Assembly: GCF_964355755.1 (NCBI RefSeq) | Contig: NC_092677.1 | Location: 10,686,601 to 10,750,600 of the forward strand | Direction of reading: 5' to 3' | Length of the DNA: 64,000 nt | Source of the DNA: Antedon mediterranea | Lineage: Eukaryota > Echinodermata > Crinoidea > Comatulida > Antedonidae | In this document: piece by piece, positions 1 to 64,000 of the stretch | How positions within the stretch are numbered: position 1 is the stretch's first letter | Layout of the letters: every line of letters starts with the position of its first letter | Notes under the pieces: model-generated | Database searches by the model: none | What the model saw: only the letters and a program-made list of their open reading frames with translations | Told to the model about the DNA's origin: nothing | Translations under genes and position numbers: made by a program

Positions 1-101
1 TGGAACGCAGCAATTTAGGGTGGGAAAATCATAAGTCATTTTATAGACATTTACAAATCATTCAAGTTTTGTTTTGTTTGTTTCTTTTATTCTTGATACA
101 G

Positions 102-3100
102 TGCCAACAACATCAAAACCAAAGATCATTGAAGCAGCAGAAACTGGTGACCTCAGACTGATAACACAGATCTTAGATGAAGACCCCACACAGGTCGATA
201 CTGTGTCACCAGAGGGGGCAACGTCGCTTATGATAGCAGCTATGCTTGGGAGGATTGATATAGCTAAGATGTTACTACATCGTGGAGCAGATATTAACAA
301 ACAGGATTCTAAGAATGGTTGGACTTCTCTTATGCAAGCCACATTTTTTAGGTAATTATATTACATAATATAAAATAATCATGAAGGTTTGAGTTTGGAG
401 GAATGGATTGTAAATTTGTAATCAAATAATAATAATATCCCGGATTTATAAAGCGCCTGATGTTGCGAAACCTAAGCGCTGTACATATTACCCTGGACAT
501 TTTTGGATCAAACGTGTATGGAAACATAGTCATACTCCATAATGCAGGTAGTAATCAGCGCAAACGTGTGTCTTGATCTAACCAGGTACCTATTTGTACA
601 CTTGGGTGGAGAGAAGCAGCTTAGTAATCAGTGCAAACGTGTGTCTTGATCTAACCAGGTACCTATTTACACTTGGGTGGAGAGAAGCAGGTAGTAATCA
701 GTGCAAACGTGTGTCTTGATCTAACCAGGTACCTATTTGTACACTTGGGTGGAGAGAAGCAAACATAAATAAAGTATCTTGCCCAAAGATACAAGCAATG
801 CAACAGGAGTTTGATTCGAACCACACACCTTTACAATGATACAAAATCTTTTAAGCTACCTTACATTTTAATTAAAGGCACACAGAGTTTGTAAAATTTC
901 TCTTGAATCAAAATGCCGATGCCAGCCTCAAGGCCCAAGATCGATGTACAGCCCTTGATCTGGTTATATGTTTGCGTAAGTATCTTATTGTTTTGTACAT
1001 GTTATTTTTTCCTCTGGTTAAACAGACATAGGGAACATACGCAAGGCCGTAATGAGAGGTTAAAAACAGACAAGGCAAATTTGCTTTAAATATAATAATC
1101 AATTATATAATATGATGATCTGTGCTGGAGAATTGGTGGTAAAAATTGAAAATGTCAGACTAGGCAAGCGCTTTGTGTGCATCATGCTAGCTACGGCCCT
1201 GATACAGTAACCTATAACCACATAACTATTCTCCAGCTTTTATATTGTATTCCTACGAAATGTTTAAATATAACTTGTTGTTTTTTTTCAGCTGATTCAG
1301 ACACTGAATTGACACGGATGTTGGCATCTGCAGCAATGCCTGTCCAGGGTTCTGCTGCCTCATCACGCTCTCCAAAAAACAACACTGGTTCGGGAACATG
1401 GCTTACAAAATCTGACAAGCCACTACCAGATGAGAAGCCAAAAGGAGGATTGAAGGTAGGCCTATTAGTTTTATGTTATCTAGTTTTCTAAGACCACCAT
1501 TTAATTATACCAGTATTTTATCCTTCAGATGAAATGTTAAGGAGATGGTGATGTGTAGCACATGATCAATGTGTAAACAAATTGGTGTCACACCAAAATA
1601 CTTTAATTTAACAAAATTGAGCATTACAGTTTGCAATTTCTATTCTTTTTTATTTTAATTTTTAGCCCATTAGTAATCTTTAAGCCTGCTTAATTATCTA
1701 TCTCATTAACATAAAATCAACAAAAAAAATTGTAAAATTCGGAATGACCCTGTTTAACAATTAATGTTAGGCTTTGTCAAAATTTAAACAAATATTATTT
1801 TCGTTTTGTTCTCAATCTAGGCATGGTGGAATCGGTTATCAAATCGTTTCCAAAATCTGAAGTTGTCTCGGACGTTAATGTCTGGCATGACAACCACTAA
1901 ACTCACTCCATTCCATGATGAAAACAACGTGACTGATTCCGCTGTATCCATCGACAAAGAGAAGTCCGATGCAAGCATACAAAGAAACGGAAAAAAGAAA
2001 AGAAAATCCAGTGAACAAAAAGATGATTTGTTTTTGAAATCCATAATAAGTAAGATAGCAAAAAAATAGTGTAAAATACAATAGAACTGTACATCTAGTC
2101 CTAATCTTTATTAGGTTCTCTACAATCCCACGGCAGCCACTGTGCAACACCTACAACAAACGGCAGTGTCTAAGATGTACTAGTACATGGTGTAACCCCC
2201 TACTCTTTCGAAAGATGTACTGGGTTCTTTACAGTGCACATGAGCCAGATGTGTATGCTACACCAGTTTTAATTCCTTATCCGAGAAGATTGTTCTACCA
2301 CCAGAACAATGGTTGAGGAGTGACTTGAACCTGTGCCGATTGTATAGATTTATTTATTTATTTCAACCATATTTAATGGGGGTAATCCATCCAGCACTTC
2401 CTGATCATTTGGGACCCTCAGAACAGATACAATACACGACAATAACAGTAAAGTTAAGGAAAAACAAAAGCCTATAAAAAAATTAATAGATATGGTTTGC
2501 GGTGGAGCCATGCCTTAACAGCAGTAAACACATAAACACATTTTTTCTTTTGGAAATGTACTGCGTCTTGATTAAGTTGCAAAAGAGAAATTTATAAAAG
2601 AATTAGCATTATTTGTAACTATTTTTCAGGTAATGATAGTGGGCTGAGTAGTACGAGTCAATCCATTCAGTCTTTGGTATGTATGCTGCTTCTGCCTCTT
2701 AAAAACTAGTCTGTATCAAGTTTGTCAAATCAAATTAAATCAACTTCGTTTGTTTCATTACCAGGCATACATTAAAAAGTCATTAAAATCATGCAAACAA
2801 AAAAATTAAATGTAATTCTTGCAGACAGACTAGATTTAATGTTAACACATTTTTACAGTAAAATTTTGTTTTCAAAGTGGTTGTTTTCATGAAAATAACA
2901 CTTAAATGAAATCCTTAAAAAAGAAATGTTTCATTCAAGTGTGATTAATTCAACTCAATTGAAATTAATCTTTGATGGTTATTCATTTTATTTCAGTCCA
3001 TCTTATCTCCAATGAGTACATTCCAAAGTGATAAACTCTTGCCAGTTGTTCCGCCATTTCATCCGCCACCGACCTTTGACCCAAATGATCGCTCTAAACG

Positions 3101-5619
3101 TCCAATGAATGCATCAAGAACGTCCCTGTCAATGCTTGCAAATGGCAAGGTAAGTTAAGACACCTTTGCACTCTCTGCTCTAAAGCTATATCTATCAAAC
3201 TAGGTTGACAAAAAAAAGTGTGATGTGCCAATATATGGTGGTGAGATGCCTAAATATGGTAGTGATATAAGATCATTATGTTCATATATGGGCACATCAC
3301 AAAACAATGTAATCAAAAGCTGTTTTTTTTTCAAAATGTTTTTTATTTTTCCATTAAAAATCCTTTTTTATCTTAGAATGTTGGTCCTAGACAGCCTCAT
3401 ATGAAATCAAAGGGTCTATTCACAAGGCCACACAACAAAAGCATTAGCCCGTCCAACTCGAACAACTTCAGCACAACCACTAGTCCGAACTCATCAGGTG
3501 GGGCTAGCAGCATAAGTCGACTACACAAGCCTACTAGGCTACCCGGTAGTCATAGCAAGATTAATAGTGAATCAAAACATGGTATGTATTAAATGTATTA
3601 GATTCTATAATATCACAAACATGTGGATTGTAGTTACGTTTTACCTTTGTCCTGTGAGTCATAGTTAAATGTATAAAAATCATGTTTGTGTATTCTTATA
3701 GATTTTTACATTAATAAGTTTGTTTTTTATTGATTATTGTTCTTATTACTCTTCTTGTATTATGTACAAAACAATATTGTTGTTATTGATATATAAAATA
3801 ACATGATTCATGTTCTTTCAGGGTTAGAAAGTCCAGAATCTAAAGCATATCCAGACATTGCCTTCCTACCACAGTCTGCCTTCAAAATAAGTCCAAAATC
3901 ACAAGTTAACTTCAATGAGTAAGTTTGATTTTGAACATTATTGACTACTGAGATCTTTGTTTCAATACCTACCTGTAATGTTTCCTCTGTAAACATACAG
4001 ATCTTCTCTCTCCCCAAAGTAATTTTTCAGGCCTCTCCAACTAATTTTCAGAACCCACTCCCAAACTAATTTTCAGGGCCCCCTCCCCGACTAATTTTCA
4101 GGCCCTCCCTAACTAATTTTTAGGCCCTCCCCAACTCATTTTTCCAGCCCTCCCCACCCTGATTTAGTATACAGTAGTCAATTACTGACACTTCAGAAGG
4201 GTTAACAATATTCATATTGTGTCTTCCACCTACACTTGACCTCTTGACCTTATAGACTTTACAATACCTTATATTTTTACTGTATATTGATATATTTTAA
4301 TCTTTGTACAATCCAACAGGCCATCTTCCCCAGTTTCACCAACATCTCAGACATCAGGACTAAACAACAGTTCCACTTCCTCTACAATCTCAGGCTCTGC
4401 AACTCCGTCCAAGCAACGACCTCTTAGCGGTACCTCTCTTGGTAGCACGACACCCACCTTGACCCCCTCACCATCACCATCTCCTAAGGGCAGACCAGGA
4501 TCAAATCACAGTTCAGCTAGCCAAGCCAGCTCAACTCTTCAACCGAAACATAGCTCAAGTAGCGGTGTTAGTGAAGATGGTAAGATTCAATTTAGTTTCT
4601 ACCAGGCAAACACATTTCTTTATTAGCCATAAAATACAAAAATACATAGTCCAAGATGGCATGGAATGACCACATTTTAAGATAAAACTTTGACCCTCAG
4701 GCCGGTCACTCCGTACTGTACTGTATACAAACATTCAGGAGTGAAAATATAATCTCCTAGGTGGAGGTAATTAAAGAAAGTATTATGTCTTTAAGCTCTG
4801 TCTACACTATCAAACTTTATGTGACAAAAAAACGTAATGTGCCCATGGACATGATATTGACATCATAAAACTCTCATTCTTCAATGATTGTTTGCATCTT
4901 TACTTATTCATTGTGATTTTATTTCCCCCTAGACGAGTTGTCGGCGTTACTTAGAAAATTGTCCCTAGAGAAATATTCACCAATATTTGAAGAACAAGAG
5001 GTATATTACTCATTTTATTTTGATTCTTGCATTTAATGGTGTAACAGGGATTGTAACGGCACATTGAAAACTGAATGATAATGATGGAATTTTACTATTT
5101 TACTTGGAAAGTCAATACAATTGTGGGAAAACCCAATTATGTAAAACTGCAAATCTATCTTATAAAATAACATACACACGCCCTTTAAACATAGTGTTAA
5201 GGCTAAGTTGTGTCTTGACCTTATCAGGTACCCATTTGTACACCTGGGTGGAGAGAGGCATTCGTAAATAAAGTTTTTTGCCTAAGGATAACAAGCAATG
5301 CATTAAACCCACAATCTCACGATCAGTAGAACAATGCCCAACAAATTGCACCACACTTAAACAATACATAATGGCATAAGGGGAATATTATTATTAGTTT
5401 TAATATATAATTTGAATATACAGTATATATTTAATAATATTTATTGACTAATAATTTGTATTGACTATTTTAACATTATAGGTGGACATGGAAGCATTCT
5501 TAAGTTTGGATAAGTCGGACTTAACTGAGCTCGGGATTAAGCAGTCGGAACCACAAAGTCGTATACTACTTGCAATTAATGAACTCAATTCTGGAAGAAA
5601 TAGAGATTTCAAAACATAG
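102..5619 (+). CDS. ANKS6: ANKS6 orthologue, 3' eleven coding exons (5' part outside window)
   Basis: Exons 102-351, 878-975, 1292-1455, 1821-2049, 2630-2676, 2997-3149, 3377-3581, 3822-3918, 4320-4579, 4933-5000 and 5482-5619 all have AG/GT borders and matching phases, giving 568 residues to a TAG at 5617. Order: ankyrin repeats, a WWNRLSNRF motif (exon 4), a Ser/Pro/Thr-rich middle with TPTLTPSPSPSPKG (exon 9), and a C-terminal SAM domain. These landmarks match the known layout of vertebrate ANKS6, a scaffold of the ciliary inversin compartment that works with NEK8, INVS and ANKS3. The first exon opens in mid-codon, so earlier ankyrin exons lie left of the window. The protein stops about 10 residues after the SAM domain, whereas I recall a longer tail in human ANKS6. 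ANKS3 also has ankyrin and SAM domains, but the linker motifs favour ANKS6. Confidence 0.93.
421..520. repeat. Dispersed repeat, AGCGCC-type (copy 1)
   Basis: The words GGATTTATAAAGCGCCTGA and GTTGCGAAACCTAAGCGCTG recur in diverged form at 23973-24062 (GGATTTATATAGCGCCTAA, GTTGTGAAACCTCTAAGCAC). Both follow an AAT microsatellite. This looks like a short interspersed element or a LINE 3' end. It lies in the first traced ANKS6 intron. Confidence 0.6.
546..875 (-). repeat. tRNA-derived SINE-like copy with a tandem triplication
   Basis: A unit of about 75 bp containing GTGTCTTGATCTAACCAGG and ACACTTGGGTGGAGAGAAGC occurs three times head to tail (about 546-625, 626-690, 691-765). A body with TTGCCCAAAGATACAAGCAA follows. 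On the minus strand the far end reads GTAGCTTAAAAGA then GTGGTTCGAATC, which resembles a tRNA A region and B box. The copy at 5190-5365 has a single unit, so the triplication is specific to this copy. Confidence 0.6.
2190..2345. repeat. Dispersed SINE-like segment (copy 1)
   Basis: The words ATTGTTCTACCACCAGAACA and GACTTGAACCTGTGCCGATT recur at 34935-35085 and 43737-43887 (TTGTTCTACCACCAGAGTTA, TGGCTTGCAACCTTTGCCGA), and a shortened relative lies at 36010-36110. It is an interspersed element inside an ANKS6 intron. Confidence 0.5.
3178..3303. mobile_element. MITE family 1 fragment
   Basis: This intronic segment carries CTATCAAACTAGGTTGACA, GTGTGATGTGCC, an ATATGGTAGTGATAT core and GGGCACATCAC. 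It belongs to the family whose intact ends read CTCTGTCTACACTATCAAAC (best copies at 8606-8845, 26070-26214 and 56639-56768). The right end is missing. Confidence 0.6.
4010..4160. repeat. Degenerate ~30 bp tandem repeat in an ANKS6 intron
   Basis: About five diverged units of the form CCCTCCCCAACTAATTTTCAGG lie in tandem. The units contain pyrimidine-rich runs ending in CAG or TAG and so imitate splice acceptors. No coding exon follows them. Confidence 0.7.
4793..4870. mobile_element. MITE family 1 half-copy
   Basis: The left end TTAAGCTCTGTCTACACTAT is followed by CAAACTTTATGTGACAAAAA and a TGTGCCC core. The right inverted end is absent. It lies in the intron before the first SAM exon. Confidence 0.65.
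4933..5619 (+). other. ANKS6: SAM domain of ANKS6 (two exons)
   Basis: Exons 4933-5000 and 5482-5619 encode a classic sterile alpha motif: LSLEKYSPIFEEQEVDMEAF, then the helix-5 region ending ILLAINELNSGRN. The EKY..IFEEQEVDMEAFL core is characteristic of the ANKS6 SAM, which binds the SAM domain of ANKS3. The intron falls between EEQE and VDME. Translation ends at TAG 5617-5619. Confidence 0.93.
5190..5365 (-). repeat. SINE-like element (single-unit relative of 546-875)
   Basis: It contains TTGTGTCTTGACCTTATCAG, ACACCTGGGTGGAGAGAGGC, TTGCCTAAGGATAACAAGCA and a terminal part with AAACCCACAATCTCACGATC. That terminal part looks like the B-box end of a tRNA-derived head on the minus strand. It sits in the ANKS6 intron between the two SAM exons. 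Confidence 0.55.
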
Positions 5620-5787
5620 GTTATCAAACTAGTGTATAACATTAACAATGGCCTATGCTTTGGAGTATTATTAACAGTATAACGGTATTGGTTATTTATG
5701 AACACTGGTCAGATGTTTGCCATACTATGACGTAATTGTACATTTATGTACATATTGAGAACACTTCATAAAAAAGTAATTCTCGGG

Positions 5788-5885
5788 TGAGATTCTAGCC
5801 CATGACCTCAAGATCAGATCACATCTCTAGACCACTGAGCTTGCGCTGATGGCTAGGGTTGGAGCTGACCAATTACATAGCTTCC
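5788..5885 (-). repeat. tRNA-derived SINE head
   Basis: On the minus strand it reads GCAAGCTCAGTGGTCTAGAG (A-box-like) and, about 25 bases on, GGGCTAGAATCTCACC (B-box-like). This spacing is typical of a degenerate tRNA promoter. A full tRNA fold is not evident. Confidence 0.5.
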
Positions 5886-6889
5886 TGACGCAGAGCTACT
5901 TCACAGTAGTTATCCCTATCACTGTATACACAATTTTGGACTATAATGTACTTTCCATGTAACAGATTACAACGGTACCAGTGGTAAACAATGCATTGAG
6001 TTACCATAGACAGGCTTGTACCCTTTTGAAAGTTAGGTCAGGTACGTGAGGGAGGCAGACTCAGACTCAGACATATACCAGCACATTTTGGTAAAAAAAT
6101 TACTCAAAATGATATTTTGGCTTATACATATGTATGGACAACACACTAGATGATGTGGTTATTATTTTTTTAAATATTAATAAATAGGATTTATGGATTT
6201 TATAATATGAATATTAGCATAAAGCTTTAGTACCTTGATAAAAAGAATATATGAACTAGCACCTTGATGGTTTTTCTTTTTTAAATTAAACAAAATCTAC
6301 AAAACAAGACAAATTTACAAATGGCAGGGAAACTAGACCAATAACATTTTTAAAAATACTATTTAATTTTTTATATATTAAAAAAAATTCTAAATATATA
6401 AATAGTTAGTACAACTACTTAAGTAAATTCAATACATTCTATAAGGGGTGTTTATTTATATATTCACAGTATTTAGTTACTTTTTTTCTAGATAGAAATC
6501 AACCTATTATAATATAAATTGCATTATCTGTGAAAACAGCGATTTTACTCAGCTCATTTTATACTGGTTCAAACATTATATCAACTCAATTTTATTCAAA
6601 TTACAATTAAATGTTAGGTGAATTTAGAGTTAGTTTTAATATGCATTGTCATAAACATTCTGTTTCAACTCCCTCAATAATTTAAATGAATGCCAAATAT
6701 TCTGTTTGGCAGGAATAATTAATGTAGAAATGTGTTTCATGAAATAGGAGTATTTTTAGACAACTGCTAAGTTCAGAATTGTATTAGTTGTATAGATATA
6801 TATGCAAATACTAACCATATTTATATACTTATTAAATTATAAACATGAGTATTGTTTGTTATTAAGTATCACAGATTTCAATTACAGAG

Positions 6890-7140
6890 ACGGGTGGTAA
6901 CGGTGGTAACAATATAGAATCTATGTTATTCCTTATGGCCATTTACACACAAAGTGGAGCGGATGGGCAGCTTCCGGTTAGGACAGATACAGATTTGACA
7001 TGGGACAAGCTACGTAGTTTTCTGTTACTAGAGGGTGAGCTCGCTTCGCTCGCTCCCCCTCTAGGAAGTGTAGACGATGGTTCTTGGAATGATAATGTTC
7101 TCCTTATACATTTTCTGTCGGTTACCATTATTGAAAATGC
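6890..7140. mobile_element. Relic of the CAGACGGGCAGTAACGG-type MITE
   Basis: GAGACGGGTGGTAACGGTGG, ATAGAATCTATGTTATTCC and ATGGCCATTTACACACAAAG match, in shuffled and inverted order, parts of the compact MITE at 29424-29587. It is a decayed copy in intergenic DNA. Confidence 0.5.
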
Positions 7141-8605
7141 TTGACATTCGTAAAACTGAACTACTTTGTTTCACAGTGTTTTAGATGATTAATAACATTT
7201 TAAAGTATAGTTTTTATTGTTTGGTAGGGCCCTTTGAGGAGGCGGAGGTCATTTGAGGGAGGTGCTTATTCGAGGGATATATGTTAAATTTTTTAGTTCT
7301 AATAATATGGTAACATTTATAATCAAATGAAATCCTCTCATAGATATGAAAAGTGGTAAAAAAGAATAACAAATGCTTGGTAAATTGCAGATAACAGTGC
7401 GGTGAATTCTACTACAAATAGTATAATTGTGTTATTATAAATATGTGAATGGACGTTTATTAGATAGTTGGGTTGTGTGGGGGGGGGGGGGGTTATTATT
7501 CAAAGTGATGTTTTATTGGAGAGGCGTTTATTCAAATGAATACCATCCTAATAATTATTAATATATTATTTAATTTAATCATCTTTTGAAACTAACTGCC
7601 GTGACAGAGTGGGCCCAAGAAAGAAGACATTACGGCTTGCAACATGGCCAGACATCTCGGTCCTAACGGGACACAGGAAGATAGCCTACAGTTATTCCTG
7701 CAAGCTTACTCAATAAAACTCAGCTATCGGGATTTCACTCGAAAAATGTCAAATCTCCCTATGTAATTTTATAATACTATTCCCCACAATATATTCTGAT
7801 TCTTTATGGCGTATATTTAATTTGATCTTTATTAATTTGCAGTATAATTCCTATTATTTAACTACTGTACCTTCACACACGTGTGGTATGTTTTAAAATA
7901 AACAAAAAACTGAAATGGCTATGATTAATGGCCAATTTTTTTTTTCGTCTTCCAAAGGGACACTGTATTGATTGATGGAAAGTGCCTGTTTCCAGTCACC
8001 TTTAGGGTCAAATCTATTATTTTAACTGCTCCCTTGTGTATAAAAGAGAGAAAATATTTGAAACTAAGGTGAACTTATCTTAAGCCCGGAAATTACTTTG
8101 ACCGGGAAGAATTGAAATTGAGAGGAAAATCCAATGTTGAAATCATAAATGTTGTTAAAAAACTCTTTATAATATCTTCCTAAGATATAAATATGGAACA
8201 ATAGCGTCGGCGTGCACACTAATGTTATCAAATCTACGTTTCGCGGTACATCTCGAATAGATAAGGTAGGTATCCAAGGCGGAGATTTGTAGAGAAGTTT
8301 TTGCATTGTGCTCGCCTATGTCAGAATTAACCATAATTTATATATAGATACTGTAGTTGCCGCTCGTCTCTGTAAATTGGCCTTTCCACATTGACAAGTC
8401 TCTTAAAATATGTGTGGTTAAAGTAGGGGTACAATTAAATCGACACAGGAGTAAGATGTTTACCCTTGTGTACTTGTACATCTCAACCCTTGCCCCTCAT
8501 GGTAGGTCACTGTGGGTCCATGGAAGGTCAAATTCAAATTTAGGACAAATGATGTAAAGCAAACAAAACTTCTTCCAGTTAACAAATTTATTCACATTAA
8601 AAACT

Positions 8606-8845
8606 TAAAGCTCTGTCTACACTATCAAAACTAGTTTGACAAAAAAAAAGTGTGATGTGCCCAAATATGGTAGTGATATGACATGTCCATATGTATATGG
8701 GCATATCACATTTTTTCGTCACATAAAGGTTGATAGTGTAGAAAGAGCTTAAGAACAGATTACAATAAAATGGTGCTAATATACAGATTCCAATATACTC
8801 TACTACACACTTTGTCAAACTAGTTTGATAGTGTAGACAGAGCTT
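8606..8845. mobile_element. MITE family 1, one full copy plus an abutting half-copy
   Basis: AAGCTCTGTCTACACTATCA at the left is answered by the inverted TTGATAGTGTAGAAAGAGCTT ending at 8751, with GTGATGTGCCC and GGGCATATCAC inside. A second right end (GATAGTGTAGACAGAGCTT) closes at 8845. Terminal inverted repeats without coding capacity define it as a MITE. I cannot assign the parent transposon family from the ends alone. Confidence 0.8.
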
Positions 8846-9363
8846 ATGTAAAAACTATGAAAAAGTGAAATTAAAACTTTATTATTCTTGGTAAAAACAC
8901 CTACTGTACCATGGAACAACCTAGAACCTTTGCAAGCTAGTATTAGCTACAGTATGCCTCTTTAATCTATATAAGTCAACCACTTACCAAATTAAAATAT
9001 TATACATACAATAATTGATATAATTCCCTTCGTTCTTATTTGACAAAGTTTACCATGCTATTTATAATTTTCTTGATCTTACTGGCAATAATTATATAAA
9101 AAGTGTTAGTCATCCCATAAAGTGTTAGTTATAAATATATTTTATTTAATTATACATTTCATCTAATTCTATATACTCTAATCCTAAAAACAAAATAAGC
9201 TCACTTGTGAAAAAGATGTTTAAACAAATAAACCAAATTGTGTCGTATATCACATTATACGGTGAAAACATTTTTTGGAAAACTTGATTTTTATCCAATA
9301 CCATTTTCAAACTAACGTCAATAGTTACCCATTTCCGAAACAGTGTGAAAGGATATAAAGCCT

Positions 9364-9640
9364 AGTCTACACTAGCAAAGTTTAGTGTCAATCTCAAGAG
9401 TTTGGCAATAAAAAAATGTTGAATGTTTGCAAGTGTTAAACCAGTTGGCAAACTACGGAAAACTAGTTTGCTGAGGTTTGTGAACTCAACCAATCAAATC
9501 ACAGTCTTTGTGGTCATGTGATCCTGCAGGTAACCAAATTATAGCTCCCAGTAACAGAGACTATAGTTTTAAACAACTTCTCCAAACAGAACAAAACAAA
9601 CAAAAGTTTAGTAAAGTTTGCTAGTGTAGACTAGTCCTAT
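9364..9640. mobile_element. Separate MITE with TCTACACTAGCAAAG ends
   Basis: CCTAGTCTACACTAGCAAAG at the left is mirrored by CTTTGCTAGTGTAGACTAG (reading back from the right). About 275 bp of non-coding sequence lies between. It directly abuts the MITE family 1 half-copy at 9640-9746. The ends resemble but differ from family 1, so the two may be distant relatives. Confidence 0.7.
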
Positions 9641-9746
9641 AGACCAAATATGGTAGTGATATGACATCCTCATCATGTCTATATATGGACATACTGTATC
9701 ACATTTTTTTCATCACATAAAGTTTTGTAGTGTAGACAAGGCTTTA
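9640..9746. mobile_element. MITE family 1 half-copy
   Basis: Core CAAATATGGTAGTGATATGA, then the right inverted end AGTTTTGTAGTGTAGACAAG. The left end is replaced by the neighbouring MITE at 9364-9640. Confidence 0.65.
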
Positions 9747-9811
9747 CACATGTTGCTGTAACATGCTCAAATGGTGTTGGATGAAAGGCACCAAGCAGGC
9801 ACACGTTCCTG

Positions 9812-14151
<4,340 letters not shown>

Positions 14152-14308
14152 ATTTTAGGGGGTTTTATTAGCTAGGCCCAGTCCTGGTTCCCTCTTTCTC
14201 TGGTAGCAGCAGCTCACTGTGTGTCGTGTAAATGGAGCATTCTCTACTTCTCTACGGAACGCCATTTATGCCTTTATTTACTTCAGAAATAGAAATAGTA
14301 CTACTTAC

Positions 14309-14337
14309 CAGGGAGGTGAAATGTTTTCACCTCCCTG
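14309..14337. other. Perfect 13 bp hairpin 158 bp upstream of the PDCD6 ATG
   Basis: CAGGGAGGTGAAA, loop TGT, TTTCACCTCCCTG. The stem is perfect. It lies close to where PDCD6 transcription should start and could be a transposon end or a regulatory element; the sequence does not say which. Confidence 0.55.
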
Positions 14338-14344
14338 TACATAC

Positions 14345-15195
14345 AGTACGGGTCTAACTAGTGGATCAAATTTGGCACCGTTGGAGCACAGTGATAGAAT
14401 AGAAATAAGTCACTAATTTAAATATATTTTCGTATATTAAAGTATTAATGTATTGTCCCTTGAAACAAAAACAAAATGAAAAAAAAAATATTCTAAATTT
14501 AAATTGGCCATATCAAAGTAATATTAAAGTTATTCACTTTAATTCGAAAATTCGAGCCAAAAACAACAAGTTTACGTAATTAACAGGTAAATTAATTTGA
14601 TTACATTTCGTCTGGAAAATCGTCACGAGTGAAAGTAAACAAATATTTCAAACCATCAGTTGAGAAGGTGTTTTCAGACAGATCGCGAAGAAGTTTTATG
14701 ATTATGCATACAGAGTAGCCAACCAAACAAGCGCGTTGCATTATGAGATATGTTTTGATCAAAAACTTTGACTGGAAGTCAAAATTATTTTTTGAACAAA
14801 AAAATGTCTGTATTTCGGTTAAATTTTTCGACTAATTTTTGATGAAAGTTAATAACTATTATGATACTTCAAAATGACCCACCCTTTTTCGAAATATTAA
14901 AAAAAATGTTTGTTTTTTAATTAGTCAAAGGGACAATACATCTTTAATACACTGTGCTCAAGTGGAACCCGTTTGGCACAAGGGGAGTACAGTGATATAA
15001 AATAGAAATAAAGTCACAAAATGTTAATACAGTATCTCATTCGTATCTCACTGAGCTCAATGGACACGAGCAAAGCACAGGAATATAAAATAGAAATAAA
15101 ATCACTAAAATGTTATATCTCATTCGTATGCCAATTTGGCGCCAGTGGAGCACAGCGATATAACAGATATAAAGTACCTGAATGTTAATATATCT
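14345..15195. repeat. Diverged tandem repeat with GGAGCACAGTGATA units
   Basis: Units containing TTTGGCACCGTTGGAGCACA, GTGATAGAATAGAAATAAG and TATCTCATTCGTAT recur at about 14370, 14970, 15060 and 15130 with drift. A non-repetitive stretch (14450-14930) separates the first unit from the rest. They are remnants of an expanded interspersed element. Confidence 0.55.
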
Positions 15196-15197
15196 TT

Positions 15198-15940
15198 GGG
15201 TATTGCTAAACACCGCAAACCCCGCAAACCCCCGCAAACCTCCAAAAAAACATAGCAAACCCCATCGAACCAACATAAAAGTGATTGAATCATGTAGTGT
15301 ACAACCCACTGGGTATATCCATGTAAAAAAAATAATACATTTTTACTGTTAACTACTTATTTTTGGGGTAAAACATCATTTTTTGGTCAAAAATGATTGC
15401 TAAACCCCGCAAACCTCCAAAAAAATATAGCAAACCCCACCGAACCAACATAAAAGTGATTGAATCATGTAGTGTACAACCCACTGGGTATATCCATGTA
15501 AAAAAAAAAATTAAATTTCTACTGTTAACTACTTATTTTTGGGGTAAAACATCATTTTTTGGTCAAAAATGATTGCTAATTTTTAACCAAAAAATGATGT
15601 TTTATCCCCAAAAAAGTAGTTAACAGTAGAAATTTAATAATTTATATACCCAGTGGGTCGTACACTACATTATTCAATCACTTTTATGTTGGTTCGGTGG
15701 GGTTTGCTATGGTTTTTTTGAGGTTTGCGGGGTTTAGCAATCATTTTTGACCAAAAAATGATGTTTTACCCCAAAAATAAGTTGTTAACAGTAGAAATTT
15801 AATTTTTTTGTTTACATTGATAAACCCAGTGGGTTGTATACTACATGATTCAATAACTTTTATGTTGGTTCGGTGGGGTTTGCTATGTTTTTTGGAGGTT
15901 TGCGGGGGTTTGCGGGGTTTGCGGTGTTTAGCAATACCCA
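15198..15940. repeat. 745 bp palindrome made of four copies of one ~190 bp unit
   Basis: Two direct copies (15199-15396, 15397-15583) are followed by two inverted copies (about 15578-15744, 15745-15938). The outer ends are exact mirror images (GGGTATTGCTAAACACCGCA and TGCGGTGTTTAGCAATACCC). Each unit contains ACAACCCACTGGGTATATCC and TACTTATTTTTGGGGTAAAA. The symmetry axis is near 15575-15590. Internal poly(A) lengths and a few bases differ between copies. Confidence 0.9.
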
Positions 15941-15995
15941 TATCTTTTCGTATGTTTATAAACTGTGCTCAAGTGGACCCTTTAAATAAGGTCTC

Positions 15996-16790
15996 CACTT
16001 GTTTAGGCCTGACATTTACAACCCTCAAAATATCTCTCTTTCAAAATAAAAGAAAAACAATATTCCTTATTTTCCATTACAAAAAAATTTCGTAGAGGTT
16101 CGAACCTGGCCCGGCTAGAGCTGAGAGTACTCAAACATTACCTGACCATACAAAGTAGTACATGACTAAACAGCTGATAATAGTCTATTTATACGTGTAT
16201 TAGGCCTACGTAATTCATCAATGCCATGCAACTTTGTTTCTGATTTTAAAAAAGGTCAACTTGTTTAGGCCTGACATTTACGACCCTCAACATATCTTTC
16301 AAAATAAAAAAAAAAAAAAACAATATTCATTATTTTCCATTAAAAAAAATATCGTATAGGTTGGAACCCAATCTACTAGATTTGCACCTAAACCTGAGCA
16401 TTACCCGTTACGCCACGAAGTAGTATGACTGAACAGCTGATAATAGCCTATTTATACGTGTAATTCATCATTACATCAATAATGCCATGCAACTTTGTTT
16501 CTGATTTTAAAAAAGGTCCACTTGTTTTATTTTAGGCCTGACATTTACAACCCTCAAAATATCTCTCTTTCAAAATAAAAGAAAATAACAATTAGTCATC
16601 ATTTTCCATTAAAAACAAATATCCGTAAAGGTTCGAACCCAATCTACTAGAGCTGAAAGCACCCAAATCTGAGAATTACCCGTTACGCCACAAAGTAGTA
16701 CATGACTAAACAGCTGATAATAGTCTATTTATACATGTATTACGTAATTCATCATTACATCATAAATATCATATTAACCTTGTTAAAACC
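15996..16790 (-). repeat. Three tandem tRNA-derived SINE copies
   Basis: A unit of about 260 bp beginning CTTGTTTAGGCCTGACATTT is repeated at 15997, 16259 and about 16519. On the minus strand each carries an A-box-like GTGGCGTAACGGGTAATGCT (clearest in copies two and three) and a B-box-like GGTTCGAACCT or GGTTCCAACC. The arrangement suggests local tandem duplication rather than three independent insertions. Confidence 0.7.
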
Positions 16791-16795
16791 AAAAT

Positions 16796-17040
16796 GACCA
16801 GTTAACTCAGTCGCCTGAGCATCGTGTTGACAACACGTATGTCGTGGGTTCGATTCCCACGCTGGTCGGTGGAATAGAGTAAAAGGTATGCGACCAACTG
16901 TGTTTGGGGTTCACAGAATTATACGTCCCCCTTTCCACCACACATCATGAGGCGACAACATCAAAGCATCTGGTGATGTGCTGGAAACGACCCCAAAAGG
17001 CTGTGGCAGGACCTTAGTGCTGAGGCAGGGAGAGCACATT
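16796..17040 (+). repeat. SINE with a tRNA-Val(GAC)-like head
   Basis: Bases 16796-16868 fit a 73-nt tRNA outline. A 7 bp acceptor stem pairs GACCAGT with GCTGGTC, the anticodon loop is TTGACAA, and the T arm is GTGGGTTCGATTCCCAC. The D loop lacks the invariant GG and two stem pairs are mismatched. A non-tRNA body (CGACAACATCAAAGCATCTG, GGCTGTGGCAGGACCTTAGT) follows, so I call it a SINE head rather than a working tRNA gene. Confidence 0.65.
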
Positions 17041-17559
17041 TAACATATTTTTTTTATTTAATTTTGTTTTTCAACCTGTATTCGATCTCGTAAATTTTAT
17101 GTTTGCCGCCTTCAATTTTAAAAGAAATTTAATTTATTATTTGCATCGGGTGGGCCGGATGGATGGAGGGTCTTCTTTCAAGAGCCAAATATTATATTGT
17201 ATGTGTATATTTTTTAGCTCTTAGCGTTCCATAGTAAATAAATGAATTTTTGTTTTTTTAAGAAGATCGTTCGTGCGTCGCGTGTGTGGTGTGCAAGTGT
17301 CAGAAACTTTATTTATTAAATGTGTGCTTTTTGACAGTAATTCATAATAAGGTTGGTATAAAATAATTATAAATTGACTAAAATAAAGAAAATGATACAA
17401 AAATGTGTAGCCTAATAACAATGCGTATGTTTAATAATGTTTTCAGTTGCTAGGCGAGGCAGGTGGTGGTCTAGGCCTAGTCTGCGTGAATTTCTTGGTA
17501 TTTTGTCCGTCTGCTCTGACTGGCTGAGCTCGTCTCGCCCGCCCCCCGGCCGCAGTAGT

Positions 17560-19325
17560 TGGGCGGCCTGCGATTTTTTTTTTCGTACATAAGTAAAAAT
17601 AAACATTATTAATTCATCAGTTAAATTTTCTTGTTCCGTGTGCACCCAAGCGTATAGCAACAAGAAGTGATTACACAAGTGCGGTATGGTGTTTTTAATA
17701 TAATTTACGCCGTGGTTAGGATTCCGGCACCGGAACTCAACTGCCCAGCGTTAGGGAATCCGACACGCTATTGCGCATGCCCAGAGTGAGGTAATCGGCG
17801 ACTCTATACAGACTAAATAGCGATAGATCATTTTTAATAGCAGCGCCACGGCGAACTAGGCCTAGTGTAGATGCCTACTAATAGGCCACTAATCTAGTAA
17901 GTAGGCCACTAATCTAGTAAGTAGGCCTACCAGTTAGACGTGACCAGTGGGCCTATTTATTTCGTAATTAAAGGAGTGGTTGCTTCATTCATATATAAAC
18001 TTCATATAATGATTTATATAATTACATGACTAGTTTTATGATTTTTCAAGTACAAAATAAAAGATTTCATATAACGCATTATACTGTACATAACATGCAA
18101 CCATATACAAGTTGATTTGTTGACGGCAGTTGCCGCGCGGATGTGAAAATACAGAACTGTTCGGGAAGTTGGGGTCACAACGCTACGCTCATTTCTTGAA
18201 ATACGCATTATGACACTGGGCAGGCCTGTGTTTCTTTATTCTGAAAAAAATCATAGGATAAAAACACAATAAAGTACCGATACGGCAAACTTATTTCCAT
18301 TGTGGTCCTATATACATTGTGTTTTTCTCCCGTTCCGAACTTCATACTTCTTCTGTCTAATAAAATTACAGCATACGATTCTTAAGATACTGATTCTTAT
18401 CAATATCATAATTATTTTAACGTGTGGCGTAGTCGTATTTTAATTATTAATTCATATATGGCCTAGGCCAAGTTTCATCCATCGCTCCCTTGCTCGCCCA
18501 ACGACTAACTACAGTAAATCCCTATAAACACTCCGAATCTCGGTGGTGCAGGTGTGGTGTGTGGCATTAGTCTCTGGGAATGCGCAATAGCGTGTCGGAT
18601 TCCCTAACGGTGGGCATTTGAGTTCCGGTGCCGGAATCCTAACCACGGCGTATAATTTATTACTAAAGAATTACGTGTTAACATTATAGTTTCTATTAAT
18701 ACTATTAGGCCTAATTATTAGTCTCTAAACCCATGTCTATTCTAGTGTAGTAGCTGTGTGGGTGTGTGTGACGTGTGTGTGTTAGGTATGACACAATCCG
18801 AGTAATAAGTCAGCAAAATTAAACAATAAACATTACACAAAAATAAATGTTTTATTCTCGTGGGTCTAATCTTTCCATCTCATGTGTTCATATACGCGCA
18901 TTTTTAAAGTTCCTTTGAGTACATGCATATTGTTTGATAATAAAATAGCAGAATTAAAAAAATACAGTACACAAATTATACACATTCTATATTCTTGTGG
19001 GTCTAAGCTTTCTTTGGGCTATGTCCAATGAATTACTACTTAGTTTAATGTCTTGCCTAGCTGTCGATTAGCCTCGACTCGACACATTTTGCATAGTGGT
19101 GTGTGTGAAGAAGAGTGCGCAAAGGCAATCGCGTGAATTGACTTAGAATACTAGGCCTACTGTGTAGAAAGTATCGTATCGCAGTTGTGTAATCACTTCT
19201 TGTTGCTATACGCTTGGGTGCACACGGAACAACAAATTTAACTGATGAATTATTCATGTTTATTTTGTGACGTTTCATGAGGGTCCCCAACTTATGTACG
19301 AAAAAAAAAATCGCGGGCGGGCTAG
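17560..19325. mobile_element. Long inverted-repeat element holding a second element
   Basis: Left arm about 17560-17695 and right arm about 19172-19325 are inverted copies: GTGTGCACCCAAGCGTATAG with AACAAGAAGTGATTACACAA at left, mirrored at right from TTGTGTAATCACTTCTTGTT. The outer ends read CGTACATAAG and CTTATGTACG next to poly(T)/poly(A). The 1.5 kb between the arms contains the element at 17708-18650. No transposase frame is present. Confidence 0.75.
17708..18650. mobile_element. MITE with CGCCGTGGTTAGGATTCCGG ends (nested)
   Basis: The left terminal repeat spans 17708-17775 and runs through GGAATCCGACACGCTATTGC. The right one spans 18575-18650 inverted, ending CCGGAATCCTAACCACGGCG. TIRs of about 70 bp flank 800 bp of non-coding DNA. 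AT-rich flanks (TATAATTTA type) may be target-site copies. Related fragments lie at 12728-12775 and, much decayed, near 20990-21050. Confidence 0.8.
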
Positions 19326-19719
19326 TACGAGAAACTGCTGCAGACGGAGGCTAACTCTACTAGGTGGAACGATTTTGTTTGTGTGTGTGGATGATCTAAC
19401 ACCAGTGGCAGATTCAGAATTTTGAAATAGAGGACCCCACACATTGAATTGCCTAAAATTAAAAAAAGAGCCTGGGCATTTTTTAGATGTAATGAATCCG
19501 CCGGGACGATTCGGGCCACTTTTGGTGTGACGATTCTGCCCACCTTTGGGCCGAAACATCCCACTTTGTGGGCCGAAACGTCTTACTTTAGACCAAATTT
19601 ATATTCATATTTTTTGGTATTTATCAAGTTTTTAAATAAATAATCCGTATTTTATTGATATTGTTGACAATGTTGATATAGGCTAAGCTAATATTATTAT
19701 TATTACTGCCTTTCCGCTG

Positions 19720-20045
19720 AAAAGTCTGCCGACATTTCCGCTTGGGCTGCTCCGTAAATCTATTTTACCAGTTTCTTCCAGTCTGATCTTTCATTGGCTA
19801 GTTCTTTAAGTTGTTTCTTGTCTTTCTTGGTTTTCAATTGTCCGGGATACTTAATGTCTGTGTTATGCTTATAAAGGGTGAGTTATTGGTAGGGTGGTTC
19901 TCGGTCTTCCTCGAAATTTTATATTGGTAGTGTTGCTGAAATAATAGATTATTGCTGTGTTGGCTGGTGTACATGGGTCTTGTCTAAGTATGTGACCTAC
20001 AGTAATAGTCTCCATCTTGCGTCGACTATTTCTAAGCTAATATAT
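19720..20045 (-). pseudogene. LINE reverse-transcriptase 3' relic
   Basis: Read on the minus strand, an interrupted frame includes LKELANERSDWKKLV, which resembles the C-terminal end of many LINE polyproteins (ERxxWR-L-V type). Stops are present. This is a weak identification based on that motif only. Confidence 0.4.
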
Positions 20046-20514
20046 AATATAAAATAAATTACAAAAAAAAAACATAATTTTATATTCAATTTACTGTACT
20101 TCGAAAACTTTGTTTATTTCGTTTTTTTCGCTAAGCGACCAACAGAGGGCATAATTTTTTACATCGTTGACGTGACTAAAAAATGATCATTTTCGGCAAT
20201 GTTTTCAAAATGTTTGTTTTATTTTATTTATGTATTTTATTCCTTTCAGTAAAGACAATACAAACATAAAACGTGAAAGTGGAGCACTGAGGAGAGACAA
20301 AAGCTGTCTTATCTTTATCCCTAGTAGTACTACCCCATAGTCTCTCTGAAAATAAAGTTTGGGGAAAAAAGCTTATTTTATACTTATAAAATGCATATCA
20401 AAGCCGATAAATTTAAGTGTGCCGAATTGTCCCAGGCCGAATCGTCTTAGAGCCGAATCGTCCCGCTACTTTTATAATAGGCCTAAACATAAGCAGCCAA
20501 AAATATGCCTTTTT

Positions 20515-20885
20515 GAAGAAATGGAACCATCTTCGATATATAACAAACAATGCCATGCAGCAAGCAACAAAGCGTAACCAACAGAAATAACATCGCCTTT
20601 TTATGGGATTTCAGGACACCATGTTAATTAAAAAATCGTAACTCTTCAACAGATGATCGTATTAGAAAATAAATTACTGTCAAATGTTATTAAAAGATTG
20701 GCCGATATCACTGCTAATATTTTAAGAACATTTTATAGTAACATTTTGTCCATACGACTGTCCGAGTTACAAAGTTTTATGTAACTCTTCCTTCGAAAAT
20801 CTGCTGAAAACCCTATGTTATTTCTGTTGGTTACGCTTCGTTGCACAGCATTGTTTGTCATCGATCGAAGATGTTTTCCATTTTA
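20515..20885. mobile_element. Foldback element, ~370 bp
   Basis: TCTTCGATATATAACAAACA and AAAGCGTAACCAACAGAAAT near 20530-20590 are answered inverted near 20820-20880 (ATTTCTGTTGGTTACGCTTC, GTTTGTCATCGATCGAAGAT). The loop between the arms has no coding content. Confidence 0.65.
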
Positions 20886-21437
20886 TGAGAAAGGAATATT
20901 ATTAATAATAATAATAATTATTGACTGGCAAAAACAATGTAATTGTAATTTAAAAAAAAAATTGTGTTTTTTTTTAACACTGTGGATACATTTCCGACAC
21001 TGGAATGCAACTGCCAAGCATTTGGATATATGACGTACTATTGCGTTTGCTGCAGTATTATTACGGAGAAGGGGAAGATTTTACCACTAGGACATTGTTA
21101 ACCAAGCTTAACCATCTCTAGACTATTATTAGTAAATTCCGATCTTAGTCTCATAATAAAACAATTAAACCTACATAGCATGTTGTTATAGCAACCATTT
21201 GTAAGTATGGAAAGCCATTTACGTAGCAATTGTTATGCATGTTGACCCTGTAAATACTAATCACATATTGAATTCCTTTATTTGTTTTATAATAATGTTC
21301 AAGACAAATTCAGTTGGCTATCACTTAATTGCTGCCTCTTATCTGTTAATTTAGATCTACCATGCTAACCTGTTGTCACCAACACTGCAGTTAGGAGTTT
21401 TTTCAATTACATCAGTGTAAAGTTATTGTTAAGAAGG

Positions 21438-24372
21438 ATGCCCCTCCATGTAAGATCCAGTAGTGCTGGCATCGACAGCAAGGCTTTTAGGGAAGCTATA
21501 GCAAGGATGCGGCAAGAGGTTCTGGAAAGTAGAGCCGAGACTCAACGTATCCAAGACCAGTTGAACTGCCTTATACTGCTTATTAAAAGGTGAAAAAACA
21601 TAGTAATAGTTTTACAAGTAGGCCTACAGTTATAATATTAAGTTACCAAATAAGTAATAAGAGTAAGTATTCACATGGAACCACACTCTTTAACATATTT
21701 GTTTCATTCTAGATCCTGGAAAGGAGACAAAGGTGCTACTCTTCATGTTTCAAATATAGTGGGTGAGATAATTGTTTTACAAACATTAGGAAAATTGGCA
21801 AGGATCACCATAACCCAATCCATTCAGTAAAATTCTTAAAGGTGGCAATCCTGTTACATGCACATGATGCTCTATAAACAAAATCTTAAACAAGCCTTTT
21901 GGAGTGGAGTCAATCTGTCGTGAGAAAAAATCCTGACATCTTACAGGATTTGAACCTACTACCATGGAATGTGGTAGCCAAGCATCTTAACCACAAAGCT
22001 ACAATTTCACTACTTTGCTGTAAAAAACATAAATTCTACCAATTCTTCTGTTTTTTTTAATTTATGTGAAATTTTTGTTTTTTTTGTAGGTATGAGCCCA
22101 CCTTCATCACTAATGGACGATCGTCATCGTCAGGATTGTAAAATCTATTCTCCTGGAAAGGTAAATTACTTTGTCATTTCTTTGCTCATTAGTAAGTAAA
22201 CATTAGGGCAGTTGGTATGTTATGAATGATGAGAGGATAATAATGTTTTGGAATTGTTGAAAGAATGACAATCAATTACTTCAGCTCATGAAAGTATTGT
22301 GCGATTCAACTGATAAGCATTATTGTTTTCTCTTTTCAGTCAAGGGCTATCAATCACTGGGCAATGTTATCGCTAGGCCTACTAAACAAACACTACAAGG
22401 AGCTAGAAGTGCATGCGTTGGACAGGGCCAAAGCAAGACTTGAGAGTAGAATGGCTTACTTAGAAGAGCAGCTAGCCTACCACCGTGACCTACTTGTAAT
22501 TCACAGGACTACATCTGCGAATGTAGACAACGGGCATTTCTTTTTAACGGAACAACATGTGAGTTTAGGTTTATTATTGATATATTTATTCACTGTAATT
22601 TACCATAAACAGAATTGTCAGATGCACTTGTTTTCAAATGACTAATGATATCTGAGTTTGCATTTTATCTACTGAATCTATGTCTACACTATCAAACTAG
22701 TTTGACAAGAAGTGTGATGTGCCCAAATATGGTAGTGATATGCCCAAATGTAGTAAAATGCAGTATATATATACCATCATACCATGATTCAGAATATTAA
22801 ACTCGCCATGTACAGTATATCTATATATGGCATTACACTTCATTTATTTCATATTTAGAAGAAAAATAAAAACGTGCAGGACACATCATCGAAAGTAAGG
22901 AGACCAGCTTCAGGAAAATCTAACACTACACTAACTGGTAATGAACAAGGTAGACCACCTACTGATATGTTAGATTTCATATTAAATACAAATCCAAGGC
23001 CCAAGACATTTTGCAAGGTAATAGTTATTTTTTCATTACTGTATGATTTTTTTGTGGCCAAGATGGCCAATTCTGCCGATATTTTGAGTTTCCCTCATGT
23101 GAAGAGGCAATGTTTAAATATTTATATATTTAGGCTCTACTACTTCTGGGTCTAGTGTGTTACACATTTTCCGCCTTTCCCATGTCTGAAAATCACCTAC
23201 AGTATCCATTGTCTAGTGATGACACATAAGTTTTTAATTAATATCACCCTCTATATTTGATGTATTTTAAAAAAGAATTTGTGTCATGCGCTCTCTTGTT
23301 TAGCTGCTATGCTTTCATAAACTTTTCTGGTTATGACCTCTGTATCTGAATCAGTTTTAATTTTTTTCACTGGCTTATTTTGATTTAATGGTACATCAAC
23401 ATATGACAAATATTTTTAAAAATATTATTGTATTTGTTTTTTTTTTCTTTATTCAGCCCGAGCTGTTTGATGGTAATAAAGTATTAGGCGAACGGCAAAA
23501 GCCGAAACGTCCACTTAGTGGTCATCTGCAACGGAAAGCAGATAGCACCAGAGCAAGGCCATCTAGTGCTGGTAAATATATTTTTTATTTATATTTATAT
23601 GCTCTAACTTGCACTGATAAGGGCTAGTGTTGCCCCAAAAGCTAAATTTCTGCCGGTTTTACGTTATCGTTTTTATTTAGCTTTTTGATTAATTTATTTG
23701 TCTCTCCATTAAAACCAGCCACTGATACCCACAGCATTTTCATTTTTTTCAGTAATTTGCCTTTTGATTTATGTGTATACAGTATTATATATATTAAACA
23801 ATATCCGCAGGAACTCATGGTAAAACTAGTTTGACAAAGCAAGCGTGGTATGGTAGTGATATCATGTGGGCAAATCACATTTTTTGTGACATAAATAGTG
23901 TAGACAAAGGTTTATGGACCAAACTCCAGCAGGCTTCTGTGATAGTATAAAACAATCTGAAATCAGGAAATTTATTATAATAATAATAATATCCTGGATT
24001 TATATAGCGCCTAATGTTGTGAAACCTCTAAGCACTGAACATTATTACCCCAGTCATTTTTATAATTTTCTTTTAGTTGTACTGAAGGGTGACCGACCTT
24101 TAAAGTCTGAGACAACTCGACCCATATCTACTGGAAATTTGAAAGGTCAGAGGTCAAAATCTGCTAAGGTCAGAGGTTCTGAATCAAATTACAATAAATC
24201 ATATATTAATCCAACTTTGTCAACGGTCAAAGTTGACACTCGAAATTTACATCAAAAGAATTTATTATTATCTGATGATTTGAAAAAAATGGAATTGATG
24301 GAGGAAGAGTTTACAAAGACTACTAAATTACTGCAGGAGAAACTTGGTATTAGAGACGGAAGTGTCATTTGA
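21438..24372 (+). CDS. Unrecognised coiled-coil protein, 353 residues, seven exons
   Basis: Exons 21438-21589, 21713-21762, 22090-22160, 22340-22558, 22859-23017, 23457-23571 and 24077-24372 have consensus borders and phases that sum to a clean frame. The start MPLHVRSSSAG is the first Met. Residues about 15-110 are helical and charged (FREAIARMRQEVLESRAETQ; KRSWKGDKGATLHVSNIVG). Residues about 100-150 form a coiled coil (LEVHALDRAKARLESRMAYL, EEQLAYHRDLLVIHR). The middle is basic and Ser-rich (RRPASGKSN, QKPKRPLSGHLQRK), and a C-terminal helix follows (LKKMELMEEEFTKTTKLLQE). There is no signal peptide or membrane segment, so I infer a cytoplasmic, possibly cytoskeletal, protein. I do not recognise the family. 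Confidence 0.85.
21900..22016 (-). repeat. tRNA-derived SINE head in the coiled-coil gene
   Basis: On the minus strand it reads GTAGCTTTGTGGTTAAGATG (A-box region) and, 25 bases later, GTAGTAGGTTCAAATCCTGT (B box). It lies in the second intron and looks like the head of a SINE whose body extends toward 21900. Confidence 0.65.
22676..22750. mobile_element. MITE family 1 half-copy
   Basis: TATGTCTACACTATCAAACT, AGTTTGACAAGAAGTGTGAT and CCCAAATATGGTAGTGATAT form the left half of the family. The right end is absent. Intronic in the coiled-coil gene. Confidence 0.65.
23818..23914. mobile_element. MITE family 1 internal fragment
   Basis: AAAACTAGTTTGACAAAGCA, GTATGGTAGTGATATCATG, GGGCAAATCACATTTTTTGT and a right-hand TAGTGTAGACAAAGG remain. 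The outer left end is lost. Intronic in the coiled-coil gene. Confidence 0.6.
23973..24062. repeat. Dispersed repeat, AGCGCC-type (copy 2)
   Basis: Following an AAT microsatellite, CCTGGATTTATATAGCGCCT and AATGTTGTGAAACCTCTAAG match the copy at 421-520. It ends 15 bases before the last exon of the coiled-coil gene, so it supplies part of that exon's upstream intron sequence. Confidence 0.6.
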
Positions 24373-24844
24373 AATTCTGTATGTTTATTCTTCTAACAAT
24401 GTGAATTTCATGTCCTGTAGTGTATTGATTCGGGGTGCTGGGTTGTTGTGTATATTTACACTTCAACATAATTGCTTTAAACATTATGAATTACATTGTA
24501 CAAATTGCGCCTCCTGGCAGAAGAAATGAAGATATGGATAATAGATAGTTTTTATATTGCGCTTTGATCTGGGATAATACGGCCACACTTGGTGGTTGCC
24601 ACATACGATAACCGTCTCAAAGAGCAGTGGAAAAAAAACAACAACGTTCACTGGTATTGATATTTGCGTTTATAGTGTGTACATAGTATCCGTCCTATGA
24701 CTAACAATTTGTGTGTGAGAGAAATTTGGGATTTTAAGGCAGTGATGCTAGCACTACATGTCTAGATGTACTGTACTTAAGGAGTTATTCAACCAACTGT
24801 ACCTAGAACCTTAGTGTATGGATGTCAACCATAATTAGCCTACT

Positions 24845-24920
24845 TGCCCTCATTTAACCCACCCACACCGTTATTTAACCCACCCACACCGTTATTTAAC
24901 CCACCCACCCTCATTTCTTT
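24845..24920. repeat. 23 bp tandem repeat
   Basis: About three units of ATTTAACCCACCCACACCGT lie in tandem in the 3' flank of the coiled-coil gene. Confidence 0.75.
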
Positions 24921-25898
24921 TAATCTCCATTGGTAAGAATAGTAACTCAAAATTAAATATTGTATGGCCAAACCATAGAGGGTGCTAAATTAAGAAAAAT
25001 GCAACCAAACATAGAGGGTGCTATATAAAGAAATATCTGGCAAAAATGTATACCATAGGTATATGACATATGCGGATGTGCATTGTGTGTTTTTCAGAGA
25101 CTTGGGAGGTCTGAATAACTGGTTCATGTTCCACCCACCCTGTTTCTTTTTTTGTGAATAAATAAATAATGTTTTTCCTTAAAAAATCTCATCCACGTTT
25201 ACTGATTTTTAATTTAAAATAAATATTCCATATTGTATATATTTTTTTAAAATAAGTAATTTAATCATCATAATCATCATTATTTTGTATTGATACATGG
25301 TTCAGAATAAACACAACATTTTATACTAAAGTAGTAGTTTGTCTTTATTTGTTATAGCAAATCAAAAACTAACTTAAAATGTTTATATACTGCCATCAAT
25401 TTGTCTTCAAGAAAGTTTCAACATGATTGAACTTTGACCTTTAAACATTTTCTTTTATCTTGTTTTTAGTAGACTTTACAAAACAGTAATAAAACAACTG
25501 TCACAGCAGAATGAAATACAATCAATATAAACTAAATAATAAGCAAGGTCGACATGAACAAATATTTACAATTTATAGATTTCAAGTCATGGTTACATTG
25601 ATTTTGTGTTAGTTATATTGCATCTTTTGACGCGAAATGACTTAAATTGCGTATCATCTCCATCCAAATTAATTTTCTTTTTTCTTTACCATGTCGTAAT
25701 TTAATTCTCTTATTCTCAAAACTGGTTTATTTTTGTCCAGTCATTCTTTTGTTTTTCACAATTGTTTCTATGAAAGTTATTATTACAGCTGTTTCAGTTC
25801 ACATAATTCACAAAGATCACAAATAACAGTACTACAACTTTGTCCTCTATCCTAAACCAATACTTGCGCCGTTCTAGCACCTTTGTATTCTCATTTAC

Positions 25899-26032
25899 CT
25901 ATTTGGCTATGTTAGAATGGAATCTTTTGCGAACATTTATCTTTTTGAACAATGTCTTTGCGATGGCCAAATATCGTGTTCGGTCATTCCCAGCAAGGTT
26001 ATTGCATTCAAAGACAGCAAGCAATGTCTGAA
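25899..26032 (-). CDS. Candidate terminal exon of an unidentified minus-strand gene
   Basis: After a minus-strand acceptor TATTGTACAG (AG at 26034-26033) an open frame of 43 residues runs to TAG at 25901-25899. It contains LLAVFECNNLAGNDRTRYLA, then IAKTLFKKINVRKRFHSN. The composition is that of a globular, helical protein end rather than of a repeat. A minus-strand AATAAA lies about 560 bases downstream, consistent with a 3' UTR. No partner exon was found between here and 26628; any others would have to lie inside introns of the mosaic gene. It could also be a pseudogene remnant. Confidence 0.4.
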
Positions 26033-26069
26033 CTGTACAATATGATGAATTCAGATAATGCCTGTCCGT

Positions 26070-26214
26070 AAAGCTCTGTCTACACTATCAAACTAGGTTT
26101 GACAAAAAAATGTGTGATGTGTTCAAATAAGGTAGTGATATTACATCATCATGTCCATATATCGGCACATCATGTTTTTGTCACATAAAGTTTGATAGTG
26201 TAGACAAGGCTTTA
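26070..26214. mobile_element. MITE family 1, near-complete copy
   Basis: The ends AAGCTCTGTCTACACTATCA and TTTGATAGTGTAGACAAGGC are inverted repeats. GTGTGATGTGTTCAAATAAG and CGGCACATCATG mark the subterminal pair. The length, about 145 bp, is the typical size of the family here. It lies between the candidate minus-strand exon and the start of the mosaic gene. Confidence 0.8.
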
Positions 26215-26627
26215 GACGGTAACCGCTAGTAATAATATAATAATTAAAGTAGTTTTGTAAGGAATTTGGTACCTAAATTATATCTCTATAACCTCTGGTT
26301 AATAATATTAAGTATATTGATTACTATATCTATTGAATTGTTTCAAAACTACAACTACAGTAAAATATTTCACTGTGTTAAATCAGCTATAAAAATCAAT
26401 AGTCTTAATTTGTTGAGAAGACCAATCAATATTGATTTTTAATATACTTCTATCGAACTCATTTTTTCCACTAACCTATTTTTCTTTTAAGCTATAATTA
26501 TTGATTAGTTTCAATCGTTAAAGAATTTGAATTGTACTAAAACTGACACATTCTGTTTCTGATAAACAGAAGGCTAAGATGGTATCACTTAGTTTTGTGA
26601 TGTAATCCAGAAAAAAAAAGTGTGAAA

Positions 26628-26679
26628 ATGTTTCACCTAAAAACATATGTTTTGAGTACAATTCTTTGTGCAACTATGG
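26628..26679 (+). other. Exon 1 of the mosaic gene: signal peptide
   Basis: ATG at 26628 opens 17 codons with a hydrophobic core (YVLSTILCATM) and a donor GTAAGT at 26680. In-frame stops and a non-coding AT-rich leader precede it, and the exon ends at phase 1 like nearly all others in this gene. Cleavage would fall near the exon junction. Confidence 0.8.
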
Positions 26680-29600
26680 GTAAGTTAGACATTTTTTTTT
26701 CTTTATATTTGTACACTTTTCAATAGCAGTCTTTTTAATTAGACATTTATAGAGAGGTTTCATTTTAATGACATGCCACACGACTAAAGAAGATATGGAG
26801 CCTAACAGTAATTTTCTGAGCTTTTGTAGAATAACCTTTTGACTTGATATATTAGTAGTCTTATGACGCACTATGAAAAAACGAAATGATGCAATTAAGG
26901 TGGGAATTTACGGATGTTTATGCTTGTGTAGAATGACTTTTCGACTTGATAGATAAGTAGAAGTGTGACGTGTCCTGAAAACTAAATGGTGCTATTAAGC
27001 TGGGAGTTTGCTTTTCGATTAATCCATCATTTCCCAGTGGGAACCAAACTTTACAGCATGAGTATTATACTGTTTTCAAATAACAAAAACCCTTGCATTC
27101 AGTATGTAGACTTGACACAAAAATCACCCTGTTTTATTTTTGTTTACAGTGACAGCACCGTGGACTGTAACGGACTATACTGATGACATTACTTTTCATT
27201 TCGAAGACAAGGACAAAACTTACAATCAGTTTGTCACAAATGGTCACTGTGACGGCCGCGCCACCCGTGGTGGCGTCAGTGTACCCATCTACATTGAATC
27301 TCCAGAAATAAATACTTTTTTAGCTGCTAATCTGCTAAATAACGATCCAATACTTTTGGGTATTCGTAAAATAAATGGAGCATGGACTTGGGCAGCAACT
27401 GGACAAGAGGCGGTGTTTACAGGTGAAAAGGAAAAAATTATAAACAAAAATAAAAAAGAACAAGAAATTAATTAATTAAAGATATATTGTTCTCCTGAAA
27501 AAATAATGTTTGTTGTTGAATATACCTATTCAAAGTCTTTTTAAAAAATTAATCTTTATTGTTCATGTTTTATAGGGCAATACATCATATATAAATAATA
27601 GCATTTTCCGAAAATTTGCCCTTTCTCTCTGGCTGCCGTGTTTGATTAATCTTATTGACTGATTTATTTGTGTTTTATTGAGATCTGCCACTGTTTTACA
27701 CTGTAAACACTTAGGCCATACCATCCATGGTATTCCTTTATATGATTGCCACTAGTTGGCATTTAGATTTTTTTTTCAAGTTCAAGTTGTATACAGTACA
27801 TATGAAATGCAAATATGCCAAAATGTTTATCTCTTTATCATTATTAAGTAGAATTGCAGTCTAGAACCTATGCTATGTTAACACTATTTTAATATCCATT
27901 TAGCCTGGAAAGAGGATGAGCCGTCTTCCGGTCTTGATTGTGCCTACATGAATCAAGAACAAGAATGGATTGCTTTATCCTGTAACTCAAAGAGTTATGT
28001 ATGTTGTAGAGAAGGTGAGTATACTTCATATTATAGTAATTCAATTCAAAATTTTAGTTTAAGGTATAAAATTAATACTACGGTTTTAATTGATAAGCGA
28101 TCTATTGCAGTTACTGCAGTAACTACATTTTCTTACTGCAATAATGCCTGCTTTTAGTTTGTTTCAAAGTTTACTGCAAACAGTATGAAACCTGAAAAAG
28201 CGTGCTAAATAATGGCATAAACAAATTTGAGAGTAAAACAAAATATAGTAACTGCAGTATAATAATTGTCAATAATAATACATGAAAAATGAAAGGAAAG
28301 GAAAAAAAAACTTGTTTAACATGTTTAGTTGGGCACACTTTTATATCCATTATTGATGACGTTATAAAGAAAACTGGGGAATTGAGTCCCTGTGCAATGA
28401 TCATGTATAAAATATCATATACAGTATATTGTATATACAAAGCATTGTTTGATATGAATATCCTCAAATGTCCAGTATACTAGGCAACCAGAACAGCCAA
28501 TGCATACTCAACAATATCAATAATTATTGCTTTAAAAAAACTGAAGAAGCTTTATTCATCTTAGAAAAAAATATGCACAAACAAATATAATGTTTTTTTA
28601 AACTGACCTAAGAAAAAAAAGATGATGTTTTTTAATTAAATAAGTTTATCAAATTTAGCTAAAATGACACTGTAAGGCTTTAAAATAAGTATTATAAATT
28701 ATAGTTTGTTGATTTTTATATTGAATTTAGACCATCCAACTCCTACTACAGCTGCTCCAACTACAACCGCTCCCACAACAACTGCTCCTACGACAACAGT
28801 ACCTACTACAACGGCTCCCACGACAACTGTACCTACTACAACGGCTCCCACGACAACTGTTCCTACTACAACAGCTATGCTTGAAACAGAAGGTAAGTTA
28901 ATATAGTCAGCTACGAAAACCAGTTTGAATTTAGCCTGTTTTCCATTTTGCAAATTGCATTGTGGCAATCCAATGTTTTCAAAGACAGAAAAATCACACT
29001 ACCATTTATTATTTTCCACTAGAAGAGCGAAAACTGTAACTGTGATTTTCATTTTTATTTCCTGTTTGCTAAACTGTTCTATGTACATGAGTTCTCAAGA
29101 TGGTGAGGTAACTTATTTCCTGGGTTCTGATTGGTTGCGCATTTGTTTTTTCGCTTTGCAAAAAGTAAATCCATTCAACACTACTAATTACGCTGAAGCA
29201 AAAAAAACTTGAATTTTGCAGCAGTGGAAATGACTTAGATGATGAAATATGAATTATTACGCATAAGCTGATGCTTTCAACTCGTCATATAAATTCATGG
29301 AAAAAATCATATACGCTTTTCGCTTTTTGATAACCATATGTTGGTATTTGAAAAAACTTGAAAAAGTAGACCATTTGCACGAACAAGGCTACCTATGCAG
29401 CACAACAAAATAAAGGCCAATTTACACAGACGGGCAGTAACGGTAAGCGGAAAACTTATTCTACATATAATCTGTATCTATCCTGAGCGGAAACCGCCCG
29501 CATTGTGTGTAAATGGCCATATGGAATAACATAGATTCTATATTTTTATTACCATTACTGCTCGTCTGTGTAAATTGGCCTTTAGGCTACTTTTTCGAGA

Positions 29601-32600
29601 ACATTTATTGATTAATTTTAAGAGTTTTAAATTTAACTTAAAATCATACTGTTTTTCCTATTGTTATCATTGGTTACCATACCCATTATTTTATGTAATT
29701 AGAATTTTTATATTGTATTTGGAATAATTTTAAATACTTTTAATTGCATATTTGTAACTATACAAATGGTAAGTATAAACTGTAAAGAAGGATCCAGGAT
29801 ATTTCAAATCGGGATGCGCTAACATAATATTAATAATCTGTCAAAAAAAAAAGTAGTAAAAAAGTAGTTAATAATGTCATTTTATATTAGTTTTGAAAAG
29901 AACTGTTGAGTTCTGAAAAGAACTGAGGAGTGAGAATCAAAGCATATTGATCAAAACGTCGAGAAACGCAACAGTTCTTTTCAGAACTAATATAATGTGG
30001 TGTACCGCAAACTTTATATCAACATTTGATTTCGCCATGCAAACCTTCAAATATAATGTCATTTTAGCTGTCAAAAAGAAGGTGATGGCAACTCAAGCCC
30101 TACCCCCTGAAGAGACTCCTGTGTGTTATTTAATTGGTCACCAAACATCTTAAGACCAAGCTACAACCCCAATTACTTGTTTTATTGAATTTTATCATGA
30201 TTTTTTTATATATTCTGTTTCAGCACCAGATGTATTATTACGTAAGTATACAGTCTTTTAAGGATCTAATATCCCCAAAAAGAATGCAGGCCCATTACTT
30301 ATGTGTTATTTCTATGTGACTGTTCTTACAATGTTAACACAGGGAAAACCTTTGAATAATAATAGCTACTTTTTGAATAAACGAAAAAACTATAAAAAAA
30401 TATTAAAATAAACTAGACATGAAACTCGTCACTTTGACGAGTTAGTTATCCGCACAGCGACAAACGCCACGTGCACGTCATACGTTGGAATATTGCACAC
30501 AGATAAAGATTATGGCATTATGACAAGAACTGAAGAATATGATATGCTGTTAGTGCTGAATTCTGTCAATTTTGTGTCATATAGTATATACATACATGCA
30601 AACAGTATAATCTGTATACATATTACATACAGTGTAGAATAGGTGAAATTACGGGACCCGCCATTTATTCCAATTTTTAACATGGCGACGGTATCAAAAT
30701 GAAACACTTAATTAACAATTTCAGAAGGAAATTATCTCAGGAACAACATATTAACGTGTAGAAGAAATTTGAATACGTAAAATATAGATGCGCACCCTTT
30801 TAAATGTGATGAACTATTACGCAAAATATGAAAATACGACTTTTTTTATTCAACTGGCAATATGATGACGTCACAACATCCGATTGGCAAAATGTTTACA
30901 TGAATTCGTATCTACAATCCTATAGCTTCCAGAAAACGTTTTAATCGTGATTATCACATTTTATTCTTACGAGCTATTACAGATTAAAATTTACTGTAAA
31001 TATGAAATTAATGACCCACGTAATTAAAATTTTTAGGCATGATGACGTTATAAAAATTAAAATATTTTTATCTCATGCTAAAGAAAGTTGATTGACCTAG
31101 ACAATATATAAATATAGCAGAAAAAGGAATACAGATAAGCGTGATGCGCTCCATTGAATGTGATGAGCAATAACGAAACAGACAAAAATCCTATATTTTA
31201 CATTCGTGTGGCCATACGATTACGTCAAAATGTTTTTTTAGCCTTATCGATGCATGATCTGATATCTGCAACTCATCAACTTCTAGATTTTGTAATAAAA
31301 ATAAACGGTTCACGGTTTACTTTAGAAACTATGACTGTTTAAAAAAAGACATTATTTTGATGATTTTTTAAGCTTTTTCATAAAAAACGCGCACAAATTG
31401 TCTAATTCAACGTGTTCGTATGGCGTTATTTAAACTGGAAAAGGTCTAAATTGTTTTCAAAATTACTAGGAAAGGCTTGAAAAATATAATTCAAGAGAAA
31501 AAAATACGTTTTTATCGCTACGTGCGCACCGCGTGCGTAAAAAAATGCGCGCCCGTGGGAATTTTTGACATGCTCAAAACGCGTAAAAAGAAATTGAGTA
31601 GAAATTAATTTTGCGCATTTTGAAATTTTAAATGCGCGTGCGCGCGTAACTTCTTGTGAAACATGCCATTTTTAATCCGTAGAAAGTTTGCCCCTGATAT
31701 GACTTAAATTTTGTCAAAGTGTCAATACTAAATGACTTTTGGTTTTTAATCTATGATCAATCATTGAAATTCATAAAATTGCGCGTAAGTCACGTTGCGC
31801 AACTATGACGTCATTCAAAAATAGGAGGTGCACAACTTCACGTAAATGCCCATATGTTGTCAAAGTTATGAAATGTTATGTTTACACATTTTAGAGAAAC
31901 GCGACTCACAAAAAAGGAAGGAAGGAAAGAAGAATAATACAGAAAAAAAATGTTGATCTCATACAATAACAAGGTGTTATCCGCTTGGTATACCAAGCGG
32001 ATAACTAATAAAATCAAACTTTGACTATGCCATGAACATGTGACATTAAAATGGTAACATATGTAAAAACAATTGAAAATATTAATTTCGTCGTCATTAT
32101 TGTAATTATTATTGCTATCACTAATCTAATATATTTTTTATTTCACTGTGCATTATCTCATATAATTCATATTGAAAAACTTGATGTTCATTGGGACAAA
32201 TAAATAACGATAACGATTGGTGCAGGAGTATGGCAGTCACATCCTACCACTTCTAGGTATAATAGATTAGCATATCACAAAGTGGATGACTATTATCATC
32301 TAGGATACACATAAACAGTCTCATTACACATGTGTGGTGAACAGACTCAACACTTTGCAGACTAGAGCCAGTTAAATTACCTACTTTCCTTGTTATACAA
32401 TCGATCCTCACCAACTCTTTCAACGCGTTACTACCCCACGCTGTAATACAATGCGCCCATATACCACAAATAACGGATTGGTAGAACATAGTATGGATTT
32501 CATGTCTGACATGAAAGTCGTTCATTTTACGAATGCAATTCAAACGAGTGTTAAGTTTTTTCATTACACTATCTATATGATCTCCCCACTTAAGTTGATC

Positions 32601-35600
32601 ATCGAAAACGACCCCTAAATATTTATATGTGGTTACCCTTTCAACACGAGTATTATTAATTACGACCACTTCAGTCTCAATTTTATGTTTACGAAAATCA
32701 ATTACAAGTTCTTTAGTTTTGGTAATATTAAGTTTAAGGTAGTTATCATCACAATACTAATAACAAGTCCTATAATAACTGTCATTATCGTACCTTATTA
32801 GCCCAAGCAATGCAGTATCATCAGCAAACTTAACTACTAAACAGTCAACATGACTGTATCGAAAGTCGGATGTATATAATGTAAAAAGGAAAGGTGCCAA
32901 TACCGTGCCTTAAGATGCACCCGTATTGGTCACAATTCTATACTATAAAAGTTTTTATATGGCGCCCTCCAAAGAAGAGAGCGCCTAGGAAATATATTCC
33001 CTCGAACAAAATATCATTCCCTTTGGGATGTCAAATCTTATATTTAACCTCTAAGCAGTCAATATCTGTATAATATTCAACTTTTAAATTTATTTTTTAG
33101 TTATTGTTATATCTTTATCTTTTTTTGTAAAAGGTATTTCCATAATTGTGTAATGTAATAAGATTTTCTCTTTACTAGATTGTCAGTCATTCAATATAAT
33201 TTATTTATTTTGTCAAGAACTCTGGCTCACGTTCTAATATAAACACCATAAAAATAAACAATTTCATAATAAAATATGATAAAATGGGTAAAATAAAGAC
33301 AGTACGACTTGACAGTGTCTTGAAACTAGACTTGATTAAATTGCATTTCTTTATTTGTTTAAATCTAGCAACAAGAATTACATAATAAAATAAAAAACAA
33401 TTTCTGTTAGATAAAAAAGAAAAGATAAATTACAATTTTTCATTTTTGTAATTTGATTTCTGATTTTCACCCTTTATTTATAACAATACTTATATATCCT
33501 ATAGGTTTTAGAAAATAATGCTTTTGAAGAAGAATCTAACAAATTACGTAAATATTCTTGCCTATATAAAATGAATTCCCTGTGCAAAAGAAATTGCATT
33601 CTGGAAATCCAGAAAAGTTAACTATTCTGTTTTCTTATCTTGTGTAGAACCTCCGCAGGACCTTACTGCTTTTTTGCGGAACAACTGGGTTAGTTTATAC
33701 CACGCTCAACAGGATACTAGTGCTCCAATACCACATATATCAGTGTCGTACTTAGTTGAACCCCACAATTATGTGGAATTGGAGGATACTGATTGGAGTG
33801 ATACTTTATTTGCTGGGTCTACGACACTCAAAATACGGAGTCAAGAGTTGTGCAGGTTAATCATGAGACTACCAACATCTGGTGCAGCAGAGCTTCGTCC
33901 AGGTCCTTTTTTGACTCGGTATATACCAATAGATTATGATGCAAGGCCAATAAATATTACAGGTTTTATTCAGGAACTTGGAGGTAATTTCTCGGCAAAT
34001 TATTTGTCAAACACCATTTTATACTTGCTTATATAAACTAACCAATTGGTTGGTTAATACTTAGAAAATTCCATAGTGTAATGGTAGACGCTATTTGAAT
34101 TGAATATAGAGTATTTGAAACATGCCTTTTGGTACTGCCTAGACTATGAAATATTAACAAATACACAAAACCACACATGCTAGTTCTCTAATGCCCATTT
34201 TTATAAATCAATTTACAAATTAATTAAAAAAGTATTGACATTTTAGTTTTGAACCCATACAGTACTGAAACCAATACACATTTGCAGAAATTCCAACTAG
34301 TTTAAGTTTGTAACTTAATTTAATTACATACTGTATGTTCATTTTGTTTTGATTGAAGCATATATTCTACCATTGAATCCATTTGTTGTTACATCGACTG
34401 GTGGGTATGCCCAGCTTCAAACAAATGCGAATGAAAATCAACAACTTCGGTGGAGTTTTAATGGAGTAAACATCCCCACAGCCAATGGGTTTGAAGTTTT
34501 AAAGATTTCAAATGCTACCGTTGAAGATGATGGTATCTATGAATGTTATATAGATGGAAGACGGGATGAAAACATGCATGCATTTTTCCAGCTTAGTGTG
34601 AGAGGTAGTAAAGGCAATATCATACTTATGTTCATTTAGTAACTGTCTTTGAAGCTTGTAGATAGGTCAGGTAACAATATTTAACATATATATATATTTA
34701 ACAATAATTTTGATTTTTCATACATTTATTGTTACAAATTTGATTTTCATATTGTACATAGTCTTTTCTTGTAATCTTAATTTTATTTTTTCTTGTATTG
34801 TTTGTTTGTCTGGAGTTAGAGAGACTGATAGTTGTCTTTGACAGCTCTTGTCTTTCCTCAGTGCTCCTTTTTTAGGTGTCACTGAAAGGAATATAAAAAT
34901 AAATACATAAATTACAGAGGTTTCAAAATGGACCAGGAAACCGGTGTAACCCTTCCCATACCGAAAGATTCAATGAGTTTTTTTTAGGTGGACACAACCC
35001 AGAAGTGAAGACTTGTTCTACCACCAGAGTTATGGCCGAGAGTGGCTTGCAACCTTTGCCGATATTATGGCCACTCGAGTCTCTATTAAGCAAGATGAAA
35101 TACAACTGTTATGCATTATTTTAAAAACAACTAATTTGTTCGTACAGAATGCCCTGCAGGGATGTGTGGTCTACCTAATTGTCGGTACACATGTCCAATC
35201 TGTAAATATGGTGGAGTGTGTGAACCTGCTTCTTGTACATGTATCTGCCCTTCTGGATACATTGGTGATCTCTGTGAAACACGTATGTATCATACCATTT
35301 TTTGTAATACAATAAACCATATTCAGGGGACACTTTTGCATGAAACAAACGAGAGGCAATACATATTTCAACCCTTAGGCAACCTTTATTCAGAGGAAAC
35401 CCTCATCAAGGGAACTCTTTCGCATGGAAATAATTAGGGCATTACACAGGAAACTTCTATCCAGGGGACACTTTTTTGTGTCCTGAAAAGGTTCTATCTG
35501 TATATATAAAAGGTCAATAATAAAAACATAAAGTAATATAATTCAATTGTAATTATTCAAACATTCTTTGCAGTAACTAGATGTATTATTTTCCAGCATA

Positions 35601-38600
35601 TGCAACCAATTATTTTGGACAGTATGGTAGTATTAGATGTAGTAGTTCTGCTGACAGCTGTAAAGATAAAATATTGTGTCGGCCACCACCTTTTGGATGT
35701 TCTTGTGCTGGAGGCTTTTATGGACTTTTATGTGAATCGTGTAAGTTTGATGGGATATTAAACCTATCGTTAATGGTGTAGATTGTAATGGTACTGCTAA
35801 AGCTGTTGCTACTACAGCAGCAGCAGCTGAGATTAATTAAACAATTATTCCGACAACATTTTTTTTTTATATTTATATATTTTTATCCATCAACAATTTT
35901 AAAGATTTAACTTTTTGTTTTTATATTATATTGAGGCCACTTAATGGTCACTTCCTCTATTAAAAATGGATAGGCCACATTTGTTAAAGATTGTATAAAA
36001 TGAGAAAAAAAACACAACCATCCTTGAGGAGTGCCTTGAACCTGTGTTGATTGTATGACTTATGGTTTGTATTCTGGCGCCCCTGCCTTAACCACTCGAC
36101 CAATCGACGTAGTACTGTAGCAACAATTACGGTTGTTACTGCAGTTGTTGATACTACAGCAGTTAATACTGCAGCAAAATCTGTTGTTACTGCGGTTGGT
36201 GATACTACAAGAGTTGATACTGCAGCAACAACTGTTGTTACTGCAGTTGTTGATTATATTTGACCCAGTTCCGTTATGGTCACATGGAAATGTGTTTTGT
36301 TTTAGTTTGTCCCACTGGTAAATATGGTCCAGATTGTCGGTTTGATTGTGATTGTCCAGATGATCAATGTAATTATTTCAGTGGTTGTTCTGGTGGTTGT
36401 ACTAACGGCATGACAGGTGACACTTGTGATGGTAATAAATATTTTATTCTTATATGAATATTCTTAATATGCGGGATTATTGAATTAAGGGAAACCCTTG
36501 AAGTTTAAAATTTTCTTCAAAATGTTACTTTAAACAAAATTTATAAAAATATTGATTGACTTAAGTGAAATACTTATTATTTAAGGAAGTGTTTCACTTC
36601 AGTGTGTTTGATGAACACAGCCACAGGTTGTGAATATTAACTTTTAACTTGACTTGTGTACATAACAATTTAATTGTTTGAGATTATACTTGAATTAATA
36701 CTCGGATCATATATATGATTATACAAATAAAGATATTCTTGTTTTCTTTTACAGAATATTTGGCAGAGACTCCATGTCCGATTGGGTTTTATGGTACACA
36801 GTGTGAATTTCAATGTGAATGTTCATCATCTCTCACCTGTGATAAGGTGACAGGGGATTGCATTGCACCAGGTTAGAATACAAACTTTTTGATGTATCTT
36901 TACAGGTCTTTCTATACTACAGTAGGACCCCTATTAAGGAGACACCTCATGAACCCAAAAAAGTGTAGTTTTAAAACATATACCCTCATTACACTTGACT
37001 GTCGTACAGATAGACCCGGGTTCAATGCCCGACAACTCCCAGTCCACTCAGCTGTAAAATGAGTACCTGGTTGAAAATACTAGGGAGAAAAAAGGCGGCG
37101 TGGAAAGGAACTGGCCACCCTACCACATAATGCCGAGGCTTAGTACAATGAGCTCCTAACAGCTCATTCCCCTACGTTCAGAGAACACGGGACTCACCTT
37201 TTTTACCCTCATTAGGAGTGCTTTAGGTCCCTGATGCAAAGATATTTCACAGTACATTGGTAGCTTGGTTTTTTAGAGGTACAGGTATGAACGTTATGCT
37301 AATGATCTTGAGGCAGTTGGTTGGAGTCCCACCCGTGAATTATCATTTACATCAGGCTAGGGCAGCAAATCTGACAAATTAACTTTGGTTCCTGATGCAA
37401 AATTATCACATTTATTCAATAGAGGAAGGGGACTGTGTAAAATTGGTTCCAGATCTTAACTGGTTTTCGATTTAGTTGCATAACCATTAGAGACTATTCA
37501 ATTGCATGATTGCAATATGTTTTTTTTTCTGTAGATGAAATTATGGATATTGTGTTGGTGGTAGACCCCCCATGGACAGACATGTCAAGCGATCCTGCTG
37601 TCACGCTGACATTCTACTCTCTCAAAGATTCACGAACGGTAGAAATGACTATTGCATTGACAGATGATCCTTCAGAATTCGTAGATTTTGATGCCTCAAG
37701 TAACGGTCCATTCTCAAGTGATTCAGTTATAACTCCAGATAGTGATGATGCTGCAAACACAAACTCTATTCAAGTTGTTGTTGGAACTTCAAGTACTGCA
37801 GAACAAAGGGTGGGACCATTCACTGGTACAGCCACCCTTGATGGATTTGTGACAACGACAACAGCATGGTTTCGCCCAAATAATGGTCAGTATACATAAT
37901 AATCAATAATATAGGGACTATTAAGGGAGGAGGACAGATATTCCGTGTTCGCTGAAGCGTACAATCACAAACAGACATAAACGTCATATCCGTTTCAGTA
38001 CTAGTTACGCGCACCTGCTAGTTACGCACAACTGGCCAAAGACAACATGCCTACTACTACTATAATAGGCTAGTGGGGCGAGACCTAGGTCTACCTAGAT
38101 AGTATTAGTGGCAGTAGTTAGTAGTACGCTGGTGTATTAAATTGGGTGTATATGCCCAGCTAGCATAGCAACATCTCTCTCCCTCCCCTGTCTTGCGGCA
38201 ACCCTTCTGAATCTCTTGGCCCTGCCTGCTGGTACAGCATAGGCCTAGCCTTCCTATTCAATTGCTGCACAACATTTTTTCTTTTAACACAGCCATTTTA
38301 ACCCAATAAAAATGTTATTTTGTTAAACCATTAAAGTAGAAGTTCAAATTTCTTTCTAGTCATTCTCCGTAAGCTCATGCATACATTATTCATGAGCCCC
38401 GCCCTGTGGCTTCCCGTATTTTTGGCCAAATGTCCCTAATTATTACTCACTTCAATAGCATCTTACCACAGTAGTTTATTTTTTAATTGTAAAGGTAATA
38501 GGGAAATGTTAAGGTTCATGTCATTATTCTAAAGCAGGTACTGCAGTAACAACATTTTGATTTATAATTTTATAAAACATGGCCAAACCTTAGATGTACA

Positions 38601-41600
38601 GTAGCTATATTTAAAAAAAAAACAACATTGAGGGCACTATTACAAAAATTTTGTTTTGGATTTATGATTTTAATTGATAGATTCAATATTTCATTTATTT
38701 TTACTAGCTGCAATCAACGCTTTAGTAGATGTAGTCCGTGTTTCACATGGCGGATTCGCAAAATTATCTACAGATGCCGAAGAGAATGCGAATCTACGTT
38801 GGAAATTTAATGGAGAGGATTTGGATTTTGCAAATGGATTACCAATCTTAACTATTACAAAAGCATATATTGAAGAATCGGGTGTTTATGAATGTTTTCT
38901 AAACGGTGATTATGACCAGAAAGCCCATGCCTACTTTCGAGTAGTGGTCAGAGGTGAATTTTTATGATTTTATTCTGATAAAAAGATAAAAACAATACTG
39001 CAGTTTTGCCGTTAGGTCAGACTGTGTTTATGGTTAGGGTCACTGTGACCGTACCTGAACGTAAAATTCATCAATACAATATGTACACTTTTTCATTCTC
39101 TCTCTTATAATATACAGTAATATGACGTTCTATATTTTATCAGGCTGTCCTGGTGGTTTATGTGGACGTCCAGGATGCTTGGAGCGCTGTCCTGTTTGTT
39201 ATAATGGAGGTGTTTGTTCCGCTGATACTTGCTCATGTGTCTGCCCAGGAGGGTTTCATGGTTCACAGTGTGATCAGGGTAAGTACATTTTATAGCACAG
39301 GAATGGCCTGTCACACACGACTGTTCATATGCACAGAATGACTTTTCCACAGCTGCATAGTGTTTTGGCATGTGAAAACAAAAGGTTGCTATTATACACT
39401 GAATATATCTAGTCAAAATCCAAAGGTAAATATATAAATATGTGTTTTAATGAAGATACTGTTTGTATCCCGTTTGAAATTATAGTTTGTGATGAACGAG
39501 ACAATGTGTTTGGCACAGATTGCAGTACAACATGCAGTCCAGAACCAAATGGAAACTGTAGTGGAAAGATATTCTGTTATCCGGATCCACTCGGCTGTAT
39601 TTGTGCGTCTGGATGGATGGGACAAAATTGTGATCAAAGTAAACATTTACATATGCAATCATTTCATACATGGTTACCCTATAACCCTATTTTTTTTAAA
39701 GCTTGGCAGCACACTGCCCCCCCCCCCCCTCACGATGTTTGTCTTCCTCCTACCGGGCATCTGCATTAAAATCTCTGACCCATCATCATTTTTCTTATCC
39801 TTTTATTTTTGTCATAGATTTGTAAATAAATGTTATGAAATTTAAAAAAAAACTTGTCTGTACAGAAACATTTTCACTAGAAACAGTTTTTAAACAAAAA
39901 GATTTAAACTCTGACCCAGTATTAAACCCACTAACTTATGTTACCAGGTATATCAGTTCGTACTTTTTCAAGGCAATAACTTGTGTGCCAAAGCTAACCA
40001 AAAGTCTGTCAAATGAGGATACTGTACCTCTGAAATTTTAATAATAGTAAATAAAAAGCAATGATTTTTTTTAATTCAGTGTGCGAAGATGGATATTATG
40101 GACCAAACTGTGATCTTGAATGTCATTGTAGCGATGGTGACTGTGACTATGTTGCTGGATGCGCTTCTGGTTCTGTCTGCACAGATGGATTCATTGGTGA
40201 CACTTGCAAAGGTTTGTTTTGACAGTAGTAGTAGATTTTTTTTTTTACCCAAAAAAAAGTATGTTTAATAGTGCGTACTATTGCACACAATGTGACCCAC
40301 AATCAAATGACTGGAATTTATTTAGGTGTTATATAATATCATTATATTCACAGTGTACAGTAATTTGTGGTAGTTTCTAGTTAAGTAGGCACTAGAAAAT
40401 TGTATACATATTTACATGTGAATTTAAATATTTCAATGTCAGATCCTGGCCCTGACTCTACCTGTTCTATTGGGGATTTTGGTGAGTTGTGTGAACTTCA
40501 ATGCGAATGTGATTTTCAACAGGCTTGTAACAGAACCACTGGTGAATGTATACCATGTAAGTATTTAAAACCTCTCATAGCATAATGCATAAGTTTGCTT
40601 TATTTATTCTGTAAGTTTTTTATACTTACTTTATTTATTTTATAATGTACGACTACGGTTTCAGCCACCGGCTGTTTTTGTCATTGACTTTTTTTTTAGT
40701 AAAGATATACCGAAATATATATATACACTAGTGTTTCTTGCCATCAGGACTAGAACAGTATGTCACATTCTATTAAAACTCTGTCTACCCTCTCAAACTG
40801 TATGTGACAAACAAATGTGATGTGCTCATATATCACTACCATATTTGAAACTTTAACAAACTAGTTTGATAGTCTTGATAGAGCTTTATATCAAACAAAA
40901 GGATCACACAACAGACATTGTAAAGATTATTCTTGTTGGTACATGTTGGATAACTTTGATAGCTTTTAACTGTGAAATAGAGGAATACAGTATAACATTG
41001 TAATAGACAATTATATTATTTTAAGGTAAATTAATGATCGGAAAATCAGAAAAGTAGGAAGTGTATACAGTATATGTATTTATTTATTTTCATTAGATCA
41101 AAATACAACAAGTTGTGAACAAGGTTTTTATGGAGAATATTGCACCCTAACATGTCCATGTGGAGCTAATAAGGCTTGTGACAGAGTAACCAGCGAGTGT
41201 TATGTAGGTAAGATACAGACAGGAAGGAGTTGTTTAAACAAAATTTATAGTTGTCATAGTATTTGTTACTGTGGTGGATGTTGATGGCTTTTGGTGGAAT
41301 TGTAACGACAATGTTTTTGTTTTATTTAGTAACTACAACAGAAGAACCAACTACAACAGCAGAACCAACTACCACAGCAGAACCAACTACAACAGCAGAA
41401 CCAACTACAGCAGCTCCTACTACAACAGAAGGTAAGTTAATATTCGTAATAAACACCACACATATAAAAGAACCCCGTAAAACGCGAAAGACACTCTTCC
41501 TCCATACCCCCCACCCCCTTCCCTCCAATCCCCCTCCCCCCCTCCCCCACAAAAATTGGTGTAGTCTGTCAGGCATTTCAAATCTCTCAGGTTGGTAAAT

Positions 41601-44600
41601 ATGCATGGGGGTGAGGGGACTCAATCCCTACCCCTGAAGAGACTCCTGTGTGTTATTTCATTGGTCACCAAATATCTTACCACCAAGCTACAATCCCATT
41701 GTTAGTTAAATTACTTATTGAATTTTCTCATGATTTTTATTATATATTCTTTTACAGCACCAGATATATTGTTACGTAAGTATACAGTCTTTTTAACCTC
41801 TACATATAGTCAATTACTGACACTTAAGATAAGTTAATAATGTGCATAACTACTGTAAAAGTATTAATTAATTAATGTTATAAAGCTAACTACTTATATT
41901 AAAAGATGATACAGATGAGCGGCATAGCACCGTGAGCTAAACTGGTGGTAGCCACTGTGTTGTGCACTGAACTGTGAAAGACCATAAGTTTCTTTTGGTC
42001 CAAGATTCAAATCCTATCTCCGCTCTTTATGTGTTCCAATTTCGATTGGAATACATGTAGATGGTGCACCGTCCGTTGGATGAGACGCTATAGCTATATA
42101 TATTGTTTGAAGGTTTGCATGGCAAAATCAATATAAAGTTTGCGGTACATATGTCCTGAGGAAGTATATTGATCAAAACGTCGAGAAACACAACAGTTCT
42201 TTTTAGAACTATACATGGTGTACTGCAAACTTTATCTCAATGGATTGAAATTAGCTAGAGAAGAGCCTTGTTTCATGTGAACAAAACTTTGTTTACAATT
42301 TGTACCCAAGTCTTCTATTCAAATTGCTAGGTAAAATAGATGCTCTTTATTTTTTTATTTTTAAGTAAGTCTGGTGATTCCTTCTATTAAAATCGCGTTC
42401 TGGAAATCCAGAAAAGTTAACTATTCTGTTTTCTTATCTTGTGTAGAACCTCCGCAGGACCTTACTGCTTTTTTGCGGAACAAGTGGGTTAGTTTATACC
42501 ACGCTCAACAGGATACCAGTGCTCCAATACCACATATATCAGTGTCGTACTTAGTTGAACCCCACAATTATGTGGAATTGGAGGATACTGATTGGAGTGA
42601 TACTTTATTTGCTGGGTCTACAACACTCACAATACGGAGTCAAGAGTTGTGCAGGTTAGTCATGAGACTACCAACATCTGGTGCAGCAGAGCTTCGTCCA
42701 GGTCCTTTTTTGACTCGGTATATACCAATAGATTATGATGCAAGGCCAATAAATATTACAGGTTTTATTCAGGAACTTGGAGGTAATTTCTCGGCAAATT
42801 ATTTGTCAAACACCATTTTTATACTTGCTTATATAAACTAAGCAATTTGTTTGTTAATACTTAGAAAATTCCATAGTGTAATGGTAGACGCTATTTGAAT
42901 TGAATATAGAGTATTTGAAACATGCCTTTTGGTACTGCCTAGACTATGAAATATTAACAAATACACAAAACCACACATGCTAGTTCTCTAATGTCCATTT
43001 TTAAAAATCAATTTACAAATTAATTTAAAAAGTATTGAAATTTTAGTTTTGAACCCATACAGTACTGAAACCAATACACATTTGCAGAAATTCCAACTAG
43101 TTTAAATTTGTAACTTAATTTAATTACATACTGTATGTTCATTTTGTTTTGATTGAAGCATATATTCTACCATTGAATCCATTTGTTGTTACATCGACTG
43201 GTGGGTATGCCCAGCTTCAAACAAATGCGAATGAAAATCAACAACTTCGGTGGAGTTTTAATGGAGTAAACATCCCCACAGCCAATGGGTTTGAAGTTTT
43301 AAAGATTTCAAATGCTACTGTTGAAGATGATGGTATCTATGAATGTTATATAGATGGAAGACGGGATGAAAACATGCATGCATTTTTCCAGCTTAGTGTG
43401 AGAGGTAGTAAAGGCAATATCATACTTATGTTCATTTAGTAACTGTCTTTGAAGCTTGTAGATAGGTCAGGTAACAATATTTAACATATATATATATTTA
43501 ACAATAATTTTGATTTTTCATACATTTATTGTTACAAATTTGATTTTCATATTGTACATAGTCTTTTCTTGTAATCTTAATTTTATTTTTTCTTGTATTG
43601 TTTGTTTGTCTGGAGTTTAGAGAGACTGATAGTTGTCTTTGACAGCTCTTGTCTTTCCTCAGTGCTTCCTTTTTTAGGTGTCACTGAAAGGAATATAAAA
43701 ATAAATACATAAATTACAGAGGTTTCAAAATGGACCAGGAAACCGGTGTAACCCTTCCCATACCGAAAGATTCAATGAGTTTTTTTTAGGTGGACACAAC
43801 CCAGAAGTGAAGACTTGTTCTACCACCAGAGTTATGGCCGAGAGTGGCTTGCAACCTTTGCCGATATTATGGCCACTCGAGTCTCTATTAAGCAAGATGA
43901 AATACAACTGTTATGCATTATTTTAAAAACAACTAATTTGTTTGTACAGAATGCCCTGCAGGGATGTGTGGTCTACCTAATTGTCGGTACACATGTCCAA
44001 TCTGTAAATATGGTGGAGTGTGTGAACCTGCTTCTTGTACATGTATCTGCCCTTCTGGATACATTGGTGATCTCTGTGAAACACGTATGTATCATACCAT
44101 TTTTTGTAATACAATAAACCATATTCAGGGGACACTTTTGCATGAAACAAACGAGAGGCAATACATATTTCAACCCTTAGGCAACCTTTATTCAGGGGAA
44201 ACCCTTATCAAGGGAACTCTTTCGCATGGAAATAATTAGGGCATTACACAGGAAACTTCTATCCAGGGGACACTTTTTTGTGTCCTGAAAAGGTTCTATC
44301 TGTATATATAAAAGGTCAATAATAAAAACATAAAGTAATATAATTCAATTGTAATTATTCAAACCTTCTTTGCAGTAACTAGATGTATTATTTTCCAGCA
44401 CGTGCAACCAATTATTTTGGACAGTATGGTACTCTTAGATGTAGTAGTTCTGCTGACAGCTGTAAAGATACAATATTGTGTCGGCCACCACCTTTTGGAT
44501 GCTCTTGTGCTGGAGGCTTTTATGGACTTTTATGTGAATCGTGTAAGTTTGATGGGATATTAAACCTATCGTTAATGGTGTAGATTGTAATGGTACTGCT

Positions 44601-47600
44601 AAAGCTGTTGCTACTACAGCAGCAGCAGCTGAGATTAATTAAACAATTATTCCGACAACATTTTTTTTTTATATTTATATATTTTTATCCATCAACAATT
44701 TTAAAGATTTAACTTTTTGTTTTTATATTATATTGAGGCCACTTAATGATCACTTCCTCTATTAGAAATGGATAGGCCACATTTTTTAAAGATGGTATAA
44801 AATGAGAAAAAAAACACAACCATCCTTGAGGAGTGCCTTGAACCTGTGTTGATTGTATGACTTATGGTTTGTATTCTGGCGCCCCTGCCTTAACCACTCG
44901 ACCACTCGACGTAGTACTGTAGCAACAATTACGGTTGTTACTGCAGTTGTTGATACTACAGCAGTTAATACTGCAGCAAAATCTGTTGTTACTGCGGTTG
45001 GTGATACTACAAGAGTTGATACTGCAGCAACAACTGTTGTTACTGCAGTTGTTGATTATATTTGACCCAGTTCCGTTATGGTCACATGGAAATGTGTTTT
45101 GTTTTAGTTTGTCCCACTGGTAAATATGGTCCAGATTGTCGGTTTGATTGTGATTGTCCAGATGATCAATGTAATTATTTCAGTGGTTGTTCTGGTGGTT
45201 GTACTAACGGCATGACAGGTGACACTTGTGATGGTAATAAATATTTTATTCTTATATGAATATTCTTAATATGCGGGATTATTGAATTAAGGGAAACCCT
45301 TGAAGTTTAAAATTTTCTTCAAAATGTTACTTTAAACAAAATTTATAAAAATATTGATTGACTTAAGTGAAATACTTATTATTTAAGGAAGTGTTTCACT
45401 TCAGTGTGTTTGATGAACACAGCCACAGGTTATGAATATTAACTTTTAACTTGACTTGTGTACATAAAAATTGTTTGGGATTATACTTGAATTAATACTC
45501 GGATCATATATATGATTATACAAATAAAGATATTCTTGTTTTCTTTTACAGAATATTTGGCAGAGACTCCATGTCCGATTGGGTTTTATGGTACACAGTG
45601 TGAATTTCAATGTGAATGTTCATCATCTCTCACCTGTGATAAGGTGACAGGGGATTGCATTGCACCAGGTTAGAATACAAACTTTTTGATGTATCTTTAC
45701 AGGTCTTTCTATACTACAGTAGGACCCCTATTAAGGAGACACCTCATGAACCCAAAAAAGTGTAGTTTTAAAACATATACCTTCATTACACTTGACTGTC
45801 GTACAGATAGACCCGGGTTCAATGCCCGACAACTCCCAGTTCACTCAGCTGTAAAATGAGTACCTGGTTGAAAATACTAGGGAGAAAAAAGGCGGCGTGG
45901 AAAGGAACTGGCCACCCTACCACATAATGCCGAAGCTTAGTACAATGAGCTCCTAACAGCTCATTCCCCTACGTTCAGAGAACACGGGACTCGCCTTTTT
46001 TACCCTCATTAGGAGTGCTTTAGGTCCCTGATGCAAAGATATTTCACAGTACATTGGTAGCTTGGTTTTTTAGAGGTACAGGTATGAACGTTATGCTAAT
46101 GATCTTGAGGCAGTTGGTTGGAGTCCCACCCGTGAATTATCATTTACATCAGGCTAGGGCAGCAAATCTGACAAATTAACTTTGGTTCCTGATGCAAAAT
46201 TATCACATTTATTCAATAGAGGAAGGGGACTGTGTAAAATTGGTTCCAGATCTTAACTGGTTTTCGATTTAGTTGCATAACCATTAGAGACTATTCAATT
46301 GCATGATTGCAATATGTTTTTTTTTCTGTAGATGAAATTATGGATATTGTGTTGGTGGTAGACCCCCCATGGACAGACATGTCAAGCGATCCGGCTGTCA
46401 CGCTGACATTCTACTCTCTCAAAGATTCACGAACGGTAGAAATGACTATTGCATTGACAGATGATCCTTCAGAATTCGTGGATTTTGATGCCTCAAGTAA
46501 CGGTCCATTCTCAATTGATTCAGTTATCACTCCAGATAGTGATGATGCTGCAAACACAAACTCTATTCAAGTTGTTGTTGGAACTTCAAGTACTGCAGAA
46601 CAAAGGGTGGGACCATTCACTGGTACAGCCACCCTTGATGGATTTGTGACAACGACAACAGCATGGTTTCGCCCAAATAATGGTCAGTATACATAATAAT
46701 CAATAATATAGGGACTATTAAGGGAGGAGGACAGATATTCCGTGTTCGATGAAGCGTACAATCACAAACAGACATAAACGTCATATCCGTTTCAGTACTA
46801 GTTACGCGCACCTGCTAGTTACGCACAACTGGCCAAAGACAACATGCCTACTACAGTACTACTATAATAGGCTAGTGGGGCTAGACCTAGGTCTACCTAG
46901 ATAGTATTAGTGGCAGTAGTTAGTTGCACGCTGGTGTATTAAATTGGGGCTATAGGCCCAGCTAGCATAGCAACATCTCTCTCCCTCCCCTGTCTTGCGG
47001 CAACCCTTCTGAATCTCTTGGCCCTACCTGCTGGTACAGCATAGGCCTAGCCTTCCTATTCAATTGCTGCACAACATTTTTTCTTTTAACACAGCCATTT
47101 TAACCCAATAAAAATGTTATTTTGTTAAACCATTAAAGTAGAAGTTCAAATTTCTTTCTAGTCATTCTCCGTAAGCTCATGCATACATTATTCATGAGCC
47201 CCGCCCTGTGGCTTCCCGTATTTTTGGCCAAATGTTCCTAATTATTACTCACTTCAATAGCATCTTACCACAGTAGTTTATTTTTTAATTGTAAAGGTTA
47301 TAATAGAGAAATGTTAAGGTTCATGTCATTATTCTACTGCAGGTACTGCAGTAACAACATTTTGATTTATAATTTTGTAAAACATGGCCAAACCTTAGAT
47401 GTACAGTAGCTATATTTAAAAAAAAACAACATTGAGGCCACTATTACAAAAATTTAGTTTTGGATTTATGATTTTAATTGATAGATTCAATATTTCATTT
47501 ATTTTTACTAGCTGCAATCAACGCTTTAGAAGATGTAGTCCGTGTTTCACATGGCGGATTCGCAAAATTATCTACAGATGCCGAAGAGAATGCGAATCTA

Positions 47601-50600
47601 CGTTGGAAATTTAATGGAGAGGATTTGGATTTTGCAAATGGATTACCAATCTTAACTATTACAAAAGCATATATTGAAGAATCAGGTGTTTATGAATGTT
47701 TTCTAAACGGTGATTATGACCTGAAAGCCCATGCCTACTTTCGAGTAGTGGTCAGAGGTAAGTTTTTATGATTTTATTCTGATAAAATAGATAAAAAAGT
47801 TGTATCAATATACTGTTTATTCTTTTGTCAAATGTTGTAGTACATACACTTTCTCTCATAATATATTGCAATATGTATATATATATATATTTTATCAAGA
47901 AGTGCACAAAATCACAAATTCATTTAAAAGCAACAAGGCCTCTGGCATCGATGACATTTGTGCTAAAGTTATTAAAAAATCCATTGACACTATTCTCTCT
48001 CCTCTCACTTACATTTTTAATTTATCTCTTACATCTGGTGTTTTTCCCAACTCCCCAAAAATTGGTAAAGTTATTCCAATTTTCAAGAAAGGTAGCAAGT
48101 CCGATCCAAATAACTATCGTCCAATCTCCATCCTTCCCTTTTTTTCAAAGATTCTTGAAAAGATTATTTATAACCGCGTCTATGATTTTATAAGCAAGCA
48201 CAATATTCTTTATAATAAACAATTCGGATTTAGGAAAAACTATTCTACGTCTTTTGCGCTAATTGATTTAACCAACAACATTATTGATGCAATTCAAAAC
48301 AATTCTTTTCCCTCTGGCTTGTTTATTGACCTGTCGAAAGCTTTTGATACTATTGACCATCATATTCTGATTACTAAACTTTCAAATTATGGTATCCGTG
48401 GTGTTGCTCTTAAACTTTTAAACAATTACTTATCAAATAGATTTCAATGTACTTCTGTTAACAATCATACCTCTGATCTTAAGCCCATTACCTGTGGTGT
48501 TCCCCAAGGGTCCTTGCTTGGCCCTCTTTTATTTCTAATTTACATCAATGATTTACCAAACGCCTCAGATATCCTTACCTTTTATCTTTATGCAGATGAC
48601 ACGACTTTTTTTTTTAAAAGTGTTAACTTTCAATCAATTTTTCATACTTTTAACCAAGAATTAATTAATATTAACGATTATTTTAATGTGAATAAACTTT
48701 CAATAAACCTAAGTAAATGCAACTTTATGTTGTTTGGAATACGTCATCAAAAACTGACCGACGAGTCTCATAAAATTCTGATTGGTGATCAAGTAGTTTT
48801 CTATACTTTCGGACTGGTTTATTGCTAACAAATTAACGCTAAATGTAAACAAATCAAAATATGTTATATTTAAGGCTAGAAATAAGTCAGCTGACACTAC
48901 CTCACTAGAATTGAGGATGGGAAATGAATGTATAGTAAAAGCTACTGAAGTTAAATTTCTAGGCTTATTTCTGGATGAAACTTTATCGTTTAATTTTCAT
49001 GTAAATGAGGTAGCAAACAGTATTTCTAGAATAATTGGTGTCTTAAACAAAGTGAAGTCTATGTTATCAAGTAAAATCTTGTTAACGGTATACAATGCAC
49101 TTATATTACCTAGAATAACGTATGCTATCACAGTATGGGGTGCTACTTCTGCTACAAACTTAAACCGTATACATATTCTCCAGAAAAAAGCACTTAGAAA
49201 TATTTGTCATGTTCATTTTATGCATCCTTCTCATCCACTTTTTATTTCAACCCAAACATTAAATATTTTTGACCTTTATACGAAACACACTGCTATATTT
49301 ATGTATCAATATAAACATAATCTATTACCTGAATCATTTAATAACTTATTTAGTACATCTGCCTCATTCCATAATTACTCAACTAGAAACAGGTCAAACT
49401 ACTGTCCACAACTAAAACGCACCAAAGTCGGACAGCAATGTATTTCCTACCAAGGAACACATATTTGGAACAATTTAACAGACTATATAAAACAATCCCC
49501 CACTTTAAGTTTGTTTAAACAGAGATTAAAGCAATATTATAACAATAGAAATATTTAAGTTAAGTAAATCACATTATGTTATTTTGGTTTGTTCTTTTTG
49601 TTTGTACTAATTGTTTGATCTTTTTGTTAGGGTTACATGCTTAAAGCACTTGTGCTTATTTTGTATCCCATTCCATTATCTTATTATTTGTATTGTATTT
49701 GTATATGTTTTTATTTTGATTATGGAATAAAAATGTCGATGAAAAAAAATTGAATTGAAGTAATTCCCCATGTTAAGCAAACCAAATTTCTAGGTGTTTT
49801 AATTGACCAAGAGCTAAATTTTAAAAATCATATAAAAGAAATTGAATTAAAAATTTCTAAAAACATTGGCATACTTTATCGTCTGTCTTCCTTTTTACCG
49901 TCTCAAATTTTACGCAATATTTACTGTTCCTTTATTCTGCCTTTTATTAGTTACTGTAACATTGTATGGGCCAATAATTACCCTTCAAATCTTAACTAGA
50001 TTTGAACTCGTCACTACGGACGAGTTAGGGTATCCGCAGCGCAAACGCCACGTGTACTTCATACGTTACAATATTGGGCGCAGAAAAACGATTATGCCAT
50101 TGAAAAAATGTTAGTGGGCTCTCTATTTTGCGTCACGTCAAAGTATATACGGTATACACTATATTCTGTATACGTACTACATACAGTGCAGAATAGGTGA
50201 AAATAAGGGACCCTAGTTATTGACGCTTTTGGACATGATGACGTCATCACAATTTAAAAAATGGTAGATCATGCGAAAGATAATTGATTGGCCTATACAA
50301 TATAACAAAATGGGGGGAAATGGAATACGGATAAGTGGAGATGCGCTCTATTAAATGTGATGAGCTATGCGAAAGAGACAAAAATCCTATATTTTATATT
50401 CGAATGGCCATATGATGACGTCACAATGTCCGGTTAGCCATATCGATGCATGATTCGATATCTACAACTCATTTACTTCCAGAATCTGAAATTTTAAAAA
50501 TGTTCACCACGGAGTTTAGAATCTATGACTTTTTAAAGAAAGAAAGAAATTTTCACAAATGTTTGAACTTTTTCATCAAAAACGCGCGCAAATTATTCAA

Positions 50601-53600
50601 TTCGACGTGCTTGTATGACGTAATTTAAAGTCGAAATTGATTGAAAATTTGTAAATTTACTAGAAAAGGCTGGAAAAACAAAAATCAAACAAAAAAAAGA
50701 TGTTTTTGCGCTACGTGCGCACGCGCGCGTAAAAAAATTGCGCACGCCTGGGAATTTTTGAAATGCTTAAAATGACATGAAACGCGTAGAAAATTGATTA
50801 GAAATTGATTTTTGGCATTTTGAAATTTAAAACGCGCGTGCGCGCGTAACTTTTTGTTAAACATGCCATTTTTAATCCATAGAAAGTTTGCGCGTTATAT
50901 GACTTAAACTTTCACCAAGTTTCAATACAAAGCGACTTTTAGTTTTTATTCTATGATCAATCATTGAAATTCACAAAATCGCGCGTAACTTACGCTGCGC
51001 GACTCGAAATTTGAAAAAAAAGTTTCTTGCACATCTACAGCTACAGGGCAATCTTTTGACAAAGTTATACAATCATATGTTGGCCAGAATTAGAGATACG
51101 CTGCGAACAAAAATCGTGGAAAGAAAGAAGAACATAGAAAAAGATCCTGACAATAACAAGGGGTTATCCGCCAAGTGCGGATAACCAATAAAATACACGT
51201 CCTTCAAAAGAAAGCTGTTCGTCTTATCTCGGGTAACTCACGTCTTGCTCATACTAATATCCTTTTTTATAACCTTAAACTCTTAACTGTGCACGATATT
51301 AATAAACTCCAACAATGCATTTTCGTTTATGAACATATTAATTCCAAACTGCCTTCTAACTTTTCCTGTAATTTTTTAACTAACTCTGAAATCCATTCGT
51401 ATAACACAAGAGCATCACGGGACCTTCATCTTCCTCAACCTAAACTAACTAAAATGAAACATAATATTCGCTATAGTGGTTCTAAACTATTCAATAATCT
51501 ACCTCCCGAAATTTCATCATCGTCTTCTAGCAAAATGTTCTCTTTTAAACTTAAAGAATATCTTATTTCAAATTATAACTAATTGTTTTCTCTATTTTGT
51601 AATATTTTTTTTAACTTAGAAACTTTTTCGAAATTGCTTCCTTTACTGTTGGTGCGTGTGTGTGTGTGTCTGTTGATCTATATGTGTTTGTGTATTTATA
51701 TGTTTAAATTTATATATATAAGTATATAATCTTCTTACATGGCTTCCCAACATACAAGTTTCAATTGGATTTTTTTTTTTCCAATTGATCGATACTTTCT
51801 TGGGTTTTTTTGCCTCTTTCATTTTGTATATAACTGAATCATCTTTTTATACATTATGATTTACTGTATTATATCTCTAAAAAAAAATATTTATTTATAA
51901 AATATCAGAAATTATAATGTTTTTTACTCAAATATGAATGAAAGAAATAAATGTTTATTTGAATTTGAATTTGAATCAGGCTGTCCTGGTGGTTTATGTG
52001 GACGTCCAGGATGCTTGGAGCGCTGTCCTGTTTGTTATAATGGAGGTGTTTGTTCCGCTGATACTTGCTCATGTGTCTGTCCAGGTGGGTTTCATGGTTC
52101 ACAGTGTGACCAGGGTAAGTACATTTTATACAGAAATGGTGCTACATTTTGTTTTCACAACCTGATAGCAACTGTGCATTTTCATAGGCTTTTAAGCATG
52201 TACAAAATGACTTTTCCTTTGACAGCTGCATAGTCTCATGGCACTTGAAAACAAAATGTTGCTGTTTAAACAAAGGTATACTGAATTCAAAGGTAAATAT
52301 GTGTCTTAATGAAGATACTGTTTGTATCCCTTTTGAAATTTAGTTTGTGATGAACGAGACAATGTGTTTGGCACAGATTGCAGTACAACATGTAGTTCAG
52401 AACCAAATGGAAACTGTAGTGGAAAGATATTCTGTTATCCGGATCCACTCGGCTGTATTTGTGCGTCTGGATGGATGGGACAAAATTGTGATCAAAGTAA
52501 ACTTTTACATTGCATTGTTTAAATCATTTCATACACTTTAGTTAAAGTTTGCTGCTTGTCCTAATAAGTATAAGGTAACCAAAAATCTTGAATTTCTAAT
52601 AATAGTAAATAAAAAGTAATGATTTTTTTTAATTCAGTGTGCGAAGATGGATATTATGGACCAAACTGTGATCTTGAATGTCATTGTAGCGATGGGGACT
52701 GTGACTATGTTGCTGGATGCGCTTCTGGTTCCGTCTGCACAGATGGATTCATTGGTGACACTTGCAAAGGTTTGTTTTGACAATTAAGACCTAGGTGGTT
52801 TGTAGTAGTTGGTAGTGCAGTGTACATATCTGGCTGGTGTGCACTTAAAAACACATACAGTATGCATATTTTAAAAGAGGGTTACTCTGTCGCGAACTAA
52901 TGAATGAGCGCTGTTAGCAGCTTGACATTGAAGGGACTCTTAAGAAAGCTTTTTGTCTGATAACATCAAGTCCACTATGTTTTGTATGTATAAAGTGCAT
53001 TATCAATTTTGTGAGCGCTATATAAGCAACATATATTATTAATTACGTTTTGTAGTTTCTAGTAAATTGTATAAAAATATTTCAATGTCAGATCCTGGCC
53101 CTGACTCAACCTGTTCTATCGGTGATTTTGGTGAGTTGTGTGAACTTCAATGCGAATGTGATTTTCAACAGGCTTGTAACAGAACCACTGGTGAATGTTT
53201 ACCATGTAAGTACTCAAAATCTACTATAGTGCACGAGTTGCTTTTTTGTGCTCTAAAGTTTGTATTATGAAATATAGAAATCAGGCATTGTCCTGTATTC
53301 TATACATTGCTAGTATAAGTCTCACACAAAGGATTAGACAAAGAACATTGTCGGCTCTACCCCTATCCCTTGTGTTCTCTGTAAATACTCTCGCTTGCAC
53401 TGAAGAAGTGTGTACCTGAAAGCTCTACAATTTATTTCAGGCTGTTTTACTTTATCGTTCTAAATGAGCTTTTTACTTATTTTATTTTATCCACATTTAT
53501 TGAGATCCACCCACAGCACTGTTTTTTTTTTAAATTTGCCTTTTCATTTATTTATTTTCATTGTAATACTGTAGATCAAAATACAACAAGTTGTGAACAA

Positions 53601-56600
53601 GGTTTTTATGGGGAATATTGCACCCTAACATGTCCATGTGGAGCTAATAAGGCTTGTGACAGAGTAACCAGCGAGTGTTATATAGGTAAGATACAGACAG
53701 GAGAATTTATAGTTGTCATATCATTTGTTACTGTGGTGGATGTTGACGGCTTTTGGTGGAATTGTAACTACAATGTCTTTTTTAAATTTAGTAACTACAA
53801 CAGAAGAACCAACTACAACAGCAGAACCAACTACCACAGCAGAACCAACTACAACATCAGAACCGATAGTGACAACTATGGACATAATAACTCTTGAAGT
53901 GACAACTCCAGAACTGACAACTCCAGGTACTACATCAATTTAATTACCTGTATTGAAAATATGTGAATTCTTATATTTCCACTGTCATGAGATTCCTATT
54001 TTCCAGAATTTATTGACCTATCATATTTAAGTGAGATATTATCCTCAGTGTATAAATAGATCTCAAGTTTTCACAGTTTCTCTTCTGCATTGTGTCATAG
54101 AATTTACTTAGCAACCTATAGTCCTATCCATACTAGTCACACTTGTTGAGTAAAATGTTTTCCATAAATACTAAGTATTTCACTTAAGTCAAAATTGTAT
54201 TATATTGCTCTCAAAATACATAAAACTAACCATGAACGATATTATAAATGAATTTAAGGGTTTTTAAATTAGCTTAAGTGTGAATGAAAAATATGGCCAC
54301 TGTGTTTAATCATGATTCAATGACATGACTATCATCATTTAAAAAAAAATGTTGACAATTGTATGTGTTGTATTAAATAAAATATAAAGAATAAACATTA
54401 TTTTATATTCTGATACTAAACATATTTATACAAACTATTGACAGAGTTGATGGAAACTGTACTGTATACAGATCAACCTGAGATTGTTATTACGGAGGTA
54501 GAAGTGGTTATGACCGAAGCCGCAACAACCACCATACCAACAACTACCGAAATGGTGTTTACAACGGAAGCAGCCACAACGATTATTACAGAAGGTACAT
54601 ATGCGCCAATTCATTTTACAATGTTTAGGCCTAAAATCCTGGAACCACAGCTGTTTTTAGAACAATAAATTATATTATACAGTTTTATTGATGTTCAATG
54701 AATATTTTTCCATTTTAAATTGTTTAATTGTTTAGAACCATCCTACCCGCATGAGTTTGCATGTACGTTTAATGTGAATGATTCGTTGGTAGTTCCAACC
54801 ACTGCTCAGCCTACGACGTTTGCTGTTCCAATGAATATTTACACATCACTTTTACAAGTGTCGGATCCTGAATCTAACAATACTACGACTGAACCCACCA
54901 CAACGATACAGCCAACAACAACTCCAGACTATGGCACAACACCAGTCTATGACCCTTTTGATGAGATTGACGCTGGTTGTATGGTCGATGGTGAATACAC
55001 GCCATTTTTTAATAACCTTGATGAATTTGTAATGCCGTTCGGTATACATAGTAAAGCAGTTGAGGTTCCGCACCGTGGAAAGAATGACACAGTGGTGTTG
55101 TCAATGCCATTTCCAATTCCTTGTGCGGTGTCTCCGTTGGAGTGTGATAGTGGTTTGACCGTGTCTTTCTGGGTAAGACTAACACTCGATGAACTACTGA
55201 AACCGGGAGATAAATATTTCATATCAACTGGTAAGTTTGTTGCATTCATTATCATATCAAAATGGCATTTTTTGCAATTTTACAATAAACAATGTTTATG
55301 ATTGGGTATTAGTTCTTTAGTTAAAGGAAATGACAATTATTCTACTGCAGTAACTACATTTGTTTACTGCAATAACGTATGATATTAGTTTGTTTCTATT
55401 GAAAGGTTTATGAAGCAGTGACTGCAATAAAAGGTTGTATGATTACCTACAAAAGCTTGCCAAATATTGCATAAATAGGTCATAGAGTAAACAGTAACTG
55501 CAGTAAAATAATAATGTTGACAAGGTCACTTTAGGGGATAAATGAAGTATGTACATCATTCCTTTGCACAATTTTTTGGCATTTTGTTCAATTGTTTATT
55601 TAGGTCCGCCAGATCAAGCAGGTTTTGCTGTGTATCACAATTCTGCTACACTGTATGTAGTTGTGAAGGATGGGAACCGTATGTGGAAAGTCATTTTGTC
55701 TGGTGGTTTTATTGTTGGTGATATCTGGACACAGATTGCCTTTACATGGGATAGAGTTGGTAGTTCGGGATTAGAGGTATGCTTTATGCTTCTGTACAAT
55801 CAAAACTGTGCCGCCATTTTGAAAGCAGTACATTGCTATTGAATGTGTACATACAGTAGTAAGAATAAATAGATCAATAATAGCAGATATTATTTATATA
55901 AGCAGAAACTGTAAGTTGATGTATTGTACATTTCATATAAGTAGCAACTTCTGTTGTAGAGGCAGAAATAGTATGTTGTACAACATTAGCAGCAGTAATA
56001 GAAACCTTATATGAAGCTGCAGATATGTAGCAACTACAGTCAATTCAAATACCGGACTCTCGCAAAACCAGAAGTTCAACTGCAGCAAAATATTTTTTTT
56101 TTAAATATAGGTGTTTGTTGATGGCAACAAGAAAAACCAAGAATCAGAGTCAACGCCTGATGTTGTCGCAACAAGCCATGGTTATGTGACTATCGGAGCA
56201 CGACTAGGGTCAGATGTCGAAACGGTAATGGATTCGACAGAGACATTATTTGACGAGCTCTACATTGCAGATCACTATCTTCCAGAATGGGGAAACAGGT
56301 CCACAATATTAGCAAGAGGTGTTGGTAAGTATGTTTTTTCCACAAGAGTACTACAGCAACCTTATTACCTATAAGTTAGATGCTTCAAATATATTTTCTG
56401 CCATCAATGGATCTGTTTTTTATTTATTAATTATTATATTTTATTGCTGTTACTTATTAAATTTTTGTTTATATCTCCAGATCAAGATGATTGTAAGAGT
56501 AATGAATGTGTAAACAGTCACTGTCTAGATGCTGGTATCGATTCTTATATTTGTGACTGCTTTCCTGGCTTCAATGGAACATTTTGTGAAAATGGTAATT

Positions 56601-59600
56601 GTTCTTATGCATTCTATATCAAGTTATCTAAAAGTCTACAGCTCGGTTTAGACTAATAAACTGGTTTGACAAAAAAATTGTGATGCCTAAATATGGTAGT
56701 GATATGATGTCATCGTGTCCATATATGGGCACATCACATTTTTTGTCACATAAAATTTGATAGTGTAGTTTCACTAAATTTGTTTAAAAAGAAGTTGAAC
56801 TATTTGTGTTGTAGTATATATGAACTCTATCAATAAAATGATACAAAGTGTCATATCCCCTAAATAGAGATTAGGTATTATTAAATTAAAAATTAAATAT
56901 AATACAAACATAATTTTCTCCCTAAATTTATCCTAAGGAAGGGACTATTTTATACTTGCTCATGTACATATTTTATTGACATGTTGCATTTTTCCCAGGT
57001 TAGTCAATAAAAACTGAGCACTATAAACCAGGATTTCAAAAAAACATTGGCAGACTAGGTTTATTTCTTTATATTGATTTCATAAGACAATATTATTGTC
57101 CATATATTTTGATAATTTGTTATGTTGTATTTTTAAGATATTAATGAGTGCCATAGTAACCCATGTATTAATGGCAAATGCATCGATAAAGTCAGCCAAT
57201 TTATCTGTGAATGCGAATTTGGTTTTGAAGGAATTGTTTGCGAAATAGGTATGTACTATTTTTTAAACATCATATTGGTTAATCAAAATAATAATTGTCT
57301 TTTGTACAGCACCTAACCAAAATAAATTTTCTATAAAGCGCTACGACCACAAGGCTCGAACTAGGTAGAAATGATATCATTTCATATGCTATGCGAAAGA
57401 GATGGGTTTTCAGCAACTGTTTAAAGATATCAATAGAGTTGGAATTCTTGATTAATTGTGGCAAGGATATAGATGAATGACAAAGATTTCTGCAAGTGTT
57501 TTGGAAGGAGACGAGCAAGTAATAGATATGAAACAGTTGAGTGTAGTGCCTCTTGTGAAAGTACACAATAACACAAGTCACAGTATTTACAAATATTTTA
57601 CTTTTTTTTAGATACTATTCCAGATTTTGTATTTGATAGTTCTTCAACTGCTGATATTGCTCCTGAAGATTTGCGTAAGTTTTTAAAAAGATTTGATTTG
57701 CCGGTCTACACATCTACAGTGTATTTTGCTTGTCTCTATAGTTCATTTAAAAACTCTATTATACCCCTTTCACACCAAAACTCCGGAGTGTCTCCGGAGA
57801 CACCCCGGGGTTTATGACCATTCAAAACGTCGAGAAACTCCGGAGATACCCCTTTCACACCAACCTAGCAACTCCGGGGTTTATAAAATAAAATTGTAAA
57901 TGTCGCCCTCTATTTTGTTTGTTTACATAGCGACGATCATTAGAATCATTTTAATTAATAATATGTTTAATTTAATAATTACTTTCAAAAGTCTCAGAAG
58001 TAATATAATGTTTTATTGATACTACTTATTATTTTTTAACCCGCTATATATGTTGTACAAATATTTAAAGTATTTTGAAATAAAACTAAAGCAATGAGTG
58101 ATCGTGTGAGGATGACCTTTTGACCCGAAACACTCCGGAGTTTGATGTTGGTACCTTTCACACCAAAACACCGGGGTGTTTCCGCAGTTCGCTCTCCGGA
58201 GAATGTTCAGCTGTTCAACCCCGCAGTTTTAAACTCCGGAGTTGCTTGATTTTACCTTTCACACCAAACAGCGGGACGTCAACTCCGGGGTGTCTCCGGA
58301 GTTTTGCTTTTGGTGTGAAAGGGGTATTAGACACAATTTCAGAGATATTTTAGCTCTGTCTTAATAGACATACTGTAAGGCCTCACAAAAGTCTGTTACA
58401 ATATTATTAAAGTCTGTTACAATATTATTAAAGTCTGTTACAATATTATTAAAGTCTGTTACAATATTATTAAAGTCTGTTACAATATTATTAAAGTCTG
58501 TTACAATATTATTAAAGTCTGTTACAATATTATTAAAGTCTGTTACAATATTACAATATCACAGTCTTAGTTGCAGAAACCACCAACCAACCAGGTAGTT
58601 ATGAATATTGAGGGGGTTGTTTTGATTAAAAATCAATACAAGCTACCTTAGCCACTATATTTTAATTTGGTTTTTTTGCATACCTTTTTTTTATAGTTAA
58701 TAACACAGATGTTCTTTACGAACCACTTTATGGATTGGCACAGAAGTACACGCCGTTCTCCAACACGGATGCCGGCTTCCCAGATGGCGGTCTATACACA
58801 ACTATAACAATTGGACGTGGTGACCTTGGAAGCAGTTATGTTGCTCTCCTTTATCCTGGTTCATTGGTGAACGCTTTATTTAGTGAAGAATTATCGCAGG
58901 TGAATGGTGAATGCCTTAGCCAACCAAATAGGTGTGCTGATGGATTTTCCAGTTCATTATGGGTTAAGTTTGAAGCCAACAGTCCCACTAAACCAGGAAT
59001 TATTATGCATGCTGGTGTACAGCCTGGTCAAGGTCCCTTTGCTCTTTTCGAGTTCACAGCAGACTCTCAACTTCAACTCACTGGTTTGTATTTGTACTTT
59101 TATTAATAGTATGTTTTTCTTTGTAGTTTATACAGCTTACAATTCTCTGGTTTATAGTTTTATTTTGACATAATTGCTCAATAAAGATTAGTAACACAGA
59201 GAAAGACATTGATACTTAAATGATATAACAGAGATACATACTCTGATGAACAATGATTTAACAGAGTTGATTAAAAAGCCTGAGCATTGAATACAAGAAT
59301 TTAAAAACAAGTATTTTTGTTTACATTGTGCAGACCTGAATCTCCTTCCAAATCCTAATCATTGACAAGTATTATAGAGTAGATGACCCAACATTACTTC
59401 ACGTCTATAATCCTATTTATAAATATTGTATGACCAAGTATAGTCCTGGGGTCTGGGTAAAATATCTGGCGAAAATTAGGGGGTTATGCTTCGTTACCAA
59501 TGGAATTGAGTCTGACCACAGTACTGGGTTTATCTTAAGTTAAGGAGTGGGATAATACGTGCAAGATGTAATTATAATCAGAGATAATAACATTATTTTA

Positions 59601-62600
59601 CATTAACAGTGAACTACAGTACTGTAGAATACAGAGGAAAGACTGTAGATTATGTGTTCATTCCTAATGTATGGCTGAACCTTGCTGTAACATGGCGACG
59701 AGATGTAGGTGTATCTATGTACATAAATGGATATTCACTCAAATTACTAAAAACATTTATTGATACTTCTGCTGATGGACAAGGATGGTTAACAGTAAGA
59801 AGCTCTAATTCTTTTTAATGAATCAAATGGAGTGGCTTGGTAGTTTAGATGCCTGCCACCTGTCCAATGTCATTTTGAACAAAATCCACTGTTAAAGATT
59901 TGCAATTGTTAAATTAGAATATCTAAAGGCCAACTCATACAGCATCGTATGACGAAGTTCGATGAACCGTCTCATCAGTAGAAAAATAAACATGTTTAAA
60001 GTTTTCCCAAAACCTAAAAACTATCTCAAGACGACTCGTCGTACAATGCTGTCTAAGTTGGTCTTTATCATCTATGTAAACAGGATTGTCACCTTTCAGA
60101 AGGAAAGTGAATAAAACCAATTATCGTTATCCTTGCCAATATGTCTAAATTGAAAATAAATAAAAAATGCTGTTCATATTCTTTATTCTGTATTAATCAT
60201 TCATATGAATTAATAATGTTTGATTTTTAGGTGGATGCACCTGGAGATACAAGCAACTTTGTCACTCTTGGAACTCGATTTGAAAGTTTTATGACAACTG
60301 TCCCTTATCATGTTGGCGACTTTGTCATTTTTCATCGATACATCTACGAATTTGAAGCTCATCTATTTCTTGGTGTCACAGGTAAATACTGTAGTTACAG
60401 AGCTTTCGATTTGTGAAGTTCATAGATCATGTGAAGGCATTGTGTGTATCCCACGAAGATTGGATGTGCTTGCTCACTAAAAATCCAGATGATGACCAAC
60501 GAATTCAGGATTTTTTAAACAAGGGAACGTTGATTTTTCATTGCAGCTGTCAAGCAGTAAAAAATGGGCAATATTGTATTGGTAAATTTTTTTGTATGTG
60601 CGTGGCCCCATGGAAGAACAACCATGTGTTAATATGGGCCTCCATCGTTAAATAAAGTTGAATTTAACATTAATAAGTAGGTTGTTACAGATTAAAAGCT
60701 TTTTTTTGTTCTTAACCGGAGCTAAATTTATTTAGTTGAAAACTGAGGACCATCATATTTAAATGTTAATACTATACACCTTTTAGCTGAAGAGTTTGTG
60801 TTTTTCAACAATGCAACATACTATTGGACAACCGATGCGTATATACGAAGGTTCACTCCCACAATCACGGCATATACACCCAGTGTGTCTCGTACAACTG
60901 ACTATGTCAAGGTTGGTAGTGCTGATCTAATTGTTGTTGATGGTTCTGACTACAAGGGAAGTGCCATCCTGATTGATGGTATTGAAGACCAGTGGATTAC
61001 ATCTGGTGAGCAATAAAAAGATTTATTTCTGTCTTTCACGTTATAAATAAGTTTATATTTACATTGTCCCAATTTTTAACTGCAATATGTTAACCTTTAG
61101 CTATTTTTAAAAATATTTTTATACCTGAATAAAATTTAAAAAAAGATAAACATTTCCCTATCATGGTGATTATTGGTGGTTTGAAAACCAACCGTAGCAT
61201 TTGACGTCTATAATCAAATATGAACACTGCCTTTATTAATGGCCTAGCATAACATTTTTAGTTGGCCTAGCTCCACATAGCCGTTGTTGGCCCAGCCCCA
61301 CATAGCCTTTTTTGAAAGCCTGACTATATCCCTATTTAACTTGAATAAAACAGTCAATCTTTCCACTCATGAATGGAGTATATAGTCTCCTCATTCAACT
61401 CATAAAGATTCATTATTTGTATTTACATTTTTTTTATAGCTGAATTGAATGGAACTTGTTTTAGCAACCCATACCTATGTCAAGAAGGTGTGACCTATTT
61501 ATTTACTGGCAAGTTGACCCCTGTCAATGATGAGGAGTACCATTTTGTGTTTAGTACCGGTGAACAATCTACCAGGGGCGTGTCTCTATACCAACGAGGC
61601 GTCAAATTGGGGGCAGCATTGACAGATGGTGATAAACGATGGATCGTTGAGATAGACTTCCAGCCTGATCCAGGTTAGATTCTTTATTTATTTTGCCACA
61701 CATATAATTTATTTAAGGACATCATTAAGTTAAATTACGGGTCAATCCTTTCAATATTTCTGTCATTATAAAGTGTTTCTTTTTTTTTCAGAAAAATTTC
61801 TAAAGATTGCGATTTCATGGAATAAAACATACGGTATGTTGTTTTACATTGATGGATATGCGATAGCAGCAGATTATGTGGGCTACCGAAAGATACGGGA
61901 GAATGATCTTGATTATCGCCTGTCAATTGGACGTCGCAATGACTTTTTGAGCATGTATTCCAAGCTTATCTTTCAAGAGTTTGTATTTTGGGAGGAATTC
62001 GTTCCTATCTGGAGGTCATTAGAGTTTTTTGGTTTTGTGGGTAAGTTTAATTTGTTGTAACATCTTTCTAAACCCTACCTATAGAGTTATTTTAGTACTA
62101 GAAAGTCAACTCGGTGATATTAGAGTGAAGTAGGACATGGCTGCCCTATCTCTTTAAAAATATAATGAAAACTAAACTTACTGTAGACTAGTAACACCAT
62201 GGTGTTTTTTTAGTGTCATTTTTAAGATTTATATTGTATATTCTTTTAGATTCAAGCTACTATAACAAGCCATTATTATTCTGGGACGCAAAACATTTGA
62301 TTAGCGCTAGTATTAACACACTTGAAGCAAACATGCTACTTCGAGCAAATGGGATGATCCCTTCAGACTTATTTGTAGGCCCAAGTCCTGGAGTGAATCT
62401 AATAGCTGATAAAATAGTAGACCTTACAGCAGATGATGCTCACTTGTACCTGGGTAAGTTGTCAAATGAGACGATCGCTTCAGACTTAATTGTAGGCCTA
62501 AGTCCTGAATTAAATCTAATAACAGATAAAATAGTAGACCTTACAGCAGACGGCTCTCACTTGTACCTGGCTAAGTTGTCAAATGAGATGATCCCTTCAG

Positions 62601-63345
62601 ACTTATTTGTAGACCTAAGTCCTGGAGTGGATTGCTATACAACAGTCTTAACTAAGCAGATAAAATAGTAGAGCAGACAACGCTCACTTGTACCTGGATT
62701 GTTGTCAAAAATAATGATTTGATTTTTTGCGATGTTTACAATAATAAAAACAACATACTTATTTGATCACTCAGGTTATATGGAATATAGTTGCTTGTTC
62801 ACAACTAGCTGGTGTCCAGAAGGAATCAGTTTGGCGATGTGGATCAATATAGAATACCAAAGTTTTACTTCGCCAGTCATTGTTTTCAGGTAAAATAAAA
62901 ATTACTTATAAAAATAAAAAATGAAATGATTTTCTTTGAATTTAACTTGAGCCTCTTTAGTTGCTTCTACCTTTACAAGCCTGTCCAACACCTTTTAAAG
63001 TTGAGTCTTAACATTTGTCCTCTATTATGGGCTTTTCCGAGAATCATGGGGTTTGTTTATGCTCCAGCATCCTCTCTTTACTTCTGTATGTGAAAGCATA
63101 CTTATATAAATTTCAAGATGTTACCACCTCCCATGTCAGTGCCTGATTTTACTGGGATTTTTTCTGTTCTGAACATTTAAAACAAATATACGTAGTATAG
63201 TTGCACTTATGAATTCCATTATCTTGTTAGCTCTGGAGATGGAACTGGTGCTAATGGCATTGCAGTGTACTTCACAAACAATAAGTTGGTGTTTGTTGTC
63301 AACTCTCAAGGTGTTTCCCTGTCGGTTCAAACACCTGTATCTGAA
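26628..63345 (+). CDS. Giant mosaic extracellular protein: CTLD, four Tie-like Ig-EGF cassettes, LamG-like domains (3' open)
   Basis: I traced 50 exons from the ATG at 26628 (MFHLKTYVLSTILCATM, a signal peptide). Every border is AG/GT, and phases give 2914 codons without a stop; the gene continues past the right edge. Order: signal peptide, C-type lectin-like domain, Thr-rich linker, then four cassettes, each a leading domain, Ig and four or five EGF-like modules. Thr-rich linkers, LamG-like 1, two EGFs and LamG-like 2 to 4 follow. The Ig-EGF-EGF-EGF core matches Tie receptors: AYFRVVVRGC and FCYPDPLGCICASGW compare with AFFRLIVRGC and FCLPDPYGCSCATGW in vertebrate Tie proteins. No transmembrane segment or kinase lies in the window, so it may be secreted, an adhesion receptor, or a kinase with a distant 3' end. 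No complete counterpart is known to me. Confidence 0.85.
27150..28014 (+). other. C-type lectin-like domain (exons 27150-27422 and 27904-28014)
   Basis: Toward the C-terminal side the exons encode ESPEINTFLAANLL, AWTWAATGQEAVFT, WKEDEPSSGLDCAYMNQE and SYVCCRE. These are the hallmarks of a CTLD: the WxxxEP loop, DCA, a tryptophan and the paired cysteines. The Glu-Pro motif resembles the EPN/EPS sugar-binding loop, but the WND motif is not intact, so calcium-dependent sugar binding is uncertain. The intron splits the domain after VFT. Confidence 0.8.
28100..28275. mobile_element. MITE with TTACTGCAGTAAC ends (copy 1)
   Basis: GCAGTTACTGCAGTAACTAC at the left, a middle with TTTACTGCAA, and TAGTAACTGCAGTATAATAA at the right are inverted relative to each other. 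The same order occurs at 55325-55515. Both copies sit in introns of the mosaic gene. Confidence 0.65.
28731..28892 (+). other. Thr/Pro-rich linker 1 (exon 4 of the mosaic gene)
   Basis: The exon encodes tandem PTTTAPTTTVPTTT units ending AMLETE, a mucin-like stalk likely to be O-glycosylated. Its DNA is a 24 bp or shorter imperfect tandem repeat, and the minus strand is falsely open across it. The same linker type recurs at 41330-41431 and 53792-53926, once per duplicated block. Confidence 0.85.
29424..29587. mobile_element. Compact MITE, CCAATTTACACAGACG ends
   Basis: AAAGGCCAATTTACACAGAC at 29424 is mirrored exactly by GTCTGTGTAAATTGGCCTTT ending at 29583. The interior has a smaller inverted pair (GTGTGTAAATGGCCATATGG). 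Decayed relatives are at 6890-7140 and about 8355-8390. Confidence 0.8.
29885..30060. repeat. Dispersed element with TTGATCAAAACGTCGAGAAA (copy 1)
   Basis: TTGATCAAAACGTCGAGAAA, CAACAGTTCTTTTCAGAACT, TGTACCGCAAACTTTATATC and CATGCAAACCTTCAAATATA occur here. All four recur, partly rearranged, at 42110-42245. Both copies precede the short APDxLL exon by a similar organisation, so this may be duplicated intron rather than independent insertion. Confidence 0.55.
30224..30241 (+). other. 18-base microexon APDVLL (exon 5)
   Basis: Between TATTCTGTTTCAG and GTAAGT lie 18 bases encoding Ala-Pro-Asp-Val-Leu-Leu in phase 1-1. A near copy, Ala-Pro-Asp-Ile-Leu-Leu, lies at 41758-41775 before the third cassette, with conserved flanking intron. 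Conservation of both splice sites in duplicates supports its being a real exon. Confidence 0.75.
30413..32008 (-). mobile_element. Helitron-like non-autonomous element (copy 1, 1.6 kb)
   Basis: Read on the minus strand it ends with a 9 bp hairpin (AACTCGTCA, loop AAG, TGACGAGTT), six bases, then CTAG followed by T, the classic Helitron 3' signature. The other end carries the palindrome 31977-32004 (TTATCCGC..GCGGATAA). The interior shares long colinear words with 49996-51188, such as GCGCGTGCGCGCGTAAC and CATGCCATTTTTAATCC. No Rep/helicase frame is present, and the canonical 5' TC is not evident. Confidence 0.6.
32225..32960 (-). pseudogene. 5'-truncated LINE reverse-transcriptase fragment
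   Basis: The minus-strand reading gives GTVLAPFLFTLYTSDFRYS, FADDTALLGLI (RT motif C, FADD), ITKTKELVIDFRKHK and the C-terminal YKYLGVVFDDQLKWGDHID. These are typical of CR1/Rex-type non-LTR elements. Frame breaks separate the segments, so it is inactive. It lies in the long intron before the first cassette. Confidence 0.8.
33648..36871 (+). other. Cassette 1: leading domain, Ig, EGF x4 (exons 6-11)
   Basis: Exons 33648-33983 (leading ~112 residue domain, EPHNYVELEDTDWSD, GPFLTRYIPI), 34359-34604 (Ig; LRWSFNGVNI, DDGIYECYIDG, AFFQLSVR), 35148-35282 (EGF1; CPICKYGGVC, CPSGYIGDLCE), 35597-35740 (EGF2; CRPPPFGCSCAGGF), 36306-36431 (EGF3; KYGPDCRFDCDC) and 36755-36871 (a fourth module, FYGTQCEFQCEC). 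The leading domain sits where Tie receptors have their first Ig domain, but I see no clear Ig cysteines in it. EGF2 lacks the first two cysteines expected from Tie EGF2 and from cassette 2. Confidence 0.8.
36110..36255 (+). repeat. Imperfect tandem repeat GTTGTTACTGCAGTTGTTGA, intronic
   Basis: About three to four units of 36-48 bases keep an open frame of VVTAVVDTTAV type in the intron before EGF3. It has no acceptor/donor pair. The duplicated block has the same array at 44912-45057. It may be a decayed Thr-linker exon or simply a minisatellite. Confidence 0.6.
37005..37205 (+). repeat. SINE-like element in block A (duplicate at 45805-46005)
   Basis: GTCGTACAGATAGACCCGGG plus TTCAATGCCCGAC forms a tRNA T-arm/B-box-like region. 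It is followed by GTAAAATGAGTACCTGG, GGAAAGGAACTGGCCACCCT and GAGCTCCTAACAGCTCATTC. The same sequence with few changes sits in block B, so the insertion predates the duplication. Confidence 0.55.
37535..41207 (+). other. Cassette 2: leading domain, Ig, EGF x5 (exons 12-18)
   Basis: Exons 37535-37885 (leading domain; IVLVVDPPWTDMSSD, VGPFTGTATLDGF), 38708-38953 (Ig; LRWKFNGEDLDF, ESGVYECFLNGDY, AYFRVVVR), 39144-39278 (EGF1; CPVCYNGGVC, CPGGFHGSQCD), 39486-39638 (EGF2; FCYPDPLGCICASGW), 40080-40211 (EGF3; YYGPNCDLECHC), 40443-40556 (FGELCELQCECDFQQAC) and 41097-41207 (FYGEYCTLTCPCGANKAC). EGF2 keeps all cysteines of the Tie pattern. The last two modules are laminin/MEGF-style with no Tie counterpart. 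The leading domain resembles that of cassette 1 only weakly. Confidence 0.8.
40780..40888. mobile_element. MITE family 1 copy, degenerate
   Basis: AAAACTCTGTCTACCCTCTC and AGTTTGATAGTCTTGATAGA ends flank GTGATGTGCTCATATATCAC. It lies in block A only; the matching intron of block B (53206-53574) has a different content, so it inserted after the duplication or was lost from B. Confidence 0.7.
41330..41431 (+). other. Thr-rich linker 2 (exon 19)
   Basis: It encodes VTTTEEP followed by PTTTAE units and ends APTTTE. The DNA is an 18 bp imperfect repeat. Together with the microexon 41758-41775 (APDILL) it ends block A and leads into cassette 3, mirroring exons 4 and 5 before cassette 1. Confidence 0.85.
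41758..41775 (+). other. 18-base microexon APDILL (exon 20)
   Basis: Flanked by TTCTTTTACAG and GTAAGT, in phase 1-1, it parallels the microexon at 30224-30241. The downstream intron begins with the same GTAAGTATACAGTCTTTT. Confidence 0.75.
41895..42060 (+). repeat. tRNA-like SINE fragment
   Basis: GAGCGGCATAGCACCGTGAG followed by TCCAAGATTCAAATCCTATC suggests a tRNA-derived head (B-box-like GATTCAAATCC). A body with TGTTCCAATTTCGATTGG follows. Identification is tentative. Confidence 0.4.
42110..42245. repeat. Dispersed element with TTGATCAAAACGTCGAGAAA (copy 2)
   Basis: This is the counterpart of 29885-30060, with AGGTTTGCATGGCAAAATCA, TGATCAAAACGTCGAGAAAC and GTACTGCAAACTTTATCTCA. It lies just upstream of cassette 3. 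Confidence 0.55.
42447..45668 (+). other. Cassette 3: duplicate of cassette 1 (exons 21-26)
   Basis: Exons 42447-42782, 43159-43404, 43950-44084, 44399-44542, 45108-45233 and 45552-45668 match cassette 1 in length exactly. Only a few residues differ (for example Asn to Lys and Lys to Thr in the leading domain, Ala to Arg and Ser-Ile to Thr-Leu in EGF2). Introns are likewise nearly identical. EGF2 has the same missing cysteines, so that loss predates the duplication. Confidence 0.85.
44912..45057 (+). repeat. Imperfect tandem repeat, block B copy of 36110-36255
   Basis: The same GTTGTTACTGCAGTTGTTGA array with almost no change lies in the intron before EGF3 of cassette 3. Confidence 0.6.
45805..46005 (+). 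repeat. SINE-like element in block B (duplicate of 37005-37205)
   Basis: It carries the same tRNA-like head and body as 37005-37205, with isolated base changes, at the equivalent intron position. Confidence 0.55.
48796..49757 (+). mobile_element. LINE 2 nested in LINE 1 (3' end only)
   Basis: It is flanked by the direct repeat AAGTA (48791-48795 and 49758-49762), which restores LINE 1 when removed. The coding part starts in the thumb region (WFIANKLTLNVNKSKYVIF) and continues KFLGLFLDETLSFNF, TYAITVWGATS and HILQKKALRNI to a stop at 49558. A 3' UTR ends ATAAAAATGTCGATG plus A-rich sequence. It is a different family from LINE 1, as the homologous segments differ strongly. Confidence 0.85.
49996..51188 (-). 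mobile_element. Helitron-like non-autonomous element (copy 2) nested in LINE 1
   Basis: Removing 49996-51188 rejoins the LINE 1 frame (NYPSNL, then NKIHVLQKK) with no target duplication, as expected for insertion between A and T. The minus-strand 3' end has hairpin AACTCGTCC..GACGAGTT followed by CAAAT and CTAG. The other end has TTATCCGC..GCGGATAA. Interior words match the copy at 30413-32008 in order. No coding capacity is seen. Confidence 0.65.
53792..54594 (+). other. Thr-rich linkers 3 and 4 (exons 53792-53926 and 54445-54594)
   Basis: The first encodes PTTTAE units then IVTTMDIITLEVTTPEL. The second has EIVITEVEVVMTEAATTTIP and ends in ITE. They are phase 1-1 stalk exons. The first is the block B counterpart of exon 19 but lost the APTTTE end and gained a new tail. 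No microexon follows here, so the cassette series ends. Confidence 0.8.
54736..56324 (+). other. Thr-rich stretch and LamG-like domain 1 (exons 36-38)
   Basis: Exon 54736-55230 begins with a Ser/Thr-rich segment (TTTEPTTTIQPTTTPDYGTT), then CMVDGEYTPFFNNLDEF and CDSGLTVSFWVRLTL. Exon 55604-55776 continues QAGFAVYHNSATLYVVVKDG and WTQIAFTWDRVG. Exon 56111-56324 has VFVDGNKKN, VTIGARLGSD and LFDELYIADHYL. The SFWV, W-IAFTWD, VDG and FDELYIAD string is the LamG/pentraxin-like jelly-roll pattern. Confidence 0.8.
55325..55515. mobile_element. MITE with TTACTGCAGTAAC ends (copy 2)
   Basis: TCTACTGCAGTAACTACATT at the left and AACAGTAACTGCAGTAAAAT at the right are inverted. The interior TTGCCAAATATTGCATAAAT resembles the 28100-28275 copy. 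It lies in the intron inside LamG-like domain 1. Confidence 0.65.
56481..57248 (+). other. Two EGF domains (exons 56481-56594 and 57138-57248)
   Basis: The first is DQDDCKSNECVNSHC with CDCFPGFNGTFCE. The second opens DINECHSNPCINGKC and closes CECEFGFEGIVCE. Both start with the D-x-(N/D)-(E/D)-C signature of calcium-binding EGF. They differ from the Tie-like EGFs of the cassettes and separate LamG-like domains 1 and 2. Confidence 0.9.
56639..56768. mobile_element. MITE family 1 copy
   Basis: AACTGGTTTGACAAAAAAAT, CTAAATATGGTAGTGATATG and GGGCACATCACATTTTTTGT lead to the right end ATTTGATAGTGTAG. The left terminus is altered (CTCGGTTTAGACTAATAAAC). It lies in the intron between the two EGF exons. 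Confidence 0.75.
57279..57500 (-). pseudogene. LINE C-terminal relic
   Basis: The minus-strand frame includes SISLPQLIKNSNSIDIFKQL and LKTHLFRIAYE, the typical end of CR1/L2-type polyproteins (LP..IR..S...FK..LKT.LF), followed by an AGCGCT-containing 3' tail. It is intronic. Confidence 0.65.
57612..57674 (+). other. Short linker exon 41
   Basis: This 63-base phase 1-1 exon encodes TIPDFVFDSSSTADIAPEDL, with consensus borders (TTTTTTTTAG and CGTAAGT). It is an acidic spacer between the second calcium-binding EGF and LamG-like domain 2. Confidence 0.75.
57762..58326. mobile_element. Harbinger-type MITE with TTA target duplication
   Basis: TACCCCTTTCACACCAAAAC at the left mirrors TTTTGGTGTGAAAGGGGTA at the right, and TTA flanks both ends (57759-57761, 58327-58329). 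A TWA target duplication is the rule for PIF/Harbinger elements. The interior repeats CTCCGGAG and CCTTTCACACCAA words several times on both strands. No transposase is present. Confidence 0.8.
58388..58555. repeat. 21 bp minisatellite, eight units
   Basis: AAAGTCTGTTACAATATTATT is repeated eight times without visible change, then decays. Unit homogeneity implies recent expansion or contraction. It is intronic, between exon 41 and LamG-like domain 2. Confidence 0.95.
58697..60381 (+). other. LamG-like domain 2 (exons 42-44)
   Basis: Exon 58697-59083 encodes VNGECLSQPNRCADGFSSSL and WVKFEANSP. Exon 59610-59794 has VWLNLAVTWRRDVGVSMYIN. Exon 60231-60381 has FVTLGTRFESF and VGDFVIFHRYIYEFEA. The C-x3-P-x2-C-x-x-G-F-S-S-S-L-W-V start is shared with domains 1, 3 and 4 and marks a homologous repeat series. 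Confidence 0.8.
59925..60068. mobile_element. MITE with CAGCATCGTA ends (copy 2)
   Basis: AAAGGCCAACTCATACAGCA at the left and ATGCTGTCTAAGTTGGTCTTT at the right are inverted. ACATGTTTAAAGTTTTCCCA and ATCTCAAGACGACTCGTCGT link it to 10228-10458. It is intronic in LamG-like domain 2. Confidence 0.7.
60787..62040 (+). other. LamG-like domain 3 (exons 45-47)
   Basis: Exon 60787-61005 (YIRRFTPTITAYTPSVSRTT, DYKGSAILIDGIEDQWI) leads into exon 61440-61673 (CFSNPYLCQEGVTYLFTGKL, FVFSTGEQSTRGVSLYQRG). Exon 61792-62040 ends it (LKIAISWNKTYGMLFYIDGY, RLSIGRRNDF). The order matches domains 1 and 2, including CxxxPxxCxxG and IAISW..IDG. Confidence 0.8.
62250..63345 (+). other. LamG-like domain 4, incomplete at window edge (exons 48-50)
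   Basis: Exon 62250-62453 (KPLLFWDAKHLISASIN, VNLIADKIVDLTADDAHLYL), exon 62775-62889 (CLFTTSWCPEGISLAMWIN) and exon 63231-63345 (GDGTGANGIAVYFTNNKLVF) follow the series pattern C-x-W-C-x-x-G-I-S-L-A-M-W-I. The last traced exon ends at phase 0 with a GTAAGT donor, and its partner lies beyond 64000. Confidence 0.75.
62345..62700 (+). repeat. ~119 bp tandem triplication overlapping the 3' end of exon 48
   Basis: The last ~100 bases of exon 48 plus its donor (CACTTGTACCTGGGTAAGTT) are repeated at about 62470-62585 and 62589-62700. In copy two the donor reads CTGGCTAAGTT (GT to CT) and in copy three CTGGATTGTTG, so only the first donor can work. The reading frame stays open through copy two and into copy three. 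Confidence 0.85.
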
Positions 63346-63783
63346 GTAAGTGAAGTCAAATAAAAAATATTTTCGATGGGGCTTTTTTATTTTTACAATG
63401 TGCCACTCGACTGCACACTTGATGCATGTTCATGTTTCTGAGCATGTGCAGAATGAATTTTAAAAATTCTTCAGCTGCTTTGTCAAGTGTGTACATCAAA
63501 ATGAAAATAAGCTTTCTAATTAACTAATCAATTAACCCTCTGAACATTACAAAAATACATCAAAATCTGGACGTAATTATATTTGATTGTGTGGTCAATG
63601 GTATGATACACTTCATGAAAGACGGAGGTTGCAGGTTATTCAGCCAAAGAAACGTTCCAACAACAAAAATGTATATTTCACTTTTGTTAACATAAAAACC
63701 ATAGAAATCACAGATCGTGGCCATGGAAGCAATTTTTACAAAAAAATATAAATACAAAATTCACAAAAATGTATGGACAACCT

Positions 63784-63968
63784 CAAGCTTGGTTCCCACT
63801 AGAATGTAACGCAAGGACGTAAACGCAACGCAAGCGTTTTAACCAATGACAAGCGAAGTTATAGACAGTTAGCAATCACAAGCGAATAAGCCATCGCTTG
63901 TGATTGGTCAATTCACTTGCGTTGCGTTACGTCCTTGCGTTGCGTCGCTAGTGGGAACCACGCTTAAG
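63784..63968. mobile_element. Foldback MITE, GCTTGGTTCCCACTAG ends
   Basis: AAGCTTGGTTCCCACTAG at the left mirrors CTAGTGGGAACCACGCTT at the right. Nested pairs follow inside (AACGCAAGGACGTAA with TTACGTCCTTGCGTT; ATCACAAGCGA with TCGCTTGTGAT). The whole 185 bp can fold on itself. No coding content. Confidence 0.85.
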
Positions 63969-64000
63969 GGGCTACGTCAGGTGATAAGTCTGGTGGTTGA

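Follow-up and report, generated by a model that had tools for sequence, protein, structure and literature searches.

The window, i.e., the whole stretch of 64,000 nucleotides that was analyzed (C8:10686601-10750600 of a genome of 354 Mb in 18 contigs), contains the greater part of what is probably a single giant mosaic gene on the forward strand. On one strand, the sequence encodes, in order, a C-type lectin domain (CTLD), a mucin-like stretch, four cassettes composed of D1, Ig and EGF1-4 or EGF1-5, a second mucin-like stretch, a LamG domain, two EGF domains, further LamG domains and, beyond the right end of the window, GAIN, GPS and seven-transmembrane (7TM) domains. The features are given below, where positions above 64000 continue the window coordinates to the right and "paralogue" refers to a second adhesion G-protein-coupled receptor (GPCR) gene located downstream.

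47-5700, +, ankyrin repeats with a SAM-like end (by eye)
11200-12290, -, EF-hand protein (by eye)
20700-24370, +, coiled-coil-like protein (by eye)
26628-84129 (C8:10713228-10770729), +, whole gene model, 74 exons, 4,048 residues
26628-26679, +, exon 1, putative signal peptide MFHLKTYVLSTILCATM (splice models; weak)
27150-28035, +, C-type lectin domain, exons 2-3 (27150-27422, 27904-28035; Pfam Lectin_C, 36 bits, E 1.3e-8)
28752-28892, +, mucin-like Thr/Pro exon 4 (sequence, splice model)
33648-53926, +, four cassettes (detailed below)
54472-54594, +, mucin-like exon 33, belonging to the junction of the cassette and LamG parts (splice model)
54736-56324, +, mucin and LamG1, exons 34-36 (Laminin_G_3, 44.8 bits; exons 34 and 35 have paralogue counterparts)
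56481-57248, +, two EGF domains, exons 37-38 (EGF, 43.7 bits; both with a paralogue counterpart)
58388-58553, 7.9 copies of a 21-bp unit (100% identity), intron preceding LamG2
58697-60381, +, LamG2, exons 40-42 (37.6 bits; 3/3 exons matched in the paralogue)
60787-62040, +, LamG3-like, exons 43-45 (without a Pfam match; colinear paralogue exons, 33-48% identity)
62379-63345, +, LamG4, first part, exons 46-48 (51.3 bits; the rest at 64122-64374, beyond the window)
64777-68609, +, LamG5-6 (splice models)
70074-75332, +, GAIN/GPS, with the GPS exon at 75206-75332 (Pfam)
76018-83570, +, 7TM, with the stop at 83575 or 84129 (Pfam 7tm_2)

The gene model was obtained by dynamic programming over splice sites, using splice-site weights and a reward for domain-like peptides. 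Because the reward and the seed peptides were picked by eye, the result is a curated chain rather than an unbiased gene call; a more stringent run, in which the reward was smaller, yielded a chain of 35 exons that is mostly a subset of the full model. A first-pass annotation of the same DNA had described a single splice-consistent frame from 26628 to 63345, and this frame was rebuilt with an identical ATG (26628) and exon end (63345). Its exact counts, 50 exons and 2914 codons up to 63345, were not reproduced, the rebuilt model having 48 exons and 2,860 codons, and the frame does not stop there but runs beyond the window into the LamG exons and the GAIN, GPS and 7TM domains. The C-type lectin-like domain named in that annotation, a domain of sugar-binding type, is recovered by Pfam, and its LamG-like domains are borne out in large part, i.e., four of the six LamG segments pass the Laminin_G_3 cut-off, one falls below it (17.7 bits) and one gives no match.

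Exons 39, 46, 53, 61-62, 71 and 73 were judged by hand to be uncertain, as are the last exons, where the stop lies at 83575 in the first model and at 84129 in the second. An exon at 30458-30548 in the first full model is gone from the second after changes of the seeds, which included the seed of the next exon; its loss is partly a matter of choice. Exon 1 is weak because ATGs followed by a signal-peptide-like sequence and a phase-1 GT occur 1.6 times per kb on the + strand. The putative signal peptide lies below the hydropathy threshold.

The adhesion GPCR end of the gene

A search for a kinase to the right of the window found a 7TM domain in its place. The Pfam matches are clear for GAIN (47.3 bits, E 2.2e-12, profile positions 6-208 of 210), for GPS (47.6 bits, E 2.4e-12, directly before TM1) and for 7tm_2 (99.9 bits, E 1.8e-28, profile positions 4-245). 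When the C-terminal 624 residues were compared with the PDB, the best match was ADGRL3 (1.4e-40), ADGRD1 was found at 4.9e-35, and the best 60 of the 79 matches were all adhesion or secretin-class receptors. A hydropathy analysis of the 4,048-residue model gave seven regions above threshold between residues 3756 and 4001, one of them listed as two overlapping peaks; all seven follow the GPS, and no region of the ectodomain exceeds the threshold. When exon 68 is spliced to exon 69, the sequence GWGIP is regenerated, a TM4 motif of the adhesion GPCR class. The GPS sequence is CHCYHFTAFAVVM, with ICHCYHF|TAFAVVM around the cleavage position, at which His-Phe-Thr is found (by eye). Among the matches listed, there is no kinase match at C8:10.68-10.81 Mb and no PTP match at the locus of the window gene, whose 7TM C-terminus also speaks against a receptor tyrosine phosphatase. 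As judged from the GAIN, GPS and 7tm_2 matches, the predicted gene product is an adhesion GPCR and not a Tie kinase.

A second adhesion GPCR gene is seen about 4 kb downstream, at about 88000-119000 (C8:10774600-10805600), with Asp-rich repeat DNA between its TM2- and TM3-like exons. Its domain order is EGF, CTLD, mucin, LamG, EGF, EGF, LamGs, GPS and TM. The GPS of this paralogue is clear (47.5 bits), its CTLD gives 25 bits over half of the profile, and the piece spanning TM1-3 gives no Pfam match. The model has 41 exons in the range 34-74. For 22 of them (21 when low-complexity sequence is masked) a counterpart was found in the paralogue; the best matches are colinear with these exons, the one exception being a single best match for both EGF exons, 37 and 38. 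None of the 29 mucin and cassette exons 5-33 was matched. A reversed control gave no matches with masking and 228 without, all in the Thr-rich exons 4, 18, 32, 33 and 34.

Phase 1-1 exons make up 48 of the 74 in the model and nearly all of those in the ectodomain, and because they are so frequent, agreement of the frame is weak proof, i.e., a chain across two adjacent genes would also be in frame. Furthermore, nothing in the paralogue corresponds to the cassette region, so that the exon 33/34 join comes from the model itself. The locus could thus hold two adjacent genes, one at 26.6-53.9 kb for a secreted or truncated lectin composed of the CTLD and the Tie-type cassettes, the other at about 53-84 kb for a mucin-LamG-adhesion GPCR. 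The cassette-free paralogue fits such an arrangement, as do FN3-D1-Ig-EGF-FN3-CTLD-CTLD units with a terminal stop at C8:15.755-15.80 Mb (by eye) and a signal-peptide-like ATG at 53267, before the LamG part. This ATG was considered as the start of a second gene and set aside, given the density of such sites noted above. No transmembrane segment lies between the two parts of the model and no clear new start is found, the join is bridged by mucin exons of the same phase, and the paralogue carries its CTLD and mucin stretch at the same place, upstream of its LamG1. In addition, the same chromosome carries a gene at C8:12.11 Mb in which a CTLD (46 bits) directly precedes a Tie-type cassette; the C-terminus of that gene was looked for but not found. 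On the basis of the shared CTLD and mucin before LamG1, the CTLD-cassette gene at C8:12.11 Mb and the absence of a membrane segment between the parts, a single gene is preferred and a pair of genes is considered unlikely. From the splice model we infer that all parts are transcribed as one unit.

The four cassettes and their resemblance to Tie2

The fourfold repeat of an Ig and three EGF exons, described earlier from the sequence, is present. Each cassette adds an unassigned exon, D1, before the Ig and an EGF4 after EGF3, and cassettes 2 and 4 also contain an EGF5 and a mucin exon.

33648-36871, +, cassette 1 (splice model; Tie2 1.4e-27): D1 33648-33983, Ig 34359-34604, EGF1 35148-35282, EGF2 35597-35740, EGF3 36306-36431, EGF4 36755-36871
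37535-41431, +, cassette 2 (splice model; Tie2 2.1e-28): D1 37535-37885, Ig 38708-38953, EGF1 39144-39278, EGF2 39456-39638, EGF3 40080-40211, EGF4 40443-40556, EGF5 41097-41207, mucin 41330-41431
42447-45668, +, cassette 3, tandem copy of cassette 1 (splice model, alignment): D1 42447-42782, Ig 43159-43404, EGF1 43950-44084, EGF2 44399-44542, EGF3 45108-45233, EGF4 45552-45668
46332-53926, +, cassette 4, tandem copy of cassette 2 (splice model, alignment): D1 46332-46682, Ig 47512-47757, EGF1 51980-52114, EGF2 52344-52496, EGF3 52638-52769, EGF4 53092-53205, EGF5 53575-53685, mucin 53792-53926
47791-51579, +, reverse-transcriptase-type (LINE-like) sequence in the Ig-EGF1 intron of cassette 4, outside the protein (ORFs, by eye)

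Cassettes 3-4 are a tandem copy of cassettes 1-2, where 33591-38992 and 42390-47797 are 98.5% identical over 5,414 aligned columns. Alleles of marine invertebrates can differ to this extent, and part of the fourfold repeat could therefore be an artefact of the assembly, i.e., two cassettes per allele with the second pair being a falsely tandem haplotype copy. Against this explanation, there is no gap (N) in the window and the 60 kb to its right (124 kb). Moreover, beyond the 98.5% stretch the exons are 96.5-98.7% alike and the introns 70-92%, and the Ig-EGF1 intron has 4,222 bases in cassette 4, which carries the LINE-like insertion, versus 190 in cassette 2; these differences point to an older duplication and make an artefact very unlikely. 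The older part of the copy (exons 13-17) has 10 synonymous and 3 nonsynonymous codon differences, and the recent part (exons 5-12) has 8 and 10, respectively, so that constraint is visible solely in the older part. The sequences are best explained by an old duplication followed by gene conversion.

The cassettes had also been described as derived from Tie. For EGF1-3 this assignment is supported by the PDB matches, by a pattern in EGF2 and by a tree, but the Ig part is generic and D1 has no detectable relative in the PDB. Cassette 2 matches only 3 of 177,635 PDB sequences at E<=0.01, all of them Tie2 chains (best 2.1e-28), in a single aligned stretch from the end of the Ig to EGF3. Cassette 1 gives seven matches, of which three are Tie2 sequences at about 100 bits (best 1.4e-27); SCARF1 (E 0.0025), CD3 epsilon and contactin follow at 19-20 bits. 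The match to Tie2 taken by itself is weakened by a control with a MEGF-type open reading frame (ORF) from this genome, whose 11 matches include Tie2 (71.5 bits, 7.2e-19), another EGF protein, 6u11 (71.5 bits), and SCARF1 (48 bits, 7.4e-12).

This control leaves room for a cassette unrelated to Tie, assembled independently from an Ig and MEGF/SREC-type EGF domains, and the N-terminal exons lend themselves to the same reading. When nine D1-Ig pairs were combined into a profile, it retrieved generic Ig proteins, with no Tie in the best 60 of 417 matches, such that the Ig was rejected as Tie-specific; D1 stands at the position of Ig1, but a PDB search with the D1 profile yielded no match (best E 0.3). 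The EGF domains, in contrast, favor Tie. The difference between Tie2 and SCARF1 is 100 versus 20 bits for cassette 1 and 71.5 versus 48 for the MEGF-type ORF, while cassette 2 finds Tie2 alone. The EGF2 pattern P-x-G-C-x-C, which marks an insert, is present in 11/11 cassette and Tie2 rows (9/11 for a narrower pattern) and in neither of two MEGF ORFs (22 and 36 repeats, as split by a chosen pattern). In a small EGF1-3 tree (19 rows, 139 columns), Tie2 and 10 cassette rows are separated from 8 MEGF rows by a branch with support 100/99, i.e., the cassettes are not placed with the MEGF-type proteins. This tree takes its MEGF rows from two loci of this genome, omits SREC sequences and cassette 3 (a near-copy), carries the program's long-branch warning, and has two inner branches alone that are strongly supported. 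On these grounds the cassettes were rejected as a MEGF/SREC-type run, and an independent assembly is regarded as improbable. The arrangement of an Ig followed by three Tie-type EGF domains is found in the cassettes, with EGF4 and EGF5 in addition. AlphaFold models from four-row alignments were too poor for use (pLDDT 35.6 for D1 and 36.1 for the Ig exon of cassette 2). Pfam gives no FN3 match in cassettes 1-2 or in the segments from LamG to TM; it also missed the FN3-like exon of a phosphatase gene on C1.

Cassettes elsewhere in the genome, proposed function and known systems

A cassette query of the genome gave at least 130 matches, for which the 119 best of 416 cassette candidates were scored. 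Three groups were set aside before counting, namely 14 matches in the window gene, 27 on C2 (from two MEGF ORFs and one further locus) and 12 that cover only the Ig; the remaining 77 EGF-type matches form 15 clusters among the matches listed. For the partner domains, the best 150 of 278 PTP, 133 of 774 kinase and 150 of 180 GPS candidates were scored, the kinase matches being entered mostly one per gene with neighbouring exons left out. Among the matches listed, 7 of the 15 clusters (50 matches) have a PTP-domain match no more than 50 kb away, and no cluster has a kinase-domain match that close; the share of the genome within 50 kb of a listed match is 1.1% for PTP and 2.9% for kinase. When the 15 clusters were compared by reading with the GPS matches listed, none of them had a GPS downstream on the same strand within 60 kb, i.e., the window gene is the only one among the matches listed in which a cassette is joined to a GPS. 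Three other candidate partners were rejected: a neighbouring receptor accounts for the GPS at C3:13.133, the one at C5:1.7536 lies on the opposite strand, and the one at C3:27.762 is too distant (95 kb). As separate observations, C3:13120001-13135000 contains a gene in which HYR-like repeats (by eye), nearly identical to one another, form a long series ahead of an EGF-like exon and a GPS, and C7:2285068-2320980 has at least 11 GPS matches in 36 kb, ten of them equal in score, which reflects either an array of nearly identical genes or a repeat in the assembly.

In a gene at C1:4878728-4888637, a D1-Ig-EGF1-4 cassette is followed on the same strand by FN3-like exons, a TM segment, a tail rich in Tyr and a PTP domain, two exons of which give 53 and 68 bits. 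Cassette and PTP-domain matches are also seen together at C5:7.65-8.08, C5:12.02-12.14, C5:25.20-25.33, C6:26.29-26.39 and C6:30.41-30.51 Mb. A gene at C5:7.89 Mb has a TM and a Tyr-containing tail, with no PTP before the next D1 (by eye). At C8:15755001-15805000, tandem units of the order FN3, D1, Ig, EGF1-4, FN3, FN3, CTLD, CTLD are seen (by eye). Three of these units end in nearly the same short tail and stop, and the units are therefore probably secreted. It seems that shuffling has placed the Tie-type module on several outputs. A tentative extension, which is less likely than not, is that the Tie-type Ig-EGF module does not belong to a kinase in this lineage but serves as a mobile recognition cassette, found on receptor tyrosine phosphatases, on probably secreted lectins and, in four copies, on the adhesion GPCR of the window, with perhaps no kinase-bearing Tie left.

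The reading that we prefer for the locus itself, with a probability of about 0.73, is a single giant adhesion GPCR gene of 74 exons and 4,048 residues, into which a Tie-type module was inserted and then duplicated, and whose product would be cleaved at the GPS and signal through G proteins. The exon phases make insertion and duplication of a Tie-type unit easy; symmetric phase-1 exons would have let the Ig-EGF module enter an existing CTLD/mucin-LamG-7TM receptor and multiply there. The domain content and the GPS sequence suggest a self-cleaving adhesion receptor with a long, multi-module N-terminal fragment. By analogy with its class, the GAIN domain would cleave itself within ICHCYHF|TAFAVVM, and the N-terminal fragment of about 3,700 residues would stay attached non-covalently. 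The lectin, Tie-type and LamG domains may bind partners on other cells, on the matrix or on microbes. Adhesion GPCRs follow a tethered-agonist rule, according to which a pull on the N-terminal fragment, or its displacement, would bare an agonist beginning with TAFAVVM, and the 7TM domain would then signal through G proteins. Binding of angiopoietin-like fibrinogen-domain proteins by the cassettes is a guess, as is a role in immune recognition.

Tie2 is a receptor of blood vessels, and the Tie-type module is the angiopoietin-binding end of this vascular kinase. If the assignment is correct, this end could also be carried by a G-protein receptor. Should the cassette indeed be mobile, one ligand-binding module would feed both phosphatase and G-protein outputs within a single animal, with the Tie kinase of vertebrates as only one of several outcomes. 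Related ectodomains on a phosphatase and a GPCR within one genome are a natural swap experiment, and the origin of Tie becomes testable, i.e., whether its ectodomain is older than its union with the kinase.

Adhesion GPCRs gain new N-terminal domains, and a Tie-type cassette on such a receptor was not found in the open-access literature searched. Adhesion GPCRs of the ADGRL/ADGRD type have the GAIN, GPS and 7tm_2 domains in the same order as the window gene, as well as a large mosaic N-terminus, but the window gene differs from them in its Tie-type cassettes and in an ectodomain of about 3,700 residues. According to the available portion of PMC2246102, LamG and EGF domains are known in the adhesion GPCR family, and adhesion GPCRs of amphioxus, an invertebrate deuterostome, carry C-type lectin, I-set Ig and other N-terminal domains, for which domain shuffling was suggested. 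The combination of C-type lectin and Ig is shared with the window gene; no Tie-type Ig-EGF cassette is named in that portion, and "tie" has 0 occurrences in the text. The adhesion GPCR set of Ciona is described as simpler in the accessible part of PMC2396169, that of PMC12716839 discusses domain shuffling for choanoflagellates and animals, and in that of a 2026 review (PMC13197933) "angiopoietin" and "C-type lectin" are both absent.

Tie2/TEK (PDB 2gy5, 4k0v) shares with the cassettes an Ig followed directly by EGF1-EGF2-EGF3 and the insert in EGF2. The window gene differs in having four cassettes rather than one, EGF4 and EGF5, no kinase, and a D1 without detectable similarity to Tie Ig1. Its closest parallel in the same genome is the Tie-like receptor tyrosine phosphatase at C1:4.878-4.889 Mb, which has the same D1-Ig-EGF1-4 order with one exon per domain, and in which FN3-like exons, a TM-like segment, a Tyr-rich tail and a PTP domain take the place of the LamG-GAIN-7TM part of the window gene.
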